Below, in pieces: positions 1 through 64,000 of a DNA stretch of 64,000 nt. Each line of letters begins with the position of its first letter. Position 1 is the first letter of the stretch. A program made the position numbers and the translations under genes. The stretch is from the NCBI GenBank assembly GCA_016207825.1, contig JACQZI010000012.1:17532-81531 (forward strand), read 5' to 3'. Source of the stretch: Planctomycetota bacterium (GTDB lineage Bacteria; Planctomycetota; MHYJ01; JACQXL01; JACQZI01). The notes under the pieces were generated by a model. The model searched no databases. It was not told the DNA's origin and saw only the letters and a list, made by a program, of their open reading frames with translations.

Positions 1-1193
1 ATTGGTGCAAAAAGAATAACCTATCGGAAGAAACGAAAGCAAGCTACAAGGAGGCTCTTATTTATGAGCCCGGTAATTCCAAAGCTAAAAAAGGACTTGA
101 AGAAACTATTCAGTCCGTTAAGCCGGAAGGCTATGATAAGTTATCAGAAGAATATCATAAGAAATTGTCCGGCGCCAGGGAGAAAATAGCCGATAATTTT
201 TGTTCCTTAGGCGCATGGCTGGAGCAATCCAAAAAGAACGATTTTGCCGCTTCCGAATACCGCAAGGCAATGGGAATTTTTCCTGACCATAAAAAGGCCA
301 GGGAAAAGCTCGGTTATAAAAAGTATGAAGGGCAATGGATGACCGAGGATGAAATCCAGCTCAAAAAAGGGTTCTTTAAATTCAATGGCAAATGGCTTAA
401 AGAAGAAGAATTTAAAAATGAAGTGAATAAATTGCTTGAAGAATACAAGCAAAAACTTCAAACCAGGTTTGGGATAACTTTTAAAATGAGATATATCCCG
501 GGCCATATCATTGCCTGCAACACCGCCGAAAATGAGGTCGAAGAAGTAACACGATACATGGCCGGTTTTTATAACGAAGTATACAAAAAATATTTTAATA
601 AAGAGCTAAAGACAACTTTTTTGATGGTATATTTTTCTGGACAGAATGAGTTTGCCCAAAAAATGCCCCAGGATCGCCAGGCAATGGGAGTATATTATCC
701 TTCGGAAAAGACATTGTATACCTATTCCGGCTCAGGTATAGGGACAGTTTTTCATGAAATCACCCATGGTTATATCGATATCAATTTCGGCGGGTTTCCT
801 GATGATTGGCTTAATGAAGGGTTTGCTTCTTTCTTTGAGCAGCCAACAGTTGATTTGGATATGGGAAGTGTAACCTTTGGGTATAACAACTGGCGTTTGC
901 CCTCCATCCAAAACGCCGTGCGCAGCGGCAACTACCCGCCTTTGAGTAAGTTCGCTAAAATGAAACAGTGCTCGGATTCGGTAACACTTGCGGAGGCGCG
1001 TTCTTTGATATGCTATCTCTATAAAAAAAGGCTATTACAAAGCTTTATCGATATGTGTCTGGCATCTAAGAATAAACTGGATGGGCCCAAGCTTTTGCAG
1101 GATTGCATCGGGAAACCAATGGAAGAAATAGAACAGGAGTTCAAAGATTTTGTGCTGAATTCTAAGCCTAACGATCAAATCATCCAGGATTAA
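1..1193 (+). CDS. TPR/peptidase-MA-like metallopeptidase, 5' end missing
   Basis: The reading frame is open from base 3 to the stop at 1193, so the true start lies upstream of the window; the TTG at 165 is only an internal codon. The first part reads as TPR-like helices (KASYKEALIYEPGN, then a second helix pair around 180-320). The C-terminal half carries a gluzincin zinc site: HEITH near 751-765, followed about 20 residues later by NEGFASFFE, which supplies the third zinc ligand. This is the layout of peptidase-MA-like proteins common next to TPR domains in planctomycetes. The substrate is unknown. The next gene, also exported, follows after a 77-base gap, so the two may be co-transcribed. 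Confidence 0.8.
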   Translation, partial: WCKKNNLSEETKASYKEALIYEPGNSKAKKGLEETIQSVKPEGYDKLSEEYHKKLSGAREKIADNFCSLGAWLEQSKKNDFAASEYRKAMGIFPDHKKAREKLGYKKYEGQWMTEDEIQLKKGFFKFNGKWLKEEEFKNEVNKLLEEYKQKLQTRFGITFKMRYIPGHIIACNTAENEVEEVTRYMAGFYNEVYKKYFNKELKTTFLMVYFSGQNEFAQKMPQDRQAMGVYYPSEKTLYTYSGSGIGTVFHEITHGYIDINFGGFPDDWLNEGFASFFEQPTVDLDMGSVTFGYNNWRLPSIQNAVRSGNYPPLSKFAKMKQCSDSVTLAEARSLICYLYKKRLLQSFIDMCLASKNKLDGPKLLQDCIGKPMEEIEQEFKDFVLNSKPNDQIIQD

Positions 1194-1270
1194 ACTTTAT
1201 TGATAATGAAAACGAACCTTTTTCTGCCACAACCCGTGAAATACAGATAAATTTAAATAAGGATAAAATT

Positions 1271-4129
1271 ATGAATAAATTGTGTGGTAAAATAATGTTG
1301 TTCGTTTTGGTCGCTTTATTAGCAAGTTGCGCGGGTGTTAGCAAGGAGGATTGGCCTATAAAGCCGGATACCGGCAACCCATTAAGCGATGAGGAGGCTC
1401 TTAAATTAGTGCCTGATGAATACCGGGAAAAAGTCCAGCGCGCCTTCCAGGTAGCCGGCGACAATAAGCCGCAGCTAATCACCGCCATCAAGAGCGTTCC
1501 GGGAAAATACAGCCCTGCCCTTGGTTTCCTGGTTAGCCAAACCGGTTACCGTTATTTCTTTCCGAGTATGGATAAGGCAATACCGGATGCGTCAAATATC
1601 ACCGCGGATTTGCTTCTGACCAATGTCAAACTGGGCTATCAGGCACGGCAAACCTTTCCATGGGCCGGCGACTTGGATGAAGATACCTTCCGTCGCTTTG
1701 TCCTGACTTATCGCGCCACTACCGAACAATTGGTTGATTGGCGTTCTTATTTCTGGAATCATGCCGAGTTAAGGGCAATCGTAGATGAATTCGCCAAACG
1801 TATTAATGGGAAAGACCATAAAGCTGCAGACCAAAGCTTCAAGGAAATGCTTTATAAGATTAATACTGAATGGGTGGGCAAAAACGTCCCTTACGCGCCG
1901 CGCGGGATGCCGGATATGAACCCGATTGAGGCGATTAAAGCCAAGACCGGGCGGTGTACAGACCAGACCAATACGCTGATTGCTATCCTGCGCACTTACG
2001 GCATTGCTGCCACCGGCGTGAGGGCTGTCTGGTGGCCGGAGGTAAACGATAATCATACCTGGGCCGCAGTCTATGATCCCTTTACCAAAGAGTGGCTGGA
2101 TATTGACTCCGGCCAGGGTGGTTCGCCCACTGACCCGGAATACTTCCGCCGGTTTATCCACCATAAAGAGAAAAAGGCAGCTAAAATTTACTGGGTTTAT
2201 CCTGGCGAAGAAGGCGGTGAAACTTTCCGTAACCTATCTTTAAAAGGTGATGAAGTCTACCCTCCCTCTATAGAAAAATATCTTATCGCCAAGCCGATGG
2301 TTGATAAAACCGAACGCTACAACGATGTCATTGATATGAAATGTTCGCACAACCCGCACAATACGATGATTTGGCTGGCGATATATAACAGCGGCGAGTG
2401 GAGGCCGGTTGCCGGAGCGCGGTCGGATAATGAGGGCATGGTGGTTTTTCCGAAGGTCGGTTGTAATATCCGTTATCGTCTTATGGTTTGGACAAAAGCT
2501 AACGTTGCTCTTGTACTCAAGGTGTTAATACCTAAGCCTGATGGTACAATCGAAGAAGCATCCGACCCGCAGGAAAAACGCGCCTTGCTGGCACAAAAGG
2601 CTGTCCAATTGCTGGAAGCTAAAAAGTTTAAAGAGGCAAAAGAGGTTTTTCTTGAGATCCTTAAAGATAATCCCAATGATGTCAACAGCTTGTATAATAT
2701 GGCATGCGCCTGTTCGCTGAGGGGTGATAAACAGGAAGCATTAGATTACTTGGAAAAATCAATCAAGGCTGGCTGGGATGATTTCGCCCATCTGAAGAAA
2801 GATTCTGACCTGGATAATATCCGGGAAGAGCCACGTTACAAGAAAATACTAAAGGCAAGCGGCGCGTTTTTAGATTACCCTTCTGAGCGGATTAAAATAG
2901 ATTACGCCATTCTCGTTAGTAAAGCCACTAAGGATGATGTAAATTGGATTAACGTAGTAACAGCCTTTACGGATAAATACAATGCGAAAGTGTTTGTTTA
3001 TGAAGGTAATGATCCCACGTCATTAATGAAAGAGCTGATACAATATACGCCTAAGTATGTGGCATTTATCGCCCAGCCGACCGAGGTCTCGCGTGAATTC
3101 ATCTTCCACGCCAAGCAGATGATGCGCGATTTGGATGAAGATCCCTATGAAGATGCTATCTGGGGAATCATTACCGGCTATAATTACGAGGATTGCCTGC
3201 GGATGGCAAAGGCGGACAATCTTAATATTACCAAGGCCTTAAGCGGAATAGGCGGTGGTTGGCTTGATTATTTCAATGAGGGGTTGGCGTTTTCCGAGGG
3301 CGAAAAGAACGCGATGACCGTTAAGGTACCTGGTAAACCAGTGGAAAAGCAAAAAGGACCGGATGATACCACCAAGTCTTTCGTAGATATCCTGAATACC
3401 AATCAATACCAGATGATGTCCACCAGTGGACACGCTACTGAACACGATTGGCAGATTGGTTACAGTTACCCGAACGGGATGATCTTATCCAAGGGCGGTA
3501 AATTATTTGGATATGATCTTGCCAAACAAATCTATCCCATCAGCACCACTAATTCAAAAATATATTTTTCACCCGGTAATTGTTATATTGGCCATATCGC
3601 GGATATGGATTGTATGGCGTTGGCATGGATTCATAATGGAACCAACCAGTTTTTCGGCCATACCCTGCCGCAAGGACAGCCCTGTTATGCCTGGAATATT
3701 GTCAATTACTTTATGGCGCTCCAGGGACAGTTTACCTATGCGGAATCGGTTTACCTGCATCAGGTCGCGGCAGATTTCACCAAGGCGCCTACCGTTTGTT
3801 GCCACAGCACGGTATTTTATGGAGACCCGGCCTGGGAAGTCCGTATTGCCAAGGAAATTGAACCGCCTTATACCCAAACCCTTAAATTTGATAAGAAAAA
3901 CAACAAAATTACCATTACCATTGAGGTGGAATTCCGGCAGGATTATGGGGGACCGCCTGTAGGATGTTTACTTCCTGAATTTATCAAGAAACCAGAAGTT
4001 AAATCGGCTACTGAAGGATTAAAATTATTACCGCTTGATAATGTGGTAATAATTGACGCGGGTAAGCGCAAGGAAGGCGATAAGATTCAAGCAGTTGTTT
4101 CTGCTGAATTCTTGCCTTTAAAGAAATAA
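1271..4129 (+). CDS. Lipoprotein with transglutaminase-like domain, TPR and caspase-like C-terminal domain
   Basis: 952 residues. The N-terminus is a lipoprotein signal (hydrophobic run ending LLASC). Residues about 200-290 hold a transglutaminase/cysteine-protease core: Cys in GRCTDQ, His in NDNHTWAAV, Asp in WLDIDSG. TPR helices follow around 435-520 (AKEVFLEILKDNPND, LYNMACACS). The C-terminal third has two motifs that fit a clan-CD (caspase/gingipain-like) dyad: a His in STSGHATEHDW and a Cys in YFSPGNCYIG. The first domain is well supported. The second is an inference from the His-Gly-like and Cys motifs after hydrophobic strands. It probably works at the cell envelope. An SD-like AAGGA lies just before the ATG. 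The upstream gene is also a peptidase. Confidence 0.75.
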   Translation: MNKLCGKIMLFVLVALLASCAGVSKEDWPIKPDTGNPLSDEEALKLVPDEYREKVQRAFQVAGDNKPQLITAIKSVPGKYSPALGFLVSQTGYRYFFPSMDKAIPDASNITADLLLTNVKLGYQARQTFPWAGDLDEDTFRRFVLTYRATTEQLVDWRSYFWNHAELRAIVDEFAKRINGKDHKAADQSFKEMLYKINTEWVGKNVPYAPRGMPDMNPIEAIKAKTGRCTDQTNTLIAILRTYGIAATGVRAVWWPEVNDNHTWAAVYDPFTKEWLDIDSGQGGSPTDPEYFRRFIHHKEKKAAKIYWVYPGEEGGETFRNLSLKGDEVYPPSIEKYLIAKPMVDKTERYNDVIDMKCSHNPHNTMIWLAIYNSGEWRPVAGARSDNEGMVVFPKVGCNIRYRLMVWTKANVALVLKVLIPKPDGTIEEASDPQEKRALLAQKAVQLLEAKKFKEAKEVFLEILKDNPNDVNSLYNMACACSLRGDKQEALDYLEKSIKAGWDDFAHLKKDSDLDNIREEPRYKKILKASGAFLDYPSERIKIDYAILVSKATKDDVNWINVVTAFTDKYNAKVFVYEGNDPTSLMKELIQYTPKYVAFIAQPTEVSREFIFHAKQMMRDLDEDPYEDAIWGIITGYNYEDCLRMAKADNLNITKALSGIGGGWLDYFNEGLAFSEGEKNAMTVKVPGKPVEKQKGPDDTTKSFVDILNTNQYQMMSTSGHATEHDWQIGYSYPNGMILSKGGKLFGYDLAKQIYPISTTNSKIYFSPGNCYIGHIADMDCMALAWIHNGTNQFFGHTLPQGQPCYAWNIVNYFMALQGQFTYAESVYLHQVAADFTKAPTVCCHSTVFYGDPAWEVRIAKEIEPPYTQTLKFDKKNNKITITIEVEFRQDYGGPPVGCLLPEFIKKPEVKSATEGLKLLPLDNVVIIDAGKRKEGDKIQAVVSAEFLPLKK

Positions 4130-4326
4130 ATCAGATAGAAATAAAGATAATTGTTTCTGTTATTAAAATCCAACAATTCAGCATAAAAATTAATCGCCTG
4201 TTTTGATATTCCAATAAATTCGGGTATAATTGCTAACCGAGTTGGTTAGGATTTCGAATAAGACCAAGACAAAGTTCTAAAAGGGATGGTGGCCCGAAGA
4301 CTAAAATATGACCAAAAAGTTTATTG
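4130..4326. other. Convergent intergenic region, nothing recognised
   Basis: About 200 AT-rich bases lie between two convergent genes. I see no ORF, no clear hairpin terminator and no RNA gene. A -10-like GGGTATAATT occurs near 4222 but no gene follows it on the plus strand. Confidence 0.4.
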
Positions 4327-5028
4327 TTAAGTTAGTTTAAACCTGATGGGGATCTTGATGGAGCATTCAACCGCTTCACCGTTTATCATGGCAGGCGTGA
4401 ATTTCCATGTCTTGATAGTGGCAATGGCTGATTCGTCAAGAACGGTATAACCGGAAGATTTAATTATTTCGACCTTCGATACAGTGCCTTCCCTGGATAT
4501 TTCCACGGATAAAAGGACCAGCCCTTCCTGCCCTAATTCACGCGCTTTTTTGGGATAAACCGGCGCCTTGTTGACAGCCGAATCATTTAACGGTTTTGCC
4601 GGAACAAATAGCGTTGTAGCAGTCTCCTGCCTGGGGGTTGGTTTTAGCTCTTTTTTGGGGCCGAGGCGTTTGTAAGCGGAGTCAGAGGGGACATAGACAG
4701 CAATCGCATCCGGTATATTATTCTTTTCAGTAAGGTCGGTTATAAAATCAGTCGGCATATCGGAAGAAATATCAATGGGTTCTTCGGTAACAATGATATT
4801 CTTTACCTCCTCAAACAGGTTATCGTTAAAAAACGATGGGAAATGCGTTTCCGTTATCAAAGTTTCCTGTGATGGCGCTTGCAGGTTGATATTCGAAGAG
4901 TATATTACCGGCCCGTTTGATACCGCACCATGGCCGGAAAGTAAAATAACCGAGCCTAAAAACAATCCGTGTATCACAAAAGAAACCAGCCACGGCTTGG
5001 ATTTCCCGAATATTTTCGCTCTTTGCAT
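4327..5028 (-). CDS. TonB-like energy transducer
   Basis: I start this gene at 5028 (MQRAKIFGKSKPW) rather than at the longer frame opening at 5109, because a promoter (TTGACC-17-TATTAT) sits between the two. The product has one N-terminal membrane helix (LVSFVIHGLFLGSVILL), a periplasmic linker, and a C-terminal TonB domain: KAPVYPKKARELGQEG, LLSVEISREGTVSKVEI, SSGYTVLDESAIATIKTWKFTPA. TonB proteins carry proton-motive energy to outer-membrane receptors. No exbB, exbD or receptor lies nearby. It diverges from lepA. A second TonB-like gene lies at 43307-44065. Confidence 0.85.
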   Translation of the reverse strand: MQRAKIFGKSKPWLVSFVIHGLFLGSVILLSGHGAVSNGPVIYSSNINLQAPSQETLITETHFPSFFNDNLFEEVKNIIVTEEPIDISSDMPTDFITDLTEKNNIPDAIAVYVPSDSAYKRLGPKKELKPTPRQETATTLFVPAKPLNDSAVNKAPVYPKKARELGQEGLVLLSVEISREGTVSKVEIIKSSGYTVLDESAIATIKTWKFTPAMINGEAVECSIKIPIRFKLT

Positions 5029-5069
5029 ATTATTAAAACAATAATATCCCAAAATCCCAAAAAGGTCAA
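5029..5069 (-). promoter_or_regulatory. Promoter of the TonB-like gene, very short leader
   Basis: On the minus strand TTGACC (5069-5064), a 17-base spacer and TATTAT (5046-5041) precede the ATG at 5028 by 12 bases. No Shine-Dalgarno is visible, so the expected 5' leader is about 5 bases. Confidence 0.6.
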
Positions 5070-5083
5070 GTAAAAAACTGCGA

Positions 5084-5188
5084 TGGCTTCGAAGCCGTTC
5101 GCCCCGCACCTATTTGGTTCTGATAAACCCTCCAAATTTATCAGAAAAGTTTCTAACGCCAAATAGGTGAGGGGTCACGACGAAGCCA
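5084..5188. repeat. Nested inverted repeat (105 bp) between tonB-like gene and lepA
   Basis: Arms nest outward-in: TGGCTTCG (5084-5091) with CGAAGCCA (5181-5188); CCCC with GGGG (5102-5105, 5171-5174); CACCTATTTGG (5107-5117) with CCAAATAGGTG (5159-5169); CTGATAAA (5120-5127) with TTTATCAG (5137-5144). It lies in a divergent promoter region, so it is not a terminator. It may be a small palindromic mobile repeat or a structured regulatory site. Confidence 0.8.
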
Positions 5189-5195
5189 ATATCTT

Positions 5196-5233
5196 TTGAC
5201 AATAACATGATATGTTGCTTAAATTAACGACTT
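5196..5233 (+). promoter_or_regulatory. lepA promoter, leaderless-type
   Basis: TTGACA (5196-5201), 17-base spacer and a weak -10 TTAAAT (5219-5224) end nine bases before the lepA ATG at 5234. No Shine-Dalgarno is present. Transcription would start almost at the start codon. Confidence 0.5.
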
Positions 5234-7048
5234 ATGAATGTTCCGATAAGCAATATACGCAATTTTTGTATTATCGCGCATATTGACCACGGGAAATCCA
5301 CCCTGGCAGACCGTATCCTGGAGTTGACCGGTGCGGTTACTGCCCGTGAATTCAGGAATCAGTTCCTGGATGACAATGAAATAGAGCGGGAGCGCGGAAT
5401 TACCATAAAAGCCAAAGCCATTTCACTGGATTATACATATAACAACCAGAAATATCTTTTAAACCTTATCGATACCCCCGGCCACGTTGACTTCGGTTAC
5501 GAGGTTTTGCGCAGCCTCAAAGCCTGCGAAGGTGCATTGCTCCTGGTAGATGCTACGCAGGGCGTCCAGGCGCAAACAGTTGCCAATACACTGCTGGCCA
5601 TAGAATCCAACCTCCAGCTCATTCCTTTGATTAATAAGATTGATGCACCTCTGGCGCATTCCGAAGAAGTCAAGGAGGAAATGAAAAATGTCCTTAGCAT
5701 TAAGCCGGAAGAAATAACACTGGTAAGCGCCAAAACCGGTGAAAACGTGGCGTTAGTGCTGGAGAGAGTTATCAAAGAAGTGCTGCCCCCGCGCGGCAGC
5801 GCGGCGAATCCTACCCAGGCCTTGATATTCGATTCTGTTTATGACGCCTACAGGGGCGTGGTGGTTTATGTCCGGGTCGTTAACGGGATACTTAAACAGG
5901 GAGATGAAATTATCATGCTTAATGCCAAGCATGAATTCAAGGTGGAAGAAGTCGGCATTTTTAAGCCTAAGATGGTTGCATGCAAAGAGCTTAAGGCCGG
6001 TGAAGTCGGCTACGTCATAAGCGGAATTAAAAATATCAGGGATGTGAAAATCGGCGATACGATAGGCTTGAAAAAAGAGGAAGGCGTCCAGGCGCTTCCC
6101 GGATATAAAGACCCCATCTCGATGGTTTTCTGCGGGATTTATCCTTCCACCCAGAGCACGTATAAGCAATTACAGACGGCGATGGAAAGATTGAGCCTGA
6201 ATGATTCTTCTTTCCAGTATGAAGTGGAAACTTCGGAGGCATTGGGGTACGGCTTCCGCTGCGGGTTTTTAGGGTTGCTTCATATGGAAATCATACAGGA
6301 ACGTTTAAACAGAGAAGAAGGGGTCGAGGTTATACAAACCGCCCCGAACGTAACCTATGAAATCCTGGTACGGGAAGCCGGAGGGATAATAACATTACGG
6401 ATAGATAATCCGGCAAAATTTCCTGATGAAAGCGTTTTGGTGGAAATCAGGGAACCAGTTGTGCGAATGAGCATTATCATTCCTTCGGATACCATAGGGA
6501 CCATGATGCATTTATGCGAGATAAGGCGCGGCAGGCTAATCCGCACGGAATATATCAGTTCTACCAGGGTAATCCTGACTTATGATATCCCGCTGGCGGA
6601 AATCATTTATGATTTTTACGATAAGCTGAAGTCAGCTACGCGCGGTTACGGGACCATGGATTATTCATTTATGGGTTACGAAGTGGCTGATCTGGTCAAA
6701 TTGAAAATACTGGTTGCCGGGGTTGAAGTGGATGCGTTATCCGTCATTATCCACCGTGATGGGGCGGAGGCTAAAGGCAGGCGGATACTGCAGATACTTC
6801 GCAAAGAAATTCCCAGGCACCTGTTTGAGGTTGCCCTGCAGGCGGGTATCGGTAAAAAGATTGTCGCCCGAGAGAATATCAAGCCGTACCTCAAGAACGT
6901 GACAGGCAAGTGTTACGGAGGAGATATTACCAGGAAGCGCAAGCTCTGGGAAAAACAGAAAGAAGGAAAGAAGAAAATGAAGAGTATCGGGCGAGTGGAA
7001 ATACCGCAAAAGGCTTTTCTTTCCGTGCTTTCAACGAAAGAGGATTAA
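5234..7048 (+). CDS. lepA: Elongation factor 4 (LepA), ribosome-associated GTPase
   Basis: 604 residues, the normal length for LepA. GTPase motifs are all present: AHIDHGKST (P-loop), [12 protein letters not shown] (switch I), DTPGHVDF (G3) and NKIDAP (G4). The C-terminal LepA-specific domain ends in a basic segment (GGDITRKRKLWEKQKEGKKKMK), as expected. LepA binds the ribosome and back-translocates or remodels stalled complexes. The lepB stop-start junction follows with a one-base gap, and lepA-lepB is a common bacterial operon because LepB exports proteins through the Sec pathway. Confidence 0.97.
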   Translation: MNVPISNIRNFCIIAHIDHGKSTLADRILELTGAVTAREFRNQFLDDNEIERERGITIKAKAISLDYTYNNQKYLLNLIDTPGHVDFGYEVLRSLKACEGALLLVDATQGVQAQTVANTLLAIESNLQLIPLINKIDAPLAHSEEVKEEMKNVLSIKPEEITLVSAKTGENVALVLERVIKEVLPPRGSAANPTQALIFDSVYDAYRGVVVYVRVVNGILKQGDEIIMLNAKHEFKVEEVGIFKPKMVACKELKAGEVGYVISGIKNIRDVKIGDTIGLKKEEGVQALPGYKDPISMVFCGIYPSTQSTYKQLQTAMERLSLNDSSFQYEVETSEALGYGFRCGFLGLLHMEIIQERLNREEGVEVIQTAPNVTYEILVREAGGIITLRIDNPAKFPDESVLVEIREPVVRMSIIIPSDTIGTMMHLCEIRRGRLIRTEYISSTRVILTYDIPLAEIIYDFYDKLKSATRGYGTMDYSFMGYEVADLVKLKILVAGVEVDALSVIIHRDGAEAKGRRILQILRKEIPRHLFEVALQAGIGKKIVARENIKPYLKNVTGKCYGGDITRKRKLWEKQKEGKKKMKSIGRVEIPQKAFLSVLSTKED

Positions 7049-7049
7049 A

Positions 7050-8438
7050 ATGGAATCTAATGGATCGGTTGAGATAAATGTGACTCCGGCCGGCGATGGC
7101 AATAAACTGAACCAGACACTTGAGTGGTTTAGGAGTAATTTAGAAATATTCCTGATAGCTTTTGTCCTGGCTATGACCATCCGGTGTTTTTGTATAGACG
7201 GTTTTAAAATACCTAGCGCTTCAATGGAACCTACTTTAAGGGGTGACCCCAGGACCGGTGATAGGATTATTGCGGATAAATTCAGGTTATTGATAAGTCC
7301 CATAGAACGGTATGACGTTATCCTTTTTAAATACCCTCTTGACCGGACCAAGAACTTCATTAAACGGGTAGTCGGGATTCCTAATGAAGAAATAAAAACA
7401 AAATATGGGAATATGTATTACCGGCCGAAAGGAGAGAGTGAATATAAAATAGCACGTAAGCCTTTGGATATCCAGGAATCTATCTGGCTGCCTGTTTGGA
7501 GCTGGGTTCCCGTGACAGACAGCATTAAGAAAAGATGGGCGTTGCCTTCTTCAACGGAATTGTATGAAATAACGAATAACCAATTAAAGCTTTATGCGAA
7601 TAAAAGCCCGGACGGTAAGGTTAGCTTGGAATTGAATGGCGATATTAAGGATAATTATATCGGAAGGGGTGGTGGAATAACCGGAGAGCATACGGTTACT
7701 GATATAAAGATTGGTTTCAAATGCGTGCTTTCCGGAACCAGTAGTGCCGTTTGCGTTAAGATGAATACGTTTTCAGGCGTGTTTAACCTGCACCTTTCTA
7801 CGGACCAGGAGAATTATCTGGAATATAAGGGGAAGAAAATAGTTTCTATTAACGAGAAACTTATCCCGTTAAAACAGCATCTGGTGGAATTTCTTAATTA
7901 TGATAAAATAGTTTATATCAAACTTGACGGGGTAATAATCAGTGAATATGATTATAATGAATTGCCGGATGACGATTATATCGTTGTTTCTCATCCGCAG
8001 ATAACTATTGAAGCATATAAAACAGAGGTAAGTTTCCGGGATATTAACCTGTATCGTGATATTTATTATGAATTAAGCCCGAATAACTCGGATAAAACGC
8101 AGGAAATCGGGGGAAATAAATATTTTGTAATAGGGGATAATGTTCCTAACAGCCGTGATAGCCGCGCCTGGCGTATGAAAACATTCTACCTTAAAAACGG
8201 GAAGGTTATACAATGTGATGCTTCATCCACCAGGGAAATAAGCGGGTATGTGGAGGTTTATAAAGAGGCTGATGGTAAGGGTGGGGATATCTGGGGGAAT
8301 ACGCATAAAATTCCTATAGACCAGATAATAGAAGAAAAGACAATAGAAGAGGATTGTCCCTTTGTAGATTTTGATAATATATTCGGAAAAGCTCTGTTTG
8401 TTTACTGGCCTCTGCGTAATATAAAGATAATTCGATAA
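7050..8438 (+). CDS. lepB: Signal peptidase I with a ~230-residue insertion
   Basis: 462 residues, about twice the usual bacterial length. One N-terminal membrane helix (LEIFLIAFVLAMTI) leads to the catalytic serine in SASMEPT (about S58), and the general-base lysine lies in KNFIKRVVG (about K105). The last conserved box GDNVPNSRDSRAW is at about 360. Between boxes, residues about 115-345 form a long insertion rich in predicted beta strands (for example IGRGGGITGEHTVTDIKIGF) that I do not recognise. The enzyme cuts signal peptides from exported proteins at the membrane. It is translated with lepA, one base after its stop. Confidence 0.92.
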   Translation: MESNGSVEINVTPAGDGNKLNQTLEWFRSNLEIFLIAFVLAMTIRCFCIDGFKIPSASMEPTLRGDPRTGDRIIADKFRLLISPIERYDVILFKYPLDRTKNFIKRVVGIPNEEIKTKYGNMYYRPKGESEYKIARKPLDIQESIWLPVWSWVPVTDSIKKRWALPSSTELYEITNNQLKLYANKSPDGKVSLELNGDIKDNYIGRGGGITGEHTVTDIKIGFKCVLSGTSSAVCVKMNTFSGVFNLHLSTDQENYLEYKGKKIVSINEKLIPLKQHLVEFLNYDKIVYIKLDGVIISEYDYNELPDDDYIVVSHPQITIEAYKTEVSFRDINLYRDIYYELSPNNSDKTQEIGGNKYFVIGDNVPNSRDSRAWRMKTFYLKNGKVIQCDASSTREISGYVEVYKEADGKGGDIWGNTHKIPIDQIIEEKTIEEDCPFVDFDNIFGKALFVYWPLRNIKIIR

Positions 8439-8755
8439 AAATGAGGTATTTTTGTTTTCCACAACGATATTTTATCTAACTTTAATGATTATAATGAGTT
8501 AAAAACATAAATAAAACGCTTTTTATTTGGACTTATTTAAAATAATCGTCGATAATGCTAAAACAATGATGATGTATAACGCTTTTAATATCAATATGAT
8601 AGGATGTTACCAAACGGTAATGGGCACATGAATTCCTAACTGCTTAAATTATAAAGGAGATATAACTACAAAATAATTAAGAGCACGTAAAAACAGCTCT
8701 TGGCTTTATCCACAAGTTTTCCACAATGAATAAAGCCTAATGATTTGAATCGATT
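8439..8755. other. AT-rich intergenic region with DnaA-box-like sites
   Basis: 317 bases, strongly AT-rich, with no ORF. Three same-strand sites resemble DnaA boxes: TTTTCCACA (8455-8463), TTATCCACA (8706-8714, exact consensus) and TTTTCCACA (8717-8725). The last two start 11 bases apart. A stretch near 8650-8670 (ATAAAGGAGATATAACT) closely matches the dnaG leader around 38303-38318 but no start codon follows it. It could be an origin, a DnaA-regulated promoter, or chance. Confidence 0.45.
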
Positions 8756-9475
8756 ATGCTATTAAAAACAGAAGATTTAGTAAAAATTTACGGTAAAAGG
8801 CGTGTTGTAAACGGTGTTAGTTTTGAAGTAAATGAAGGAGAAATAGTAGGACTTTTGGGGCGCAACGGTGCCGGTAAAACAACCACTTTTAAGATGACTG
8901 TTGGGCTTATATCTCCTTCCGAAGGCCAAATTTGGCTTAAGGGTAATGATATAACAGATCTTCCCATATACCGCCGTGCCAGGTGTGGGCTTGGTTATCT
9001 TCCCCAAGAATCTTCCGTCTTCCGCGAATTGACCGTGGAAGATAATCTTATGGCTATTATGGAGACCCTGAAAGGCGATAAATCTAAATATTCGGAACGG
9101 GCTAATAAAATACTGGAAGAATACGGCTTATTGAAATTAGCCAAGCAAAAAGCCCGTACTCTTTCAGGCGGCGAAATGCGCCGCTTGGAAATCAGCCGCG
9201 CTCTTATAACATCTCCGGCAATTATTCTTCTGGATGAGCCCTTTTCCGGGGTTGACCCGATTGCCGTTTCGGAAATACAGGATATCGTCCGTAAACTTAA
9301 ATCGCAGAATATCGGAGTCCTTCTAACGGACCACAATGTCCGTGAAACACTTGCCGTGACAGACCGCTCATATATCATCGACGAAGGCTATATTTTGTGC
9401 AACGGAACTCCCAAGGATATAATGTGTAATCCGCTTGCCCGCAAACATTATTTGGGGGAAAAGTTTACGCTTTAA
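8756..9475 (+). CDS. lptB: ABC transporter ATPase, LptB-like
   Basis: 239 residues, the LptB length. Walker A is GRNGAGKTT, the Q-loop is in LGYLPQESSVF, the signature is LSGGEMRR, and Walker B is IILLDEPFSGVDP followed by the switch His in LTDHNVRE. The LPQE and DEPFSGVDP variants are typical of LptB, which powers lipopolysaccharide transport to the outer membrane with LptF/LptG/LptC/LptA. None of those partners is adjacent, so a related branched-chain amino-acid type ATPase is the alternative. The next gene starts six bases after its stop. Confidence 0.8.
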   Translation: MLLKTEDLVKIYGKRRVVNGVSFEVNEGEIVGLLGRNGAGKTTTFKMTVGLISPSEGQIWLKGNDITDLPIYRRARCGLGYLPQESSVFRELTVEDNLMAIMETLKGDKSKYSERANKILEEYGLLKLAKQKARTLSGGEMRRLEISRALITSPAIILLDEPFSGVDPIAVSEIQDIVRKLKSQNIGVLLTDHNVRETLAVTDRSYIIDEGYILCNGTPKDIMCNPLARKHYLGEKFTL

Positions 9476-9481
9476 TTATTT

Positions 9482-10435
9482 ATGGATAACCAGGAGCAAA
9501 AAATCAATGATGTTATTATCATCGGCGGCGGTCCGGCCGGGACCTCGGCGGCTATTTATTCTGCCAGGTCCAAACTTAAAACGCTCGTTATAGATAAAAG
9601 TATTGCAGAAGGTGCTATGGGCCTTGCCCAGAAGATAGAAAATTACCCTGGTATCTTGGAGCCCGAAACAGGCCGGTCATTGCTTTCCCGTTTCCGCAAA
9701 CAGGCTATGGGTTTCGGAGCCGAATTCATTGAGTCAAAGGTTATTGGGGTGGATTTTAAGGCATCACCGAAAGAGGTTTTTACGGGTGACAGTTCGTATT
9801 TTGCCAAAGCGGTTATTATCGCCACCGGAGCGCGCGGCAGGAAACCTACCATCAAAGGTGAAGCCGAATTTATCGGTAAGGGGGTTGCTTACTGCGCTGC
9901 CTGTGATGCCGCTTTCTTTAACGGGCGCGATGTTGCCGTGACAGGGGACGGTGTGGAAATGTTTGATGATATCGATTCCATTTCCAAATTCGCCCGTAAA
10001 ATATATCTGGTCACCCACCGCAAAGAATTTGATACCGAAAGCGCCCCAAGGGTTAAAAATAACCCCAAGATAGAACCGGTTTTTGCTTCCCGGGTAAGTG
10101 AAATCTCCGGTGATACTTTTGTAAATAAGGTGGCAATTGAAAACACTTCGGGGGTTAAAACAAACCTGGATGTTTCCGGCATCTTTGTATACTTACACGG
10201 CAACCAGCCGATTACGGATTTCCTGCGGAGCCAATTGGAAACCGACGCCGAAGGCTGTCTTAAAATAAACAAGGAAAATATGTCAGCATCTATAGAAGGT
10301 GTTTATGCCATCGGCGATGTCACCTGCAAAAAGGTGCGCCAGGCAGTAACTTCCGCTGCCGAAGGCTGTATTGCCGCTTTATCCGCAGAGAAATTTATCA
10401 ATCAGCGGGCTAAAATCACTTCTCAATGGGGATAA
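9482..10435 (+). CDS. Thioredoxin-reductase-like flavoprotein with altered pyridine-nucleotide site
   Basis: 317 residues. The FAD-binding motif is GGGPAGTSAAIYSARS near the N-terminus, the redox-active disulfide is CAACD (usual form CATCDG), and the C-terminal FAD motif is YAIGDVTCKKVRQAVTSAAEG. Where typical NADPH-dependent enzymes have GGGDSA and a following HRR motif, this one has TGDGVEMFDDID and HRKEF. The GxGxxA fold is therefore degraded, while the disulfide is kept. That pattern recalls ferredoxin-dependent or NADPH-independent thioredoxin reductases. No thioredoxin gene is adjacent. It follows the LptB-like gene by six bases. Confidence 0.85.
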   Translation: MDNQEQKINDVIIIGGGPAGTSAAIYSARSKLKTLVIDKSIAEGAMGLAQKIENYPGILEPETGRSLLSRFRKQAMGFGAEFIESKVIGVDFKASPKEVFTGDSSYFAKAVIIATGARGRKPTIKGEAEFIGKGVAYCAACDAAFFNGRDVAVTGDGVEMFDDIDSISKFARKIYLVTHRKEFDTESAPRVKNNPKIEPVFASRVSEISGDTFVNKVAIENTSGVKTNLDVSGIFVYLHGNQPITDFLRSQLETDAEGCLKINKENMSASIEGVYAIGDVTCKKVRQAVTSAAEGCIAALSAEKFINQRAKITSQWG

Positions 10436-10453
10436 TTAACAGTCTGAATTTAT

Positions 10454-10491
10454 TAGACATATTTTCAAGGCTTCCTTTATAATAAGTTATT
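10454..10491 (+). promoter_or_regulatory. purB promoter, leaderless-type
   Basis: TAGACA (10454-10459), an 18-base spacer and a perfect TATAAT (10478-10483) end eight bases before the purB ATG at 10492. There is no Shine-Dalgarno between them. Confidence 0.65.
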
Positions 10492-11919
10492 ATGAGCGAT
10501 AAGTTCAAAGTCTATCAAAGTCCGTTGTCAGAACGTTATGCCAGTGCCGAGATGCTTTATGCCTTTTCGGCGGAAAAACGCTTCCGCACCTGGCGTATTA
10601 TCTGGATTGCTCTGGCCGAGGCAGAGAAAAAGCTTGGGCTTCCAATAAGTCCGGTTCAGATAAGCCAGATGAAACGTTTCAAAGATAAAATAAATTACGC
10701 CACGGCGCTTAAATACGAAAAAATTACCAAGCATGAGGTCATGGCGCATATCAAGGCGTACGGCGACCAGTGCCCTAAGGCACGTCCGATTATCCACCTC
10801 GGCGCCACCAGTGCCCTGGCCATGGATAATGCTGATATCATTATCCTGCGCGACGCCTTAAGGCTCATAAAAAGACAGTTGGTTAACCTGGTCGATTCAC
10901 TGGCGCGTTTTTCGGAAAAATATAAAGCTCAACCGACCATGGGGTTTACCCATTTCCAGCCGGCGCTTATCACCACCGTGGGTAAACGCGCCGCTTTATG
11001 GCTTCAGGATGTGTTGATGGACTTGGAAAACCTGGAAAAACTGGAAAGCTCCCTTAAATGCCTCGGCGCAAAAGGCGCCATTGGAACTCAGGCGAGTTTT
11101 CTTGACCTTTTTAATAACAGTAAAAATAAGGTTATTCTTCTTGATAAACTATTCACCGAAAAACTCGGTTTTAAGGAATCTTATCCGGTAAGCGGGCAGA
11201 CTTACCCCAGGAAACTTGATTTCGAGGCGGCTTCTCTTCTTTCCGGAATCGCCCAGTCCGCCCATAAATTCTCCAATGACATCAGGTTATTGCAGGGGCT
11301 CGGCGAAATGGAGGAGCCTTTTGGTGAAGGGCAAGTTGGTTCTTCAGCCATGGCGTATAAAAGGAATCCCATGCGCTCGGAACGCCTTGCGTCGCTTTCC
11401 CGGTTTGTCATGGTCAATAATACCAACACTGCTTTTACCGCCGCCCAGCAGTGGTTTGAACGCACCCTGGACGATTCCGCTAACAGGCGCCTCGCCGTTT
11501 CCGAAATGTTCCTCGCCACGGATGCCCTGCTTAATATTTATATAAATATCGTCCGCGGATTAAAAGTATATCCGGCCGTCATTAAGAAAAACATAGATGA
11601 AAATCTTCCATACCTCGTTACCGAACGCATCATGATGGAAAAGACCAAAAAGGGAGGGGATCGCCAGCTCTTGCACGAACGTGTAAGGAAATTATCCATG
11701 GAGGCTTTTGAGCTCTCCAAACAGGGAAAACCGAACGACCTTATCCGTAAACTGCGCCAGGATCCGATTCTCGGTGTCGGATTACCTTCGTCTTTCAATG
11801 CCTGTGATTATATCGGCCTGGCAGAAGAGCAGGCCGAAGCCTTTATAAAAAATAAAGTTAACCCGGTAATCAGGAAATACCGCAGCCTTTTGGGTATTAA
11901 CGCGAAGCTCTCTGTTTAA
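10492..11919 (+). CDS. purB: Adenylosuccinate lyase
   Basis: 475 residues. The fumarase/aspartase superfamily signature is clear: GSSAMAYKRNPMRSE (the flexible active-site loop with its serine), TTVGKRAALWLQD and the THFQPA motif carrying the catalytic His. This enzyme removes fumarate twice in purine metabolism, from SAICAR and from adenylosuccinate. It resembles the longer animal/planctomycete-type PurB more than the short B. subtilis form. It has its own promoter and no other purine gene beside it. Confidence 0.93.
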   Translation: MSDKFKVYQSPLSERYASAEMLYAFSAEKRFRTWRIIWIALAEAEKKLGLPISPVQISQMKRFKDKINYATALKYEKITKHEVMAHIKAYGDQCPKARPIIHLGATSALAMDNADIIILRDALRLIKRQLVNLVDSLARFSEKYKAQPTMGFTHFQPALITTVGKRAALWLQDVLMDLENLEKLESSLKCLGAKGAIGTQASFLDLFNNSKNKVILLDKLFTEKLGFKESYPVSGQTYPRKLDFEAASLLSGIAQSAHKFSNDIRLLQGLGEMEEPFGEGQVGSSAMAYKRNPMRSERLASLSRFVMVNNTNTAFTAAQQWFERTLDDSANRRLAVSEMFLATDALLNIYINIVRGLKVYPAVIKKNIDENLPYLVTERIMMEKTKKGGDRQLLHERVRKLSMEAFELSKQGKPNDLIRKLRQDPILGVGLPSSFNACDYIGLAEEQAEAFIKNKVNPVIRKYRSLLGINAKLSV

Positions 11920-11925
11920 TTTTAC

Positions 11926-11978
11926 TTGCCAACGAGCGTTATTTAAGGTAAAATTATATTACTATTAAGGAGATAATT
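11926..11978 (+). promoter_or_regulatory. tatA promoter and ribosome binding site
   Basis: TTGCCA (11926-11931), 17-base spacer, TAAAAT (11949-11954), then AAGGAG (11966-11971) seven bases before the ATG. This is an ordinary leader, unlike the purB promoter upstream. Confidence 0.65.
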
Positions 11979-12164
11979 ATGCCTCGCGGATGGGAATGGT
12001 TAGTTGTTCTGGGGATAATCCTGCTTCTTTTCGGCGCAACCAAATTGCCTGCTTTAGCGCGCAGTCTTGGCAAATCAGCCGGGGAGTTTAAGAAAGGCTT
12101 GAAAGAAGGTTCGGATGAAGCCAAAGCAGATGCTAAAAAAGAAGAAGCTGATAAACCTAAATAA
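11979..12164 (+). CDS. tatA: Sec-independent translocase subunit TatA/E
   Basis: 61 residues: one N-terminal membrane helix (WLVVLGIILLLFGATKLPALARSLGKSAGEFKKG) with the conserved FG and LP residues, an amphipathic helix, and a charged Lys/Glu tail. TatA oligomers form the pore of the twin-arginine pathway, which exports folded proteins. No tatC lies in the window. Strong SD and a clear promoter precede it. Confidence 0.93.
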   Translation: MPRGWEWLVVLGIILLLFGATKLPALARSLGKSAGEFKKGLKEGSDEAKADAKKEEADKPK

Positions 12165-12199
12165 TAGGTTTTAGTTCAAAGAAAGCGTAGCGGCTGTCC

Positions 12200-13069
12200 A
12201 TGTATAAGATTGTCAAACGGGAAGAATTGTCTTCCTGTGTGTATCGGTTTGAAATCGAAGCGCCCCTGATTGCCAGGGCACGCAAACCCGGTCAATTCGT
12301 CGCTATTCGCCTGGATGAACAAGGCGAAAGGTTTCCACTTACCATTTGTGATGCTGACCCTCTCAAAGGGACGCTTACTTTGATTTACCAGTCAGTCGGA
12401 AAATCAACCGTCCAGTTTGCCGGATTGCAAGCCGGGGATTCTATCCTTGATATTGTCGGTCCTTTGGGTAAGCCTACCCATATAGAAAAATTCGGCTCGG
12501 TCGTTTGCATCGGCGGCGGTATCGGCGTGGCGCCCGTTTATCCGATAGTCCAGGGCATGAAACGCGCCGGCAATAAAGTCATCTCCATTATCGGCGCCCG
12601 CACCAAGGATTTGCTTATCCTGGAAAATGAAATGCGTGCTGCCTCGGATGCATTGCTTGTGACCACGGATGACGGTTCTTATATCAGGAAAGGATTCGTT
12701 TCCGATGTCTTGAAAGAAATTATCGCCCGCGGCGATAAGATAGATTTGGTCGTTGCCATCGGGCCCGTTCCTATGATGAGGGTTGTTTGCAATGTTACTA
12801 GGGAGTACAACCTGAAAACAATGGTTAGCCTTAATCCGATAATGCTCGATGCCACCGGCATGTGCGGTGTCTGCCGTGTTACGGTTGGCGGCAAAACCCA
12901 GTTCGCCTGCGTGGACGGTCCTGAATTCGACGGACACTTGGTGGATTTCGACGAGCTTGCCAAACGTTTAAGGACTTATTTAACCGAGGAAAAGCGGGCA
13001 ATGGAACACTACCGCGGCTCGCCCAGATGCACGGATTTGGCACGGGAGGCCTTGAAGCAAGAGAAGTAG
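12200..13069 (+). CDS. nfnA: NfnA-type FAD/[2Fe-2S] oxidoreductase subunit
   Basis: 289 residues with a ferredoxin-NADP reductase fold: FAD site RFPLTICDAD, nucleotide motif GGGIGVAPVYPIVQG, and a C-terminal iron-sulfur segment with cysteines in MCGVCRVTVGG and FACVDGPEFDGHLVDF. The last motif is shared by NfnA, SudB and PyrK-like proteins. It is followed 35 bases later by the nfnB-like gene, so the pair most likely forms the bifurcating NADH-dependent ferredoxin:NADP oxidoreductase (NfnAB). A sulfide dehydrogenase (SudAB) role is the main alternative. Confidence 0.85.
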   Translation: MYKIVKREELSSCVYRFEIEAPLIARARKPGQFVAIRLDEQGERFPLTICDADPLKGTLTLIYQSVGKSTVQFAGLQAGDSILDIVGPLGKPTHIEKFGSVVCIGGGIGVAPVYPIVQGMKRAGNKVISIIGARTKDLLILENEMRAASDALLVTTDDGSYIRKGFVSDVLKEIIARGDKIDLVVAIGPVPMMRVVCNVTREYNLKTMVSLNPIMLDATGMCGVCRVTVGGKTQFACVDGPEFDGHLVDFDELAKRLRTYLTEEKRAMEHYRGSPRCTDLAREALKQEK

Positions 13070-13104
13070 CTTTGAGCAAGAAGCTTATAGCAGAGAGCAA
13101 ATAA

Positions 13105-14514
13105 ATGACAGAAGAGAATAAGCCTAAGAAAGAAAAAGTGCCGCGCCAGAAGATGTTGGAGCAAACTCCGGCAGAGCGCGTAAAGAACTTTAATGAGGTC
13201 CCCCACGGTTTTACCCCGGAAACAGCCATGCTGGAAGCCTCTCGCTGCCTCCAGTGCAAAAAACCCAAGTGCATGGAAGGTTGTCCTGTAGAAATAAATA
13301 TTCCACAATTTCTGAAACTGATTACCGAAGGCAAATTTATCGAAGCCGCCTGGAGTATAAAACAAACCAATGCATTACCAGCCGTCTGCGGACGCGTTTG
13401 TCCCCAGGAAGAACAATGCGAAAAAGTGTGTGTTCTTGCTAAAAAAGGCGAACCTGTGTCTATCGGATACCTGGAACGCTTTGTTGCCGATATAGAACGT
13501 ACCAAAGGTGCTGTCAAGAAACCTGATATTCCGGAAAAAACAGGCAGGAAAATAGCAGTTGTCGGCGCCGGACCGTCCGGCCTGACCTGCGCCGGTGACT
13601 TGGCTAAAATGGGGCATAACGTGACTATCTTTGAGGCCCTCCATAAATCAGGCGGCGTCTTGATATACGGCATCCCGGAATTCCGCCTTCCCAAGGCAAT
13701 CGTCCAGACAGAGGTGGATTATCTCAAAATGCTTGGCGTAGATATCCAGCATAACATGGTCATCGGGAAAATCACCCAGCTTGATGAACTCTTTAACTCC
13801 GGTTATCATGCTGCCTTTGTAGGTACAGGTGCCGGGTTGCCCGTCTTCATGAAAATACCGGGCGAAAATTACCTCGGCGTTTATTCGGCAAATGAATACC
13901 TGACACGTTCCAATCTAATGAAAGCGTATTTATTCCCCGAGTACGATACGCCTGTTTTACGCAGTCCGCGCGTTGCCGTAATCGGCGGGGGAAACGTTGC
14001 CATGGACTCCGCACGCACGGCTTTAAGGCTTGGAGCCCAAAAGGTGTACCTCGTCTACCGCCGTTCGCATAATGAAATGCCTGCCCGCCGTGATGAAATC
14101 CACCACGCTGAACAGGAAGGCATAGATTTCCGACTGCTTACCAATCCCGTGGAAATCCTGGGCAATACGGACGGATTCGTCCGCGGAATGAAATGTATCA
14201 AAATGGAATTGGGAGAACCCGATGATTCCGGCAGATGCAGGCCTATTCCCATCAAAGGCTCGGAATTCGAACTGGAAGTGGATACGGTTATAGTGGCTAT
14301 CGGCAACGGTCCGAATCCGTTATTATTGAGTGCTACCCCTGATATCAAGCTTAATAAATGGGGTAATATCGAAGCCGATCCCGTCACGCTTGCCACCACT
14401 AAAAAAGGCGTCTATGCCGGAGGCGACATCGTTACCGGCGCCGCCACGGTGATTCAGGCAATGGGCCAAGGCAAGATTGCCGCCCGCTCTATAGACAAAT
14501 ATCTAAAATCATGA
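13105..14514 (+). CDS. nfnB: NfnB / glutamate-synthase small-chain-like flavoprotein
   Basis: 469 residues. The N-terminus has two four-cysteine clusters (CLQCKKPKCMEGCPV and CGRVCPQEEQCEKVC) for [4Fe-4S] centres, then an FAD motif GAGPSGLTCAGDLAKMGH, an NADP motif GGGNVAMDSARTALRLG and the final YAGGDIVTGAATVIQAMGQG. This is the full layout of NfnB, also annotated as GltA or glutamate synthase small subunit. No large glutamate synthase subunit is present, and NfnA is immediately upstream, which favours NfnB. The stop overlaps the start of the cupin gene (ATGA). Confidence 0.9.
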   Translation: MTEENKPKKEKVPRQKMLEQTPAERVKNFNEVPHGFTPETAMLEASRCLQCKKPKCMEGCPVEINIPQFLKLITEGKFIEAAWSIKQTNALPAVCGRVCPQEEQCEKVCVLAKKGEPVSIGYLERFVADIERTKGAVKKPDIPEKTGRKIAVVGAGPSGLTCAGDLAKMGHNVTIFEALHKSGGVLIYGIPEFRLPKAIVQTEVDYLKMLGVDIQHNMVIGKITQLDELFNSGYHAAFVGTGAGLPVFMKIPGENYLGVYSANEYLTRSNLMKAYLFPEYDTPVLRSPRVAVIGGGNVAMDSARTALRLGAQKVYLVYRRSHNEMPARRDEIHHAEQEGIDFRLLTNPVEILGNTDGFVRGMKCIKMELGEPDDSGRCRPIPIKGSEFELEVDTVIVAIGNGPNPLLLSATPDIKLNKWGNIEADPVTLATTKKGVYAGGDIVTGAATVIQAMGQGKIAARSIDKYLKS

Positions 14515-14852
14515 AAGTAATTGACTATAAGGAAGTCCCTGCCCGCCCGGTGGAAGTAGAAGGCGTCAAGGGTGTCAAAATACGCTGGCTCATTTCCCAG
14601 AAGGAAGCCCCTAACTTTGCCATGCGCATGTTTGAGCTTGAACCGGAAAGCACGACACCCCGTCATACCCATGACTACGAACATGAGGTTTTTATCTTGG
14701 AAGGAACCGGGGAGCTGATATTTGAAGAAGAAGTAAAACCTTTTAAGGCAGGTTATGTCGTCTATGTCCCGCCGGACAAGCTACACCGCTTCAGGAATAC
14801 CGGTAAAGACACATTAAAATTTCTCTGCCTGGTGCCGAATAAAAAGAAATAA
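14511..14852 (+). CDS. Small cupin-domain protein
   Basis: 113 residues, a single cupin barrel. Metal-binding motif 1 is PRHTHDYEHEVFILEGTGEL and motif 2 is AGYVVYVPPDKLHRFRN, giving the expected two His plus Glu plus His set. It overlaps nfnB by four bases, so it is translationally coupled. Small cupins bind a metal and a small ligand; the actual ligand cannot be told here. Confidence 0.88.
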   Translation: MKVIDYKEVPARPVEVEGVKGVKIRWLISQKEAPNFAMRMFELEPESTTPRHTHDYEHEVFILEGTGELIFEEEVKPFKAGYVVYVPPDKLHRFRNTGKDTLKFLCLVPNKKK

Positions 14853-14896
14853 CAGGCATAAAACTATAACCCTAAGAAAATCAACCTGTAAGAACG

Positions 14897-14924
14897 AAGG
14901 GGGACTACCTCCCCCCACCCCCTC
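14897..14924. other. G-run followed by long C-run beside the 22-bp array
   Basis: GGGGG (14899-14903) is followed by CCTCCCCCCACCCCC (14908-14922). A similar tract in the other orientation lies beside the second 22-bp array (29234-29249). On the minus strand it is G-quadruplex-prone. Confidence 0.6.
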
Positions 14925-14944
14925 TTGGCGTACGCCCCACCTGC

Positions 14945-15208
14945 AACACAACCCCATACCCCCTACAACGGCTATAGTCTATACCGGCAATATACTTACC
15001 CCCAGCTTATAACAGTTACCACTATTACCTGCAACAGTTCCCAGCTATCCCTGCAACAGTTATTACCCCTGCCCATAACAGTTATACTCTATACTGGCAA
15101 TATACTTACTTCCAGCCTATAACAGTTACCGCCATCCCCTGCAACAGTTACCCTGCTCCTCTACGACGGTTATACTCTCCCTCGGCAATATACGCTCTCC
15201 CCTGGTCA
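14945..15208. repeat. Minisatellite, 12 units of exactly 22 bp
   Basis: Units start at 14945 and every 22 bases to 15187 without any indel. Most begin AACAGTTA and end TGC or CAT; a variant begins AATATACTTAC. Units starting at 14967, 14989, 15011 and 15033 match those at 15077, 15099, 15121 and 15143, so a 110-bp block was duplicated as well. It is noncoding and lies between the cupin gene and a membrane-protein promoter. Confidence 0.95.
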
Positions 15209-15239
15209 AAAAAATATACATATTTCTGGCAGATATTAC

Positions 15240-15312
15240 TTGACAATGCCCTCGTATTAAATATACTTGTTATCCAATTGGACAGATGAACTGCCCATAA
15301 ATGCCAAGGAGG
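15240..15312 (+). promoter_or_regulatory. Promoter and SD of the 15.3-kb membrane protein
   Basis: TTGACA (15240-15245), 16-base spacer, TATACT (15262-15267); then AAGGAGG (15306-15312) eight bases before the ATG at 15321. This decides the start: an upstream in-frame codon at 15267 lies inside the -10 box. Confidence 0.75.
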
Positions 15313-15320
15313 CATATAGT

Positions 15321-16013
15321 ATGGAAAGCGTATTATCGTTTCTGGCACTCTATCCCTTCTGGTCAACGGTTGTCATTTCTTTAGTCATCTTCGCCTTAGC
15401 CCATATCATTCTGGCTAAAATATACCGCGCCGGACTTAAGCCTACCATCATCGCCGGCTTGGCCTGCGGGCTGATTGTTATCGGATTGCTCCATTACGGG
15501 GTTATTACGGATAATCAGTTTTTTGCCAATCTCATGGGCGTTTTTGCCGGGATTGTTATGTGGTCTCTGTTCGGCGAGATAATGGAAACGCTTCAGGGGA
15601 AATTCAATATCACCACCCATGTGGAAATCGGCTACGGTCACCTGCCTTTCCTTATCCTTGGCAGCTTAATCTGGGGTTTGATTATCCATACCGAGGCTAT
15701 CGAGAACCCGGTTATCTTCCAGTTCTTATTCACGGTTTACGCCATCTGGCTGGGGCACGTGATATTGCTTTCTCTCTATTATCATCCGTGGCTTGGTGAA
15801 CCCCTGAAATCGCCCGAAGTAAAGGCATCCAAGTTAAAAGTGACCTTGACCATATTGACGCTTCTTGTCTACGCAATAATCCTCATTATTATGGCACTCA
15901 AAGCGCCGGATTATTCCATTAAGACGCAGGTCAGCACGGCTTTATGGTTTGTGCTTTTGGCGTGGAGCTTTATCGAAGTTGCCAAGAAGTATTTTTCTCT
16001 AAAGTTGTGGTGA
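15321..16013 (+). CDS. Multi-pass membrane protein, unknown function
   Basis: 230 residues with about six to seven hydrophobic helices (for example STVVISLVIFALAHIILA, IIAGLACGLIVIGLLHYG, LTILTLLVYAIILIIMAL). I recognise no family motif. A conserved-looking His in GYGHLPFLILG and HYG could face a membrane interior. The start at 15321 is set by a strong AAGGAGG. It has its own promoter just after the 22-bp array. A CACAGAG-type inverted repeat follows its stop. Confidence 0.8.
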   Translation: MESVLSFLALYPFWSTVVISLVIFALAHIILAKIYRAGLKPTIIAGLACGLIVIGLLHYGVITDNQFFANLMGVFAGIVMWSLFGEIMETLQGKFNITTHVEIGYGHLPFLILGSLIWGLIIHTEAIENPVIFQFLFTVYAIWLGHVILLSLYYHPWLGEPLKSPEVKASKLKVTLTILTLLVYAIILIIMALKAPDYSIKTQVSTALWFVLLAWSFIEVAKKYFSLKLW

Positions 16014-16020
16014 TATTAGT

Positions 16021-16080
16021 CACGGAGGGCACAGAGCGGGTTATTTATTTTCCTTTGTGTTCTTTGTGCCTTTGTGGTGA
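16021..16080. repeat. CACAGAG/CTTTGTG dispersed inverted repeat
   Basis: CACGGAGGGCACAGAG at 16021-16036 is the imperfect inverse of the CTTTGTGCCTTTGTGGTG end of the element. It lies between convergent genes and could act as a bidirectional terminator. The same words recur at 30320-30352 (CCTTGTGTTCTCTGTGCC), so it is a dispersed element. Confidence 0.7.
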
Positions 16081-16095
16081 AGTATCTATTTAAAT

Positions 16096-17184
16096 TTATT
16101 TACTGAATATCGGCAGGTATTCCGAAGGCAGTTGCAGGATAAGCGTTGCCATGGATGTTGCGTAGGTTTCGCCGACATCGTCTTCCCAGTGGCCGTCGTC
16201 TTTCTGCCCGCCCAGGACTCCGGGTAGCATGATATCCGTATACTGTTTCCACTGTTTTTCGCCCGCCTGGTAGAGCGCCTGGGAAAGGTAATAATGGGTG
16301 TAATAAAAATGATACGGATAATGGTTGTTTTCCGGGACGGGGATGGGATATTGCTGGTTGGTCAGAATCCAGTTTAGCCCCTGTATGACTTTGGCAGAGG
16401 AGTAATCTCCCGCGCTCATAAGGGCGACGACGCCCGCCGCGGTCAGCGCCTGGGATGTCCGCGCATCGGCATCGAGCTGGTATTTGAAAGAGCCTTTTAA
16501 AGGCCCTTCGGCGGTATTGGCGGAGTCATGGACGTATTTCATGGCTTTTTCAATCACGTTCTTGGGGACGGCAATGCCGACATTCCTTGCCGCGCGCAGT
16601 GCCTGAAGCGTCGTGACCGTCACCGAGATATCCGCGTCAATGGGCGAGGGCTGGTAGCGCCAGCCGCCGTCCTTGTTCTGGCACTGGACAATCAGGTTGA
16701 CGGCGTTTTTGAGCTTGGTCTTGACGTCATCCCGTGGGCTCATCCCGTAAATTTCTGCCAGGAACATGGTGGCAAAGGCGTGCTCATACATCCTTGTGCC
16801 GTATCTGGTGATGTAGCCGTCGCTTTCTCGGCAGGAATCGAGTATGAATTCCAAAGTTCTTTTGACATTATCCCCGTATTTGCCGCGCCCGGGAGTGCTC
16901 CCCTGCGCCAGGAAGGACATTCCGCCCAGTGCGGTGACCGCGATATTATCGTTTGTCTCTTTGCCGATGTAGCCTTCGTTGAGTTTGCATCCTATTCTGC
17001 AGGTCCAGGAGCCGTTTTCGTTCTGGTGCTCAGCAAGCCATTTTAACCCCTTTTCCGCGGCGGTTTTTATCAGTTTCTTTTGCGCCTCTTCCGGGGTAGG
17101 CTTGGTGATTTCATCGGATATCAGCGTGCCGATAAGCACCAATAACCAAATCCCAAATCCCAAATAAACATCAAGATTTTTCAT
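16096..17184 (-). CDS. Prenyltransferase/squalene-cyclase-repeat protein, exported
   Basis: 362 residues. A membrane or signal segment near the start (YLGFGIWLLVLIGTLIS) is followed by alpha/alpha-toroid repeats of the squalene cyclase/prenyltransferase superfamily: GLKWLAEHQNENGSWTCRI, IVQCQNKDGGWRY, GLNWILTNQQYP, QKDDGHWEDD. The QxxxGxW repeat is clear. No cyclase DxDD catalytic motif is visible, so it is probably not a terpene cyclase. Planctomycetes have many such exported proteins of unknown role. It starts nine bases after the stop of the large PQQ gene, so the two are likely one operon. Its first codons include a CAAATCCC-type tandem word. Confidence 0.8.
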   Translation of the reverse strand: MKNLDVYLGFGIWLLVLIGTLISDEITKPTPEEAQKKLIKTAAEKGLKWLAEHQNENGSWTCRIGCKLNEGYIGKETNDNIAVTALGGMSFLAQGSTPGRGKYGDNVKRTLEFILDSCRESDGYITRYGTRMYEHAFATMFLAEIYGMSPRDDVKTKLKNAVNLIVQCQNKDGGWRYQPSPIDADISVTVTTLQALRAARNVGIAVPKNVIEKAMKYVHDSANTAEGPLKGSFKYQLDADARTSQALTAAGVVALMSAGDYSSAKVIQGLNWILTNQQYPIPVPENNHYPYHFYYTHYYLSQALYQAGEKQWKQYTDIMLPGVLGGQKDDGHWEDDVGETYATSMATLILQLPSEYLPIFSK

Positions 17185-17193
17185 AATTAAAAT

Positions 17194-20100
17194 CTAATGG
17201 TACAAGTATATCGTATTATCCTGAATCACGCAAAGCCGGTCGCCGATGACCCGTATTTCCGGCTGGCCGCTGCTTTTAAGCTCGCCTTCTATTTTCTGGA
17301 TTTCTTTACCCGTTATCTTATCAAATATCATGATTATTGGCAACCATTTTTTATCGTCAGGGTTAAAGGCTGACACGTTGATGATTATATGATTATCGGT
17401 AAATAATACCTGGGAAACGGTTGAAGCCGTGCCGGTTTCAAGGCTGATTGTTTCCTTCCATTCTTTTAGCTCAAGCGTGTTTTTGATTGGGTGTCCGGAT
17501 ATTTGTATTTCGTTGCTATTTCCTTCATTGAGGGCGATGATATAAGCCATCCGTTCGTCAACACCGATATCACTTATGTAGACAGGGCATTTTATGCCGG
17601 AAGCGGTTGGTTTGCCGGTTGCGCGTTCCAGCATGTTAAGTTCAAAGGCTACCTGCGGCATCGGTTGATCAGGTGTCTGGTTTTCCCGTGTGGTGAAGAA
17701 GAACAGGTGCGTTTCATTTGCCTTGACGGTTTCGGGGAGGATGTCAGCCGGGGTAGGGGATTTCCAGAGTATCTTTTTATTATCAATATCATAGGCAATA
17801 ATCCTTAAAGTAGTAAAGAGGTATAATTTACCGGACTGGTCGTAATGATAGTTGCGTAATTCTTCCGAATTGTTTTCCGGTTTTACGGAATTAAGCATTT
17901 TCCCGGTGCTTTTATCCAGCACGATGGTGATGTTTTTAAATACAGGCAGGATGATTTCTTCATCATAGATGATTATCGTATCAAGTAAGCTATCCGCAAA
18001 GGGGAAAGACCAGAGTTCTTTGCCGTTGGAAATATCGAATACGGTAAGGCGGTAATTCATGGGGTTTTTGGAATCCTGGGTAATGAGGAAAAGATGGCTT
18101 TCCCATAATTCGCCCCGGACGAGTATTTCGGATTTACTGCGGAGGTCGATGAACCAATCAGGCGCGCTCCTCTCCGCTCCGCGGGACGACCCCACTCCGC
18201 TTTGCTTCGGGGACACCCCATTATCGGGAGTCTCCGTAGGCGGGGGCGCATCATAAGCCGCAATTGCCTCACGGCTTAAGGCAATGATTTTGCCGCTTAC
18301 CCGGAAGGCAGAAGGAAGGAGTGTTAAGCCCGTCTTTTTTGTCCAGCTTATCTTGGCGTCGGAATCCAGCCCGATTATTTTATCTTCAACAATAAGTATA
18401 AGATTGCCCGAGTTGCCGGATGGGAAATCCGCTTGGTCGTTAAGTGATACGGTTTCGCTTTCGGTATTCGTATGACTGCCTTTTAGTTTCAAGGGCGGGC
18501 TGAAAGGCTTCAGTGTTTGTTTGTCCGCCTGCAGGTAGGCGTATTCGGGCGAATCCAGTTTGGTTTTTACATATTCTTTAAGGCTTAATTGCTTGTTCTG
18601 GATGGTAATCACGGTATCAGGCGGGAATATTTTAAGCATCTTTTTCAAGAGTGTCTTGGCAGTGCCGAACATCAGGGTTTTTTCATAAGATTCCGCCAGT
18701 TTCAGATAAACCGGAAGGAGATGCGCCGATGAAGAAAATGTTTTTATGAAAAGCATCCCGTTTTCCGTTGCGTCCGCATAATCCTGTTTCTGGTAAGCGC
18801 TTTCCAAGAAGTTATAAATGATGTCCTCGGCTGAACGGCTGTTTGGGTAGAGCTTATAGATTGCCATGAGCTTGATGCGGTCGGCGGAGCTTTTTGCCAC
18901 CTCGTAAAGCGTGCGGGCTTTTTGCTCCTGTTTTTCGTAAACGGTTGACCCTATTTTAGTAATGACGGAATCAATCGCCAGACGGGCGAAATCCCAGATC
19001 CGTTCGCCGTTATAGGTTTCATCAGGCATTTTTTCTATCAGGAGCTGGTATTCCCGGACGGTATTTTCCCACTGTCCTGATTTTTGATAGGCTTGGACGA
19101 GTTCAAGGGTGGTTTCCACAAAGGAATACGGGCCGGGCGAATAGGCACGGGCTTTTTCCAGACAATCAACGGCTTGGTTCGTGCCGGTTATTTCGTCTGA
19201 TTTCGCCCATTCAAAATATGTGCGGTGAAGGTGGTTATTGATTATATTGGTGAGTTGACCGGCATTGGGATTCTTTTCTGCTGCGCTTAACCCCTGTTTG
19301 AATAAAGAAACGGCTTCCGAATATTTCTTGTTCTTAAGGGCAAGCGTGCCTATCTGTTGTATCAGGTAGGCATCATCCGGCTTTTCCTTCAGTTGTCGCT
19401 TGAACCATGTTTCCATTCCGGACCAGTCGTAAAAGGCATTGACCGTCCCCTCGGCTATTATGATTAAGACGTTATCCGATATGAGGATGTTTCCGGCCGG
19501 TATATTTACGTTTACAGTAACAGGCGGTGTTGTGTTCGGATCAATGATAACCCCTGTATTTGGGAAAGAATTCCATTCCCATGATGCCTGTAATTTTTTA
19601 GTAGCCAGGTCAAACATCATCAACGCATTCCGTGCAGGCAAATAAATCGATTGGTCGGTTAGTCCTCCCTTTCCTTTGAACTGATTTTCATAAGTCCAGG
19701 CGCGCTTGCCTTCTTTTGAGATATCAATCCCGATGACGCTGTTTTCCCCCTCGAGATACAGGATATTATTTTTTATGCCCAGAACATAACGCACGGGCGA
19801 CAGGGGGCTTCCTTCCCATTGCCAGAGTTCCTTGCCGGTTTCCCCATCAAGCGCGTAAAGATAATTAGAATCGATGGGGGTGGCGATCAGGATGTGTTTA
19901 TCAGACACCTGGGTTTTTATGAGCGGGTTATTCGCCCAGAGAAGCGGTAGTCTGACCGGGCTGTCACCGCGGGTGACGGTTATTTCCATCTGGTTGTATT
20001 TTTTCACCCATTTTATCATGCCGGTATGTTTATCTACTGCGGAAATTACGCCGACGTTGGATGAATAGTAGATGCTGTCATCATCAACCGTAACCATGGA

Positions 20101-21603
20101 AGGCATTATTTCCCGCGCCGGATTATTGAATAGGTTTACTTCCAGGATTCCAGAGGTGACGAATGTCTTCCAGTATAGCTCGCCGGTAGAGGCATTGAAA
20201 GAGCAGAGGTATTGCTGAGGCAGGTCGGTATCGTTTTCGTTATAAACCGCCACGGCATAGACGCAGTTATAATCAACGACCGGGGGCATTGGGAAAGATG
20301 CTTTCTTAAAGAAATCGCGTTTATCGGTTTCCTCGCCCGCCGACCAGATGATTTTTCCGTTGGAGGCATTCAAGGCGAAAAGTGTCCGGTGGGGGAATGG
20401 GTATTTTACATCAAGATAATAACTGGGGTAAATTTGTTCCTTAAGGCCTCCTGAGGTGGAGGTGATGAGGTTGGCGAATACCTTGTCCTGCGAAACGGTT
20501 ATAGGAAAAACCGCTCTTTCTTCATAAACGGGGTTATTGAAAAAGCCGCTCTCCACTTTCCAGATGATATCAGGTTGTTTGCCTTCATTAAGGGTAATGA
20601 GATTCAATGCATAAACCGCGGTTTCCGTTCCCAGATAAAGTATGCCGTTATGAACCGAAGGGAAATAGGGCAGGTATCTGTTTTGGGGGAGCAACTGCCC
20701 GGAAAATCCGATGTTAGATGGGATAACGCGGTTTGAAGGTATATCAAACGACCACATCAGGGGCGGTTGTGTTTCAATGCGGGAGCCCATGGTTTTTGAG
20801 TGGCGGTTATCGCCTCCGTAGGTATCCCAATCACCGGTTACGGCCAGTTCCATGGATTTGAGTTTGGCTAATTCCCCTTTGGCGAAATCAGCCAGGAGCA
20901 AAGCGGAATCATGTTTAAGTATTTTCATTTCGGGATAATCTTTCAGGATAAGTTCGTAAAGTGTTTGCAAGCGGTCTATTTGCCTCAAGCGGCTGTAGCA
21001 GATTGCGCGGAAGGCAAGCACTTGGTTCATCGGGATTTCTTTTGAGTCAGTTTGTTTAAGTATGCCGGTAATGGTTTCCAGAAGGTTACCGGCCTTATCA
21101 AATTCCTCTTTTTCCATACGGGACAAGGCGGAAAGGTAAGTGGATTTAATCCCATAAGAAGTGTAAAGGTAACGTTCGACAAGCTGGTTTAAGAAACCTT
21201 GATCGCCGGTTGTCTGGGCGGTTTCCAGGAGCGTCCGGGCTGAAGGGTCGAAGATATCGCGGTAAGTTTTTTTTCCTTCAGCCGGCAAGTTTGACAATAG
21301 TTGCCGGCAAAGATACTTAACCCCAACAAAGGTATTAGGCTCTTCTGGATAAGGAACGATATTTTCAGGATATTTTTCCATGGCTTCTTGGTATTTTTTC
21401 ACAGCATTGGTCCAGTCGCTGTTTTTAGCCGCTTCAAGCCCGGTTTCTATTAGCTTGACGGCGTCCGCACTGATGGGGACATAAGCCCGCGAGTTTATTT
21501 TGCCTTCAGCCGGTTCATCTTGGGCTTTAGATAAGGCGGTATATAAAAGCTGGCAGGCAATGAGCGCCAGGATAATAAAATAAACCTTTAGCGGTTTTTT
21601 CAT
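17194..21603 (-). CDS. Giant exported PQQ-propeller/TPR protein
   Basis: 1469 residues from the start at 21603 (MKKPLKVYFIILALIAC); the longer frame to 21672 has no support. The leader ends in LIAC, a possible lipobox. The body has an N-terminal helical part, a PQQ-like beta propeller (LFALNASNGKIIWSAG, LYALDGETGKELWQWEG), a central TPR block (GTLALKNKKYSEAVSLFKQGL), and a second propeller (LTVFDISNGKELWSF, YDIDNKKILWKS). Residues about 1123-1139 (VSPKQSGVGSS) are encoded by a palindromic repeat also present at 34310-34357. Role unknown; probably a periplasmic binding or scaffold protein. Confidence 0.8.
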   Translation of the reverse strand: MKKPLKVYFIILALIACQLLYTALSKAQDEPAEGKINSRAYVPISADAVKLIETGLEAAKNSDWTNAVKKYQEAMEKYPENIVPYPEEPNTFVGVKYLCRQLLSNLPAEGKKTYRDIFDPSARTLLETAQTTGDQGFLNQLVERYLYTSYGIKSTYLSALSRMEKEEFDKAGNLLETITGILKQTDSKEIPMNQVLAFRAICYSRLRQIDRLQTLYELILKDYPEMKILKHDSALLLADFAKGELAKLKSMELAVTGDWDTYGGDNRHSKTMGSRIETQPPLMWSFDIPSNRVIPSNIGFSGQLLPQNRYLPYFPSVHNGILYLGTETAVYALNLITLNEGKQPDIIWKVESGFFNNPVYEERAVFPITVSQDKVFANLITSTSGGLKEQIYPSYYLDVKYPFPHRTLFALNASNGKIIWSAGEETDKRDFFKKASFPMPPVVDYNCVYAVAVYNENDTDLPQQYLCSFNASTGELYWKTFVTSGILEVNLFNNPAREIMPSMVTVDDDSIYYSSNVGVISAVDKHTGMIKWVKKYNQMEITVTRGDSPVRLPLLWANNPLIKTQVSDKHILIATPIDSNYLYALDGETGKELWQWEGSPLSPVRYVLGIKNNILYLEGENSVIGIDISKEGKRAWTYENQFKGKGGLTDQSIYLPARNALMMFDLATKKLQASWEWNSFPNTGVIIDPNTTPPVTVNVNIPAGNILISDNVLIIIAEGTVNAFYDWSGMETWFKRQLKEKPDDAYLIQQIGTLALKNKKYSEAVSLFKQGLSAAEKNPNAGQLTNIINNHLHRTYFEWAKSDEITGTNQAVDCLEKARAYSPGPYSFVETTLELVQAYQKSGQWENTVREYQLLIEKMPDETYNGERIWDFARLAIDSVITKIGSTVYEKQEQKARTLYEVAKSSADRIKLMAIYKLYPNSRSAEDIIYNFLESAYQKQDYADATENGMLFIKTFSSSAHLLPVYLKLAESYEKTLMFGTAKTLLKKMLKIFPPDTVITIQNKQLSLKEYVKTKLDSPEYAYLQADKQTLKPFSPPLKLKGSHTNTESETVSLNDQADFPSGNSGNLILIVEDKIIGLDSDAKISWTKKTGLTLLPSAFRVSGKIIALSREAIAAYDAPPPTETPDNGVSPKQSGVGSSRGAERSAPDWFIDLRSKSEILVRGELWESHLFLITQDSKNPMNYRLTVFDISNGKELWSFPFADSLLDTIIIYDEEIILPVFKNITIVLDKSTGKMLNSVKPENNSEELRNYHYDQSGKLYLFTTLRIIAYDIDNKKILWKSPTPADILPETVKANETHLFFFTTRENQTPDQPMPQVAFELNMLERATGKPTASGIKCPVYISDIGVDERMAYIIALNEGNSNEIQISGHPIKNTLELKEWKETISLETGTASTVSQVLFTDNHIIINVSAFNPDDKKWLPIIMIFDKITGKEIQKIEGELKSSGQPEIRVIGDRLCVIQDNTIYLYH
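18188..18235 (-). repeat. Dispersed repeat inserted in frame in the PQQ gene
   Basis: 48 bases that align without gaps to 34310-34357 with 8 mismatches by eye. Both contain TCCCCGAAG and AAAGC. Here it adds residues within the coding frame of the PQQ protein. Confidence 0.75.
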
Positions 21604-21711
21604 ATACAAAATATACGAATGATAAACCTGTTTCGTTGGCGGTATTATAAGAAAAGATGATGAAACCGTCAAATCAAAACATGGTAATAGTAATATCGAG
21701 CATCTTTTTTA

Positions 21712-21748
21712 TCTAATAAAAAACGGACGGTTTTGCTCCCGTCCGTTT
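21712..21748 (-). terminator. Rho-independent terminator of the DUF4159 gene
   Basis: Minus strand: AAACGGACGG, loop GAGCAAAA, CCGTCCGTTT, then a T-run. It lies just after the stop at 21769 and before the PQQ gene start. Confidence 0.85.
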
Positions 21749-21768
21749 ATTGGTTTTTATCAAGAGTA

Positions 21769-23463
21769 TTATTTTTTACGCACGTTCAAACGTTCCACTG
21801 CTTCCATAATGAAATTTAAAATGAGGTTTTGCAGGGCATATTCATCCGAAGCGTCTTTCTGTTTGCCGAAATGGCTCAATACATGCATTACCTGCCCTCC
21901 CGTTTTTTTACCCACGACATAGCCGTCATTCCCTCCTGTTGACGCTGAAGGCGCTATGGGTTGCCCGCCCGGCCCTGCCGCAAAGGTAATTGCAACGGCG
22001 CCGCTTTTCGGGTCGTCCGTTTTAAGGTCCTCTGAAACTATTAAGATGACCACTTCATTTGCTCTTAATACCTTAAGGTCGGGAGCATCTGCATCGATTT
22101 TCCATTTATTTTCTCCGATGCTCGTGCGCTTGACGGCTATTGTGCCGCTGCCGTCGTCGGCGGGGTTATCGTTTGAGCCTGCAGCAGGTTTGGGCTTGTC
22201 AAAGACATCTTTAAGATAAGGGTGGGTTGTTTGCCCTGGTGCCGGGAAAATACCCACGTTCTTTTCAGCCGGGTAATATTTTGTATGTCCCACCACGCCT
22301 TTCCAGGCGCGTTCGACCACTTCTTCCAGAACCCAGTCCTCGCTGAAGAAATAACCGCCGTTAGCGACGAAATTCCTGATTTTCTCAACGCCTTTTTGGC
22401 TCAACATATTAGCGAAAGGGGTGTGCTTATCGCAACCGGCACAGGTAACGCTGCGCAGTCCGCCTTTCTGGTCCGAAGCCTGGCAGGTCGGGCAGACACA
22501 ATGCTCACGGATATGGTTGCAGTTCATGATAACCACCCATTTGTCATCTATTTTATATGCCTCCGTATCGAATTCTGATTTCTTAACGACTGTATGCGGT
22601 ATTTTCATCCGTTCAAGTATGCTTTGGATATGGTCATAATTATGGTCCCAGCCTTTTTCCATGGTTTTACCGATTCTTTCGCAACCGGGACAATCGCTGT
22701 TGATGACAATTATTTTGTCTTTGGGTATCCTGCGTATGCCTGCTTGGACGGCAACGGTTTTAAAATCCAGCGCTGTTCCCGTGCCTTCTCCTGTTACTTC
22801 CGGTTTTACGAAGAGCGCATCCTCATTATCGTTCATGTGTTTTTCCCACCATTTTTGGATATTCTCGGCGGTCCAGCCGATAGAGTTTCCTGCTAAGGCA
22901 TGCAGGCTTTCAATGGTTTTCTTGGTTAAATCCTGGTCTTTTTGGCAGTCTTTGCTTTGCAGGAATTCAACCAAAAGAGCAATAGCGTTCTTGTTTTTGG
23001 TTAGCCCCAGGTTGATAACTGCTTGTTCGCGCAGGGCTCCGTTGCCTTTTTCAAGTAGTTTTTTGAAGAGTTTTACCAGCCCGTCTGAATTATTATCTTT
23101 TAAAACGGCCGTGATATCCCGGCTGACCGGCCTGGTTTTATTGGTAATAATATAATCGGCCAACTCCTCAAAAGCAGATACGTCGGTAAACAGGGGGAAT
23201 CCTTTGACGACTTCCCAATATGCCTGAAACTGCGTATCCGCAGAAATTCTGCTCAGTTGTGAAATGAGTAATTTCATGGCTTTATCGTTATTGACTCCCG
23301 CTATATTCTTGACCGCGGCTCGTATTTTTTCTACGTCATTGTATTGAAGCGCCGAATTAAACCCGCTCTGCGCCTCGCTTAAAGCATCGGCCGCCTGCAC
23401 AGGCTTTATCCCGAAAATAGCGATGGTAATGAGGATTAAAGCCGGTATGTAAAGACGTTTCAT
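21769..23463 (-). CDS. Exported DUF4159/HEAT protein with cysteine pairs
   Basis: 564 residues with a signal peptide (MKRLYIPALILITIAIFGIKPVQA). A helical HEAT-like part (residues 30-210: VSAFEELADYIITNK, NGALREQAVINLGLTKNKNAI) precedes a DUF4159-type domain around RNFVANGGYFFSEDWVLEEVVERAW, typical of planctomycetes. Unusual cysteines sit before it: CPGCERIG, CNHIREHCVCPTCQ and CAGCDKH, which could bind metal. A GHTKYYPAEKN segment follows. Good SD (GAAAGGAGA) and a promoter are present. Function unknown. Confidence 0.75.
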   Translation of the reverse strand: MKRLYIPALILITIAIFGIKPVQAADALSEAQSGFNSALQYNDVEKIRAAVKNIAGVNNDKAMKLLISQLSRISADTQFQAYWEVVKGFPLFTDVSAFEELADYIITNKTRPVSRDITAVLKDNNSDGLVKLFKKLLEKGNGALREQAVINLGLTKNKNAIALLVEFLQSKDCQKDQDLTKKTIESLHALAGNSIGWTAENIQKWWEKHMNDNEDALFVKPEVTGEGTGTALDFKTVAVQAGIRRIPKDKIIVINSDCPGCERIGKTMEKGWDHNYDHIQSILERMKIPHTVVKKSEFDTEAYKIDDKWVVIMNCNHIREHCVCPTCQASDQKGGLRSVTCAGCDKHTPFANMLSQKGVEKIRNFVANGGYFFSEDWVLEEVVERAWKGVVGHTKYYPAEKNVGIFPAPGQTTHPYLKDVFDKPKPAAGSNDNPADDGSGTIAVKRTSIGENKWKIDADAPDLKVLRANEVVILIVSEDLKTDDPKSGAVAITFAAGPGGQPIAPSASTGGNDGYVVGKKTGGQVMHVLSHFGKQKDASDEYALQNLILNFIMEAVERLNVRKK

Positions 23464-23499
23464 AAATACAATCTCCTTTCATAACCATTATATTATATC

Positions 23500-23528
23500 A
23501 TAATACTCAATACATGTCAGCCTGTCAA
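23500..23528 (-). promoter_or_regulatory. Promoter of the DUF4159 gene
   Basis: Minus strand TTGACA (23528-23523), 17-base spacer, TATTAT (23505-23500). The SD and start follow about 40 bases later. Confidence 0.65.
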
Positions 23529-23618
23529 CTAATAAACGCCTCAAGGGCGAGGTTCTTCCCTTATATAATACAATCAAAACAGCCAAAAGTTTTGATAAAA
23601 ATAATATTTTCGTTAAAA

Positions 23619-26339
23619 TTACCGGAGGTCGTCCAGGCTCTTTTTAAGCTTGCCAAATTGCTCGGCCAGCGCGGCATTTTTTGCTTCTTCCTTGGCAAGG
23701 ATTTCCGGAGGTGCGTTTTTCCTGAATTCGCGGTTGGATAGCTGTTGTTTGGAGCGGGTAAGCTGCTCCTCGGCTTTAGCCAGCTTATTTTGGAGCCGCT
23801 TCTTTTCCGCGTCTAAATTGATGATTCCTTCCAGGGGAACAAAAACCTCCACCTTGTATTTGCCTTCGCTTATAACTTCGGTCGCCGAGTGGTCGGGCTT
23901 TTTCGCCTTTACCTTGATATCCGTAGACGAGATATTGGCGATGTGTTCAATCATCTTGCGGTGCGTTTCGATAATGCCAGTCGTTCCCTTATCTGCCGTG
24001 GAAACGATGATGGAGAGCGCCTGCTTTTTATCGATATCCATTTTATTCCGGATATCGCGCACGGCGCGGATTATTTCCATGACCAGTTTCATCTCATCTT
24101 CGGCTTCTTTATAAATCAGTTTGGAATCGCTTTCCGGCCAGGGGGCAATCATCACGGATTCCGACCAGCCGCCTTTTTCCCGGAAATTCTGCCAGAGCTC
24201 CTCGGTGATATGCGGGATAAGCGGATGCAATAGCCGTAAGATAGTATTAAACAAATGGAGCAGATTGGATTTTAATGCCTTATCTCCGCCCGGCTCTTTG
24301 CTGTAAAGCCGCGGTTTTATCATTTCCAGGTACCAATCACAGACATCGCCCCAGAAGAAGTGGTAAACCGAATGCGCCGCCTGGCTGAATTCATAAGACT
24401 CCAGCGCTTTAGTATAATCGGCAATGGTCGAATTAAGCCGGCTTAAAATCCATTTGTCCTCGAAAGATAATGAGCAATTAGCAGGTAACAGTGAACATTG
24501 TTCATTGCTCATTGTCACTTCTTCACTAGTAGGCAGATTAGTCAGTATCAGTCTTGAGGCGTTCCAGAGCTTATTGCAGAAATTGCGGCCGGAGACATAA
24601 ACCTCTTCGGAAAGGTTGATATCGCCGCCCAGCGGGATATTGGTCATGATGCCGAACCTTAAGGCGTCGGCGCTGTATTTGGTCATTAAATCTATCGGGT
24701 CGGGAGAGTTTCCGAGCGACTTGGAAAGTTTCCTGCCCTTGTCGTCCCGTGCGATTCCGTGGATATAAACATGCCTGAACGGGACATCTCCTCCGAATTC
24801 AATGCCCGCCATTATCATGCGCGAAACCCAGAAGAAAAGGATGTCTTTTCCGGAGTTAAGCCAGGCGGTCGGGTAGAAATATTTCAGTTCCGCTGTTTCC
24901 TTGGGCCAGCCGAATACCGCGAAAGGCCACAGCCACGAGGAAAACCAGGTGTCCAAAACATCCGGGTCTTGTGTGAGTTCCGTATTCCCGCACTTCGGGC
25001 ATTTGGCGGGCTTATCTTTGCTTGCAATCGGAGGACATTGTTCCGATGTTTTATCCCGATGGTCATCGGGGCGTCGCTTCGCTCCGCAGTACCATATCGG
25101 GATTCTGTGTCCCCACCAGAGCTGTCTGGAGATGCACCAGTCGCGGATGTTGGTCATCCATTCCATGTAAACCTTATCCCATCTTTCCGGGAAGAATTTT
25201 ACCCGGCCGTCTTTCACCGCCTGGATGGCCGGTTCGGCCAGCGGCTTCATCCTGACAAACCACTGGAGCGAGAGATATGGTTCTATCATAGTCTCGCAGC
25301 GGTAACAGTGCCCGACTGCGTGCATGTGCTTGTCTTTTTTATCGTATAAGCCCTGCGCTTCCAAATCCGCAATGACTTTCTTCCGCGCCTCGAATCGGTC
25401 CAGCCCTTTATAAGCCCCGGCGTTCTCGTTCATCTTGCCGTCCGGCCCGATGACCTTTATGAAAGCGAGATTATGCCGCTGTCCCATGGCGAAGTCGTTC
25501 GGGTCGTGTGCAGGCGTCACTTTCACCGCGCCCGAGCCGAATTCCGGATTGGTGAAGGAATCCGCGATTATCGGGATTTCCCGGTTTACCAGGGGGAGTA
25601 TCACCGTTTTCCCGATTAAATCTTTATAGCGCTTGTCATCCGGATGGACGGCAACCGCGGTATCGCCCAGCATCGTTTCCGGGCGGGTGGTTGCGACCAT
25701 TATTTGAGTAACATCCGCGTTCTTATCTTTCATCGGATACTTTATCCAGTAAAGCCCGCCTTCGATATCCCGGTGTTCCACTTCTTCATCGGAAAGCGCG
25801 GTCTGGCAGCGCGGGCACCAGTTGATAATGTAATCCCCCTGGTAAATCAATCCTTTTTTATAAAGCCGGATGAATACTTCCATCACCGCCTTGGAATAAT
25901 CCTCATCCATGGTAAAGCGCAAGCGCGACCAGTCGCAGGAACAGCCGAGTCGCTTCAATTGCTGGATAATGGTATTGCCGTATTGTTCCTTCCATTTCCA
26001 GACCATTTCGACGAACTTCTCGCGCCCGATTTTATGGCGGCTGAGGTTTTCCTTGCGCAGGCTTTTCTCGACCGCGTTCTGGGTGGCGATGCCGGCGTGG
26101 TCTGTTCCCGGAATCCAGACGGTGTTATAACCCTGCATACGGCGGAAGCGCGTCATGATATCCTGCGGTGTTTCGTCCATCACGTGGCCCATATGGAGTA
26201 TGCCGGTGACGTTGGGCGGGGGAATCACCACGGCGAAGGGCTTGTGCTGGGCATCGACCTTGCCGTGAAAATAGCCCTTTTCTTCCCAGAACTTATAGAT
26301 GCGTTCTTCAACCGTTTGAGGATTATATACGGATTCCAT
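23619..26339 (-). CDS. valS: Valyl-tRNA synthetase
   Basis: 906 residues, the usual length. HIGH-type motif is NVTGILHMGH, the KMSKS-type motif is GRKLSKSLGN, the editing domain contains TTRPETMLGDTAVAVHPDD, and the C-terminal coiled coil (AEKKRLQNKLAKAEEQLTRSKQQL) is the ValRS tRNA-binding arm. It charges tRNA-Val. Two stretches look inserted: residues about 417-437 (AKRRPDDHRDKTSEQ) and about 609-624 (SNEQCSLLPANCSL). Both are encoded by palindromic repeats, described separately. The ORF6N gene lies eight bases upstream. No SD is seen. Confidence 0.96.
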   Translation of the reverse strand: MESVYNPQTVEERIYKFWEEKGYFHGKVDAQHKPFAVVIPPPNVTGILHMGHVMDETPQDIMTRFRRMQGYNTVWIPGTDHAGIATQNAVEKSLRKENLSRHKIGREKFVEMVWKWKEQYGNTIIQQLKRLGCSCDWSRLRFTMDEDYSKAVMEVFIRLYKKGLIYQGDYIINWCPRCQTALSDEEVEHRDIEGGLYWIKYPMKDKNADVTQIMVATTRPETMLGDTAVAVHPDDKRYKDLIGKTVILPLVNREIPIIADSFTNPEFGSGAVKVTPAHDPNDFAMGQRHNLAFIKVIGPDGKMNENAGAYKGLDRFEARKKVIADLEAQGLYDKKDKHMHAVGHCYRCETMIEPYLSLQWFVRMKPLAEPAIQAVKDGRVKFFPERWDKVYMEWMTNIRDWCISRQLWWGHRIPIWYCGAKRRPDDHRDKTSEQCPPIASKDKPAKCPKCGNTELTQDPDVLDTWFSSWLWPFAVFGWPKETAELKYFYPTAWLNSGKDILFFWVSRMIMAGIEFGGDVPFRHVYIHGIARDDKGRKLSKSLGNSPDPIDLMTKYSADALRFGIMTNIPLGGDINLSEEVYVSGRNFCNKLWNASRLILTNLPTSEEVTMSNEQCSLLPANCSLSFEDKWILSRLNSTIADYTKALESYEFSQAAHSVYHFFWGDVCDWYLEMIKPRLYSKEPGGDKALKSNLLHLFNTILRLLHPLIPHITEELWQNFREKGGWSESVMIAPWPESDSKLIYKEAEDEMKLVMEIIRAVRDIRNKMDIDKKQALSIIVSTADKGTTGIIETHRKMIEHIANISSTDIKVKAKKPDHSATEVISEGKYKVEVFVPLEGIINLDAEKKRLQNKLAKAEEQLTRSKQQLSNREFRKNAPPEILAKEEAKNAALAEQFGKLKKSLDDLR
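24469..24513. repeat. Palindromic repeat inserted in frame in valS
   Basis: AATGAGCAAT (24469-24478) and ATTGCTCATT (24504-24513) are perfect inverse arms; inside them GAACATTGTTC (24493-24503) is a second palindrome. It encodes about 15 residues between the catalytic core and the anticodon-binding domain. Confidence 0.85.
25030..25088. repeat. Second palindromic repeat in valS
   Basis: CCCGAT-GGTC-ATCGGG (25055-25070) is followed by GCGTCGCTTCGCTC, a word found again near 48340-48353 (ACGTCACTTCGCTC). It is in frame and lies in the zinc/connective region after WYCG. Confidence 0.7.
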
Positions 26340-26347
26340 ATTTATTA

Positions 26348-26872
26348 TTAAATCTTTTTACCGGGATGGAAGCCGATTTTCGGCTTAGGTTTCTCTTCTT
26401 CGGACATCAGCTGTCTAATGGCATCAAATACCGCCTTAAATTGGATATCATATTTCTTTTCCAGTTCTTCCAGCTTTTTGGCTAATTCTTTATGGGATGA
26501 AAGTATCCGGCGCAGCTTGACAAATGCTCTCATTATAGTAATATTAACCTGAATGGCGCGTTTGCTGTTTAAGATGCCGGAAAGCATTGCTACCCCCTGC
26601 TCTGTAAAAGCGTAAGGAAGGTATTTTGAATGAGAGCCTCTCTTTAAGGTGCCAAATTGGCACCTTAAAATTTGACGATATTCTTCCCTTGTTATTGTAA
26701 ACATGAAATCAATTGGGAATCTTTCTATGTTTCTTTTAACCTGCCTTTTCAGTTGTCTTGTTTCCACTCCGTAAAGGCGTGCCAAGTCGTCATCTAATAT
26801 AACTTTATGCCCACGTATAAATAAGATGGCATCTTCAATCCGCTCTACAGGAATTAGAGATGTTTCTTTCAT
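26348..26872 (-). CDS. ORF6N-domain DNA-binding protein
   Basis: 174 residues. The N-terminal ORF6N domain is clear: ILFIRGHKVILDDDLARLYGVETRQLKRQVKRN, FPIDFMFTITREEY, YAFTEQGVAMLSGILNSKRAIQVNI. A coiled coil (HKELAKKLEELEKKYDIQF) and basic tail follow. ORF6N/KilA-N proteins are common in phages and mobile elements and act as DNA-binding regulators or antirepressors. Here it sits alone and only eight bases upstream of valS in the same direction, with no phage genes near. It could be a captured gene that now shares the valS transcript. Confidence 0.9.
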   Translation of the reverse strand: MKETSLIPVERIEDAILFIRGHKVILDDDLARLYGVETRQLKRQVKRNIERFPIDFMFTITREEYRQILRCQFGTLKRGSHSKYLPYAFTEQGVAMLSGILNSKRAIQVNITIMRAFVKLRRILSSHKELAKKLEELEKKYDIQFKAVFDAIRQLMSEEEKPKPKIGFHPGKKI

Positions 26873-27074
26873 GAATTTATCTGCTTTATCAGCTTAATCC
26901 GTGTACAATAAATTAAAGCTATGCTATAAAACTATCTTTTCCCTCGGCAGTCAATGAAAATAGGGTCTATTGTGGCTCGGTTTAGCTTGTTTTTTCATTA
27001 TATTTAGTGTATAATAAATAAACGTGTTTCCAGACGTGATAAAGCCGATAATATTACTTTGATAGCTAAAAACT

Positions 27075-29165
27075 ATGGCAAGATTGATTGACCTTTCGAA
27101 AGTCCGCAATATCGGCATCATGGCGCATATCGATGCCGGCAAGACCACCCTGACCGAGCGAATCATCTTCTTCACCGGCAAGTCGCACAAGATGGGCGAG
27201 GTGCACGACGGCGAATCCCAGATGGACTGGATGAAGCAGGAAAGGGAGCGCGGGATTACCATTACCGCGGCGGCGACCACCTGTTACTGGAACGACCACC
27301 GGATTAATATCATAGATACCCCTGGTCATGTGGATTTCACCGTGGAGGTCGAGCGGAGCCTGCGTATCCTGGACGGCGCGATTGCCGTATTCTGCGGGGT
27401 GGGCGGAGTGGAGCCACAATCAGAAGCCGTCTGGCGCCAGTCGGAAAAATATAACGTCCCCAAGATAGCCTTTGTCAATAAAATGGACCGCGTCGGCTCG
27501 GATTTCTTCGGCGTCCTTAAGACCATAGAGGAAGACCTCCAAGCCAACGCCATCCCGATGCAGATACCCATCGGCAAAGAGGATTCTTTCCGCGGGGTGG
27601 TTGACCTCGTGGAAATGAAGGCATATGTCTATGATAAGGATTCCGAGGACAAGGATTTCCGCGTGGAAGAGATTCCGGCGGATTATCTCGAACTCGCCCT
27701 GCAATACCATAATATCATGGTGGAAAAAGCGGTGGAGCTGGATGACACGCTTATGGAAAAGTTCCTTAACTCAAAGGATAAAATAACCGCAGCCGAACTT
27801 ATCCCGGCTATCCGCAAAGGCACTATTGCCAACAAAATCGTGCCGGTCCTGTGCGGGACCGCGTTTAAGAATAAAGGCGTCAGGAAACTCCTCGACGCGA
27901 TAACCATGTATCTGCCTTCGCCGATGGAGTTGCCAGCGGTTATCGGGCACCATCCGGACGACGCGGAGAAATCGATTTTCCGCTGCGCGGCGGATACGGA
28001 GCCGTTTTCCGCACTGGTTTTTAAGATACAGTCCGACCCGCATATCGGCAAGCTTATTTATTTGCGGGTTTATTCGGGACATCTTGAAACCGGTTCTTAC
28101 ATATACAATGCCACCAAGCGCCGCAAGGAGCGCATCGGCAGGATTCTCCAGATGCACGCCAACGAGCGCGAAATCATACCTGAAATATTTGCCGGTGATA
28201 TTGCCGCGGTTATCGGGCTCGACCACGCCACGACCGGCGATACGCTCTGCGCTGACGAAGAGCAGTCGATTATACTGGAAGCCATCGAGTTCCCCGCGCC
28301 GGTTATCGCCATCAGCGTCCTTCCTAAAAGCCGTGCGGATAAGGATAAGCTGGGCAAAGCCCTTAACCGTCTGGCAGAGGAAGACCCGACCTTTACCGTC
28401 CACGTCGACCAGGAAACCGACGAAACCATCCTTTCCGGAATGGGCGAGCTGCATCTGGAAATAATCGTTGACCGCCTGAAAACCGAGTTTGATATAGAAG
28501 CCGAAATCGGGCATCCCAAAGTCGCTTACAAGGAAACAATTATTAAAGAAAGCCGGGAATCATATAAACATATCAAGCAGACCGGCGGCCATGGGCAGTA
28601 TGCGCATGTCGAGCTGGTTATTTCCCCGGTCCAGGCGGGTGGCGGCTTTGAGTTCGAAAGCACCATCCACGGCGGCGCTATCCCAAGGGAATATATTCCG
28701 GCGGTGGAAAAAGGCGTGATAGAAGCCATGCAAAAAGGCGTCCTTGCCGGCTTCCCGGTGGTGGATGTCCGTGTGGAACTGGTGGACGGCTCTTTCCACG
28801 AAGTCGATTCATCCGACCTTGCCTTCCGCACCGCGGCGAAGGAATGTTTCAAGCGCGCCTTTAAGAAATCAATTCCGGTGCTCTTGGAGCCTTATATGTC
28901 GCTCGAAATAACCACGCCGAATGAATACATGGGCAGTATTGTCGGGCATATCTGTTCAAAGCGCGGCAAGGTATTGGGAATGGAGGCGCGGGGCGACCTG
29001 CAGATTATAGATGCCGAAGCGCCGCTGGGCGAGATGTTCGGATACGTCTCGACCTTGCGCACCTTAAGCAGCGGCCGGGCTAATTATTCCATGCATTTTG
29101 AAAAGTATATCCAGGTCCCCTTGGCAGTCGCGGAAGAAGTCATCAAAGAAAAGAACGCGAAATAA
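27075..29165 (+). CDS. fusA: Elongation factor G
   Basis: 696 residues, full length. GTPase motifs: AHIDAGKTT (P-loop), [14 protein letters not shown] (switch I), [12 protein letters not shown] (G3) and NKMDRVG (G4). Domain IV begins around [21 protein letters not shown], and [11 protein letters not shown] and [13 protein letters not shown] are conserved EF-G segments. It drives ribosome translocation. It stands alone, not in a str operon, so it may be one of two EF-G paralogues. A weak TTTCCA/TAATAT promoter lies upstream (27027-27054). Confidence 0.96.
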
Positions 29166-29233
29166 GCTTCTATCATCCTAAAACCTCATTTAATTGAGAT
29201 ACAAATCAATATAAGCGTTTTAGACTGCACCTA

Positions 29234-29249
29234 GGGGGAGGGGGGTGGG
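29234..29249. other. G-tract next to the second 22-bp array
   Basis: GGGGG-A-GGGGGG-T-GGG, able to form a G-quadruplex on the plus strand. It lies 10 bases left of the array and echoes the C-tract at 14908-14922. Confidence 0.7.
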
Positions 29250-29258
29250 TTCCTAAGC

Positions 29259-29544
29259 GGTATTAAAAATCTACCTTAGCTGTGCCAAAAAACTGCTTTA
29301 TATGTGCCAAAAATCCTCCTCTACTGTGCGCAAAATATTCCTATGCTGTGCGAAAAATCTATCTTAGCTGTGCCAAAAATCTTCCCGCGCTGTGCTTAAA
29401 ATCATCCTACACTGTGCTTAAAATACTCCTATACTGTGCCAAAAATCTTCCTCAGCTGTGCCAAAAGTATTCCTATGCTGTGCTTAAAATCTTCCTTATA
29501 GGTGCTAAAAATCTACCTCTGATGTGCGAAAAAGATAGGCGTGA
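29259..29544. repeat. Minisatellite, 13 units of exactly 22 bp
   Basis: Units start at 29259 and every 22 bases to 29523. Most begin TGTGC, continue with an A-run and end ATCTTCCTATGC-like. No insertions or deletions in 286 bases. An ORF at 29282-29551 only reads through the repeat and is not a gene. The array is between convergent genes (fusA and the 29.6-kb gene). Nothing else is visible in 29166-29585. Confidence 0.95.
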
Positions 29545-29585
29545 AAATTAAAGCTCGTTAGGTGTGGAGACTGTTCCCTTTATGA

Positions 29586-30281
29586 TTACTCAGCGTTAGT
29601 TATAGATGCTTGAATGGTAAACATTATTGGTTCAAATTCATAAATTTCCCATAATATCAAAATGATAGTTTCGTTTAGCTTTCTTAATGACCATGCGATT
29701 CTTTCGATTAAAGTGGTGGTTGATAGTATTGTAATTTGCGTCATGAATTCCCGAAACAAGAAAGTTAATTTTCTGATTGAAGACACAAATGATTTAATTG
29801 TGGCACTATCTAATTTCTTATGTGTCTGTAGACTTTTCTGGATTACTGAAACATTTTTAGTATCAATTATATAAGATTTATCTTTCCCTCTTAAATTTAG
29901 ATAGTTCTTTTTGTCAAGAACAAATTCCTTCAACTGTGTTGAATATAACACATAATCTAACTCGACATAATCCTTTAAAACCTCGCAAATTGTTTGTTTG
30001 ATATCCTCTAAACATCCCGCCGGATCGCTTGGGCTTAGGGAAAACAATGTGTCGCTCCATTTGTCCGCAGCATAATTTTCCTTCTTTGCGTTCTTAATTA
30101 GTCGTTCAAATTTCTTTATATGATAAACAATATGAGTTAATAACGAAGATATGTTTTCTGCCCATATATTACATTCAGCCGGGCTTAACAAATCAGAAGC
30201 TTTTTTCGGTTCTAGCGAAAATATATTTTTGATGTTTGTTTGAATTTTAATTTGCAATCTTCTGAAATCGTTTTTACTCAT
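29586..30281 (-). CDS. Hypothetical helical protein, possibly acquired
   Basis: 231 residues. I recognise no domain. Predicted helical throughout (ENISSLLTHIVYHIKKFERLIKNAKKENYA; DYVELDYVLYST). Some Leu/Ile-rich C-terminal segments (TLIERIAWSLRKLNETIILILWEIYEFEP) may be amphipathic rather than membrane-spanning. Its DNA is clearly more AT-rich than the neighbouring genes, which suggests horizontal acquisition. It is flanked by the 22-bp array on one side and a CACAGAG-type repeat on the other. No SD is evident. Confidence 0.65.
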   Translation of the reverse strand: MSKNDFRRLQIKIQTNIKNIFSLEPKKASDLLSPAECNIWAENISSLLTHIVYHIKKFERLIKNAKKENYAADKWSDTLFSLSPSDPAGCLEDIKQTICEVLKDYVELDYVLYSTQLKEFVLDKKNYLNLRGKDKSYIIDTKNVSVIQKSLQTHKKLDSATIKSFVSSIRKLTFLFREFMTQITILSTTTLIERIAWSLRKLNETIILILWEIYEFEPIMFTIQASITNAE

Positions 30282-30319
30282 ATTATTATTTCTTATTGCA
30301 AACTGTTCTTAATTGTTTC

Positions 30320-30352
30320 TTTTTCCTTGTGTTCTCTGTGCCCTCTGTGGTT
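30320..30352. repeat. Second CTTTGTG/CTCTGTG dispersed repeat
   Basis: CCTTGTGTTCTCTGTGCC followed by CTCTGTGGTT, matching the element at 16050-16079. It lies between the hypothetical gene start and the aminotransferase stop. Confidence 0.65.
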
Positions 30353-30361
30353 ATATTGGTT

Positions 30362-31555
30362 TTATCTTACGCTTTTAAGAAATTTCTGCAATCTTTTCAT
30401 TCCTTCTGCCAGGTTTGGCATGGAATTGGCATAGGAAAACCTGATGTTCCGGTTACTGCCGAAGGCGTCCCCAGGCACTACCGCGATATGCGCCCGCGTC
30501 AGCAACAATTCGCAGAGTTTTACCGAATCGGGAATCGTATTTCCTTCATAGGTCTTGCCGAATAGTTTGGAGACATTCGGGAAGGCGTAAAAAGCCCCTT
30601 CCGGCTGGTGGCATTTTAAGTGGGGCATTGCGTTAAGCGCTTTGTAGAGATAACTGCACCGCTTGGCGAATTCCTGCTTCATCTTCCGGACAAACGGCTC
30701 GCCTTTCTGGTATGCCGTCACCGCCGCATACTGGGCAATCGAGGTCGGGTTGGAGGTGATGTGCCCCTGCATCTGGGCCATCAGGGAAATGAGATACGCC
30801 GGCCCGGCGGCAAATCCGATTCGCCAGCCGGTCATGGCATAGGATTTGGAAACGCCGTTAATCACCACGGTCAGGTCTTTAATCTTATTGTTAAACGAGG
30901 CGATGGAGACATGCTTGGCATTGCCGTAAATAAGTTTTTCGTAGATTTCGTCGGAGATGACAAAGAAATTCTTCTTAACGGCAAGCTCGGCAATGGCTTT
31001 TAGCTCCTTGGGCTCGATAACCGCGCCGGTCGGGTTGTTGGGGCTGTTGATGATGATTACCTTTGTCCGGCGGGTAACCTTGGCGGCGACATCCTTTGCC
31101 TTCAGGCGGAATCCGTTGGCTTCGTAAGTCGGCACAAAGACGCATTTGGCTTCGCTCACCTTGATTTGTTCCGGATAGCTTACCCAGTAAGGAGTCGGAA
31201 CGAGCACCTCGTCTTTCGGGTTGCAGATTGCCTGTATGGCGTTGAAAATGGCGTGCTTGGCGCCTGCCGAGACGATTATTTCCGAAGGGAGATAAGTGAG
31301 GTCGTTATCTGCTTTCAGCTTTTCTATGATGGCTTTTTTAAGCGCCGGGATGCCGCTGGTTGGGGTGTATTTGGTAAAGCCCTTGTTCAATGCTTCTATA
31401 GCAGACTGCTTGACGATATCCGGCGTATCGAAATCCGGCTCGCCTACCGAGAAATCTATGATATTGATTCCGTCTGCCTGCATCTGTTTTGCCTTGGCGG
31501 AAATACCCAGCGTCACCGATTCGGTTAGCGCGCTTATTCTGTGGGAGAGAATCAT
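30362..31555 (-). CDS. Class I/II aminotransferase (aspartate aminotransferase, Ib type)
   Basis: 397 residues. PLP lysine is in SKSYAMTGWRIG, and the substrate/PLP motifs SPNNPTGAVIEP and SVGEPDFDTPD are typical of subgroup Ib aspartate aminotransferases. It would move amino groups between aspartate and 2-oxoglutarate; some relatives accept prephenate. Strong SD (AAAGGAGCAAGC) before the ATG. The stretch upstream of its start is a TTAATTAGT repeat block. Confidence 0.9.
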   Translation of the reverse strand: MILSHRISALTESVTLGISAKAKQMQADGINIIDFSVGEPDFDTPDIVKQSAIEALNKGFTKYTPTSGIPALKKAIIEKLKADNDLTYLPSEIIVSAGAKHAIFNAIQAICNPKDEVLVPTPYWVSYPEQIKVSEAKCVFVPTYEANGFRLKAKDVAAKVTRRTKVIIINSPNNPTGAVIEPKELKAIAELAVKKNFFVISDEIYEKLIYGNAKHVSIASFNNKIKDLTVVINGVSKSYAMTGWRIGFAAGPAYLISLMAQMQGHITSNPTSIAQYAAVTAYQKGEPFVRKMKQEFAKRCSYLYKALNAMPHLKCHQPEGAFYAFPNVSKLFGKTYEGNTIPDSVKLCELLLTRAHIAVVPGDAFGSNRNIRFSYANSMPNLAEGMKRLQKFLKSVR

Positions 31556-31574
31556 ATGCTTGCTCCTTTGTTAT

Positions 31575-31645
31575 AGTTAATTAGTTGATTAGTGAATTAG
31601 TTAATTAGTTTTAAATACAGTTAATTAGTAAACTAGTTAATTAGA
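31575..31645. repeat. TTAATTAGT repeat block, left of the S23 gene
   Basis: Four copies of TTAATTAG start at 31577, 31601, 31621 and 31637 with variable spacing. The inverse word CTAATTAA is found on the other side of the gene at 32044-32051. Confidence 0.7.
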
Positions 31646-31652
31646 GAAGTAG

Positions 31653-32012
31653 TTATTCCTTTCGTAAAGATTTAATGTAGCTACTGATGCCTTTGCCCAA
31701 ACCTTCATAAGATTTATCCATCCTTGAGAAGGTTTCTTCCGGGATATATTTTCTTCCCAAAGCAACCCTTAGGTGGCTTCTGGTTTCTTCCGCTTCGCCC
31801 CGAGCTGTATAAAGGACGCGGATTTTATCCGCAAAGTAATACCGGCCGTGGGATTCCGCAATATTAGCGATAACGGAATTAGCCGAGTTTCTCAGCTGGG
31901 TGGTCAAGCTGTATAATTCTTCTTTGGGGAAACGGCTTGTTATATCATAGACATTCATTAATAAGTCATAGCCGTTTTGCCATATCTTTAAGTCGTAAAA
32001 CGATCCGGCCAT
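31653..32012 (-). CDS. S23-type four-helix-bundle protein
   Basis: 119 residues, matching the S23/four-helix-bundle family: FYDLKIWQNGYDLLMNVYDITSRFPKEELYSLTTQLRNSANSV, IANIAESHGR, and EAEETRSHLRVALGRKY. Family members occur in 23S rRNA intervening sequences and, as Avd, in diversity-generating retroelements. I see no reverse transcriptase or template repeat here, so it is the stand-alone type. It is flanked on both sides by TTAATTAGT-type repeats in opposite orientations. Confidence 0.92.
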   Translation of the reverse strand: MAGSFYDLKIWQNGYDLLMNVYDITSRFPKEELYSLTTQLRNSANSVIANIAESHGRYYFADKIRVLYTARGEAEETRSHLRVALGRKYIPEETFSRMDKSYEGLGKGISSYIKSLRKE

Positions 32013-32019
32013 AATCCCT

Positions 32020-32052
32020 CTTAATTAACTATTTAACTAATCACTAATTAAC
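32020..32052. repeat. Inverse TTAATTAGT repeat block, right of the S23 gene
   Basis: TTAATTAAC (32021-32029) and CTAATTAA (32044-32051). It encodes the last FtcD codons (Leu-Ile-Ser-Asp-stop). Confidence 0.6.
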
Positions 32053-32939
32053 TTCCTAAGCCTATTCTCGATTATCATGTCATCCGTAAAGTTATTCATT
32101 AATAGTTCTTTTGGAGAGACGCCTTTTAAAGCTTCAGCAGGAAGGAGTCCGATAAGTTCACTTTCCATTACGGAGGTTCCGAGTTTTTCGGCCTCTTTTT
32201 TTACCGCTTCGAATACGGTTTTCAATCCGGTCCTTTTGTAGTTTACGAGGTTCATGGTTACCTGCGCGATCTTTTTATCATCAAGGAATATGCCCAGAGC
32301 ACGGACCGCGGGCAGTCCGCCGCTTGATTCGCGGATGGTTTTGGCTATTTTCTTGGCTATTTTTACGTCAGAGGTGTTGAGATTGATATTATAAGCAATC
32401 AGGAAAACCCTGGCGCCGACCACGGTTGCACCGGCAGTCGAATGTATCTTCTCCGGCCCGAAATCAGGTTTCCTTTCCGGTTTCTTGCCGATTTCCTCGC
32501 GGATTCCTTCAAACTCGCCCTGCCGGATATAAGCTAAACTCTTGCGTTCCGGAACCGTTGCCGCTTCTTCATATAGGTAAATGGGAATCTGGAGTTTGTC
32601 GGCGATTTCTTTGCCGAGCTCTTTGGCAAGCTTGACGCAATCCGCCATGGTATTGCCTTCAAGCGGGATAAAAGGGATGACGTCCGTCGCGCCCATCCTG
32701 GGGTGTTCGCCTTCGTGCTTGTTGAGGTCAATCAATTCCATGGCCTTTTGGGCGGCGGCAAAGGCGGCCTGTTTTACGGCAGTTGCTTCGCCCACGAATG
32801 TCACGACCGAGCGGTTATGGCTTTTATCCATCTCGCGGTCCAAGAGAGTAACGCCTTTGATTGATGTTATCGCTGAAATGATTTTATCGAGTACTTCGGG
32901 ACGCCTACCTTCGCTGAAATTCGGAACACATTCTATCAT
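32037..32939 (-). CDS. ftcD: Glutamate formimidoyltransferase, transferase domain only
   Basis: 300 residues. N-terminal signature ECVPNFSEGRRPEVLDKI, then DREMDKSHNRSVVTFVG, LNKHEGEHPRMGATDVIPFIP (catalytic His region), GIFLDDKKIAQVTMNLVNY. It moves the formimino group from formiminoglutamate to tetrahydrofolate in histidine breakdown. The cyclodeaminase half found in the fused animal enzyme is absent. No histidine-utilisation gene is adjacent. The final codons come from a TTAATTAGT-type repeat. Confidence 0.93.
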   Translation of the reverse strand: MIECVPNFSEGRRPEVLDKIISAITSIKGVTLLDREMDKSHNRSVVTFVGEATAVKQAAFAAAQKAMELIDLNKHEGEHPRMGATDVIPFIPLEGNTMADCVKLAKELGKEIADKLQIPIYLYEEAATVPERKSLAYIRQGEFEGIREEIGKKPERKPDFGPEKIHSTAGATVVGARVFLIAYNINLNTSDVKIAKKIAKTIRESSGGLPAVRALGIFLDDKKIAQVTMNLVNYKRTGLKTVFEAVKKEAEKLGTSVMESELIGLLPAEALKGVSPKELLMNNFTDDMIIENRLRKLISD

Positions 32940-32996
32940 TATGACCCTTTCTATTTATCAGTTCTATAAGTAAACCGTCACCATGGTCCAGAATGG

Positions 32997-33016
32997 ATTC
33001 CCGCTTTCGCGGGAAT
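32997..33016. repeat. ATTCCC-N8-GGGAAT palindrome (dRS3-like)
   Basis: ATTCCC, eight bases (GCTTTCGC), GGGAAT. This has the same form as the Neisseria dRS3 repeat and the widespread element whose minus-strand translation reads SFPRKRES. It lies between iscU-like and ftcD. Confidence 0.85.
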
Positions 33017-33023
33017 GACAACA

Positions 33024-33617
33024 TTACGTATTTTTTATCTCCGCATGGCATTCGGGACATTCTGAGACATTCTCGCTGACCAGCATCCCGCATTTGGGGC
33101 AGTTGATAAAGGTTTTCCCGCAGGGCTTACAGAAAGCGGATTTCTTATCCACAGGGCTATTGCAATACGGGCAGGCGCATTCCTCGGCATGCCCTTCCTC
33201 TTCCGCGGCGTGTTTTACGGCAGCCTCTGCTTCTTTCTTGGGCTTGCCTTTATTAAGATAGTTTTCAATCGCTTTGTGGAGCGCGTCCGCGCCGAGATTA
33301 GAGCAGTGCATTTTCTGGGGAGGGAGCCCGCCCAGCTTTTCGGCGATGGATTTGCGGGTGATTTGCAGGGCTTCGTCGATGGTCTTGCCTTTAGCCATTT
33401 CGCTTGTCATGCTGGAAACGGCAATCGCCGCGCCGCAGCCGAAGGTCTTAAACTTGACATCGACGAGTTTCTTGTCTTTCACCTTGATGTAGAAGGTCAT
33501 CATATCGCCGCAGACCGGGTTGCCGACCTCGCCGATGCCGTCCGCATCCGGTATTTCGCCGACGTTTCGCGGATTCCTGAAATGTTCCATTACTTCTTCT
33601 GTGTATCCTGTTGCCAT
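33024..33617 (-). CDS. IscU/NifU-type scaffold fused to zinc ribbons
   Basis: 197 residues. Residues 1-125 are an IscU-type Fe-S scaffold: start YTEEVMEHFRNPRNVGE, with the three cluster cysteines in NPVCGDM, FGCGAAIA and MHCSNL. After a charged linker (KPKKEAEAAVKH), the C-terminus carries two zinc-ribbon-like units: CACPYCNSP..FCKPCGKTF and CPKCGMLV..CPECHAE. The fusion is unusual; no IscS or NifS is beside it. Very strong SD (AAGGAGGAAAGT). Confidence 0.9.
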   Translation of the reverse strand: MATGYTEEVMEHFRNPRNVGEIPDADGIGEVGNPVCGDMMTFYIKVKDKKLVDVKFKTFGCGAAIAVSSMTSEMAKGKTIDEALQITRKSIAEKLGGLPPQKMHCSNLGADALHKAIENYLNKGKPKKEAEAAVKHAAEEEGHAEECACPYCNSPVDKKSAFCKPCGKTFINCPKCGMLVSENVSECPECHAEIKNT

Positions 33618-33654
33618 ACTTTCCTCCTTAATTAAAGTCTATAAGGCTAAGAGT

Positions 33655-33703
33655 CTAAGAGGCTAAGAGTTAATATTAGTCTCATAGGCTTTTAGCCTCT
33701 TAG
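33655..33703. repeat. CTAAGAGGCTA inverted repeat at the flavodoxin gene end
   Basis: CTAAGAGGCTA (33655-33665) and TAGCCTCTTAG (33693-33703) are perfect inverse arms. The stop codon of the flavodoxin-like gene lies inside the right arm. It may also terminate transcription. Confidence 0.8.
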
Positions 33704-34272
33704 GCTTCCTTTCCCATTTTATACGCATCTTTCAGCGCGGTCGGGTGTTTGGTTATATTATCTTTATATTTAGCCAAGCCGATTAGGAGTTGTCCGCTAT
33801 ACTTGGCATCAAGCGCGTCAAAGAAATACTTGACTGTCAGCTTGGCGCCGTCAAATACCTTTTTCCCTTTCGTCGCCGCAGTGGATATAAAGTATCCCTT
33901 CCGTTTGGAGCTTGGAGCTTGGAGCTTGGAGCTTCGGGTTTCAATGATGTATTTCCGCGCCCAAAACGCCTGGCATCTATCCACCAATGCCTTTGCCTGG
34001 GCGGTTAATCCGTAAAAGAATATGGGCGAGGCAAGCGCAATCACATCTGCTTTTTCTATATCTTTATAAAGTCCTGTCATTTCGTCTTTAATACTGCAAT
34101 TGCCGGTTTTCATGCAGGCGTAGTATTCCATGCAGGGAGTGATTTTCATCTTGCCGAGGAACACTTTCTGTATTTGGGCGCCTTTGGCTTTAGCGCCTTT
34201 AAGGAATTCATCCAGCAATTGCTGTGTGTTCCCGTTCTTCCTTGGGCTTCCGTAAATTCCCAATATTTTCAT
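33700..34272 (-). CDS. Flavodoxin-like NAD(P)H-dependent FMN reductase
   Basis: 190 residues from MKILGIYGSPRKNGN at 34272; the longer frame runs back through a repeat. FMN-binding GSPRKNGNT, a cysteine-containing loop (MEYYACMKTGNC) and ALASPIFFYGLTAQAKALVDRCQ place it with iron-sulfur flavoproteins/NADPH-dependent FMN reductases. Residues about 113-122 (KLQAPSSK) are encoded by four tandem GGAGCTT heptamers inserted after WARKYI and before KGYFISTAATKG, where relatives have no such loop. The stop lies in a palindrome. Confidence 0.85.
   Translation of the reverse strand: MKILGIYGSPRKNGNTQQLLDEFLKGAKAKGAQIQKVFLGKMKITPCMEYYACMKTGNCSIKDEMTGLYKDIEKADVIALASPIFFYGLTAQAKALVDRCQAFWARKYIIETRSSKLQAPSSKRKGYFISTAATKGKKVFDGAKLTVKYFFDALDAKYSGQLLIGLAKYKDNITKHPTALKDAYKMGKEA
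33907..33934. repeat. Four tandem GGAGCTT heptamers inside the flavodoxin gene
   Basis: Perfect copies at 33907, 33914, 33921 and 33928. Each holds the AGCT palindrome. Confidence 0.95.
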
Positions 34273-34309
34273 TATAATCTTGCCACTAAGGCATCCCGTT
34301 CCTTTCGTC

Positions 34310-34357
34310 AGGGACTCCCTATAATTGGGTATCCCCGAAGTAAAGCTGAGCGGGGTC
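34310..34357. repeat. Dispersed 48-bp repeat upstream of the flavodoxin gene
   Basis: Aligns without gaps to the inverse of 18188-18235 with 8 mismatches. Contains CCCCGAAGTAAAGCTGAGCGGGG. Confidence 0.75.
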
Positions 34358-34369
34358 AAGACACTAAGA

Positions 34370-35155
34370 TTATTTTTTAGCAGAATTAAATATAGCTAAT
34401 GCTTTTTTCACATCGGCTTTTTCGTGTATAATCGCCTGAAGCGCTTTTGCCATGGCGACCGGCTGCGGGCTTTGCCAGATGTTCCTGCCCAGGTTTACGC
34501 CTATGGCGCCTTTTTGCATGCCGTCATAGACGAATTCCAGCACCTCTTTTTCCGTCTCGCATTGCGGGCCACCCGCCATAACTACCGGGACCGGGCAGCC
34601 GTTGACCACTTTATCAAAGTCTTTGCACCAATAGGTCTTGACCACCCGCGCGCCTAATTCCGCGGCAACGCGGCAGCAAAGCGCCAGATACCGCGCTTCC
34701 CGTTTTTCCAGTTCCTTGCCCACGGCGGTCACTGCCATTACCGGGATGCCGTATCGCTCGCAATCGTCCACGAGTTTGGCGAGATTAAGAAGAGATTCCT
34801 TTTCGTAATCGCTCCCGATAAATACGGATATGCCGACTGCCGTGGCATTAAGCCGGATGATTTCTTCAATTGAGGTGATAAGCCCTTCATTTGCCAGGTC
34901 TTTGCCGACCATGGTCGCGCCGCCGGAAACGCGAAGGATAATCGGTTTCGCCTTGACCGCATCGATGCTTGCGCGTAGAACCCCTCTGGTAACAAACAAG
35001 GCGTCGCAATAGGGGAGGAGCGGCTTGGCGGTCTCGTCCGGCTTTTCCAAGCACCTGGTCGGTCCCTGGAAATATCCGTGGTCTATCGGCAAGAAGAAAC
35101 AATGTCCGTCAGGCTGGATAAGCTGGCTTAACCTGTTTTTCGTTCCCCAATCCAT
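34370..35155 (-). CDS. DhnA/LsrF-type class I aldolase
   Basis: 261 residues from MDWGTKNRLSQL at 35155; a strong AAAGGAGG SD precedes it and decides the start. Motifs: FFLPIDHGYFQGPT near the N-terminus, Schiff-base lysine in RVVKTYWCKD, and VVMAGGPQCETEKEVLEFVYDGMQKGAIGVNLGRNIWQ with the phosphate-binding GxxxGRN loop. The family includes archaeal fructose-bisphosphate aldolase and LsrF thiolase; the exact substrate is uncertain. Part of a three-gene sugar cluster with the dehydrogenase and class II aldolase upstream. Confidence 0.88.
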   Translation of the reverse strand: MDWGTKNRLSQLIQPDGHCFFLPIDHGYFQGPTRCLEKPDETAKPLLPYCDALFVTRGVLRASIDAVKAKPIILRVSGGATMVGKDLANEGLITSIEEIIRLNATAVGISVFIGSDYEKESLLNLAKLVDDCERYGIPVMAVTAVGKELEKREARYLALCCRVAAELGARVVKTYWCKDFDKVVNGCPVPVVMAGGPQCETEKEVLEFVYDGMQKGAIGVNLGRNIWQSPQPVAMAKALQAIIHEKADVKKALAIFNSAKK

Positions 35156-35224
35156 ATGTCCTCCTTTTAAAAGCACCAAATTCCAAATCACAAATTCCAA
35201 TTTGGATATTGGAGTTTAGCATCT

Positions 35225-36250
35225 TTATCTATGTGGTTCAATAATTATTTTAATAGATTTATCCGGGCGGGCAGTGAGCTGGAATCCTTTGACCGTATCT
35301 TTTAATCCAAAGCGGTGGGTAATCATATCCTTGACAGCGACTTTCTTGGAGCGGATTAATTCCATGGCGTCAAGATGGTCTTTTTCGCTTCCCGCATAGG
35401 AAGAGGTCATGGTGACTTCGTTCCTCCAGAAGAGTTTGTTTATCGGGACGGTGATTTCCTCATCATTGGTCGGGGCGAAGAAGAGAATCGTCCCCCCCCG
35501 TTCCACTGATTCCAACGCCTGCTTTACCGCGCTTGTCGCGCCGGCGCAAAGGATAACCAAATCAGCCAGACGGCCGTCATTATTCTTTTGTAACATGGCA
35601 GGTGAGTATTCGGTCGATTTTACGGCAAAATCCGCTCCGAACTTCTTTGCCGAATCCAGCCGGAAATCGTCAATATCCGTGGCAAATATCTTGCCCGCTC
35701 CCAAGGCGCGCGCGCATTTTATATGTAAGAGCCCGGCGATTCCGCTTCCGATGACAAGCACGCTTTGCCCCTTTTTAATATTTGCCTGTCTTTGCCCGCG
35801 CAGGACGCATGCCAAAGGCTCGGTAAAAGTGGCTTCTTCGAAAGAGATGCCCTCCGGTATCTTAAAGACACCTCGCTCGACATTTATTGCCGGCAGGCGA
35901 ACGTATTCGGCAAATCCGCCCGGATGGAAATTAGTTTGTCTTAAAGTATCGCAGGTTGTGTGGTGGCCGCTTTGGCAATAATGGCAGGTATTGCAGGGAA
36001 CGTGGTGCGCGGCGACGATGCGGTCTCCTTTTTTATACTTGGTCACGCCTTGTCCGATTTCATCCACAACGCCGGCGACCTCGTGCCCTAAAACCAGCGG
36101 TGCCTTTTTTATGCGGTACCATTCCATAACATCGCTTCCGCAGATACCGCTTGCCTCTATCCGCATAACGAGTTCCCCTTTGCCCGCCTGTGGTTTGGGT
36201 TGTTCCTCGATACGGATATCTTTATTATTGTAGTACATTGCCACGCGCAT
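35225..36250 (-). CDS. Zinc-dependent medium-chain dehydrogenase
   Basis: 341 residues from MRVAMYYNNKDI at 36250. Catalytic zinc Cys in SGICGSDV, GHEVAGVV for the second ligand, structural zinc cysteines in CNTCHYCQSGHHTTC, and the NAD motif VIGSGIAGLLHIKCARALG. Of the sorbitol/threonine dehydrogenase kind. Its ATG lies five bases after the class II aldolase stop, so the two are co-transcribed, suggesting oxidation of a polyol or sugar-derived alcohol in the same pathway. Confidence 0.92.
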   Translation of the reverse strand: MRVAMYYNNKDIRIEEQPKPQAGKGELVMRIEASGICGSDVMEWYRIKKAPLVLGHEVAGVVDEIGQGVTKYKKGDRIVAAHHVPCNTCHYCQSGHHTTCDTLRQTNFHPGGFAEYVRLPAINVERGVFKIPEGISFEEATFTEPLACVLRGQRQANIKKGQSVLVIGSGIAGLLHIKCARALGAGKIFATDIDDFRLDSAKKFGADFAVKSTEYSPAMLQKNNDGRLADLVILCAGATSAVKQALESVERGGTILFFAPTNDEEITVPINKLFWRNEVTMTSSYAGSEKDHLDAMELIRSKKVAVKDMITHRFGLKDTVKGFQLTARPDKSIKIIIEPHR

Positions 36251-36255
36251 TTTAA

Positions 36256-36840
36256 TTACCTCTTGGCTTTTAATAATCTGGTAAGAAATGTTATATTGGA
36301 ACTGTCTTCCAGCATGGAGGCATAGCGCAGGCATTCTTCTATGGTTTGGCCGACGGTAAAGGTACCGTGTCCGCGTACTATTGCCATCGGATGGGTTTTT
36401 AGTGCTTTAACCAGCGCCTTTTCCATTTCCTTGGAACCGGTGGCGTGTTTTAAGACAAGAACCGGGACCGGCTTCCTGAAAAAGAGCTTCCCTTCCACGG
36501 TAATCGGCGGGACTGATTTCATTATAAGCGAAAGCGCGATGGTCTTGGGCGGATGCATGTGCAGAACCGCTTTTGCCGGGGTATTTCTCAGTATCGCCCG
36601 GTGGGAATTTAGCTCCACGGAGGCTTTGTTATCAGCAGGGCTTTCCTTGTTCAAGGGCACTTCAACGATATCTTTATCCTCCAAAAAACCGAGCATGGCA
36701 GCGCGGCGGTTAATCAGTATTTTATCGCCCACCCGGACGGAGATATTGCCGCTGTGGGTGTTGTTATAGCCCAGTTCGTAGGTGATACGCCCGATTCGCC
36801 TAAATTCTTTGAGGATGGATTGGTATTTTGATGAAGGCAT
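36256..36840 (-). CDS. Class II aldolase/adducin-type aldolase
   Basis: 194 residues. Zinc ligands: LHMHPPKT and a later RGHGTFTVGQT, with the N-terminal NTHSGNISVRVGDKILINRR. Typical of fuculose- or rhamnulose-phosphate aldolases, which split deoxy-sugar phosphates to lactaldehyde and DHAP; decarboxylating relatives exist. First gene of the dehydrogenase/aldolase cluster running to 34370. Confidence 0.9.
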   Translation of the reverse strand: MPSSKYQSILKEFRRIGRITYELGYNNTHSGNISVRVGDKILINRRAAMLGFLEDKDIVEVPLNKESPADNKASVELNSHRAILRNTPAKAVLHMHPPKTIALSLIMKSVPPITVEGKLFFRKPVPVLVLKHATGSKEMEKALVKALKTHPMAIVRGHGTFTVGQTIEECLRYASMLEDSSNITFLTRLLKAKR

Positions 36841-36881
36841 ATTAATTTATGAATTAGTCCCTTTCGCAAGCTTCAGGGATA

Positions 36882-36934
36882 AGAAACTCTAAAGCTCATC
36901 CGCCTTTAAAGAGGCGTCTTCGCTAAGAGTTTCT
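36882..36934. repeat. Nested inverted repeat just downstream of the tRNA
   Basis: AGAAACTCT (36882-36890) pairs with AGAGTTTCT (36926-36934); CGCCT and AGGCG pair inside (36901-36916). It could terminate the tRNA transcript (minus strand). Confidence 0.75.
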
Positions 36935-36936
36935 AA

Positions 36937-37008
36937 TGGGCCCAGTAGGGTTCGAACCTACGACCAACGGATTATGAGTCCGCTGCTCTACCGCTGAGCT
37001 ATGGGCCC
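36937..37008 (-). tRNA. tRNA with CAU anticodon, probably tRNA-Ile2 (lysidine type)
   Basis: 72 bases fold as a normal cloverleaf: acceptor GGGCCCA with TGGGCCC plus A73, D-arm AGCTC..GAGC, anticodon loop CTCATAA (CAU at 36976-36974), T-arm with GTTCGAAC. CCA is not encoded. The anticodon region and variable loop (GACTCATAATC, TTGGTCG) match bacterial tRNA-Ile2 better than elongator Met; Ile2 needs TilS to make lysidine. Elongator tRNA-Met is the alternative. Confidence 0.93.
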
Positions 37009-37068
37009 TCAATAATAGTGGTGTTTATATCATTAGATTTTATCAGAGTCAATAAAATTATCCTTGCA

Positions 37069-38142
37069 TCAATCGGAGGGTAATTTATCAGGCAGGATTG
37101 AATTATCCAATTGGATGTGGTGTTTCCAATTTAATGGGAACTGTCCTAAAATAATTTCTATAGGTATTTGCGTTAGTTCACGGTTTGTTTGCGGTTCGAT
37201 AACGGTTAGCTTATGGGGACCCGTCCATAAGAACTTGCTGATATGACCGCTTTTTTCCAGCTTTTCAGGTTCCTTGCCGTCTACTTTAATCAGGATGTCG
37301 TAGTCTGCGGAATTAGAGATATCAAAGTAAACCAAAGGCCGATACCAGCCGCCGGCCATAGCCCAACTGGCGGCAAGAGAGGTTACCAAAAGGAATCCCA
37401 AAAGCCCCGGCAAAAGTTCGCCTTTTTCCGAAGTGAAAATAAACAACCTAATGCTGCGCGCTAATAGCAATAACAGTATAAACATAATGAGCGAGACTAT
37501 TATCCAGGCGTCTTCCCATAAAAGCGCAAAGAAGAATGAAACAACGCCTGTTCCTATCAATAGTCCGATGAATAAAAGAATCCGTTTAAGCAGTGATTTT
37601 TTAGGATGGAACGGTATAGGTAATGTTTTTTGCCCGGTTTGCGGTTGTTGGGTTGGCGGCAGTTCCTGAGGAGGCGGGTTTTTAAGGTGCTCTTCCGTTA
37701 TATTCCACGAATCTATGCCGGATTTTGGGAAATATAAGTGGAAAACAGACAGGAATTTTTCCACGGCGACGCTGCCAGAAAGATGGGGCAGTCCGCTATT
37801 GTACCTTTCCGCATCGTAAAGCAGCTGTTTTGTTTCTTCTGCCCGGGCCGGGATTGATTCCGTGAACTGTTCGCCGTTTTGAAGCGTCAGGTTTACCAGC
37901 ACATGCCCGTCTTTAATCGTATTCTCAAAAAGCTCTTTCGTCTCCGGATTGGAGATATCCAGCGCATAATGGAAACTATAAGGAGTGGACTGGTCGTAGA
38001 TACTGACAAAACAGGCAATAACCGCGCCTTCGGGCAAGCAGAATAACCTGAAGTTGATTGCGATTTCAACCCCTTTAAACGGGCGAAATTCCGGATTGGA
38101 ACTTACGGGATTAAATGTCAGTAATTTCTGGGTCGTCGCCAT
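37069..38142 (-). CDS. Hypothetical membrane protein
   Basis: 357 residues. The first 120 residues are beta-rich and soluble (FKGVEIAINFRLFCLPEGAVIACFV, YALDISNPETKELFENTI). A Pro/Gln linker is followed by four hydrophobic helices around 180-275 (LLFIGLLIGTGVVSFFFALL; IIVSLIMFILLLLLARSI), and the C-terminal part is a short beta-domain (YDILIKVDGKEPEKLEKSGH). I recognise no family. The ATG sits about 8 bases after a TAATAT box, so a leaderless start is possible. Confidence 0.7.
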   Translation of the reverse strand: MATTQKLLTFNPVSSNPEFRPFKGVEIAINFRLFCLPEGAVIACFVSIYDQSTPYSFHYALDISNPETKELFENTIKDGHVLVNLTLQNGEQFTESIPARAEETKQLLYDAERYNSGLPHLSGSVAVEKFLSVFHLYFPKSGIDSWNITEEHLKNPPPQELPPTQQPQTGQKTLPIPFHPKKSLLKRILLFIGLLIGTGVVSFFFALLWEDAWIIVSLIMFILLLLLARSIRLFIFTSEKGELLPGLLGFLLVTSLAASWAMAGGWYRPLVYFDISNSADYDILIKVDGKEPEKLEKSGHISKFLWTGPHKLTVIEPQTNRELTQIPIEIILGQFPLNWKHHIQLDNSILPDKLPSD

Positions 38143-38236
38143 GGTTTTTTATATTAAAGAGGATATTGTAATATCAGCCGGCAGATTACGCAAGAAAAAG
38201 GTGGTTTGGATAAAATAACATTTTTATCATTATAAC

Positions 38237-38310
38237 TTGACAAAGCGTAAATAACGGGTTATACTAAATAGTTTCCGTTATTACAGGCTTTTAGTCCTTA
38301 TTATAAGGAG
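38237..38310 (+). promoter_or_regulatory. dnaG-rpoD operon promoter and SD
   Basis: TTGACA (38237-38242), 17-base spacer, TATACT (38260-38265), then AAGGAG (38305-38310) thirteen bases before the ATG at 38324. A near-consensus housekeeping promoter. Confidence 0.85.
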
Positions 38311-38323
38311 ATATAACTCCATA

Positions 38324-40132
38324 ATGGGACAATTAATTCCCGAAGAACGCATCCTGGAAGTTCAGCAGGCGAATGACATCGTAGATATTATATCCGAATA
38401 CCTACCTCTTAGAAAATCAGGCTCCGGTTACAAGGCTTTATGCCCGTTCCACGACGAAAAGACCCCTTCGTTTTTAGTGTCGCCCGCAAAGCAGATTTAC
38501 CATTGTTTCGGGTGCCATAAAGGGGGAAATGTTTTTACCTTTGTCATGGCGTTCGAGAAGGTGAATTTTATCGAGGCGGTCAAGATACTGGCCGAGAAAA
38601 GCGGGATAAGATTGATCACCAATCCGACCCCGCAGGAAGATTATAACGAGAAGAAAAGGGCGACTTACCTTAAAATAAACCACTGGGCGACGGATTATTT
38701 CCACAAGAAATTAAGCGGTTCGGATGAAGGGGAAGCCGCCCGCGCCTATCTTGCCAAAAGGGGGTTTAAACAGGGGACTATCGGCAGGTTTCTTTTGGGT
38801 TACGCGCCCGAAGGGTGGGATAATCTGCTTAGGGCTTCCAGGCAGGATAAAATTAAGGAAGATCATCTGGCGGAGCTGGGCCTGATATTGCCGCGCAAGG
38901 AGAGGGAAGGATATTACGACCGCTTCAGGAACCGTCTGATGTTCCCGATATTCAACAGCCGCGACCGGGTGGTCGGCTTCGGCGGACGTGCTTTGGATGA
39001 TACCGAGCCGGTTTACCTGAATTCTCCGGAGAGTGCTATTTTCAGCAAAGGCAAGACTCTATACGGACTGAATTTCGCCAAGGAAAGCGCGGATAAAAAG
39101 GGGCTTTTGTGCATCGTAGAAGGTTATACGGACGTGATGATGGCACACCAGGCGGGACTGGAATGGGTGGTGGCGACTTTGGGGACTGCTTTGACCGAAC
39201 ACCACATAAAACTCCTTCGGCGTTTTGTCAATAAGGTGGTTTTGGTTTACGATGCCGATATCGCCGGAGAAAAAGCCTCGGCGCGGACGCTTGATATGTT
39301 TTTGTCCGAGGAGCTGGATTTGAATATCGCTGAATTGCCCAAGGGGCTCGACCCTTACGATTGCATCGTCCAGAAAGGCGCGAATGTCTTTGCCAGGGCG
39401 ATAGACCAGGCAAAGGATTTATTCAGCTACCGGATGGCGTCTATCAGGAATAAGTATGATTTAAACAACCTTGATGAGAAGGCGAAAGCGATTGACGAGG
39501 TGCTGGAGATGCTTTCACTGATTCCTAATATCGTCAAAAGGAATTTATTGATTAAGCGTCTGGCCGAAGAAACCCAGACCAAGGAGAATGTCTTGCGTCT
39601 GCGTTTGGCCGAACGGGAGAAACAGAAGAAATTCGCCTATGCTCCGGCGCCCAAAGAAACCGCGGTGCGAAAGACAAACTCAGCCGGGGTGATGGCGCTT
39701 AGGAATATTATTGAGATGATGATTATCAACAACGACACTATTAACAAAATCCGGAAGAACCTGATATCGGAGGATTTTTCCTCCCCTCCTTATGTGAGGA
39801 TTATTACAGAGATTTTCCGGGTTTATGATAAATACGGTAAGGTTGAACTGGATACGCTTTTGTCTGTTTTGTCTGATGACCCGGCTTGCGTCAACGAGGT
39901 GATCGAAGTGACGGAACGCAATATCATCAGCGACAAAGAGGCCTGCCGGGAACACTTGGATGAACAGATTGAATTCTTCAGCAAACAGCGAAGGCAGAGC
40001 AAAGAAATTCCTTTATTAAAGAAGGAATTGAAGGAAACTTTGTGCAAAGGCGACGATGAAAGTTTCCGCAACGCCCAGAAAAAATACCTGGAGTTGAGGA
40101 AATCCTTGCTTCATAAAGTGAGGAGTAAATAA
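38324..40132 (+). CDS. dnaG: DNA primase
   Basis: 602 residues. CHC2-type zinc finger: C40PFH then CFGC near 61-64; the toprim metal sites are CIVEGYTDV and [13 protein letters not shown]. Primase makes RNA primers for replication. The C-terminal helicase-interaction region (residues 450-600) is normal in length. Its stop overlaps the rpoD ATG by one base (TAATG), so the two are translationally coupled, as in the macromolecular-synthesis operon, but rpsU is missing. Confidence 0.96.
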
Positions 40133-41787
40133 TGACAAAAATAAATAATGATTTAAAACAACTTATAGAAAGCGGCAAGAAACGCGGGTTTCTTACCTAC
40201 GACGAAATCAATAAAGTTCTTCCGGCTGATATGATTTCCCAGGATAAGCTTGATAAGCTTTTGACCATGATTGACGACCAGGGAATCGAGTTGGTTGACG
40301 AGGAACGTCCTTTTGAGCATGATATAACGGAAGAGCCGGCTAAAGGGGAAGACGGGGATAGCGTGACGGAAAGTGCGATACCTGAGGAAAAGGTTTCCCA
40401 TATTGATGATCCGGTCCGGCTTTACCTTACCCAGATGGGCGAAATTCCTTTACTTTCCCGTGTGGAGGAGTTGATTCTGGCTAAGAAGATAGAATCCACG
40501 CGTAAGAGGTATCGTGAAAAGGTGTTGGAATCACCGGTGGCGATAATGGAAACTATTAAAGTCCTGGAAGATGTACGTGACGGGAATATCGCATACGACA
40601 GGACACTTCGGGCAGAAGCCGCGATAGACCTATCCAAAGTCAGCATCATAAAAAGGCTTCCCAGGATTATTACTAAGCTGAAAGAATTTTTAAAAGAAGC
40701 ACAGGATAGTTACAGTATTCTTGCCAATAACAGTCTTGCCGGTAAAAAGAAAGAAGCTGTAGCCAGAAAGGTTTCGGGCATTCAGGCGAAATGGGTGAAA
40801 ATAACCGAGGATCTTAATGTCCAGACAAAGAAAATCAATCCTGTAGTTGACAGGTTGAAAGATATTTCGAAAAGGTTCAGCGGTATAATGAAAGAGCTGG
40901 ATATCATCAGGAAATCGGCGAAGAATAAATCTCGTTTGAACGAGTTGAACCAAGAACTTTTCGGTTTAAAGTTGCTGGTCTTTGAGGATGACAACGACCT
41001 GAAAGCACGGTTAAAGGAGATAAGCCGCCGGGTGCAGGAATACGAAATGGCTAAAAGGAAATTGTCCAGCGCCAACTTGAGATTGGTGGTAAGCATTGCC
41101 AAAAAATACCGCAACAGGGGTTTAAGTTTTCTTGATTTAATCCAGGAGGGTAATACCGGTTTGATGCGTGCCGTGGAAAAATACGAATACAGGCGCGGGT
41201 ATAAATTTTCAACCTATGCTACCTGGTGGATACGGCAGGCCATTACCAGGGCGATTGCCGACCAGTCCCGGACAATCAGGATTCCGGTGCACATGGTCGA
41301 AACGATGAGCCGTCTTAAAAATACCGCCAAGAAATTACTTCAGGAAAAAGGGCGCGAGCCGACCGTGGAAGAAATATCGGAAAATTCCCATATCCCTCTG
41401 GACGAGACGAAAAGGGTGCTTAAGATTTCGCGTTATCCCGTTTCGCTGGATAAGCCCATCGGCTACTCGGAAGACGGCCAGGTTGGGGATTTTATTGAAG
41501 ACCGCCGTGTTCAATCGCCTCTTAAAGCGGCAACTCAGGATATGCTTAGGGAACGCTTGAATGATGTCCTTAACTCGCTTTCTTTCCGTGAACGGGAAAT
41601 AGTAAAGCTTCGTTACGGCATAGAAACAGGATATGCTTATACCCTGGAAGAGGTCGGCAAGATATTTAACGTGACGCGAGAAAGAATCAGGCAGATAGAA
41701 GCCAAGGCGCTGAGGAAATTACAGCATCCTATCCGAAGCCGTAAATTAATTAATTTCTTAGAGAAAACAGGTGCAAAAGAAGAATGA
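40132..41787 (+). CDS. rpoD: Primary sigma factor RpoD
   Basis: 551 residues. N-terminal region 1.1, region 1.2 ([17 protein letters not shown]), region 2 ([39 protein letters not shown]) and region 4 ([15 protein letters not shown] and [17 protein letters not shown] helix-turn-helix). Between 1.2 and 2 lies a long nonconserved spacer, as in primary sigmas. It matches the many TTGACA/TATAAT promoters in this window. Overlaps dnaG upstream and the zinc-ribbon gene downstream. Confidence 0.97.
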
Positions 41788-42488
41788 TAAACGATACGAT
41801 TAAAGTACTGACGGATTTACAGGAAATTGATGTAAAAATTCATGCACTGGAAGAGGAAAAAAGGAAAAAACCATTGGTTCTGGGGGAAGAAGATAAAGCG
41901 GTTAATACCCTGAAGGAAAAATTAGCCTTACTTCAAAACAGCCACAAGGATTCAAGGAAAGAGATAGACCAGAAAGAACTGGCGCTTAAGGAAAAAGAGG
42001 AAAAAGTCGTCAAGTTAAACGTCCAGCTGAATACCATTAAGACCAATAAAGAATATTCAACCATCCTGAACGAAATCAGCTCCGTTAAGGCTGATATGAG
42101 TGTTTTGGAAGACGAAATCCTTGGTTCCTTTTCTCGTGCCGAACAAATACAGAAGGATGCGGAAAGTGTCCAGAAGGAGTTGGATATTGCCCTGAAGAAG
42201 CGTAATGAGGTGGCAAAAGAAGTTGATACGGCGGTGGCTGAAGTCAATAAAGCGCTCGAAGAATTATACGTAAAAAGAAGCGAGTTTGCGGAAAAAGTTC
42301 CTTCCGGATTTATGACTATTTACGAGAAAATAATCGCCCATACAACTAATAAAACCGCTTTAGCACAGGTGATAGAAGATGTTTGCCAGGGGTGCTTCAT
42401 GGATGTTTCCCCCCAAGAAATTAACGAGTTGATGAGGGGCAAGGAGATTATCCGTTGCCGTTCTTGTTCCCGGATTTTGTACCTGTAA
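41784..42488 (+). CDS. Coiled-coil protein with C4 zinc ribbon
   Basis: 234 residues. Residues 1-170 are a long helical coiled coil ([40 protein letters not shown]). The C-terminus is a zinc ribbon: [23 protein letters not shown]. This matches the C4-type zinc-ribbon (CdsZ/DUF164) family, whose members bind nucleic acids or regulate translation. It overlaps the rpoD stop by four bases, a common arrangement for this family. Confidence 0.9.
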
Positions 42489-42510
42489 GAAAAGGTGATT
42501 AACTTTTCTT
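42487..42510. terminator. Shared AT-rich stem-loop between convergent genes
   Basis: AAGAAAAG (42487-42494) and CTTTTCTT (42503-42510), with both stop codons inside or next to it. Likely a bidirectional terminator. Confidence 0.55.
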
Positions 42511-43290
42511 GCAGCGTAGGAGCGTTGCATTTTCGCCCCTGAATACCTTAGCACCTTCCTGTGTTTTTAAGGTGATCCCTTTGTGAAGGTCAATATCGAT
42601 TACTTTTCCTTCCACTGTTTTACCTTCAACTTCTAGGGCGATCTCTGCGCCGATGATTCCGGACATATTTTTCCAGGCATCCGATATTTCATTTTCCTGC
42701 TTACTAAGCACTTTTTGGTACCAGTTATCAAGATACATTAAAAATTGGCGGAAAATGTCCTTCTGGTTTATTAAAGCGCCTGTTTCCATATATAATGAAG
42801 TGACTATTTGGTTTAAATCAGCCGGGATTTCTTCGCTCTTCATGTTAATATTAAACCCGATGCCTAAAATCATGGCTTCTGGTTTGCTAGCGATACACTT
42901 GGTTTCCACGATAATGCCGGCTATTTTTCGCTCATTAATAATGACGTCATTGGGCCACCTGATTTTGGCGTCAAGCTGGAATTTGTCTTTTAATAATTTA
43001 CAAATGGCAATTGCTCCGATGACCATCAATAAGGATGATTTTTCTATGGGCATATCCGGTTTTAAAATGACAGATGCCCAGATACCGGCGTCTTTGGGTG
43101 CATGCCAGGAACGATTGAATCGTCCCCTGCCTTTCAACTGTTCATCGGCAAAGATAACCGTTCCCTCCGGGCTGCCTCTTGAAACTTCCAGCCAGGCAAG
43201 GTCGTTAGTGGAGGTAACCTTTTTGAAACAACGTATCTGCCGCCCGATTGTCTTAACAGGCAAATTTTCAAACCAGGTTTCTTCTAACAT
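42499..43290 (-). CDS. birA: Biotin-protein ligase
   Basis: 263 residues from MLEETWFENL at 43290 (the frame opening at 43332 overlaps the TonB-like gene). Catalytic motif GRGRFNRSWHAPKDAGIW (biotinyl-AMP loop GRGRxxRxW), ATP-binding KIRWPNDVIINERKIAGIIVE, and a C-terminal SH3-like domain (DIDLHKGITLKTQEGAKVF). No N-terminal helix-turn-helix, so it lacks the repressor function of E. coli BirA. It attaches biotin to carboxylases. Confidence 0.93.
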   Translation of the reverse strand: MLEETWFENLPVKTIGRQIRCFKKVTSTNDLAWLEVSRGSPEGTVIFADEQLKGRGRFNRSWHAPKDAGIWASVILKPDMPIEKSSLLMVIGAIAICKLLKDKFQLDAKIRWPNDVIINERKIAGIIVETKCIASKPEAMILGIGFNINMKSEEIPADLNQIVTSLYMETGALINQKDIFRQFLMYLDNWYQKVLSKQENEISDAWKNMSGIIGAEIALEVEGKTVEGKVIDIDLHKGITLKTQEGAKVFRGENATLLRCKKS

Positions 43291-43306
43291 AGTTATCTTT
43301 AGCGGC

Positions 43307-44065
43307 TTATTTCTGGTATATAAAAGGAACAATTATTGTTAATGAAGGCATATCCACTTTTTTAGAAATATCCGGGAAGGGAGCGGCCGCTTTGACAGTT
43401 TCAAGCGCGGCCATATCAAGGATGGGGAAATCGGAATGATTGGTTATTTCGGCATCCAGAATCTCGCCCTTGGGGTTGACCGTTATTTTTACGGTGACTT
43501 TGCCGGAAAGTTTTTGCCTCTTAGCTTCTTCTGGGACAAAATATTTCGCCTGTATTTGCTCCTGCACCCTTTTTAGGTAGGGTTTATTCTCTCCGGCCAG
43601 GCGCAATCTTAATTCCGGCGTTAAGTTGCTTCTATCGTAGAATTCTTCCAGTTCTTTCAGTTTTTGCTGGGCTTGTTCCGGCGTAAGAGTAGAGTGAATG
43701 GTTTCTTCAGGCTTTGCATACGGTTCATCCTTTTGTTCAATAGGCTTTATTTCTTCAGGCAAGACAGATATGTTTTTTTCTGACACATCTTTTTCTTCAG
43801 TTTGAGGAGGAGTTTCCGGTGGCTTTGCTTCCGGATTATCGGGTGTTACCTTAGGGGCGTCCTGCGGCGGTTCCGGCTGCTCTGATTTCAGATTGTTCGG
43901 CTGTGCCCGCAGTTCTTCGAAGATAAAATCAAGGTCGCGGGAGGTGTATTGGTAAGGCTTGCTGAAACTTAATGCAGGCAGTATTATTAAAACTACCAGA
44001 TGAAAGGCTACAGAAATAATTAAAGTGAGTTTTATCCCGGAAATCTTTCTTGTTTCAACGGCCAT
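43307..44065 (-). CDS. TonB-like energy transducer
   Basis: 252 residues: one N-terminal helix (LTLIISVAFHLVVLIILPAL), a long Pro/Glu-rich periplasmic spacer (QPNNLKSEQPEPPQDAPKVTPDNPE), and a C-terminal TonB domain (VTVKITVNPKGEILDAEIT, LDMAALETVKAAAPFP). Probably a paralogue of the gene at 4327-5028. It begins three bases after the Asp23-like gene stop, so they form one transcript with birA. No exbBD in the window. Confidence 0.88.
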   Translation of the reverse strand: MAVETRKISGIKLTLIISVAFHLVVLIILPALSFSKPYQYTSRDLDFIFEELRAQPNNLKSEQPEPPQDAPKVTPDNPEAKPPETPPQTEEKDVSEKNISVLPEEIKPIEQKDEPYAKPEETIHSTLTPEQAQQKLKELEEFYDRSNLTPELRLRLAGENKPYLKRVQEQIQAKYFVPEEAKRQKLSGKVTVKITVNPKGEILDAEITNHSDFPILDMAALETVKAAAPFPDISKKVDMPSLTIIVPFIYQK

Positions 44066-44067
44066 AA

Positions 44068-44697
44068 CTATTCGCTATCAACCGGATACTGGGGACCGTA
44101 AAACATTCCCTGCTCAATAAGGTCTGATTTTTTCTTGCTGTCGGATTTTTTATGGTCGCGTTCCACTATGTTGGTAAGATATAACTGGAAGACAGGAGGT
44201 TCTTTTACCTCGACGATTTCCTGAAACCTCATGTGTATCATTTCTTGGATTTTTGCGGTTACTTCCTGGACATTAGTCCCTTCCCAGGCGGAATAATAGG
44301 CGGTAATCACTATCGGTTTCGCTTCAGATTTTTTGTCCTTCCTGATGCGGATGTGGATATCGTGCACCTCGGCCAGTTTCTTTACCGCCCGGCGCAGGGA
44401 ATTTTCTATTGCCGAGAGTGAAATGGAGAATTCACCGCTTGCCACATTCAGTTTTATATGGGTTGCATATTGGCGGACAAACAAGTGGCTCAAGAAATAA
44501 AGCAGGTTAAAAAGGACAATATATACGGTCAATAATAAAGCGACCATTCGCACCGATGGGTTGGTATTGATTTGGTCGATAAAATTACCAATCATTACGA
44601 TATTGATGATATCAGATGCCCAGGCAAATCCGATTACTCCGAATCCAACCGCTACCAGCCAGTTCGTCAAACGGAGAATATATCCGATTACTTTCAT
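44068..44697 (-). CDS. Asp23/AmaP-like membrane protein
   Basis: 209 residues. Two N-terminal helices (LVAVGFGVIGFAWASDIINIVMI; MVALLLTVYIVLFNLLYFL) anchor a cytoplasmic Asp23/Gls24-like domain (EFSISLSAIENSLRRAVKKLAEVHDIHIRIRKDK, VQEVTAKIQEMIHMRFQEI). AmaP is the membrane anchor for Asp23 in Firmicutes; here the protein stands alone and could combine both parts. SD AAGGAG upstream. Confidence 0.8.
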   Translation of the reverse strand: MKVIGYILRLTNWLVAVGFGVIGFAWASDIINIVMIGNFIDQINTNPSVRMVALLLTVYIVLFNLLYFLSHLFVRQYATHIKLNVASGEFSISLSAIENSLRRAVKKLAEVHDIHIRIRKDKKSEAKPIVITAYYSAWEGTNVQEVTAKIQEMIHMRFQEIVEVKEPPVFQLYLTNIVERDHKKSDSKKKSDLIEQGMFYGPQYPVDSE

Positions 44698-44760
44698 ATA
44701 AAAACTCCTTATAAGAACGACCTTTGTATTCTATATAAAAGGTATCGTTTTGTAAAGTAA

Positions 44761-46305
44761 TTATTGGAGCAGTTTTTTAATTACCCCGTCAAAAAGGTTG
44801 TTCGGGATTCCCTGCAAGATAATAGCGGATTTTCCGTTCTGATAAACCGCATCGGATGTTTTGCCGTAATCGTAGCGCCGGGTGTTATCCGCAATTACGG
44901 GGTCAATTTGCTCCTCAATAGAAGCTTCTATAAACAAACTCATCCCTTCGGCGAATTCCTTGGCGTCTTTTTCTGTATCCCAAGACGTGCTCCATATGGT
45001 AAATCCAGTTTTTTCCTTGGGATTAAATAGTTCGATATAAGTATCGCCGCCCCAGCCGATGGAATATCTTTCAGCCGCCGGTCCTGTTTTGGGGTTGGAA
45101 AGGAACTGTAGTAAAACAACGAATTCTCCTTGAGTGTCCGGTTTGGATTGCTTCCAGCTTTCTCCTAAGAGCGGTAATAAATCCGGTATTTCGATTGTTA
45201 CAGGCAGGTCTTGGCCTTCAAGGTATTTTTCCGGATGGAGTACTTGTTCGGTTGATTTAGGGAAGTTTTCATAGAGCTTATTAACGCCTTCCCACCCTTC
45301 GATCTCTTTTATTGCTTTAATGAACTTTGCCCCGATGGAATAATTGTAAAGCGACAAAACAGACTGGACCATTTTGGGGCCGAAATCAGAATCGTTCTTA
45401 GCGCTTTTCCATGGGGGCGGCATTTCAAGCATTTTTCCCATGCGGCTTTCAGGCATGCATTCGATTGGCACCAGGGTGGCATCCCCTTCAATCAAAGCGT
45501 CCCGGATATATCTTCCTTCCGTTGAGGTAGCTTTTTTATTTAATTCGGAGATATTAAATAGTTGATCCTGTAATCCATGGAAAGTTTCGTGTATTCTGGT
45601 GGCTTTGAATTTGACCGGGTCGAGTTCTTTCTTGATGTAAAGTGTTTTATCCGCCCAGCGGTAAAAACCCTGGATGCTGTCGGCTTTTTGCCCGTATACG
45701 CGCTCAAATTGGGTGGAAGTCAATATTTTATGCTTAACCGGTTCTTTGAATTTTAAGCCCCTCACTTTTTCTATAAGAGCGATTGCTTCTTCCTGGTCTT
45801 TTTCATCCTGTTCGGTCTGGGGAACTTCAACTATAGGGGGAATCAACTTCATGACATTTTTATATTCATCGCTTCCGCGGACGAATTCCAGGTCTTTATC
45901 CGCATCGATGAATTCCTGGTTATCAAACCCGTATTTAATTGCCAAGGCCAGTGATTTCAGCGCGTTTTCTTTGTCTTTAAGAAGAGAATACATGCAGGCG
46001 CTGTTATAGTGGGCGCTGCCCAAAGCTTCTTTTGGCAGTTCCAAGGTAAGCAGTTTCTGATATACGCCCAAGGCTTTTTGGTAGTTCCTTTCATAAATCA
46101 GCATCTCACCCATCTGCAATAGTTTTTCCGGGTCGGTTTCGGTGATTTCTTCAAGTTTAGGCGGTTCCGGTTTCACTACAACCGGCTTCTCGATTTTCGG
46201 CGGTTCTGTTTTAGGAGCCTCGGTTGTTTGTGGTGTTGAAGGGGTTCCGCATCCCATGATAAAAATTATCCCGGCAAATCCCAAGCTACACATCAGGTTT
46301 TTCAT
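44761..46305 (-). CDS. Lipoprotein with TPR and HExxH metallopeptidase-like domain
   Basis: 514 residues. Lipobox IMGC in the signal; Pro-rich linker; TPR helices around 60-150 (LLQMGEMLIYERNYQKALGVYQKL); a zinc motif HETFHGLQDQ, with ALIEGDAT about 30 residues later as the probable third ligand. A long C-terminal domain (FVVLLQFLSNPKTGPAAERYSIGWGGDTY) is unlike known families to my eye. Good SD (AAGGAGTAAATC). Confidence 0.75.
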   Translation of the reverse strand: MKNLMCSLGFAGIIFIMGCGTPSTPQTTEAPKTEPPKIEKPVVVKPEPPKLEEITETDPEKLLQMGEMLIYERNYQKALGVYQKLLTLELPKEALGSAHYNSACMYSLLKDKENALKSLALAIKYGFDNQEFIDADKDLEFVRGSDEYKNVMKLIPPIVEVPQTEQDEKDQEEAIALIEKVRGLKFKEPVKHKILTSTQFERVYGQKADSIQGFYRWADKTLYIKKELDPVKFKATRIHETFHGLQDQLFNISELNKKATSTEGRYIRDALIEGDATLVPIECMPESRMGKMLEMPPPWKSAKNDSDFGPKMVQSVLSLYNYSIGAKFIKAIKEIEGWEGVNKLYENFPKSTEQVLHPEKYLEGQDLPVTIEIPDLLPLLGESWKQSKPDTQGEFVVLLQFLSNPKTGPAAERYSIGWGGDTYIELFNPKEKTGFTIWSTSWDTEKDAKEFAEGMSLFIEASIEEQIDPVIADNTRRYDYGKTSDAVYQNGKSAIILQGIPNNLFDGVIKKLLQ

Positions 46306-46337
46306 GATTTACTCCTTATAAATAAAAGTAACATTTT

Positions 46338-46401
46338 AAATTATATTAATTCGTTAAGCCTGTCAATAAATGCTTGACTTTAAATTATGCCGCTATATAA
46401 T
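46338..46401. promoter_or_regulatory. Back-to-back divergent promoters
   Basis: Plus: TTGACT (46374-46379), 16-base spacer, TATAAT (46396-46401), for the small membrane protein. Minus: TTGACA (46366-46361) with TAATTT 17 bases away or TATAAT 15 bases away, for the TPR lipoprotein. The two -35 boxes are only 7 bases apart. Confidence 0.7.
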
Positions 46402-46438
46402 ACGCCTTATAATCGCATGATGAAAGGGGGTGAAAATA

Positions 46439-46627
46439 ATGAAAATCCTGTCAACCCTGTTCCTGATAATCAGCGTAATAAGCTTGATTATGGGTATTGT
46501 GTGGAGAATCATGCAGAAACCATTTCCTCTCGGGCAAATTCCGCCGAATTCTATAATGGAATTCACCGCGATATGTCTGCTTTTTGCGCTTGCTATATCT
46601 GTTTATCAGATAGCAAACAAGTCTTGA
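46439..46627 (+). CDS. Small membrane protein, two helices
   Basis: 62 residues. GGGGG at 46426-46430 gives an SD eight bases before the ATG at 46439, so I take this start and not the GTG at 46430. Two hydrophobic helices: ILSTLFLIISVISLIMGIVWRIM and FTAICLLFALAISVYQIA, joined by KPFPLGQIPPNS. Unknown function. It has its own promoter and is followed by a strong terminator, so it is expressed as a separate unit. Confidence 0.75.
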   Translation: MKILSTLFLIISVISLIMGIVWRIMQKPFPLGQIPPNSIMEFTAICLLFALAISVYQIANKS

Positions 46628-46651
46628 TAGCATTGTCGGGCAAAATAAGAT

Positions 46652-46689
46652 AAAACCGTTCCGATAACTTTCGGGACGGTTTTATTTTG
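46652..46689. terminator. Bidirectional rho-independent terminator
   Basis: AAAACCGTTCCGA, loop TAACTT, TCGGGACGGTTTT, then T-rich; convergent genes end on each side (46627 and 46682). Confidence 0.88.
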
Positions 46690-47716
46690 TGTTCAGGTTG
46701 AGTTTACGCTGGGCTTCCAACTCGATTATTTTTACCTTCAGGTCGGAAGCTGGTTTATTGGATGGGTCGAGCGCCAGGGCTTTATTCAGCCATTTGATTG
46801 ATTCCCGGAAATTGAGCTCCATTGCCCAGAGCTGTCCCAGGTTATTGTAGATGGTCACCATCCAGCCGTTGATTTCTCTCAGTTTTTCCCTTCCCTCGCT
46901 CAAGAGATTGACATCGCGGGTTTGGTCAAGCACGGCTATTAAAGCCGATTTGGCGGTAACCAGTTTCTCGATGGCTTTTTTATATAATTTATCCGCCTGG
47001 ATGAAATTATTTTCGCCTTCGCTTTCAAGGCCTGCGGTGTTAAGTTCGTTTACTTCCTTAACCAGTTTAACCACCTCAGCGGAATATTTTTTCCTTAATT
47101 CGATTTCTTTCTTAGTTAGTTGTTCCTGTTCTTTCTTTTTCTGTTCCGCTTCCTTGATTTTGTTTTCCTCTTCCATATTATGCCGTATCATCTGGGTGGC
47201 AAAGGCGGCCGCCTTGGTGGCTTCTTCGGCGTATTTACTGTCCGGATATTTACTGATTAGTTTCTGCAGGTTATTCAGGGCTTCCTCGTATTTGTTCTGT
47301 TTCATCAGTTCTACGGAGTTTTCGATGATCGTGGTGGATTCTTCTTCCACGATAAGCACGAGTTTTTCATCAGCCTTTTCTTTTAGGTTTTCATCGATCT
47401 CGGCAGCTTTTTCAAATTCGTTGCGGCTGTAGTCGTATAGTTTATTGTTCAGGCAATATTCCCCGAGCGTCCAGTGTTCCTGGGCGTTTGAAGTATCCAT
47501 CAATTGCTGACGGATTATATAAACCGAATGTGGTTTTAATTCGTTTAAGGATAGCCCCATCTCCTTTTCATCGCCCAAATTCAGGATGACCTTGTCATTT
47601 TTTATTTCTTTAACGGTGCCTTCTATGATGGTACCGTTTTTCAGTTCAAACTCGTCCCCCCATACCTGTGATGCAAGTATTAAAAAGATAATCGTAAAAG
47701 TTGTTTTCAGTTTCAT
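46682..47716 (-). CDS. Exported TPR/coiled-coil protein
   Basis: 344 residues from MKLKTTFTIIFLIL at 47716; the 47764 frame starts inside the promoter. Signal peptide ends near SQVWGDE. Beta-rich start (LKNGTIIEGTVKEIKNDKVILNL), then TPRs (YDYSRNEFEKAAEI; EALNNLQKLISKYPDSKYAEEA), a long charged coiled coil (NKIKEAEQKKKEQEQLTKKE), and final TPRs. Likely a periplasmic scaffold. GAGG SD is weak. Confidence 0.8.
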   Translation of the reverse strand: MKLKTTFTIIFLILASQVWGDEFELKNGTIIEGTVKEIKNDKVILNLGDEKEMGLSLNELKPHSVYIIRQQLMDTSNAQEHWTLGEYCLNNKLYDYSRNEFEKAAEIDENLKEKADEKLVLIVEEESTTIIENSVELMKQNKYEEALNNLQKLISKYPDSKYAEEATKAAAFATQMIRHNMEEENKIKEAEQKKKEQEQLTKKEIELRKKYSAEVVKLVKEVNELNTAGLESEGENNFIQADKLYKKAIEKLVTAKSALIAVLDQTRDVNLLSEGREKLREINGWMVTIYNNLGQLWAMELNFRESIKWLNKALALDPSNKPASDLKVKIIELEAQRKLNLNTK

Positions 47717-47735
47717 ATTAGCCTCGAAAAATTCT

Positions 47736-47764
47736 ATACTACATTCTTTTTCATCAAATGTCAA
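47736..47764 (-). promoter_or_regulatory. Promoter of the TPR gene
   Basis: Minus: TTGACA (47764-47759), 17-base spacer, TAGTAT (47741-47736). Confidence 0.65.
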
Positions 47765-47838
47765 GGGTAAATAAGACTATTTGCCCCGGTCGTTTTTAGG
47801 TGGCGGTTTTTTTTGAATCAGTCTCATCCGTAAATTGT

Positions 47839-47874
47839 TTGACAAATTCGTCCAATAATTTAAGATTAATCAAT
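47839..47874 (+). promoter_or_regulatory. nrdR promoter, leaderless-type
   Basis: TTGACA (47839-47844), 16-base spacer, TAAGAT (47861-47866); the ATG at 47875 is 8 bases later. No SD. Confidence 0.6.
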
Positions 47875-48336
47875 ATGAAATGCCCGTTTTGCAAAAAGGA
47901 TTCTGATAAGGTAATTGATTCCCGCCTTGCCGAAGAAGGTTTTGCCATCCGCCGACGGCGTGAATGCACCCGTTGCCACCGGCGCTATACCAGCTACGAA
48001 CGGCGCGAGGGAAGCAGTTTGCGCGTGGTAAAAAAAGACGGCTCGCGCGAGGTTTACCTGCGCGATAAGATAGTCAACGGTATCAATAAAGCCTGCGAAA
48101 AGCGCCCGGTTTCTCCCCAGAAAATAGACGGGGTTATCGCCGACCTGGAGCGCGAAATACACGATAAGTTCGAGCGCGAAGTTCCTTCCAAGAAAATAGG
48201 CGAAATTATCATGCGCGAATTGAAAAAGCTCGATAAGGTTGCCTATGTCAGGTTTGCGTCGGTCTACCGTGATTTTAAGGATATCGATGAGTTTATCCGT
48301 GAATTAAAGCCGATGCTGAAGAATAAGATTAGGTGA
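47875..48336 (+). CDS. nrdR: Transcriptional repressor NrdR
   Basis: 153 residues from MKCPFC at 47875. Zinc ribbon CPFC..CTRC with DSRLAEEGFAIRRRRECTRC, then an ATP-cone (VVKKDGSREVYLRDKIVNGI, SPQKIDGVIADLERE). NrdR senses ATP/dATP and represses ribonucleotide reductase genes. No nrd gene is beside it. A frame opening at 47800 is rejected because a promoter lies inside it. Confidence 0.95.
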   Translation: MKCPFCKKDSDKVIDSRLAEEGFAIRRRRECTRCHRRYTSYERREGSSLRVVKKDGSREVYLRDKIVNGINKACEKRPVSPQKIDGVIADLEREIHDKFEREVPSKKIGEIIMRELKKLDKVAYVRFASVYRDFKDIDEFIRELKPMLKNKIR

Positions 48337-48339
48337 GGG

Positions 48340-48437
48340 ACGTCACTTCGCTCTCCCGATTAGGTTCCCGATAGGATAATCGGGACTTCCCCGCCTTGGC
48401 GGGGTCGCGGGACGGAATTTATCCCGTATTAGCGGGA
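48340..48437. repeat. Cluster of small palindromes between nrdR and secA
   Basis: TCCCGAT/ATCGGGA (48366-48372, 48379-48385), CCCCGCC/GGCGGGG (48389-48404) and TCCCG/CGGGA (48422-48437). The word ACGTCACTTCGCTC near 48340 recurs in valS. The last palindrome supplies the secA stop. Confidence 0.8.
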
Positions 48438-51035
48438 CTGTCGTTGCGCACAACACTTCTTATACTTTTTCCCGCTCCCGCACGGGCAAGGGTCGTTGCG
48501 TCCCACTTTGTCGCCGACCACTACGGGCCTGGATTTCTCCGTTGCCATGGCACCTTTATTCTCTTCATTGGTGCCGCCTTTTGCCCTTTTCACCTCTTCA
48601 AAAGCGCCGATTTCCTGGTGCTTGAATTCGGTCGGCTTCCAGGTCTTTTCCAGCTTTTCCATCTCCGGCTTTTCTATCCGCACCTTGAAGATAAGGTCGG
48701 TTGTTTCTTCCTTGACCGCTTCAATCAGCGTATCAAAAAGCTGATAGCCTTCGCGCTTGTATTCAATCTTGGGGTCAACCTGCGCGTAACTCCGCAATCC
48801 TATCCCGCTTCTCAGCTGGTCCATGGCGTAAAGATGGTCTTTCCATTTTTCGTCTATCTTTTCCAGGAGTATATATTGTTCGAGTTCCCGCATTATCGGT
48901 TCGGTCAGTGTTTTCTCCCTTTCGTCATAGGCCTCTTTTGTTTTATCAAGCAATAATTTCTCGATTTCTTTGATGCTTCCGGCTGATAATTTCTCCGCGC
49001 TTATTTCCATCCCAAATTTGCGCTTTGCCCATTCGGACAGTCCCTTGTAATCCATATCTTCATTCTTGGCGTTTTCCGGCAGGTATAAATCTATCGCGCG
49101 GTAAACGCGGTCTTCTATCATCTCCGCAATCATTTTCTTCAGGTCTTTCTTTTCTATCACCAATTGCCTTTGCCCGTAGATTATCTTGCGCTGCTCGTTC
49201 ATTACCATGTCGTATTCCAGCAGGTTTTTCCTGATATCAAAATTATGCGATTCCATCTTTTTCTGGGCGTTTTCTATGGCGCGCGAAATCATCCGGCTTT
49301 CCAAGGCCATCCCGTCTTTCATTCCGAGCTTGCCCAGGAGCCCTCTTACCCAATCAGGCGCGAAGAGCCTTAAAAGCGTATCTTCCATGGAAACGACGAA
49401 TTGTGAAGAGCCCGGGTCGCCCTGCCTGCCGGCGCGGCCGCGCAACTGGTTATCTATGCGGCGCGATTCGTGCCGCTCCGTGCCGAGTATATGAAGACCG
49501 CCCAAAGCGGCAACTCCCTCGCCCAGGATAATATCCGTTCCGCGCCCGGCCATATTGGTCGCAATGGTCACCTGCGCGGGTTGTCCGGCCTGGGCGACAA
49601 TCTGCGCCTCGCGCTCGTGCTGCTTGGCGTTAAGGACGTCGTGCTGTATGCCGCGGCGCTTGAGCATCTCGCTCAAACGCTCGGAATTTTCTATCGAAGT
49701 CGTCCCGACCAGGGTCGGCCGCCCGGTCTGGTTAATCCGCACGATTTCTTCTATAATGGCGTTAAACTTTTCCTCCTCTGTCCGGAAGACCATGTCCGGT
49801 GAGGTATTGCGGATGAGCGGTTTATTGGTCGGGATGGTGACGACATCTAGCTTGTATATCTGGAAAAACTCCATCGCCTCGGTTGCCGCGGTGCCGGTCA
49901 TGCCGGAGAGCTTTTCATACATCTTAAAATAATTCTGTAGCGTTATGGTCGCCAGGGTCTGGTTTTCCTCCTTGATTTTCAGGTGCTCGTTTGCCTCGAC
50001 CGCCTGGTGGAGCCCGTCGCTCCAGCGCCTGCCCGGCATCAGGCGTCCGGTGAATTCGTCCACGATGATGACCTCGCCGTCCTTGACGATATATTCCTTA
50101 TCCTTTTTATAAAGCTCTTTCGCCCTCAATGCCTGTTCGATGTGATGCGGCCATTCCATGTTCTTGCCGTCGTAGAAGGTGTCTACTCCGATCAGGTTCT
50201 GGGCGGTGGTTATGCCCGTATCGGTCAGGATGACCGTATTCTCTTTTTCCTTAACCTCGTAATCCCGGCCCTTTTGCATGCGTGAAGCGACCCGTTCGGC
50301 GGTGTAATATTTATCCGTGGATTCCTCGGCCGGGCCGGAAATAATCAAGGGGGTTCTGGCTTCATCTATCAGGATGCTATCCACCTCGTCAACGATGGCG
50401 TAATGGTATTTCCTCTGGACCTGGTATTCCAAACGGGTTCTCATATTATCGCGGAGATAATCAAACCCGAATTCGTTATTGGTGCCGTAAGTAATATCGC
50501 AGGCGTAAGCGGCCTTTCTTTCTTCCGAGCCCATCTGGTTCTGGATGACGCCCACGGTAAGCCCGAGCATTTCGTAGATGGGTCCCATCCATTCGCGGTC
50601 GCGCCGGGCGAGGTAATCGTTTACCGTGACGATGTGGACGCCTTTTCCGGTTAAGCCATTAAGGTAAGCCGGTAAAGTGGCGACGAGGGTTTTTCCTTCT
50701 CCGGTTGCCATTTCCGCGATGGTTCCGCGGTGGAGGACTATTCCGCCGATTAACTGGACATCAAAGTGGCGCATCTTGGTCGTGCGTTTGGACGCCTCGC
50801 GCACTGCGGCAAATGCCTCCGGCAGGATATCGTCTAGTGTCTCGCCGTTCTCCAGGCGTTCTTTGAATAGGGCGGTTTGTTCCTTTAGCTGGGCATCGGT
50901 AAAGGCGGCGAATTTGGGTTCCAGCTCGTTTACTAGGGGGATTAAGGGCTGGATGGATTTCAGGACGCGCTGGTTACGCGAGCCGAAAAGCCTGGTGAGT
51001 ATATTAGAAATCCCTTCGCCTAATTGTTCTAACAT
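48429..51035 (-). CDS. secA: Preprotein translocase ATPase SecA
   Basis: 868 residues. Walker A ATGEGKTLVATLPAYL, Walker B VDEVDSILIDEARTPLI, helicase motifs TNMAGRGTDIILGEGV and RRIDNQLRGRAGRQGDPGSS, and a C-terminal SEC-C zinc motif (NDPCPCGSGKKYKKCC). It powers Sec export with LepB at 7050. The last residues (Ser-Arg) and stop are encoded by a palindrome. Confidence 0.97.
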   Translation of the reverse strand: MLEQLGEGISNILTRLFGSRNQRVLKSIQPLIPLVNELEPKFAAFTDAQLKEQTALFKERLENGETLDDILPEAFAAVREASKRTTKMRHFDVQLIGGIVLHRGTIAEMATGEGKTLVATLPAYLNGLTGKGVHIVTVNDYLARRDREWMGPIYEMLGLTVGVIQNQMGSEERKAAYACDITYGTNNEFGFDYLRDNMRTRLEYQVQRKYHYAIVDEVDSILIDEARTPLIISGPAEESTDKYYTAERVASRMQKGRDYEVKEKENTVILTDTGITTAQNLIGVDTFYDGKNMEWPHHIEQALRAKELYKKDKEYIVKDGEVIIVDEFTGRLMPGRRWSDGLHQAVEANEHLKIKEENQTLATITLQNYFKMYEKLSGMTGTAATEAMEFFQIYKLDVVTIPTNKPLIRNTSPDMVFRTEEEKFNAIIEEIVRINQTGRPTLVGTTSIENSERLSEMLKRRGIQHDVLNAKQHEREAQIVAQAGQPAQVTIATNMAGRGTDIILGEGVAALGGLHILGTERHESRRIDNQLRGRAGRQGDPGSSQFVVSMEDTLLRLFAPDWVRGLLGKLGMKDGMALESRMISRAIENAQKKMESHNFDIRKNLLEYDMVMNEQRKIIYGQRQLVIEKKDLKKMIAEMIEDRVYRAIDLYLPENAKNEDMDYKGLSEWAKRKFGMEISAEKLSAGSIKEIEKLLLDKTKEAYDEREKTLTEPIMRELEQYILLEKIDEKWKDHLYAMDQLRSGIGLRSYAQVDPKIEYKREGYQLFDTLIEAVKEETTDLIFKVRIEKPEMEKLEKTWKPTEFKHQEIGAFEEVKRAKGGTNEENKGAMATEKSRPVVVGDKVGRNDPCPCGSGKKYKKCCAQRQSR

Positions 51036-51072
51036 GGAAAGTGATTATAATAAGTAAACCGATAAGTTGCAA
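51036..51072 (-). promoter_or_regulatory. secA promoter, leaderless-type
   Basis: Minus: TTGCAA (51072-51067), 17-base spacer, TATAAT (51049-51044); eight bases then the ATG at 51035. No SD. Confidence 0.65.
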
Positions 51073-51205
51073 TTATTTTAAGGTTATCTTAGAAGAAGAA
51101 AAGAAGGAATAAATTATTAAGCTTCCCTATTGGCACTTTGTAGAATCAAATTACCTACTCTGGGATGGTTTTCAGAGTGAGCGGAGTTAAAAACCGGCTT
51201 GGGTA

Positions 51206-51535
51206 TATAGCGTATGATATTAGGGGCTATAGCATATAATATTAGGGGGTATAGGATATGATATTAGGGACTATAGGATATGATATTGGGGGCTATAGGA
51301 TATGCTATTAGGGACTATAGGGTATGCTATTAGGGATTATAGGATATGATATTGGGGACTATAGGGTATGCTGTTAAGGACTATAGGATATGATATTGGG
51401 GACTATAGGGTATGTTATTAGGGACTATAAGGTATGCTATTAGGGTGTATAGGGTATGCCATTAAGGACTATAGTGTATGCTATTAGGGACTATATGATA
51501 TGGTATTAGGATGGCAGGGATATACTATTAGGGCA
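51206..51535. repeat. Minisatellite, 15 units of exactly 22 bp
   Basis: Units start at 51206 and every 22 bases to 51514 (the last ones decayed). Consensus begins TATAGGATATG and ends CTATTAGGGAC. No indels. It lies about 130 bases beyond the secA promoter in an 868-base gene-free gap. Confidence 0.95.
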
Positions 51536-51585
51536 TGGAGCGTTACTCTATAGGGAGCGGGGTCTTATTTTATGTATAAGGCAGT

Positions 51586-51789
51586 GTGCCTGTTACTGAA
51601 TCAATCACAAGTAATTATAATTTCGTCGAGGTTTTTTATACGAAGGTGCTGATTAATGATGCTCTGTAAGGAGAGCCTGTCCGCTGGATAATCGCCGTGG
51701 TTATTCAGCCCCAGGAATACGAAAAGATAATGTCCTCATCCGAAGAATACAAGCATTGGGAAAGCCACCGGATACATAAGGTTGTTTAA
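51586..51789 (+). pseudogene. Possible remnant of an antitoxin-like gene
   Basis: A single frame of 68 codons has one internal TAA at 51667-51669. After it the frame reads GEPVRWIIAVVIQPQEYEKIM, which resembles the middle of Phd/YefM-type antitoxins. Weak evidence only; it could be chance. From 51790 to 51902 I see nothing but a CCACAGATTACACAG word. Confidence 0.25.
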
Positions 51790-51902
51790 TATGCCACAGA
51801 TTACACAGATAAAGCATTAAGTAATAAATGAAATAATCTGTCTGCAGAATTGGATATTGCGGCGCAGGTGATTATGGATTTATCGGTTTTTGCCTGTTTG
51901 CC

Positions 51903-52103
51903 TCATTTGCTTTCAGTAATTTTTGATTGGTCTTGCTTTGTATCTTTCATGGCAATCCAAATGCAAACAGCCAGCCCGCCGAAAACCAATCCAAACGAGA
52001 TTACCCCCATTAAAATAGCAGGAAAGCCCAAGCCGGTCGGGTTATTCCCTGGTAAAATAACCGGAGCTTCCGACGCAAAAGCAACAAGTGATAAATAATT
52101 CAT
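51903..52103 (-). CDS. Small subunit of an NSS-family methionine/alanine transporter (MetS-like)
   Basis: 66 residues with one membrane helix (AILMGVISFGLVFGGLAVCIWIAM) and a charged tail. Such small proteins accompany MetP-type transporters. It starts one base after the symporter stop. Confidence 0.75.
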   Translation of the reverse strand: MNYLSLVAFASEAPVILPGNNPTGLGFPAILMGVISFGLVFGGLAVCIWIAMKDTKQDQSKITESK

Positions 52104-52104
52104 A

Positions 52105-53613
52105 TTATTCCTCCTTACGGCCTTTAATTAAACTAAAAACAACGGCAAGAATAGCGACGACAATCAACATCAGCCATCCGCCCAGGAAAAGTGCTTTGGG
52201 GAGATACCCTTCATAGCCTTCCTTGATTTGTTTGAGGACGGCAAGCGTTCCCATAACGGCCAGCATAGCCGGGGCGATAAACATAATCATCGCGTCCCAC
52301 CATTTCCCGATTCGGAACTCGGATAGCTCATTGACATATTTTCTTATTTTACCCGTGCCGAATACATAGCCGATGACCAGGCATTCCAAAATTCCGACAA
52401 TAATCAACAGGACTTCACTGTTAAAGTGGTCAACGATATCAAGCCAATATAAGCCGCTTTGGGTGGTAAACAAAATCCCGGCGCCAAAACCGATGATGCC
52501 GATGATTATATTAACCAAGGGACGGTTTTTCGCCCACTTGTCCAGAACACCGGCGGTAAATGCCTCAACCAAAGAAAAAGCCGAATCAATTGCCAGGAAA
52601 ACCAGCATGACGAAAAACAACACTCCGAATAATGGGCCTAACGGCAAGGTGCTTATAATGGCCGGGTAAGTGACAAACATGAGCGACGGTCCGCATTTAG
52701 CCACTTCCGCAACTGATTTGCCGGTTTCATGGGCAAGATAACCGAGCGCCGAGAAAACAGCCAAAGAGCCCAGGAAAGAAAAAGCCGTATCACCCAGGCA
52801 GACGATAAAAGCGTTGTTGACGATATCCGATTTCCGCGGCAGGAAACTGGCATAGGCAATCATTATGCCGAAGCCGATTGACAAAGAGAAAAATACTTGA
52901 CCATAAGCCGCAATCCAAACCTTGGGGTCAAGCATCTTGCTGAAATCCGGCGTGAGCAAATACCGTAAGCCATCTACCGCGCCCGGCAATGTTAATCCCC
53001 GGATGACGAATATGATTAAAATAAAGATAGGAACGGTGGCGGTAACATAGACCACCTTGCTGACGGTTTTGGCCCCCTTCCAAATGGAAAGGATAATCCA
53101 AATCCACATCGCAAAAAGGATTCCGATTAACAGCCAGCTAATCGTCCCGATGGAAAGGATATCGGTGGGAGGAATCTTATTTAAAACGGTATTAAAGAAA
53201 AATCCTTCTGTGTCTTTTCCCCAGGAAAGGTTAAATGAATAACCGACATATAACGTGGACCAGACCATAATAACGGCATAATAGGTAACCAGGACAAATC
53301 CGCAAAGAATTGCCAGCCAGCCGACCCATTCAACGCCTTTCTTAACCCGGGCAAAGGCGCGCGGGGCGCTCGAGTTCATCATATGGCCCAAGCCGAATTC
53401 CAGAATCATCAGCGGGATACCGGCCGTAAGCATAGCAATCAAATAGACAAAGAGGAATGCGCCGCCGCCGCCCTCATAACAGACAAAAGGAAAACGCCAG
53501 AGGTTGCCCAGGCCGATTGCCGAGGCTACCGAAGCGAGAATAAAAGCCCGCCGGCTTGTCCATCCGTCAGCCGAACGCTCGTTATCAGGGTTAAACTGCC
53601 CTAATTCTGCCAT
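52105..53613 (-). CDS. Sodium:amino-acid symporter, NSS family
   Basis: 502 residues, about 12 helices. N-terminal NSS hallmark: ASAIGLGNLWRFPFVCYEGGGGAFLFVYL, and later GMAGIPLMILEFGLG-type helix-2 residues. It should import an amino acid (methionine or alanine in the known MetPS) with sodium. SD AGAAGGA upstream. Pairs with the small MetS-like gene. Confidence 0.9.
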   Translation of the reverse strand: MAELGQFNPDNERSADGWTSRRAFILASVASAIGLGNLWRFPFVCYEGGGGAFLFVYLIAMLTAGIPLMILEFGLGHMMNSSAPRAFARVKKGVEWVGWLAILCGFVLVTYYAVIMVWSTLYVGYSFNLSWGKDTEGFFFNTVLNKIPPTDILSIGTISWLLIGILFAMWIWIILSIWKGAKTVSKVVYVTATVPIFILIIFVIRGLTLPGAVDGLRYLLTPDFSKMLDPKVWIAAYGQVFFSLSIGFGIMIAYASFLPRKSDIVNNAFIVCLGDTAFSFLGSLAVFSALGYLAHETGKSVAEVAKCGPSLMFVTYPAIISTLPLGPLFGVLFFVMLVFLAIDSAFSLVEAFTAGVLDKWAKNRPLVNIIIGIIGFGAGILFTTQSGLYWLDIVDHFNSEVLLIIVGILECLVIGYVFGTGKIRKYVNELSEFRIGKWWDAMIMFIAPAMLAVMGTLAVLKQIKEGYEGYLPKALFLGGWLMLIVVAILAVVFSLIKGRKEE

Positions 53614-53752
53614 AAAAATATCCTTCTAATAAATTATAATCAGAGCGTATTTTAACCTTATCCGTTGTCAAGTCAATAATTTATGCAGGTTTTTTCTCGG
53701 ATGGCATGGTGCGCCGAATACGAAGGTGTGTTAGTGCAACTATAAATCGCAA

Positions 53753-54784
53753 TTATTTTTTCTCTGTTCCTTTGAGACGCCAGAGGTGTATCGCGCCGTC
53801 GGTGCCGGCTGAAGCGAGGATAGTGCCTGTGGGATTAAAGCATAATGAGTGTAGCCACGCCTGTTCGTGGGCCTGGAAAGGCTGCACTTCCTCACCTGTG
53901 GTGGCATTCCATATCCTTAAAACACCATCCTGGTCTCCGGAAGCAAGGATGTTTCCTTTGGGATGATATTTTACCGTCCTAATCCAACTGGTGTGACCTT
54001 CGATGGTGCGAGTATTTTTCTGGGAGGCGATATCCCATAGTTTTACTTTATTATCAAAGCTTCCCGAGGCAAGCGTTTTTCCGTCCGGAGAGAAATCAAG
54101 CGCAAAGACCAGATGCTCGTGGCCGGAAAGGGTGGCAATTTTGGTGGCGCTGGCGACATCCCATAAAATAATATCAAAATCATGCGCGCCGGAGGCGAGC
54201 GTTTTGCCGTCCGGGCTGAAGGCAATGGAGAAGCACTGCCCTTTATGTCCTTTAAGAACCGTGATTTCTTTTCCGCTGGCCGGGTTCCAGAGCTTGACCG
54301 TCCCGTCATTATTGGCGGCGGCAAGTATCTTGCTGTCCGGGCTGAAGACGACTGCCCAGACAATATCATTCGCCTGAATCGTCCGGATTTCTTTTCCGTT
54401 TGCCGGGTCCCATATTTTTATCATGCCGTCATCGCCGCCGGAGGCGAGCATTTTCCCGTCCGGACTGAAACCAACAGACCATATTTTTTTAGTATGGCCT
54501 TTAAGCGTGACTTTTGCCGTATTTGTGGTAATATCCCAGAGCTTTACCGTAGTATCGTCACTGGCTGAGGCAATGGTTTTGCCGTCCGGGCTGAATGATA
54601 TAGAACGGATAGCTTTTTCATGCCCGGTTAAAGTCCGTATCAGAGCCTCCGCGGTAGGCAATTCCCCGGCGGTTTCTTTCGGTGACTCTTTGTCATCTGG
54701 TGCCGCGGCGCAGGCAAGGGTAATAATAAATAATCCGATAAGGATTAGAACGGAAGCGAATCGTATTTTATAAATGTAAGGCAT
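53753..54784 (-). CDS. Seven-bladed WD40 lipoprotein
   Basis: 343 residues. Signal with lipobox ITLAC. Seven WD40 repeats complete one propeller (TGHEKAIRSISFSPDGKTIAS, then KGHTKKIWSVGFSPDGK and so on to QAHEQAWLHSLCFNPTG). A protein-interaction scaffold at the envelope; no enzyme domain. Planctomycete genomes hold many. It lies six bases downstream of the deoxyhypusine-synthase-like gene. Confidence 0.9.
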   Translation of the reverse strand: MPYIYKIRFASVLILIGLFIITLACAAAPDDKESPKETAGELPTAEALIRTLTGHEKAIRSISFSPDGKTIASASDDTTVKLWDITTNTAKVTLKGHTKKIWSVGFSPDGKMLASGGDDGMIKIWDPANGKEIRTIQANDIVWAVVFSPDSKILAAANNDGTVKLWNPASGKEITVLKGHKGQCFSIAFSPDGKTLASGAHDFDIILWDVASATKIATLSGHEHLVFALDFSPDGKTLASGSFDNKVKLWDIASQKNTRTIEGHTSWIRTVKYHPKGNILASGDQDGVLRIWNATTGEEVQPFQAHEQAWLHSLCFNPTGTILASAGTDGAIHLWRLKGTEKK

Positions 54785-54789
54785 TTGTT

Positions 54790-55779
54790 TTATCCTTTTC
54801 CGCCAAAGGCGGATCCGCCTGTGGCGGACAGTTTTGACAAAATACTCCAGCGTAATAAAGGCAACATGATTTCGTGATGGCCGGTTAGGTTAATTCCATG
54901 GGAAACGGTCCGTCCGGTCACGTTCATTACCGGGCGGTAGTGCTGGATCATATCCAGATTGGCCGTGGTTATTTTATCCAGTTTGTATCCGAGGTTCCGG
55001 GCGACAGAAACGGCTTTTAAGAAAACCTCAGGGAGAATAACCGCCGAACCGATATTAAGCCAGACGCCGTTATTCATGCCGGCAACCAGGGACGCCAAGG
55101 TTTTAAAATCAGAAAGACTCGCAGCGCCCAGATTAGCCCCGGAAACCAATGGATGCATGTGTATTGTATCTGTGCCCAGTGCAACATGAATCGTTAATGG
55201 TATATTGAGTTTAAAAGCTTCTGCCATAATGCTGTATCTTGTATAACGGTTCTTTTCCTTTGAGATTAATTGTCCGCATGTTTTTCCAAGCCCCTGCTGT
55301 TTTTCTATTGACACCTGTCCGGCTTTTACGAAGAAAGCCGCGGTTTCTTTTGCCATGCCGAATTTGCCGCTTTTAATGTTTTCTCCCACATCTTCGGAAG
55401 TCGCACCGATAAGGGATATTTCATAATCGTGGATTGCGCCGGCACCGTTCATGGCGACCGCTTTGATAATGCCTTTTTTCATGAGGTCGATAATAACGGG
55501 TGAAAGTCCGCATTTAATTACATGGGTTCCGACTCCGGCACCTATTAGATATTTCCCTTTATAGGCCCTGGTGATTTCGTCGACCAATTGGCGGAAAAAA
55601 CTGCCTGCCAGTATATCCGGCAAACCGTCGATAAAGCTTTTGAATCCCTTGGGGGGAGTCGTCAGTCGGCAGAATTGTTTCACATTCACCAGGTTTTTAC
55701 GGCTGCGGATTGAGTATGTTTTCAACCGGTTAAAGTCGAGCCCTCCTGCCGGACGGGCAGTTTTCTTTATTGGTTTCAT
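54790..55779 (-). CDS. Deoxyhypusine-synthase-like protein
   Basis: 329 residues from MKPIKKTARPAGG at 55779. Motifs resembling the DHS superfamily: LIGAGVGTHVIKCGLSPVIIDLMKKG, VAMNGAGAIHDYEISLIG, HVALGTDTIHMHP, WLNIGSAVILPEVF. Bacteria usually have no eIF5A substrate, so the reaction is unknown; homospermidine-type chemistry is possible. The C-terminus (ATGGSAFGGKG) is encoded by a TCCGCC/GGCGGA repeat. Co-directional with the WD40 gene. Confidence 0.55.
   Translation of the reverse strand: MKPIKKTARPAGGLDFNRLKTYSIRSRKNLVNVKQFCRLTTPPKGFKSFIDGLPDILAGSFFRQLVDEITRAYKGKYLIGAGVGTHVIKCGLSPVIIDLMKKGIIKAVAMNGAGAIHDYEISLIGATSEDVGENIKSGKFGMAKETAAFFVKAGQVSIEKQQGLGKTCGQLISKEKNRYTRYSIMAEAFKLNIPLTIHVALGTDTIHMHPLVSGANLGAASLSDFKTLASLVAGMNNGVWLNIGSAVILPEVFLKAVSVARNLGYKLDKITTANLDMIQHYRPVMNVTGRTVSHGINLTGHHEIMLPLLRWSILSKLSATGGSAFGGKG
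54799..54828. repeat. Two tandem TCCGCC-N3-GGCGGA hairpins
   Basis: TCCGCC-AAA-GGCGGA at 54799-54813 and TCCGCC-TGT-GGCGGA at 54814-54828. They form the 3' end of the deoxyhypusine-synthase-like gene. Confidence 0.9.
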
Positions 55780-55860
55780 GGTTAGGATTATAAACAAAGA
55801 GAATAATAAATACAAGGAAAATATTATAACTGTATCGGTAAAGCGGCGTTATCAGTTTCT

Positions 55861-55898
55861 TTGACAATCTTCATATTAGGCGTATAATAACGGGCTAT
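55861..55898 (+). promoter_or_regulatory. MFS gene promoter, leaderless-type
   Basis: TTGACA (55861-55866), 16-base spacer, perfect TATAAT (55883-55888); ATG at 55899 after 10 bases. No SD. Confidence 0.7.
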
Positions 55899-57278
55899 AT
55901 GAGCGCAGAGCGGAATGATAAATACAAGAAAAGCCTGAAGTATTCCATTATAGACGGCAGTGCCTATTCTATAATGACCGGATTTGGGGAAACCAATATC
56001 CAGGCATTCGCGATTAATGTCCTTAAAGCTAGCAATCTATTCATAGCTTTTTTAGCGTCTATTCCACAGCTTATCGGGTCTCTTGCGCAATTGTTTTCCG
56101 CGAAGTTATTGGATAAGACGGGGAATCGCAAGAAAATAGTCGTTGCCGCATCATTTTTTCATATGTTTACATGGGTGCCTATTTTTTTATTGCCCTTTAG
56201 TTGGTTTGAATACGGCGCTTTATTGCTTATCATATACGTGGCTGTTTATTTTGCTTATCTTCATCTTACCGTCCCGGCTTGGAACAGTTGGATGGGGGAT
56301 TTGGTCGCCCCGGAAAAGCGCGGTGATTATTTTGGGCAACGTAATCGCCTGGCCTCCGTATTTAATTTTCTTTCCGTATTAGTGGCTGGTGTTATCCTTG
56401 AGTTATGGAAACCGGTAAACGAATGGATCGGATTCGGGTTTATCTTTGGAATAGCATTTATCGCACGAGGTGTTTCGGTATATTACCTGACCAGGATAGA
56501 AGAGCCTGTTTACAAGGCGACTCATAAGGACCGGTTTACCCTGTGGGACTTCGTAAGACGTTCGCCAAAATCCAATTTTGCCAGGTTTGTTTTCTATATT
56601 ACGCTCATTAACTTTTCTCTAATGGTTTCCGGACCGTTTTTCGGCGTCTATATGCTGCGTGAGTTGAACTTCTCCTATGTTCAATTTACGATTGTTAATG
56701 CTACCAACGTTATCACTCTGTTTTTGGTGATGCGTTACTGGGGTCGTTTAGGCGACCGTTTTGGAAACAAGAGAATATTGTCGATGACCGGTTGGCTGAT
56801 TGCTTTTCCGCCGCTTCTATGGCTTTTTTCCTCCAATTTTTACTGGATACTCTTTTGCCAGGTTATGGCCGGGCTCATCTGGAGCGGGTTTAACCTGGCG
56901 TCGGCGAACTATCTGTTTGACGCGGTTTCGCCGGCCAAACGCGCCCGTTGCGTGGCGTACCAGTCTTTGTTTAATAATGTCGGTGTGTTTCTGGGGGCGA
57001 TAACCGGTGGTTTTATTTCTCACTATCTTTCAAGCGAATTAATCGTATTCGGCCGCCATTTTTATTTGATATCAGCATTAATGAATCTGTTCGTCCTATC
57101 GGCTTTAATGAGACTTTTAATCTCGGCGATTTTCCTGCCGCTTATCAAAGAAGTGCGGGAAAAAGTGGAGTTAGTCAGCACCTGGAAGCTTTTCTTCCAT
57201 GTCTTGCATGTTCGTCCGATTATGGGGCCGAGATTCCAGGTTTTTACCGGAGATGAGGACGAAAACACCAGTTCCTGA
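55899..57278 (+). CDS. MFS-type permease
   Basis: 459 residues, about 11-12 helices (for example LFIAFLASIPQLIGSLAQLF, LLLIIYVAVYFAYLHLTVPAW, ILFCQVMAGLIWSGFNLASANY). It has the MFS loop motif GRLGDRFGNKRIL after helix 8 and a DKTGNRKKI loop after helix 2. Substrate unknown; similar to sugar- or drug-type MFS in environmental genomes. Confidence 0.85.
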   Translation: MSAERNDKYKKSLKYSIIDGSAYSIMTGFGETNIQAFAINVLKASNLFIAFLASIPQLIGSLAQLFSAKLLDKTGNRKKIVVAASFFHMFTWVPIFLLPFSWFEYGALLLIIYVAVYFAYLHLTVPAWNSWMGDLVAPEKRGDYFGQRNRLASVFNFLSVLVAGVILELWKPVNEWIGFGFIFGIAFIARGVSVYYLTRIEEPVYKATHKDRFTLWDFVRRSPKSNFARFVFYITLINFSLMVSGPFFGVYMLRELNFSYVQFTIVNATNVITLFLVMRYWGRLGDRFGNKRILSMTGWLIAFPPLLWLFSSNFYWILFCQVMAGLIWSGFNLASANYLFDAVSPAKRARCVAYQSLFNNVGVFLGAITGGFISHYLSSELIVFGRHFYLISALMNLFVLSALMRLLISAIFLPLIKEVREKVELVSTWKLFFHVLHVRPIMGPRFQVFTGDEDENTSS

Positions 57279-57299
57279 ACGCACAAAATATAAATACCT

Positions 57300-57336
57300 T
57301 TGACAAGCGCCGGATTATTTCGTAAACTGGTTAATT
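57300..57336 (+). promoter_or_regulatory. pyrF promoter, leaderless-type
   Basis: TTGACA (57300-57305), 17-base spacer, TAAACT (57323-57328); ATG at 57337 after 8 bases. No SD. Confidence 0.6.
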
Positions 57337-58239
57337 ATGAATAACTTTGCAGATAGATTAACCGAAGCAATTCAGAAGAAAAAATCATGTGTCATCGTTG
57401 GATTGGACCCAAGGCTTGACCTGATTCCTAAAGCGCTTGCCGAAAAATACATTGGCGATAATGCTGATAATAAATCTATCAGCCGTCTGTTACTCCAATT
57501 TAACAAAGCGGTTATTAAAATTATTTCCAAGTATGCGGTTGGTGTAAAACCACAGTCAGCTTTTTATGAAAAGTATGGATGGTGGGGCGTTAAGGCGTTC
57601 TGGGAAACAATGGAATATTCTAGGAAGAAGGGTTTATTAACCATTGCCGATATAAAACGCGGTGATGTGCCTTCAACCTCCGAAGCTTATGCCGAAGCTT
57701 ACCTGGGCAAAAATGCAGATGCAATAGATTCCGTTACCGTGAACCCTTTTTTAGGCGGGGATAGCCTGTTACCGTTTATTAAAGCGGCTAAGGAAAATGG
57801 GAAAGGTTTGTTTGTCCTTGTGAAAACTTCCAATGCCGGCTCCAAAGATTTTCAGGATAAACTGTTGGATGATGGAAAACCGTTATATAATTTCCTGGCA
57901 AGGAAGGTTAGTGACTTGAGTCAGGAGTTAGTTGGAGAAAGCGGATATAGCAGTGTCGGGGCTGTGGTTGGGGCGACCTTCCCGCAGGAAGCCAAAATAT
58001 TGAGGGAGCTGATGCCCAGGCAGTTTTTCCTTGTTCCTGGCTACGGCGCGCAGGGCGCGACCGCGGATGATATTAAAATCTGTTTTAATCGTGATGGATT
58101 AGGTGCGGTAATAAATGCTTCCAGAAGCATTATTCATCCTTCAGGTAGGGGAAAAGAATCTTCCGTGAGTGATTGGAGCGATGCGGTTCGTTCGGCAGTT
58201 CTTGAGATGAAACAATCTATCCGTAAGATAATCAAGTAA
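57337..58239 (+). CDS. pyrF: Orotidine 5'-phosphate decarboxylase (type 2)
   Basis: 300 residues, the longer group 2 form. Catalytic motif LTIADIKRGDVPSTSEAYAEAYLG (Asp-Lys-x-x-Asp), VGLDPRLDLIPKAL at the start, FVLVKTSNAGSKDFQD and VVGATFPQEAK. It makes UMP in pyrimidine synthesis. The next gene starts eight bases later. Confidence 0.95.
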   Translation: MNNFADRLTEAIQKKKSCVIVGLDPRLDLIPKALAEKYIGDNADNKSISRLLLQFNKAVIKIISKYAVGVKPQSAFYEKYGWWGVKAFWETMEYSRKKGLLTIADIKRGDVPSTSEAYAEAYLGKNADAIDSVTVNPFLGGDSLLPFIKAAKENGKGLFVLVKTSNAGSKDFQDKLLDDGKPLYNFLARKVSDLSQELVGESGYSSVGAVVGATFPQEAKILRELMPRQFFLVPGYGAQGATADDIKICFNRDGLGAVINASRSIIHPSGRGKESSVSDWSDAVRSAVLEMKQSIRKIIK

Positions 58240-58247
58240 CAGAATGG

Positions 58248-58982
58248 ATGATTATAAAACCTCAAATTATCATTCGGATCCTAAGCGCCTTTTTTATTGC
58301 CTTTCTTGTTTATCACTCAGCTGTTATTTATCCGCAAGGGGCTAAACCTGATTCCCAAGCGATAATCAAACCGAAATTAGCCGTCGGCCAGTGGGTTTTA
58401 TACGAAATCAGTATCAGCAAGCATTCCGCTTCTGAAATCCGCTCATACCTCTTTAAAATAAACCTGGCAGGGGAAGAGCAAATTGAAGGCGAATCATATT
58501 TCTGGGAAGAAGTTTCGCTTGTGTCGGAAGGGGTATCTATAATATCATTGAAAAAAAACAGTTATGATAAACCGCGTAAGGTCATTTTCAAACGGGCAGG
58601 TTTCCAGGCGTTGGAAATAGAACAGGCTGATATAGAGCGTAAATTGAAAATCAATATAAGCAATATTATACCGGAATTTATTACGCCTTTCAACGGTGTG
58701 AATACTGATGGTAATATTTTGGCTTCAGACGAAAAGGTCAAATATACGGTTCCGGCAAACAGCAAGAAAATAATATGCCGGGAGTTTACGAGCAGCGATA
58801 AGGGTAAAAACCGTCAGGTTATTTCACTGGTTTCGGAAGATATTCCTATAACCGGTTTGGCTCAATCAACATGCGTGGGAAGGGGTTCTATTATTACAAT
58901 CAAGCTGGTGAATTTCGGCCATAAAGGGGCAAAATCGGTTATCGATAGTAAGGTTTTGAAATTCGGTGAAATAAACAAATAA
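58248..58982 (+). CDS. Secreted hypothetical protein
   Basis: 244 residues. Signal-type helix IIIRILSAFFIAFLVYHSAVIYPQG, then a beta-rich body (LAVGQWVLYEISISKH, FFKINLAGEEQIEGESYFWEEV-like). I recognise no family. It ends two bases before the giant gene's ATG, so the two are probably coupled. Confidence 0.75.
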   Translation: MIIKPQIIIRILSAFFIAFLVYHSAVIYPQGAKPDSQAIIKPKLAVGQWVLYEISISKHSASEIRSYLFKINLAGEEQIEGESYFWEEVSLVSEGVSIISLKKNSYDKPRKVIFKRAGFQALEIEQADIERKLKINISNIIPEFITPFNGVNTDGNILASDEKVKYTVPANSKKIICREFTSSDKGKNRQVISLVSEDIPITGLAQSTCVGRGSIITIKLVNFGHKGAKSVIDSKVLKFGEINK

Positions 58983-58984
58983 TA

Positions 58985-61900
58985 ATGAAAACCGGAAGAT
59001 ATTTTAATGGGTTGCTTACCGGCGCGTGCCTTTGGCTGGTATGCATGATGTTTATCGTTCCGGCGGTTGCCGGTTCTCCTGATTTGATTGAAATTATTTA
59101 TAATTGGATTAAACCGGATTCACCTGCTATTGAGAAACTTCATAATGCATGCCTTGATTCTTTCGGGGATAAATGGGGGAATTATTATTTTTCCGAACTG
59201 CAATACTACCGCAAGGCGCAGACTGTAATTAATACCTTGTATAATGACATAGCAGGCGGTTATGCCGGATTAGATTATGATCAACTCGGGGAACAAATTA
59301 ACGAGATTACTCCTAATCATTACGTCAACGGAAAGATTGTTGTATCTGAATATTTTCAACCTTCTGATTACCCTGATTATAATGTTACATATCATCAAGA
59401 TACTCCCCAGGGCATTATACAAATAAGCCAAGGGAAGCTTGGCACTATCGGAGAGACCGTGGTTGGTATAACAGATGTTAAATATGTAAAGAATGAGGAA
59501 TTACTTTTAAACCAGCCGGGTAAAATCCCTTCTTCCATGACATACATCGCGCAAGGCGCCGGTTATATCGTGAAAACGGCGTTGTTTCTCGGAGCAGGGA
59601 TTAGCTTGGCTTCTTTTATTACCAGCCGGGAAATAGAGGAGGAAGTAAATAAGCCTCCGGTGGCAGGTTTTGTCATTTCCCCGACCGGAGGGACACTGCA
59701 AACTATTTATGAGGTAAATGCAGAAAGTTCTTATGATGAGGAAGATGATGCCCTGGACCTTTTGCTTCAATACCGCTGGGATTGGGAAAATGACGGTGTG
59801 TGGGATACCGGTTGGGCAACTGTTATAACCGCTACGCACCAGTATGCATTCGGCGGTGATAAAACAATCAAGATGGAAGTGATGGATAGCAAAGGAGCTG
59901 TTTCCAATACGACCAGGCTTCTCGGTGTGATAAGCGCGCCGGTCGCTATTTTCGTGATTACGCCTACCGCCGGTGTCTTTAGCACGGAATTTTATGTGAA
60001 TGCGGAGGATTCTTATGACGTAGAAGATGATTTCAACGGTATTCCGCTTCACTATCGTTGGGATTGGGAAAGTGACGGTGTTTTTGATATTGATTGGACA
60101 ACGGTGGCTACGGCAACACATCAATACGCAAGTACCGGTAATCAAGTAATTAGATTAGAAGTAATAGATAGTATTTCTAATGTCTCATCAGCCACTAAAA
60201 TAGTTTCAATCGGGGCTGTTTTGGGTGATACTCCATGGCCTAAGTTTCGGCATAATCTTAGACAAACCGGTCAGGTGCCGGTAGTTGGGAAAAACGTAAG
60301 CACGGAAAAATGGTTTAAGTCGTTTACCATGGGGGTTAATGGTTCTCCTTCTATTGGAGGAAAGCCTTTAGAGGAAAAAACTATTTATATCGGATGTGAT
60401 GACCGCAGGCTTTATGCAATGCGTGATTATAACGGAACTGTTAAATGGAGCTATCTGGTTAGTAATATTATTCGCTCTGCACCGGCTATAGATGATGAAG
60501 GCACCATATATTTTGGATGCAATGACGGGAAACTTTACGCTATAGTAGATAATATTAATAATGCTTCTGCCAAAGCGGGATGGCCGTTTGCAACCGGAGG
60601 ACCGATAGTTTCATCCCCCACTATTAGTAATGACGGAACTATTTATGTCGGTTCTGATGACAGAAATCTTTATGCCATTACTTCGGGAGGAACACTTAGA
60701 TGGGCTTTTCCTACAGGCGGTGAAGTTAAGGGTTCACCGGCTGTCGGCGATGACGGAACCATCTATGCATGTTCTTTTAATGGCCGTTTATACGCGGTAA
60801 ATCCTGATGGTACGGAAAAATGGATGTATCCTACGCCTTCCGGCGACCCTGTTTATTCATCGCCCGCCATTGCTTCAGATGGAACAATATATTTTGGAAG
60901 CATAGATGGATATTTATATGCAATTAATACTGCCGGTAATCTTAAATGGAGGTTTGATACGCAGGGAAGTATTTATTCCTCCCCGGCAATCGGTCCTCTT
61001 GGAACTATATATATTGGAACGACTGCGGCTGGTGCAATAGACCCTGTGATTTATGGTATTACTGATACCGGTGGGGCACCGGTTGAGGCAATAAGTTTAC
61101 CAGTCGGATCTGCGACCGTAGTTCGTTCGGCGCTTGCTGTGGATAGCCATAGCAATGTGTTTTTTTCATGTGATGATGGAAAGGTCTATATGGCTATGGG
61201 ACCAGATGGGTTTTGGTCGTATACAATGGCGCCTCCCGGAACAATGGAGTTCATATCTTCTCCTGCAATCGGTTCAAATGGGATGATATATATCGGTGGT
61301 TGTGCCCAAAATAAAGTCGTTGCTATAGGAGCCGACCCTCTTGACCCGGCAGATATCCAGATAACCAAGAAGGCGAATAAGCAAAAGGCCATGGTTGGTG
61401 ATGTCGTGACATATAAGATAACCTTAACCAATAATGGAGTTGACCCTACTGATATCAATAACCCCACCCAGTTAATCGACCGCATCCCGCCCGGCTTTAA
61501 ATATATAAAGGGTTCCAGCATTTTAATAGACGGCGCTGGTAATATCACCCGGACCGACCCAACCGGATTTGATACAAATACACTAACATATGATGCCGGC
61601 TGGTTTGGGACAACCGCAACGGCGACCACAAAGGTAGTGTCTTATCAATTGGTCGTGGGAAGCGGTGTAGCCTTTGGCAAATACGAAAACCGCGCCTATG
61701 CCCGGTTCTGGTATAACAAGCCCCCGGTTACCGAAGGCACGTCGAATATCGCCCGCGAGGAAGTCCTGGTCGTGCCAGACCCGATATTCGATTTGGGCAC
61801 GATTATCGGCAAGGTGTTTGAAGATACCAATGGCAACGGCATCCAGGATGAAGGGGAAGTTGGTGTCGGCCAGGCCAAGATAATAATGGAAGACGGCACG

Positions 61901-64000
61901 ATTATCACCACGGATAAAGACGGCAAATACCACGTGCCCGGAGTAGCACCCGGGACGCATCTAATGCAAGTTCAAGGGTTCAATAGTTCAAAAGTGGTCA
62001 GGGTTACGGAAGGGCTTCTTTGCAAAGTGAACTTTCCTGTTCCGACAACACTTGAACGTTTAAACCCTGAAACTATTAAGCAATTGAATCTCGTTGTCTT
62101 AGGCGAAGGCATTGCCGGTTATAATGATACCTCAGGCAATATAGATATCGTAACTAAGAATAAAGTTAACGAAGGGCTTGATGATGGGTTTAACGCCAGA
62201 GGCAGATTAGCTTATTATTTATCAGGCACGTATAATAAAGACTACACGATTACTTCATCATTCGACAGCAATCGTAATAGGTACCGGGCGATGTCACGTT
62301 ATATAGACCCGGACAAGTATTATCCGCTATACGGCGATGATTCCACTGTATCATGGGATGCCACCAATACGCAAGGGATGTTCTATTTATCAGCCGAGCA
62401 TACGCCTTCGGCATCGCAGGTATTGGTGGGTAATTACCAGACCGACTTGGCTTCTAATGAGCTATTTGCCTATAACCGGACTCTTTACGGAGCCAAGGTG
62501 GCTTTGAACACGAATAATAATAGAGCTGATTATCTGTTTATCCCGAATACCGAGGTAAAACTGTTTGGAGCCAGGGCATACCAGGTGGCCGCTCACAATG
62601 AATTCCGCGCTACCGGGGGTTCCTTCTATTATCTTAAGCACAAGAATGTGATAGAGGGAAGCGAAGAGGTAAAACTTGTCTCACGCGACCAACTGACCAA
62701 TCTGCCCACCCAGACGATTATTAAAACAAGGGGAGTTGATTACGAGATAGATTATGATATGGGGCGTATTATATTTAAGCAGGTTGTTAATTCGGTAGAC
62801 CCAACAAGCAGTATTATATCAACCAATATCCTTAGCGGCAATGGGATGTATATCGTAGTGGATTACGAATACGAGCCCGACCGGACTCATTTAAATGAAG
62901 GGGTATACGGGGGAAGGGTGGCCTATTCGCCTATAGACGAAGTTACAATCGGGACGGGATATGTATCCGAAGAGGAATTAGATAAGGATTACACCTTAGG
63001 CGGAGCGGATTTGACGGTAAAACTGCCTTTAACTACTAAAGTCAAGGCGGAATATGCCCAGTCAGAATCGCGCGGCATCCCGAATTATGTTTCACTTAAC
63101 GGCGGATTGACCTTTAATGAAGTAACTAATTTATCATCCTCAGAAGGAAGCGCGTATTATATCAAGGCAGATTCAAAACTGATAGAGAATATAACCACGG
63201 ATGTTTATTACCAGCGCCTGCGGCCGGGATTTATGTCCTCCAACGCGGTAATACAGCAGGGCACGGCCAAATACGGGACAAGCATTAGCGATAAATTGAC
63301 CGATAAACTCAATCTTAGCGCCAGGTATGATGTCCAGGAACTCTTGAAGAGTTATAACCTGGTTTCAGGTGCGTTAGTCGGAGGGGAAAAGACAGAAGTT
63401 ACGAGCCTCCAGGGAAATTACAATATGACGGAAAAGCTCACTCTTTCCGGCGAATACCGTTACCAGAGCGTGGAGAATAAACTCGCTAATATTACGAGCG
63501 AAACCAATTCCGATACCTCGGTCGGCGCAGTCAGGGCGAATTACGCCTTGAGCCAGCGTGTTAATATGTATATGTCCCAACAGACGACCTTTAAGGGGCC
63601 GACCAATCACCAGACAAGCTTGGGCTCAACCATCCAGATTATGGATAATTTATCCGGAAATATCCAGGGGACTAGCGGCACGAACGGCAATTCGGCATTA
63701 TTGGGCTTGAGCTCGGTGAATAAAGTGGGGGAAAAGACCGAACTGACAAACAGCTTTAACTATGGTATCAGCGAAAGCGCAACTAATGAAAGAACCAGGA
63801 CCGCCACGACCACGGCCGGGGTTTCGAGCCAGGTGACGGATTCCACCAGATTATACGCATCAAAGCAATACCAGGTGTCATCGGGTGGGGCGGTGTCAAC
63901 GGCCGATACCATCGGCCAGGATACGAATTTCACCAAGAACTGGATAGTCGGCTGCACCTTTGAAAGAGGTCTATTGAATAACTTTGACGGGACAGAGACT
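58985..64000 (+). CDS. Giant PKD/propeller/DUF11/SdrD-like/outer-membrane barrel protein, 3' end beyond window
   Basis: The frame is open from the ATG at 58985 to the window end (1672 residues so far). Signal-type start (LVCMMFIVPAVAGS). Two PKD-like domains at about 223-310 and 318-405 (YRWDWENDGVWDTGWAT; HYRWDWESDGVFDIDWTT). PQQ-like propeller at about 415-780 (GTIYFGCNDGKLYAI; GTIYVGSDDRNLYAI). DUF11-type repeat at about 790-920 (ITKKANKQKAMVGDVVTYKITLTNNG). SdrD-B-like domain at about 938-995 (GKVFEDTNGNGIQDEGE). From about 1035 on, alternating beta strands fit an outer-membrane barrel (YPLYGDDSTVSWD, YNMTEKLTLSGEYRYQSVENK). Possibly surface exposed or a secretion barrel. Confidence 0.8.
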   Translation, partial: MKTGRYFNGLLTGACLWLVCMMFIVPAVAGSPDLIEIIYNWIKPDSPAIEKLHNACLDSFGDKWGNYYFSELQYYRKAQTVINTLYNDIAGGYAGLDYDQLGEQINEITPNHYVNGKIVVSEYFQPSDYPDYNVTYHQDTPQGIIQISQGKLGTIGETVVGITDVKYVKNEELLLNQPGKIPSSMTYIAQGAGYIVKTALFLGAGISLASFITSREIEEEVNKPPVAGFVISPTGGTLQTIYEVNAESSYDEEDDALDLLLQYRWDWENDGVWDTGWATVITATHQYAFGGDKTIKMEVMDSKGAVSNTTRLLGVISAPVAIFVITPTAGVFSTEFYVNAEDSYDVEDDFNGIPLHYRWDWESDGVFDIDWTTVATATHQYASTGNQVIRLEVIDSISNVSSATKIVSIGAVLGDTPWPKFRHNLRQTGQVPVVGKNVSTEKWFKSFTMGVNGSPSIGGKPLEEKTIYIGCDDRRLYAMRDYNGTVKWSYLVSNIIRSAPAIDDEGTIYFGCNDGKLYAIVDNINNASAKAGWPFATGGPIVSSPTISNDGTIYVGSDDRNLYAITSGGTLRWAFPTGGEVKGSPAVGDDGTIYACSFNGRLYAVNPDGTEKWMYPTPSGDPVYSSPAIASDGTIYFGSIDGYLYAINTAGNLKWRFDTQGSIYSSPAIGPLGTIYIGTTAAGAIDPVIYGITDTGGAPVEAISLPVGSATVVRSALAVDSHSNVFFSCDDGKVYMAMGPDGFWSYTMAPPGTMEFISSPAIGSNGMIYIGGCAQNKVVAIGADPLDPADIQITKKANKQKAMVGDVVTYKITLTNNGVDPTDINNPTQLIDRIPPGFKYIKGSSILIDGAGNITRTDPTGFDTNTLTYDAGWFGTTATATTKVVSYQLVVGSGVAFGKYENRAYARFWYNKPPVTEGTSNIAREEVLVVPDPIFDLGTIIGKVFEDTNGNGIQDEGEVGVGQAKIIMEDGTIITTDKDGKYHVPGVAPGTHLMQVQGFNSSKVVRVTEGLLCKVNFPVPTTLERLNPETIKQLNLVVLGEGIAGYNDTSGNIDIVTKNKVNEGLDDGFNARGRLAYYLSGTYNKDYTITSSFDSNRNRYRAMSRYIDPDKYYPLYGDDSTVSWDATNTQGMFYLSAEHTPSASQVLVGNYQTDLASNELFAYNRTLYGAKVALNTNNNRADYLFIPNTEVKLFGARAYQVAAHNEFRATGGSFYYLKHKNVIEGSEEVKLVSRDQLTNLPTQTIIKTRGVDYEIDYDMGRIIFKQVVNSVDPTSSIISTNILSGNGMYIVVDYEYEPDRTHLNEGVYGGRVAYSPIDEVTIGTGYVSEEELDKDYTLGGADLTVKLPLTTKVKAEYAQSESRGIPNYVSLNGGLTFNEVTNLSSSEGSAYYIKADSKLIENITTDVYYQRLRPGFMSSNAVIQQGTAKYGTSISDKLTDKLNLSARYDVQELLKSYNLVSGALVGGEKTEVTSLQGNYNMTEKLTLSGEYRYQSVENKLANITSETNSDTSVGAVRANYALSQRVNMYMSQQTTFKGPTNHQTSLGSTIQIMDNLSGNIQGTSGTNGNSALLGLSSVNKVGEKTELTNSFNYGISESATNERTRTATTTAGVSSQVTDSTRLYASKQYQVSSGGAVSTADTIGQDTNFTKNWIVGCTFERGLLNNFDGTET

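Follow-up and report, generated by a model that had tools for sequence, protein, structure and literature searches.

The window, by which we mean the whole stretch of 64,000 nucleotides analysed here (contig C12 of the draft genome G000, which comprises 2.89 Mb in 42 contigs), carries three intergenic minisatellites with one and the same period of 22 bp. Array 1 lies in a tandem gap, with a cupin gene on one side and an ORF (15267–16013) on the other. Array 2 occupies the convergent gap between the EF-G gene (27075–29165, plus strand) and an ORF on the minus strand (29586–30281), and array 3 is located upstream of secA (48429–51035, minus strand), its other neighbour being an SNF symporter gene (52105–53613, minus strand). 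The features at these loci are:

14898–15225, minus strand: element 1, the whole dispersed unit (~328 bp), 88–89% homologous to L029:6669–6994
14899–14916, minus strand: G-run/C-run end of element 1 (GGGGG ACTACCT CCCCCC), from the sequence
14945–15208, no strand assigned: array 1, 12 units of exactly 22 bp, from the lag scan
15208–15214, minus strand: T-run at the opposite end of element 1 (A7 on the plus strand), from the sequence
29234–29249, minus strand: G/C-run adjoining array 2 (GGGGGAGGGGGGTGGG), kept in the homologous copy L086
29250–29544, minus strand: array 2, 13 units of 22 bp, 68% homologous to L086:7983–8278
51199–51535, plus strand: array 3, 15 units of 22 bp, 81% homologous, inverted, to L016:13914–14160
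51536–51566, plus strand: right end of element 3 (GCATGGAGCGTTACTCTATAGGGAGCGGGG), which resembles the matching flank of L016 (sequence comparison)

The original prediction, made from the letters of the window, had placed arrays of 12, 13 and 15 units here with every unit start 22 bases after the last, and this was confirmed without a single indel; the three arrays reach lag scores of 61–207, whereas the highest score in one Markov-1 resample of the window is 16. It was also correct in calling the gap of array 2 convergent, but not in describing array 3 as divergent from secA: because both secA and the symporter gene lie on the minus strand, this gap is tandem. That the arrays share no consensus holds inside the window, where no two of the consensus units are related; in the rest of the genome, however, every array has diverged relatives, namely L029, L125 and L126 for array 1, L086 for array 2, and L016, in inverse orientation, for array 3. 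The homology between element 1 and L029 stops at 14898 and 15225, beyond which the flanks are dissimilar. A known RNA family was rejected as an identity for the arrays, as Rfam gave no match at any of the three and a single tRNA is the only known RNA in the whole window.

Within the 2.31 Mb (80%) of G000 that was read, we found 65 intergenic arrays of period 22, amounting to 28 per Mb and 0.7% of the DNA read, a count in which arrays broken by indels may be under-sampled since detection used lag 22. Their median size is 276 bp (quartiles 240–293) with ~12 units per array, and those with clear neighbours fall into 29 tandem, 14 convergent and 5 divergent gaps. TAG and TAA are frequent inside them, and the only ORFs that overlap them are short (81–151 aa) and probably spurious. 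Coding repeats were rejected, given that 22 is no multiple of three and that the units contain stops; the coding-like arrays of this genome have periods mostly divisible by three. A CRISPR array was rejected as well, the units being arranged head-to-tail without spacers.

Rather than many different periods genome-wide, a lag scan returned 22 as the overwhelmingly preferred one, also in relatives, so that the preference implied by the original prediction stands. Computed over 305 kb of non-coding DNA, the spectrum has 7,164 windows at lag 22 and 1,393 at lag 21; the remaining signal consists of doubles at 44 and 42, with at most 41 windows at any other lag. The fundamental period is 22 in 56 of the 74 non-coding tandem arrays that score at least 40, while the other 18 comprise three with 44, one with 11, five with 21 and nine single cases. 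A control scan over 79 loci of other phyla or classes (1.31 Mb) yielded five non-coding arrays, none of them of period 22. Behind this one period are ~35–40 unrelated unit sequences, and even adjacent units within an array differ at ~35% of sites. One repeat size thus extends over arrays of unrelated sequence, all of them non-coding and belonging to several lineage-specific families.

Arrays of period 21 form a second class, often near gene starts or ends (L027:17885, L035:18198, L045:14976, L079:12549, L081:1092, L082:4228, L091:13229, L093:4571), and occur in G003 and G007 (L251, L252) as well. Several of their units look palindromic, with a palindrome z of 1.1–4.2 in 10 of 12, and L027, L035 and L045 have in common a segment that resembles TAACTCGT or the complement of it.

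BLAST among the arrays groups them into families of two to four copies at unrelated loci, including L048/L060/L124 (93–95% identity), L094/L109/L127 (85–91%), L039/L097/L128, L032/L090/L117 and others. Within a family the homologous stretch starts slightly outside the array and, on the opposite side, ends slightly past a G-run/C-run hairpin; the flanks differ. Such a hairpin (G4+ ... C4+) is present on one side of 34 of 62 arrays versus 72 of 1,251 background windows, although its orientation was picked by G/C-run content, which inflates the count and makes a fair background about double. On the side opposite the hairpin, a T-run (T5) is found in 24 of 62 arrays, compared to 172 of 1,251 background windows. 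The G/C-run that had been noticed beside two of the three window arrays is real, and is an end structure that recurs genome-wide. As the homology ends at the array edges, usually with a T-run on one side and the hairpin on the other, the arrays are dispersed MITE-like units of ~330–400 bp. The original prediction had favoured a mechanism that measures length rather than a spreading element, and this opposition is not supported, many arrays being dispersed copies with defined ends. From these copies we infer that the spreading unit is probably a short mobile element with the array as its body.

Searches for the means of dispersal were negative within their scope. No transposase could be tied to the elements, either through the one truncated Y1 transposase (94 aa) or among ten multi-copy proteins tested. 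As this Y1 match is the sole one, and no 22-bp array was detected in its 3.2-kb locus, a REP/RAYT system was rejected; copying by a reverse transcriptase was rejected too, with RVT_1 absent from the genome. The elements have their G-run/C-run end, but neither IS-like terminal inverted repeats nor a matching IS were found. In the DNA compared between G000 and G001 there were no empty sites or target duplications; the region of array 1 has no match in G001, and secA synteny is broken beside array 3. A plasmid or phage origin was rejected, as array 3 had no match in plasmids and array 2 none in phages.

Some further repeats were seen in the course of these comparisons. An imperfect palindrome (AAACC..TTTAATTGA../..CTTATATTGATTT) recurs at the right flanks of L060, L086, L109, L124 and L127, and at 29160–29230 in the window; adjoining many element ends, it may be a preferred target or a part of the element. 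Another dispersed intergenic repeat (TTTCCGCAGTAAATACTTCGGATAATAG...) has a G/C-run end and no 22-bp array (L118:177–510, L127:11307–11546, L235 near 1000–1300). Many coding segments are also repeated, including one of an RCC1-repeat protein (L081, L082, L083, L105, L117:15904–17925), a 3' coding segment recurs across several loci, and these repeated coding segments are the source of many long repeats in the genome.

How strictly the register is kept was determined by wrap-around alignment of each array together with 200 bp per side. Over all arrays this gave 6 indels, compared with 4,566 positions that deviate from the consensus, a ratio of 0.0013. The method is able to see indels, because it recovered 177 of 259 indels that had been planted in simulations at a ratio of 0.05. 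In ordinary non-coding alignments of G000 and G001, which serve as a natural control, 119 gaps accompany 746 mismatches (ratio 0.16); the arrays keep their register ~50–120-fold better than ordinary non-coding DNA. Moreover, in 16 of 18 dispersed homologous pairs, with 765 mismatches between them, the gaps sum to zero or to a multiple of 22. In the pair L080/L078 no gap interrupts the array, at ~85% identity, whereas gaps do occur in the intergenic DNA downstream of it. The phase therefore holds inside arrays and also survives their dispersal. The duplicated region in the latter pair (L078 ~5480–6320 and L080 ~17958–18802) comprises a gene start (MPKKSDEKLLLHMTKAVPVYTEPF...) beside the 22-bp array, and in L131 a 21-bp array is followed by a similar short-gene start (MPKKDYIPYSDAEFDEWF).

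The preference for 22, together with the rarity of indels, points to a constraint on length and not on sequence. Could the period simply have been inherited, all families being plain MITE bodies that descend from one ancestor with a 22-bp unit and whose sequence has since drifted? The build of T-run, array and hairpin that is common to G000, G001 and G003, the last of which belongs to another family, would suit such a descent. Drift at a ratio of 0.16, however, predicts many indels and a spread of periods, whereas periods 23–25 are absent. Unrelated units, one period and the indel deficit make passive inheritance hard to uphold, and we regard it as very unlikely.

Alternatively, the period may be fixed at birth by a copying process with a 22-nt step (slippage, or rolling-circle-like) that makes arrays de novo, in which case no reader is needed. 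This would explain why ~35–40 unrelated units agree in period and form arrays that vary little in length (median 276 bp). It would also fit the higher-order repeats seen in some arrays (e.g. of 110 bp), and the fact that the more homogeneous arrays are the newer-looking ones. Against it, phase is kept after dispersal, with a net out-of-phase change in only 2 of 18 pairs over their 765 mismatches, where neutral decay at 0.16 would yield many more such changes, and the genome was found to have no reverse transcriptase. We consider birth at a fixed period an unlikely explanation, though the next best after a length-reading protein. As for the mechanism or protein that had been proposed to measure length, the constraint on length is borne out by period and register, while the protein reader is itself still a matter of inference.

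In the arrays TA steps are enriched (rho 1.58, compared to 0.98 in other intergenic DNA), and AA/TT is depleted (0.79 versus 1.21). Of 50 non-redundant arrays, 28 conserve GTA/TAC in phase, where 13.1 are expected; this is a weak signal of 3–4 bases only, and phase-conserved TA is absent from 12 of the 50. No unit motif longer than these 3–4 bases is common to the arrays, there is no 11-bp sub-periodicity within them, and the palindromes in their units are not significant (z 1.6).

Function could also reside in RNA, if the arrays are transcribed and their 22-nt units act as small-RNA or protein-binding modules. The 52-nt arrays of Bacillus coagulans are transcribed according to Subirana and Messeguer (PMC8161180, PMC8625621), and here a sigma-70-like promoter sequence adjoins the left end of the family L039/L097/L128. 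Folded as RNA, the arrays exceed column-permuted controls in stability by a small margin only, with mean z of −0.54 and −0.36, and 8 and 9 of 65 arrays below −2. Since, furthermore, the unit palindromes lack significance, the window arrays match no Rfam family, and the end hairpin is mostly not followed by a U-run, a function at the RNA level appears improbable.

To chart the distribution of the arrays, the strict pattern (TA N20)x10 was run on 392 Planctomycetota genomes. It matched 101 times in G000, 344 in G003, 79 in G007, 41 in G001 and 2 in G006, all of which belong to one order. The only genome outside this order with matches, G178 (3), has an unrelated array of period 11, and the 14 genomes from other orders of the same class have none. 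Four genomes of the order (G002, G004, G005 and G008) are also without a match; as the pattern tolerates little variation and some of these genomes are not complete, absence there is tentative. At period 21 the same pattern is found 4 times in G000, 13 in G003 and 2 in G007, and at period 23 in none of the nine genomes of the order; for G003 the periods were read by this pattern search. In G001, of the same genus as G000, six 22-bp arrays occur in 183 kb, two of which form a family that also has the T-run and hairpin at its ends, and an array of G003 again has these ends. Among named genomes the closest is a 'Candidatus Brocadiia bacterium' MAG, with a SecA of 94% identity.

This distribution also bears on the possibility of an assembly or detection artefact. 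The draft of G000, which is probably a MAG, is fragmented, and repeats can be collapsed when short reads are assembled. Adjacent units that differ at ~35% of sites are nevertheless assembled uniquely, and the pattern is present in five separate genomes and absent from the control loci. An artefact as the account of the period is thereby refuted and scarcely credible in any form, while copy numbers could still change.

The original prediction knew of no bacterial system of this kind, yet repeats of constant size and variable sequence have been described (PMC8161180), as has a 23-nt minisatellite within a MITE (PMC4596501). In the sections of their article that we draw on, Subirana and Messeguer report bacterial tandem repeats of constant size (20–21 and 52 nt) and variable sequence (PMC8161180, citing J. 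Bacteriol. 2020 e00229-20), with 20–23 nt named for individual species. They note that 20–21 nt equals two helical turns, and propose a polymerising protein of constant spacing, or small RNAs. Like those repeats, as far as these sections describe them, the arrays are non-coding, species-specific and taxonomically patchy, with several families per genome, one size for unrelated sequences, and short common sub-motifs. A size of 22 nt fits the wider class of 20–23 while lying outside both main sizes, and we find a main line at 22 with a different, minor class at 21, where the same sections give main classes of 20–21 and 52 nt. As such, the arrays belong to a known but unexplained kind. Relative to those sections, our study adds the end structures, the dispersal units, the measurement of indels against substitutions, and a host from the Brocadiia (Planctomycetota).

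Closest in build is the BrickBuilt MITE of Porphyromonas gingivalis (Klein et al.), which has ~19 copies per genome and consists of a 23-nt minisatellite of 1–22.8 copies between a distinct leader and tail (PMC4596501). It is likewise a dispersed intergenic unit with a short-period minisatellite as its body, and its copies have common boundaries at unrelated loci. BrickBuilt, however, is made of a single unit sequence, carries IS5-like terminal inverted repeats and shows indels of up to 6% in its arrays (PMC4596501), unlike the ~35–40 unit sequences, the lack of detectable IS-like terminal repeats and the near absence of indels seen here. Transposed satellite families, rare and with long repeats, are known from Leptospira interrogans and Methanocella conradii (PMC6749651); these too are non-coding and have moved to several sites of prokaryotic genomes, but do not have a constant short period over unrelated families.

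Starting from the observed period, register, dispersal, end structures, TA enrichment and clade restriction, the best account in our opinion is a sequence-tolerant DNA-binding protein that reads length, with one contact per 22 bp, which we put forward tentatively and at slightly less than an even chance. An element would be built from a T-run, ~11–15 units of exactly 22 bp and a G-run/C-run hairpin, and its copies would spread to many intergenic sites. Between families the unit sequence changes freely while the 22-bp register is held, and the likeliest reason is that the protein would make contact once per 22 bp, every two helical turns, helped by the flexible TA step that most units contain. 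An array falling out of phase would be lost or left uncopied. What the protein reads would then be the spacing, and this read-out may be important for the spread of the element or for packaging of the chromosome. That no protein partner was identified counts against this length-reading account, as do the lack of an 11-bp sub-period and of a common unit motif beyond 3–4 bases, the 12 of 50 arrays without phase-conserved TA, and the negative searches for a transposase, an empty site or a target duplication.

Taken further, the arrays could constitute a genome-wide scaffold in one order of Planctomycetota, in which mobile elements spread arrays whose sole conserved information is the 22-bp spacing, and a sequence-tolerant protein polymer counts two helical turns per subunit. 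We consider this extension rather doubtful, but if it were true, selection would act on the geometry of DNA and not on its sequence. Relative to the parts of PMC8161180 drawn on, the new points are a clean spectrum, a deficit of indels measured with a natural control, the ends and dispersal units, the TA enrichment and the clade boundary. With essentially one main spectral line and 65 arrays, this is an unusually clean case, in which the constraint on register can be measured against ordinary indel rates and the trait is confined to a handful of genomes within a single order. What measures length in such repeats, a long-standing question, thereby becomes directly testable.

Follow-up and report, generated by a model that had tools for sequence, protein, structure and literature searches.

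Repeat DNA of two kinds lies in frame in two disordered loops of a planctomycete valyl-tRNA synthetase

How does an essential enzyme come to carry repeat-like DNA within its coding sequence, and do the two such segments in the valine–tRNA ligase (ValRS) gene of an uncultivated member of the Planctomycetota have one origin or two? The gene, valS (23619-26339, minus strand), is a 906-aa open reading frame (ORF) in the window, the 64,000-nucleotide stretch of DNA analysed here. The ORF matches NCBIfam PRK05729 at 1208 bits against a cut-off of 704, scores far above the cut-off of TIGR00422 as well, and aligns along its whole length with the Thermus thermophilus enzyme (1gax). An earlier note had proposed that two palindromes are set in frame in this gene, that the residues they encode look unlike ValRS and that both probably sit in surface loops. 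Both are indeed present, in frame, in the ORF. Both coincide with gaps relative to 1gax, and the distant ValRS proteins examined for conservation of these residues are without them. Counted as residues between fixed conserved anchors, the loop at site 1 is 48 aa long in the window valS, where 77 of 80 other bacteria have 27-39 aa, and that at site 2 is 31 aa long, where all of the 66 others for which it was measured have 19-26 aa. Modelled by AlphaFold with 29 homologues (mean pLDDT 87.5), both sites are coil; residues 426-432 form the sole run of three or more residues with pLDDT below 50, and pLDDT averages 55-60 over residues 601-620. The analysis thus confirms two in-frame, non-native, repeat-derived segments in disordered valS loops, and shows them to be two different kinds of thing. 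Throughout, genes were called as stop-to-stop ORFs and compared with profile libraries, all genomes compared are draft assemblies, genome-wide counts come from pattern searches, and heptamer densities are taken from a 400-kb sample.

Site 1 (25054-25086, minus strand) reads CGGAGCGAAGCGACGC-CCCGAT-GACC-ATCGGG-A and codes for GAKRRPDDHRD between Cys418 and Cys435; the palindrome CCCGAT-GGTC-ATCGGG at 25055-25070 lies in frame and codes for residues at about 419-434. In many other ValRS proteins the matching cysteines stand as CxxC, a knuckle that the palindrome splits; the second cysteine is kept as C-PPI in the window valS and in five further genomes (G004-G008). The segment is a copy of a dispersed composite palindrome of about 33 nt with the consensus CGGAGCGWAGCGAMGTCCCGAYNNNNRTCGGG. 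Hairpins of the form CCCGAT-N(2-10)-ATCGGG occur 65 times in the 2.9-Mb genome, against none for the reversed control and an estimated 1.5 or so at equal base frequencies, and the composite is found at 19 places with no more than one mismatch, compared with 3 for its control. CCCGAY-type hairpins are mainly intergenic, and within the window two more CCCG hairpins (CCCGATAGGATAATCGGG and CCCGCCTTGGCGGG, 48367-48403) fall outside any long ORF.

A minority of these hairpins lie in frame within recognised genes, where, whenever a homologue could be aligned, they fall at gaps. Cas4g/Cas1g contains two such stretches, at gaps of 7mi4; TsaB has an in-frame palindrome with a long extra segment near its N-terminus; and NtrC-like activators carry palindromes in both orientations at one common loop before PWPGN(I/V)REL. 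The palindrome of a class IV aminotransferase stands at a 7-aa gap in a homologue, but this is a weaker case, the congener reading YPASGG where this genome reads YPDQSRDG, a difference of only two residues. The palindrome is open in several frames and in both orientations, and the peptides encoded include GAKRRPDDHR, ERSEVPTNVGAD and SGLRSASP. The palindromes that lie in RsmH, ThiG and a DUF401-like protein are probably native and were put aside, and a copy in MoaA was dropped as a clean insertion, the region being shorter than in its homologue. A GlcF-like iron-sulfur oxidoreductase (L243:1116-2429, minus strand) displays about five repeat-derived stretches, heptamers as well as palindromes, in one gene.

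A search of the genome for an intact dedicated transposase for the palindromes found none. The sole Y1_Tnp match is partial (94 codons, model positions 5-72; G000:C32:46583-46789), no CCCGAY hairpins surround it, and it is possibly the remnant of a REP-type transposase. At L246:1510-1570 the linker of an ORF that joins oxidoreductase-like and radical-SAM domains consists of a GTCATTGCGAG...GAAGCAATCTC module containing two CCCGAT hairpins; the module resembles CGTC-type REPs, and a search of the open-licence literature for GTCATTGCGAG brought up nothing relevant.

Site 2 (24466-24520, minus strand) is of a different nature. It codes for residues at about 607-626 (TMSNEQCSLLPANCSLS), in the linker that joins two helices (H578-600 and H626-647), and bears inverted-repeat arms, AATGAGCAAT at 24469-24478 and ATTGCTCATT at 24505-24514, which code for residues at about 609-626. 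Written in sevens, the DNA reads AATGAGC AATTAGC AGGTAAC AGTGAAC ATTGTTC ATTGCTC ATTGTCA, and it folds back (energy z = -5.0) because the later heptamer units complement the first ones. Site 2 is therefore primarily a degenerate heptamer array, palindromic only through its reversed second half. Fold-back as a general trait of heptamer arrays was rejected, since other arrays range from z = -2.4 to +1.6 and only this one stands out. The lag-7 score of site 2 is 21 of 28, against a background maximum of 17 among 90 valS genes, a ranking that leaves aside one gene with masked bases. Scores above 17 were 25, 23, 21, 20 and 20; the top four, which lie in the two loops discussed here, belong to G005, G007, the window genome and G003, and the fifth to a valS of the Oscillospiraceae. 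In the latter (L012, Mx356_bin4) an in-frame heptamer array (GACAGTGAACAGCGAACAACTCACAACAGACA) lies near residue 805; as this bacterium is from another, unrelated phylum, the heptamer process reaches beyond the present order.

The earlier note regarded both sites as one kind of element, an active spreading repeat, and this holds in part. The idea of a spreading repeat fits site 1, which belongs to a family with 65 occurrences where the control has none. It does not fit site 2: a 69-nt query matched only site 2 itself in the genome, and the heptamer unit varies by locus and species, so the segment does not represent a single spreading sequence copied from place to place. The word active gains indirect support for the palindromes, from a LeuS difference described below, and does not extend to the heptamers.

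Heptamer arrays are a general feature of this genome. The 400-kb sample contained 15, whereas triplet shuffles gave 0 at the same threshold; other periods were rarer, with 0-2 places at lags 5, 6, 10 and 11 and 9 at lag 8. Density is 37 per Mb here and 39 per Mb in the order-mate G003 (the latter from only 3 arrays in 77 kb, the valS locus among them); two phylum-mates had no arrays over 140 kb, and loci from other bacteria had 2 over 446 kb. Most sampled arrays are overlapped by long ORFs, including those for LeuS (residues 240-252), BioD and BioB, and at other loci of this genome in-frame heptamers occur also in RsmE, Asd and an NtrC-like protein, in the last of which the array occupies just the loop where its paralogues have palindromes. 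Within the window, (TTGGAGC)4.3 at 33905-33934 (minus strand; 100% matches in TRF, lag-7 score 25) codes in frame for approximately SSKLQAPSSK, inside an ORF (33700-34359) that, named by eye, starts like a flavodoxin-like reductase. An array of (CCAAATC)3 at 17129-17174 lies at the N-terminal end of a minus-strand ORF, and CCAAATT..., followed by its inverse, at 35176-35213 is largely between ORFs or at their edge. In this genome CCCGAY hairpins show no significant preference for the neighbourhood of heptamer arrays, 2 lying no more than 100 nt away where 0.8 would be expected; hairpins nested in heptamer arrays are seen in the LeuS gene of G001 and the valS gene of G008.

Several other repeats were noted in passing. 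A 728-residue ORF (L122:11112-11468) has two heptamer arrays that code for hydrophobic, membrane-like stretches (WKLVIGYWLLLVL and LVMGVVSYQLSVV), which makes heptamers a possible source of transmembrane-like sequence as well. Degenerate 22-nt units form long tandem arrays of up to 14 copies (TATAGGATATGATATTAGGGAC) at 51206-51510, 29265-29533 and 14973-15173 of the window, and no period is stronger in the 400-kb genome sample than 22 nt, seen at 24 places. Adjoining valS, a short minus-strand ORF (26348-26872) that looks by eye like an ORF6N/KilA-N type DNA-binding protein contains a perfect 13-nt inverted repeat (TTTAAGGTGCCAA/TTGGCACCTTAAA) at 26643-26669.

Comparison across the order shows the same loops filled by different repeats. 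AATTCGC/AATCCGC units occupy both valS loops of G007 and site 1 of G005, GACGCAC/GACCCAC-like units occupy site 2 of G005 and G003, octamers occur in the valS loops of G006, and CGAAATC lies at site 1 of G008. Site 2 of G006 is filled by a CCCGAT-type palindrome (CCCCCGATGAACATCGGGGG), and that of G007 is heptameric at a normal loop length of 22. In G002, the deepest member of the order seen, site 1 is unfilled, and at site 2 a contig (L116, G002:C373) ends within the palindrome CCCTCTCCC...GGGAGAGGG / CCCTCTCCCTCTGGGAGAGGGG, a hint that assemblies are broken by repeats in loops of this kind. A similar pattern is seen in LeuS, in the loop before VFTTRPDT, where the unit is AAATTCC in the window genome, AAATCCC in G005 and AATTGCG in G007; the loop is heptameric or nearly so in G003 as well, and at most weakly so in G008. 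In these five genomes it measures 28 residues between anchors, a length equal to that in T. thermophilus LeuS. The LeuS of the sister species G001, 86% identical to that of the window genome, has a loop of 42 residues because a GC-rich palindromic sequence, absent from the window genome's LeuS, lies in frame inside the heptamer array; the G001 match contains one stop codon, at the very end of the aligned range. In BioB the window genome has heptamers, G001 a palindrome-rich segment as well as heptamers, and G004 AATCCGC units; Asd contains heptamers here and in G007 and, in G006, a palindrome of the CCCGAT type (GAAGCGAAGTCCCGACAAATGTCGGGA). To judge from these alignments, loops of essential enzymes are filled in frame by small repeats that differ from species to species, and repeat DNA appears to keep supplying new protein sequence at points where it is tolerated.

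It is probable, in our judgement, that both valS segments represent repeat DNA which two permissive ValRS loops have taken up in frame, through two processes that pass one filter. Site 1 would be an inserted copy of the genome's dispersed palindrome, a short REP-like mosaic, its in-frame landings yielding peptides by virtue of the several open frames in both orientations. That the palindromes arise by mobility is suggested indirectly by the LeuS difference between the window genome and G001. Site 2 would be a local degenerate heptamer array, most likely produced by repeated slippage or template-switch synthesis with 7-nt offsets, three units (21 nt) restoring the reading frame. Purifying selection would spare such repeats only at a flexible loop or a tolerant hairpin, and the same loops would therefore be reoccupied, by different units, across species; the peptides encoded are presumably neutral.

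Simple insertion is not, however, the whole story, since in LeuS and at site 2 of the G007 valS heptamers fill loops without lengthening them. It could be argued that the heptamer arrays reflect conversion of variable loops in place by local error-prone resynthesis, with the palindromes as separate insertions. Consistent with this proposal are the constant LeuS loop length in five species whose units differ, equal to that of T. thermophilus, and the normal length of the G007 loop. Other arrays, however, do lengthen their loops (site 2 of the window valS; BioD, by 6 aa), and an ancient array inherited from a common ancestor could likewise drift at constant length; we regard conversion in place as rather unlikely. 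Extended to the order, the proposal is that a local process writes heptamer arrays over coding loop DNA in place, often at unchanged length and with the unit renewed in each lineage. The clearest case is the 28-residue LeuS loop, with its different heptamer unit in each of several species, and to this wider claim, too, we give distinctly less than even credence. If it were true, the loops of core enzymes would be repeatedly re-invented from repeat DNA.

The remaining explanations are weaker still. Selection could hold the peptides for a function, such as new contacts or the site-1 knuckle, their repeat-like appearance being secondary; indeed several members of the order retain the two cysteines on either side of site 1, and the heptameric LeuS loop still alternates hydrophobic residues like the T. 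thermophilus hairpin. The sequences at the sites are not conserved between genera, however, and the palindromes differ in frame and orientation between proteins, which makes a functional origin improbable. A single active mobile palindromic element inserted at both sites would explain why both segments are inverted repeats and why site 1 belongs to a dispersed family. It is very improbable given that the sites share no sequence, that site 2 has a 7-nt periodicity and its own unit, that the site-2 query finds only itself, and that other heptamers stand at the same point in order-mates. Least credible of all is that assembly errors or codon bias mimic repeats: the assemblies are drafts, repeats and palindromes can break contigs (as in the G002 valS) and a few in-gene hairpins look native, yet hairpins (65 against 0) and heptamer arrays (15 against 0) are enriched and the same loops are hit, with frames open, in several independently assembled genomes. 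We retain two processes and one filter as the preferred reading.

The palindromes invite comparison with known systems. Rickettsia palindromic elements (RPEs; Ogata et al. 2000, 2002) are about 150 bp long and lie in frame in many genes (PMC10969869). As with RPEs, the repeats described here are palindromic, in frame and tolerated in unrelated genes (valS, Cas4g/Cas1g, TsaB, NtrC-like activators and the class IV aminotransferase). In contrast with RPEs, which measure 100-150 bp and have a conserved coded peptide per family, they are about 33 nt long and yield several peptides from several frames and both orientations; moreover, the RPE hosts are obligate intracellular Rickettsia, whereas this is an unrelated uncultivated order with heptamer arrays in the same loops. 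Intragenic REPs of the GTAG and CGTC superfamilies (20-40 nt) are mostly intergenic, with a minority in genes, including those for tRNA synthetases and DNA repair, where they probably occupy linkers or loops (PMC3733652). The present palindromes are likewise short and mainly intergenic, with some in genes that include a tRNA synthetase. They differ from GTAG REPs in having no conserved GTAG/GGAG head and in their CCCGAY stems with variable loops of 2-10 nt: GGAGNNCCCG...CGGG was found at 9 places against 3 for the control, mostly not as hairpins, and few of 28 sampled hairpins show an unpaired GTAG or GGAG tetranucleotide beside the stem. Nor is there a RAYT gene flanked by repeats, the genome holding a single partial Y1_Tnp match, and head motif and transposase together rule out REP/RAYT membership. 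CGTC REPs have a CGTC tag followed by an 8-9 bp stem starting with AT and a CCA tail (PMC3733652); here the composite ends MGTCCCGAY, the stem goes on CCGAY instead of leading with AT, and there is no CCA tail. Thus the palindromes work like RPEs without belonging to them, and differ from RPEs, GTAG REPs and CGTC REPs in at least one defining feature each.

Heptanucleotide repeats, too, have precedents. TAACTGA repeats occur in Beggiatoaceae, where they are mostly upstream of genes, and in cyanobacteria (PMC4679880), and the GGACCGG elements of Geobacter metallireducens lie also within genes (PMC2700814); a proposal cited in PMC4679880 is that 7 nt is the length contacting the polymerase. The arrays reported here share the tandem 7-nt unit, the excess over chance and the scatter through the genome. 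Whereas one exact unit dominates in the known systems, nearly every array here has its own degenerate unit, and most of those sampled overlap long ORFs. Judged against the open-licence literature, what looks new is the scale of the phenomenon outside the documented groups and the occupation of the same loops by both repeat types in turn.

The best records of in-frame repeat insertion come from Rickettsia and from scattered cases of intragenic REPs; in the present case essential enzymes across a whole uncultivated order are involved, and the two repeat types that share their loops are unrelated. Peptides encoded by such repeats can mislead annotation and alignments. This study extends the picture by providing, species by loop, a replicated set of natural insertions that bears on the origin of small repeats, on the selection that filters them and on the capacity of particular loops in ValRS, LeuS, Asd or BioB to take up foreign sequence.
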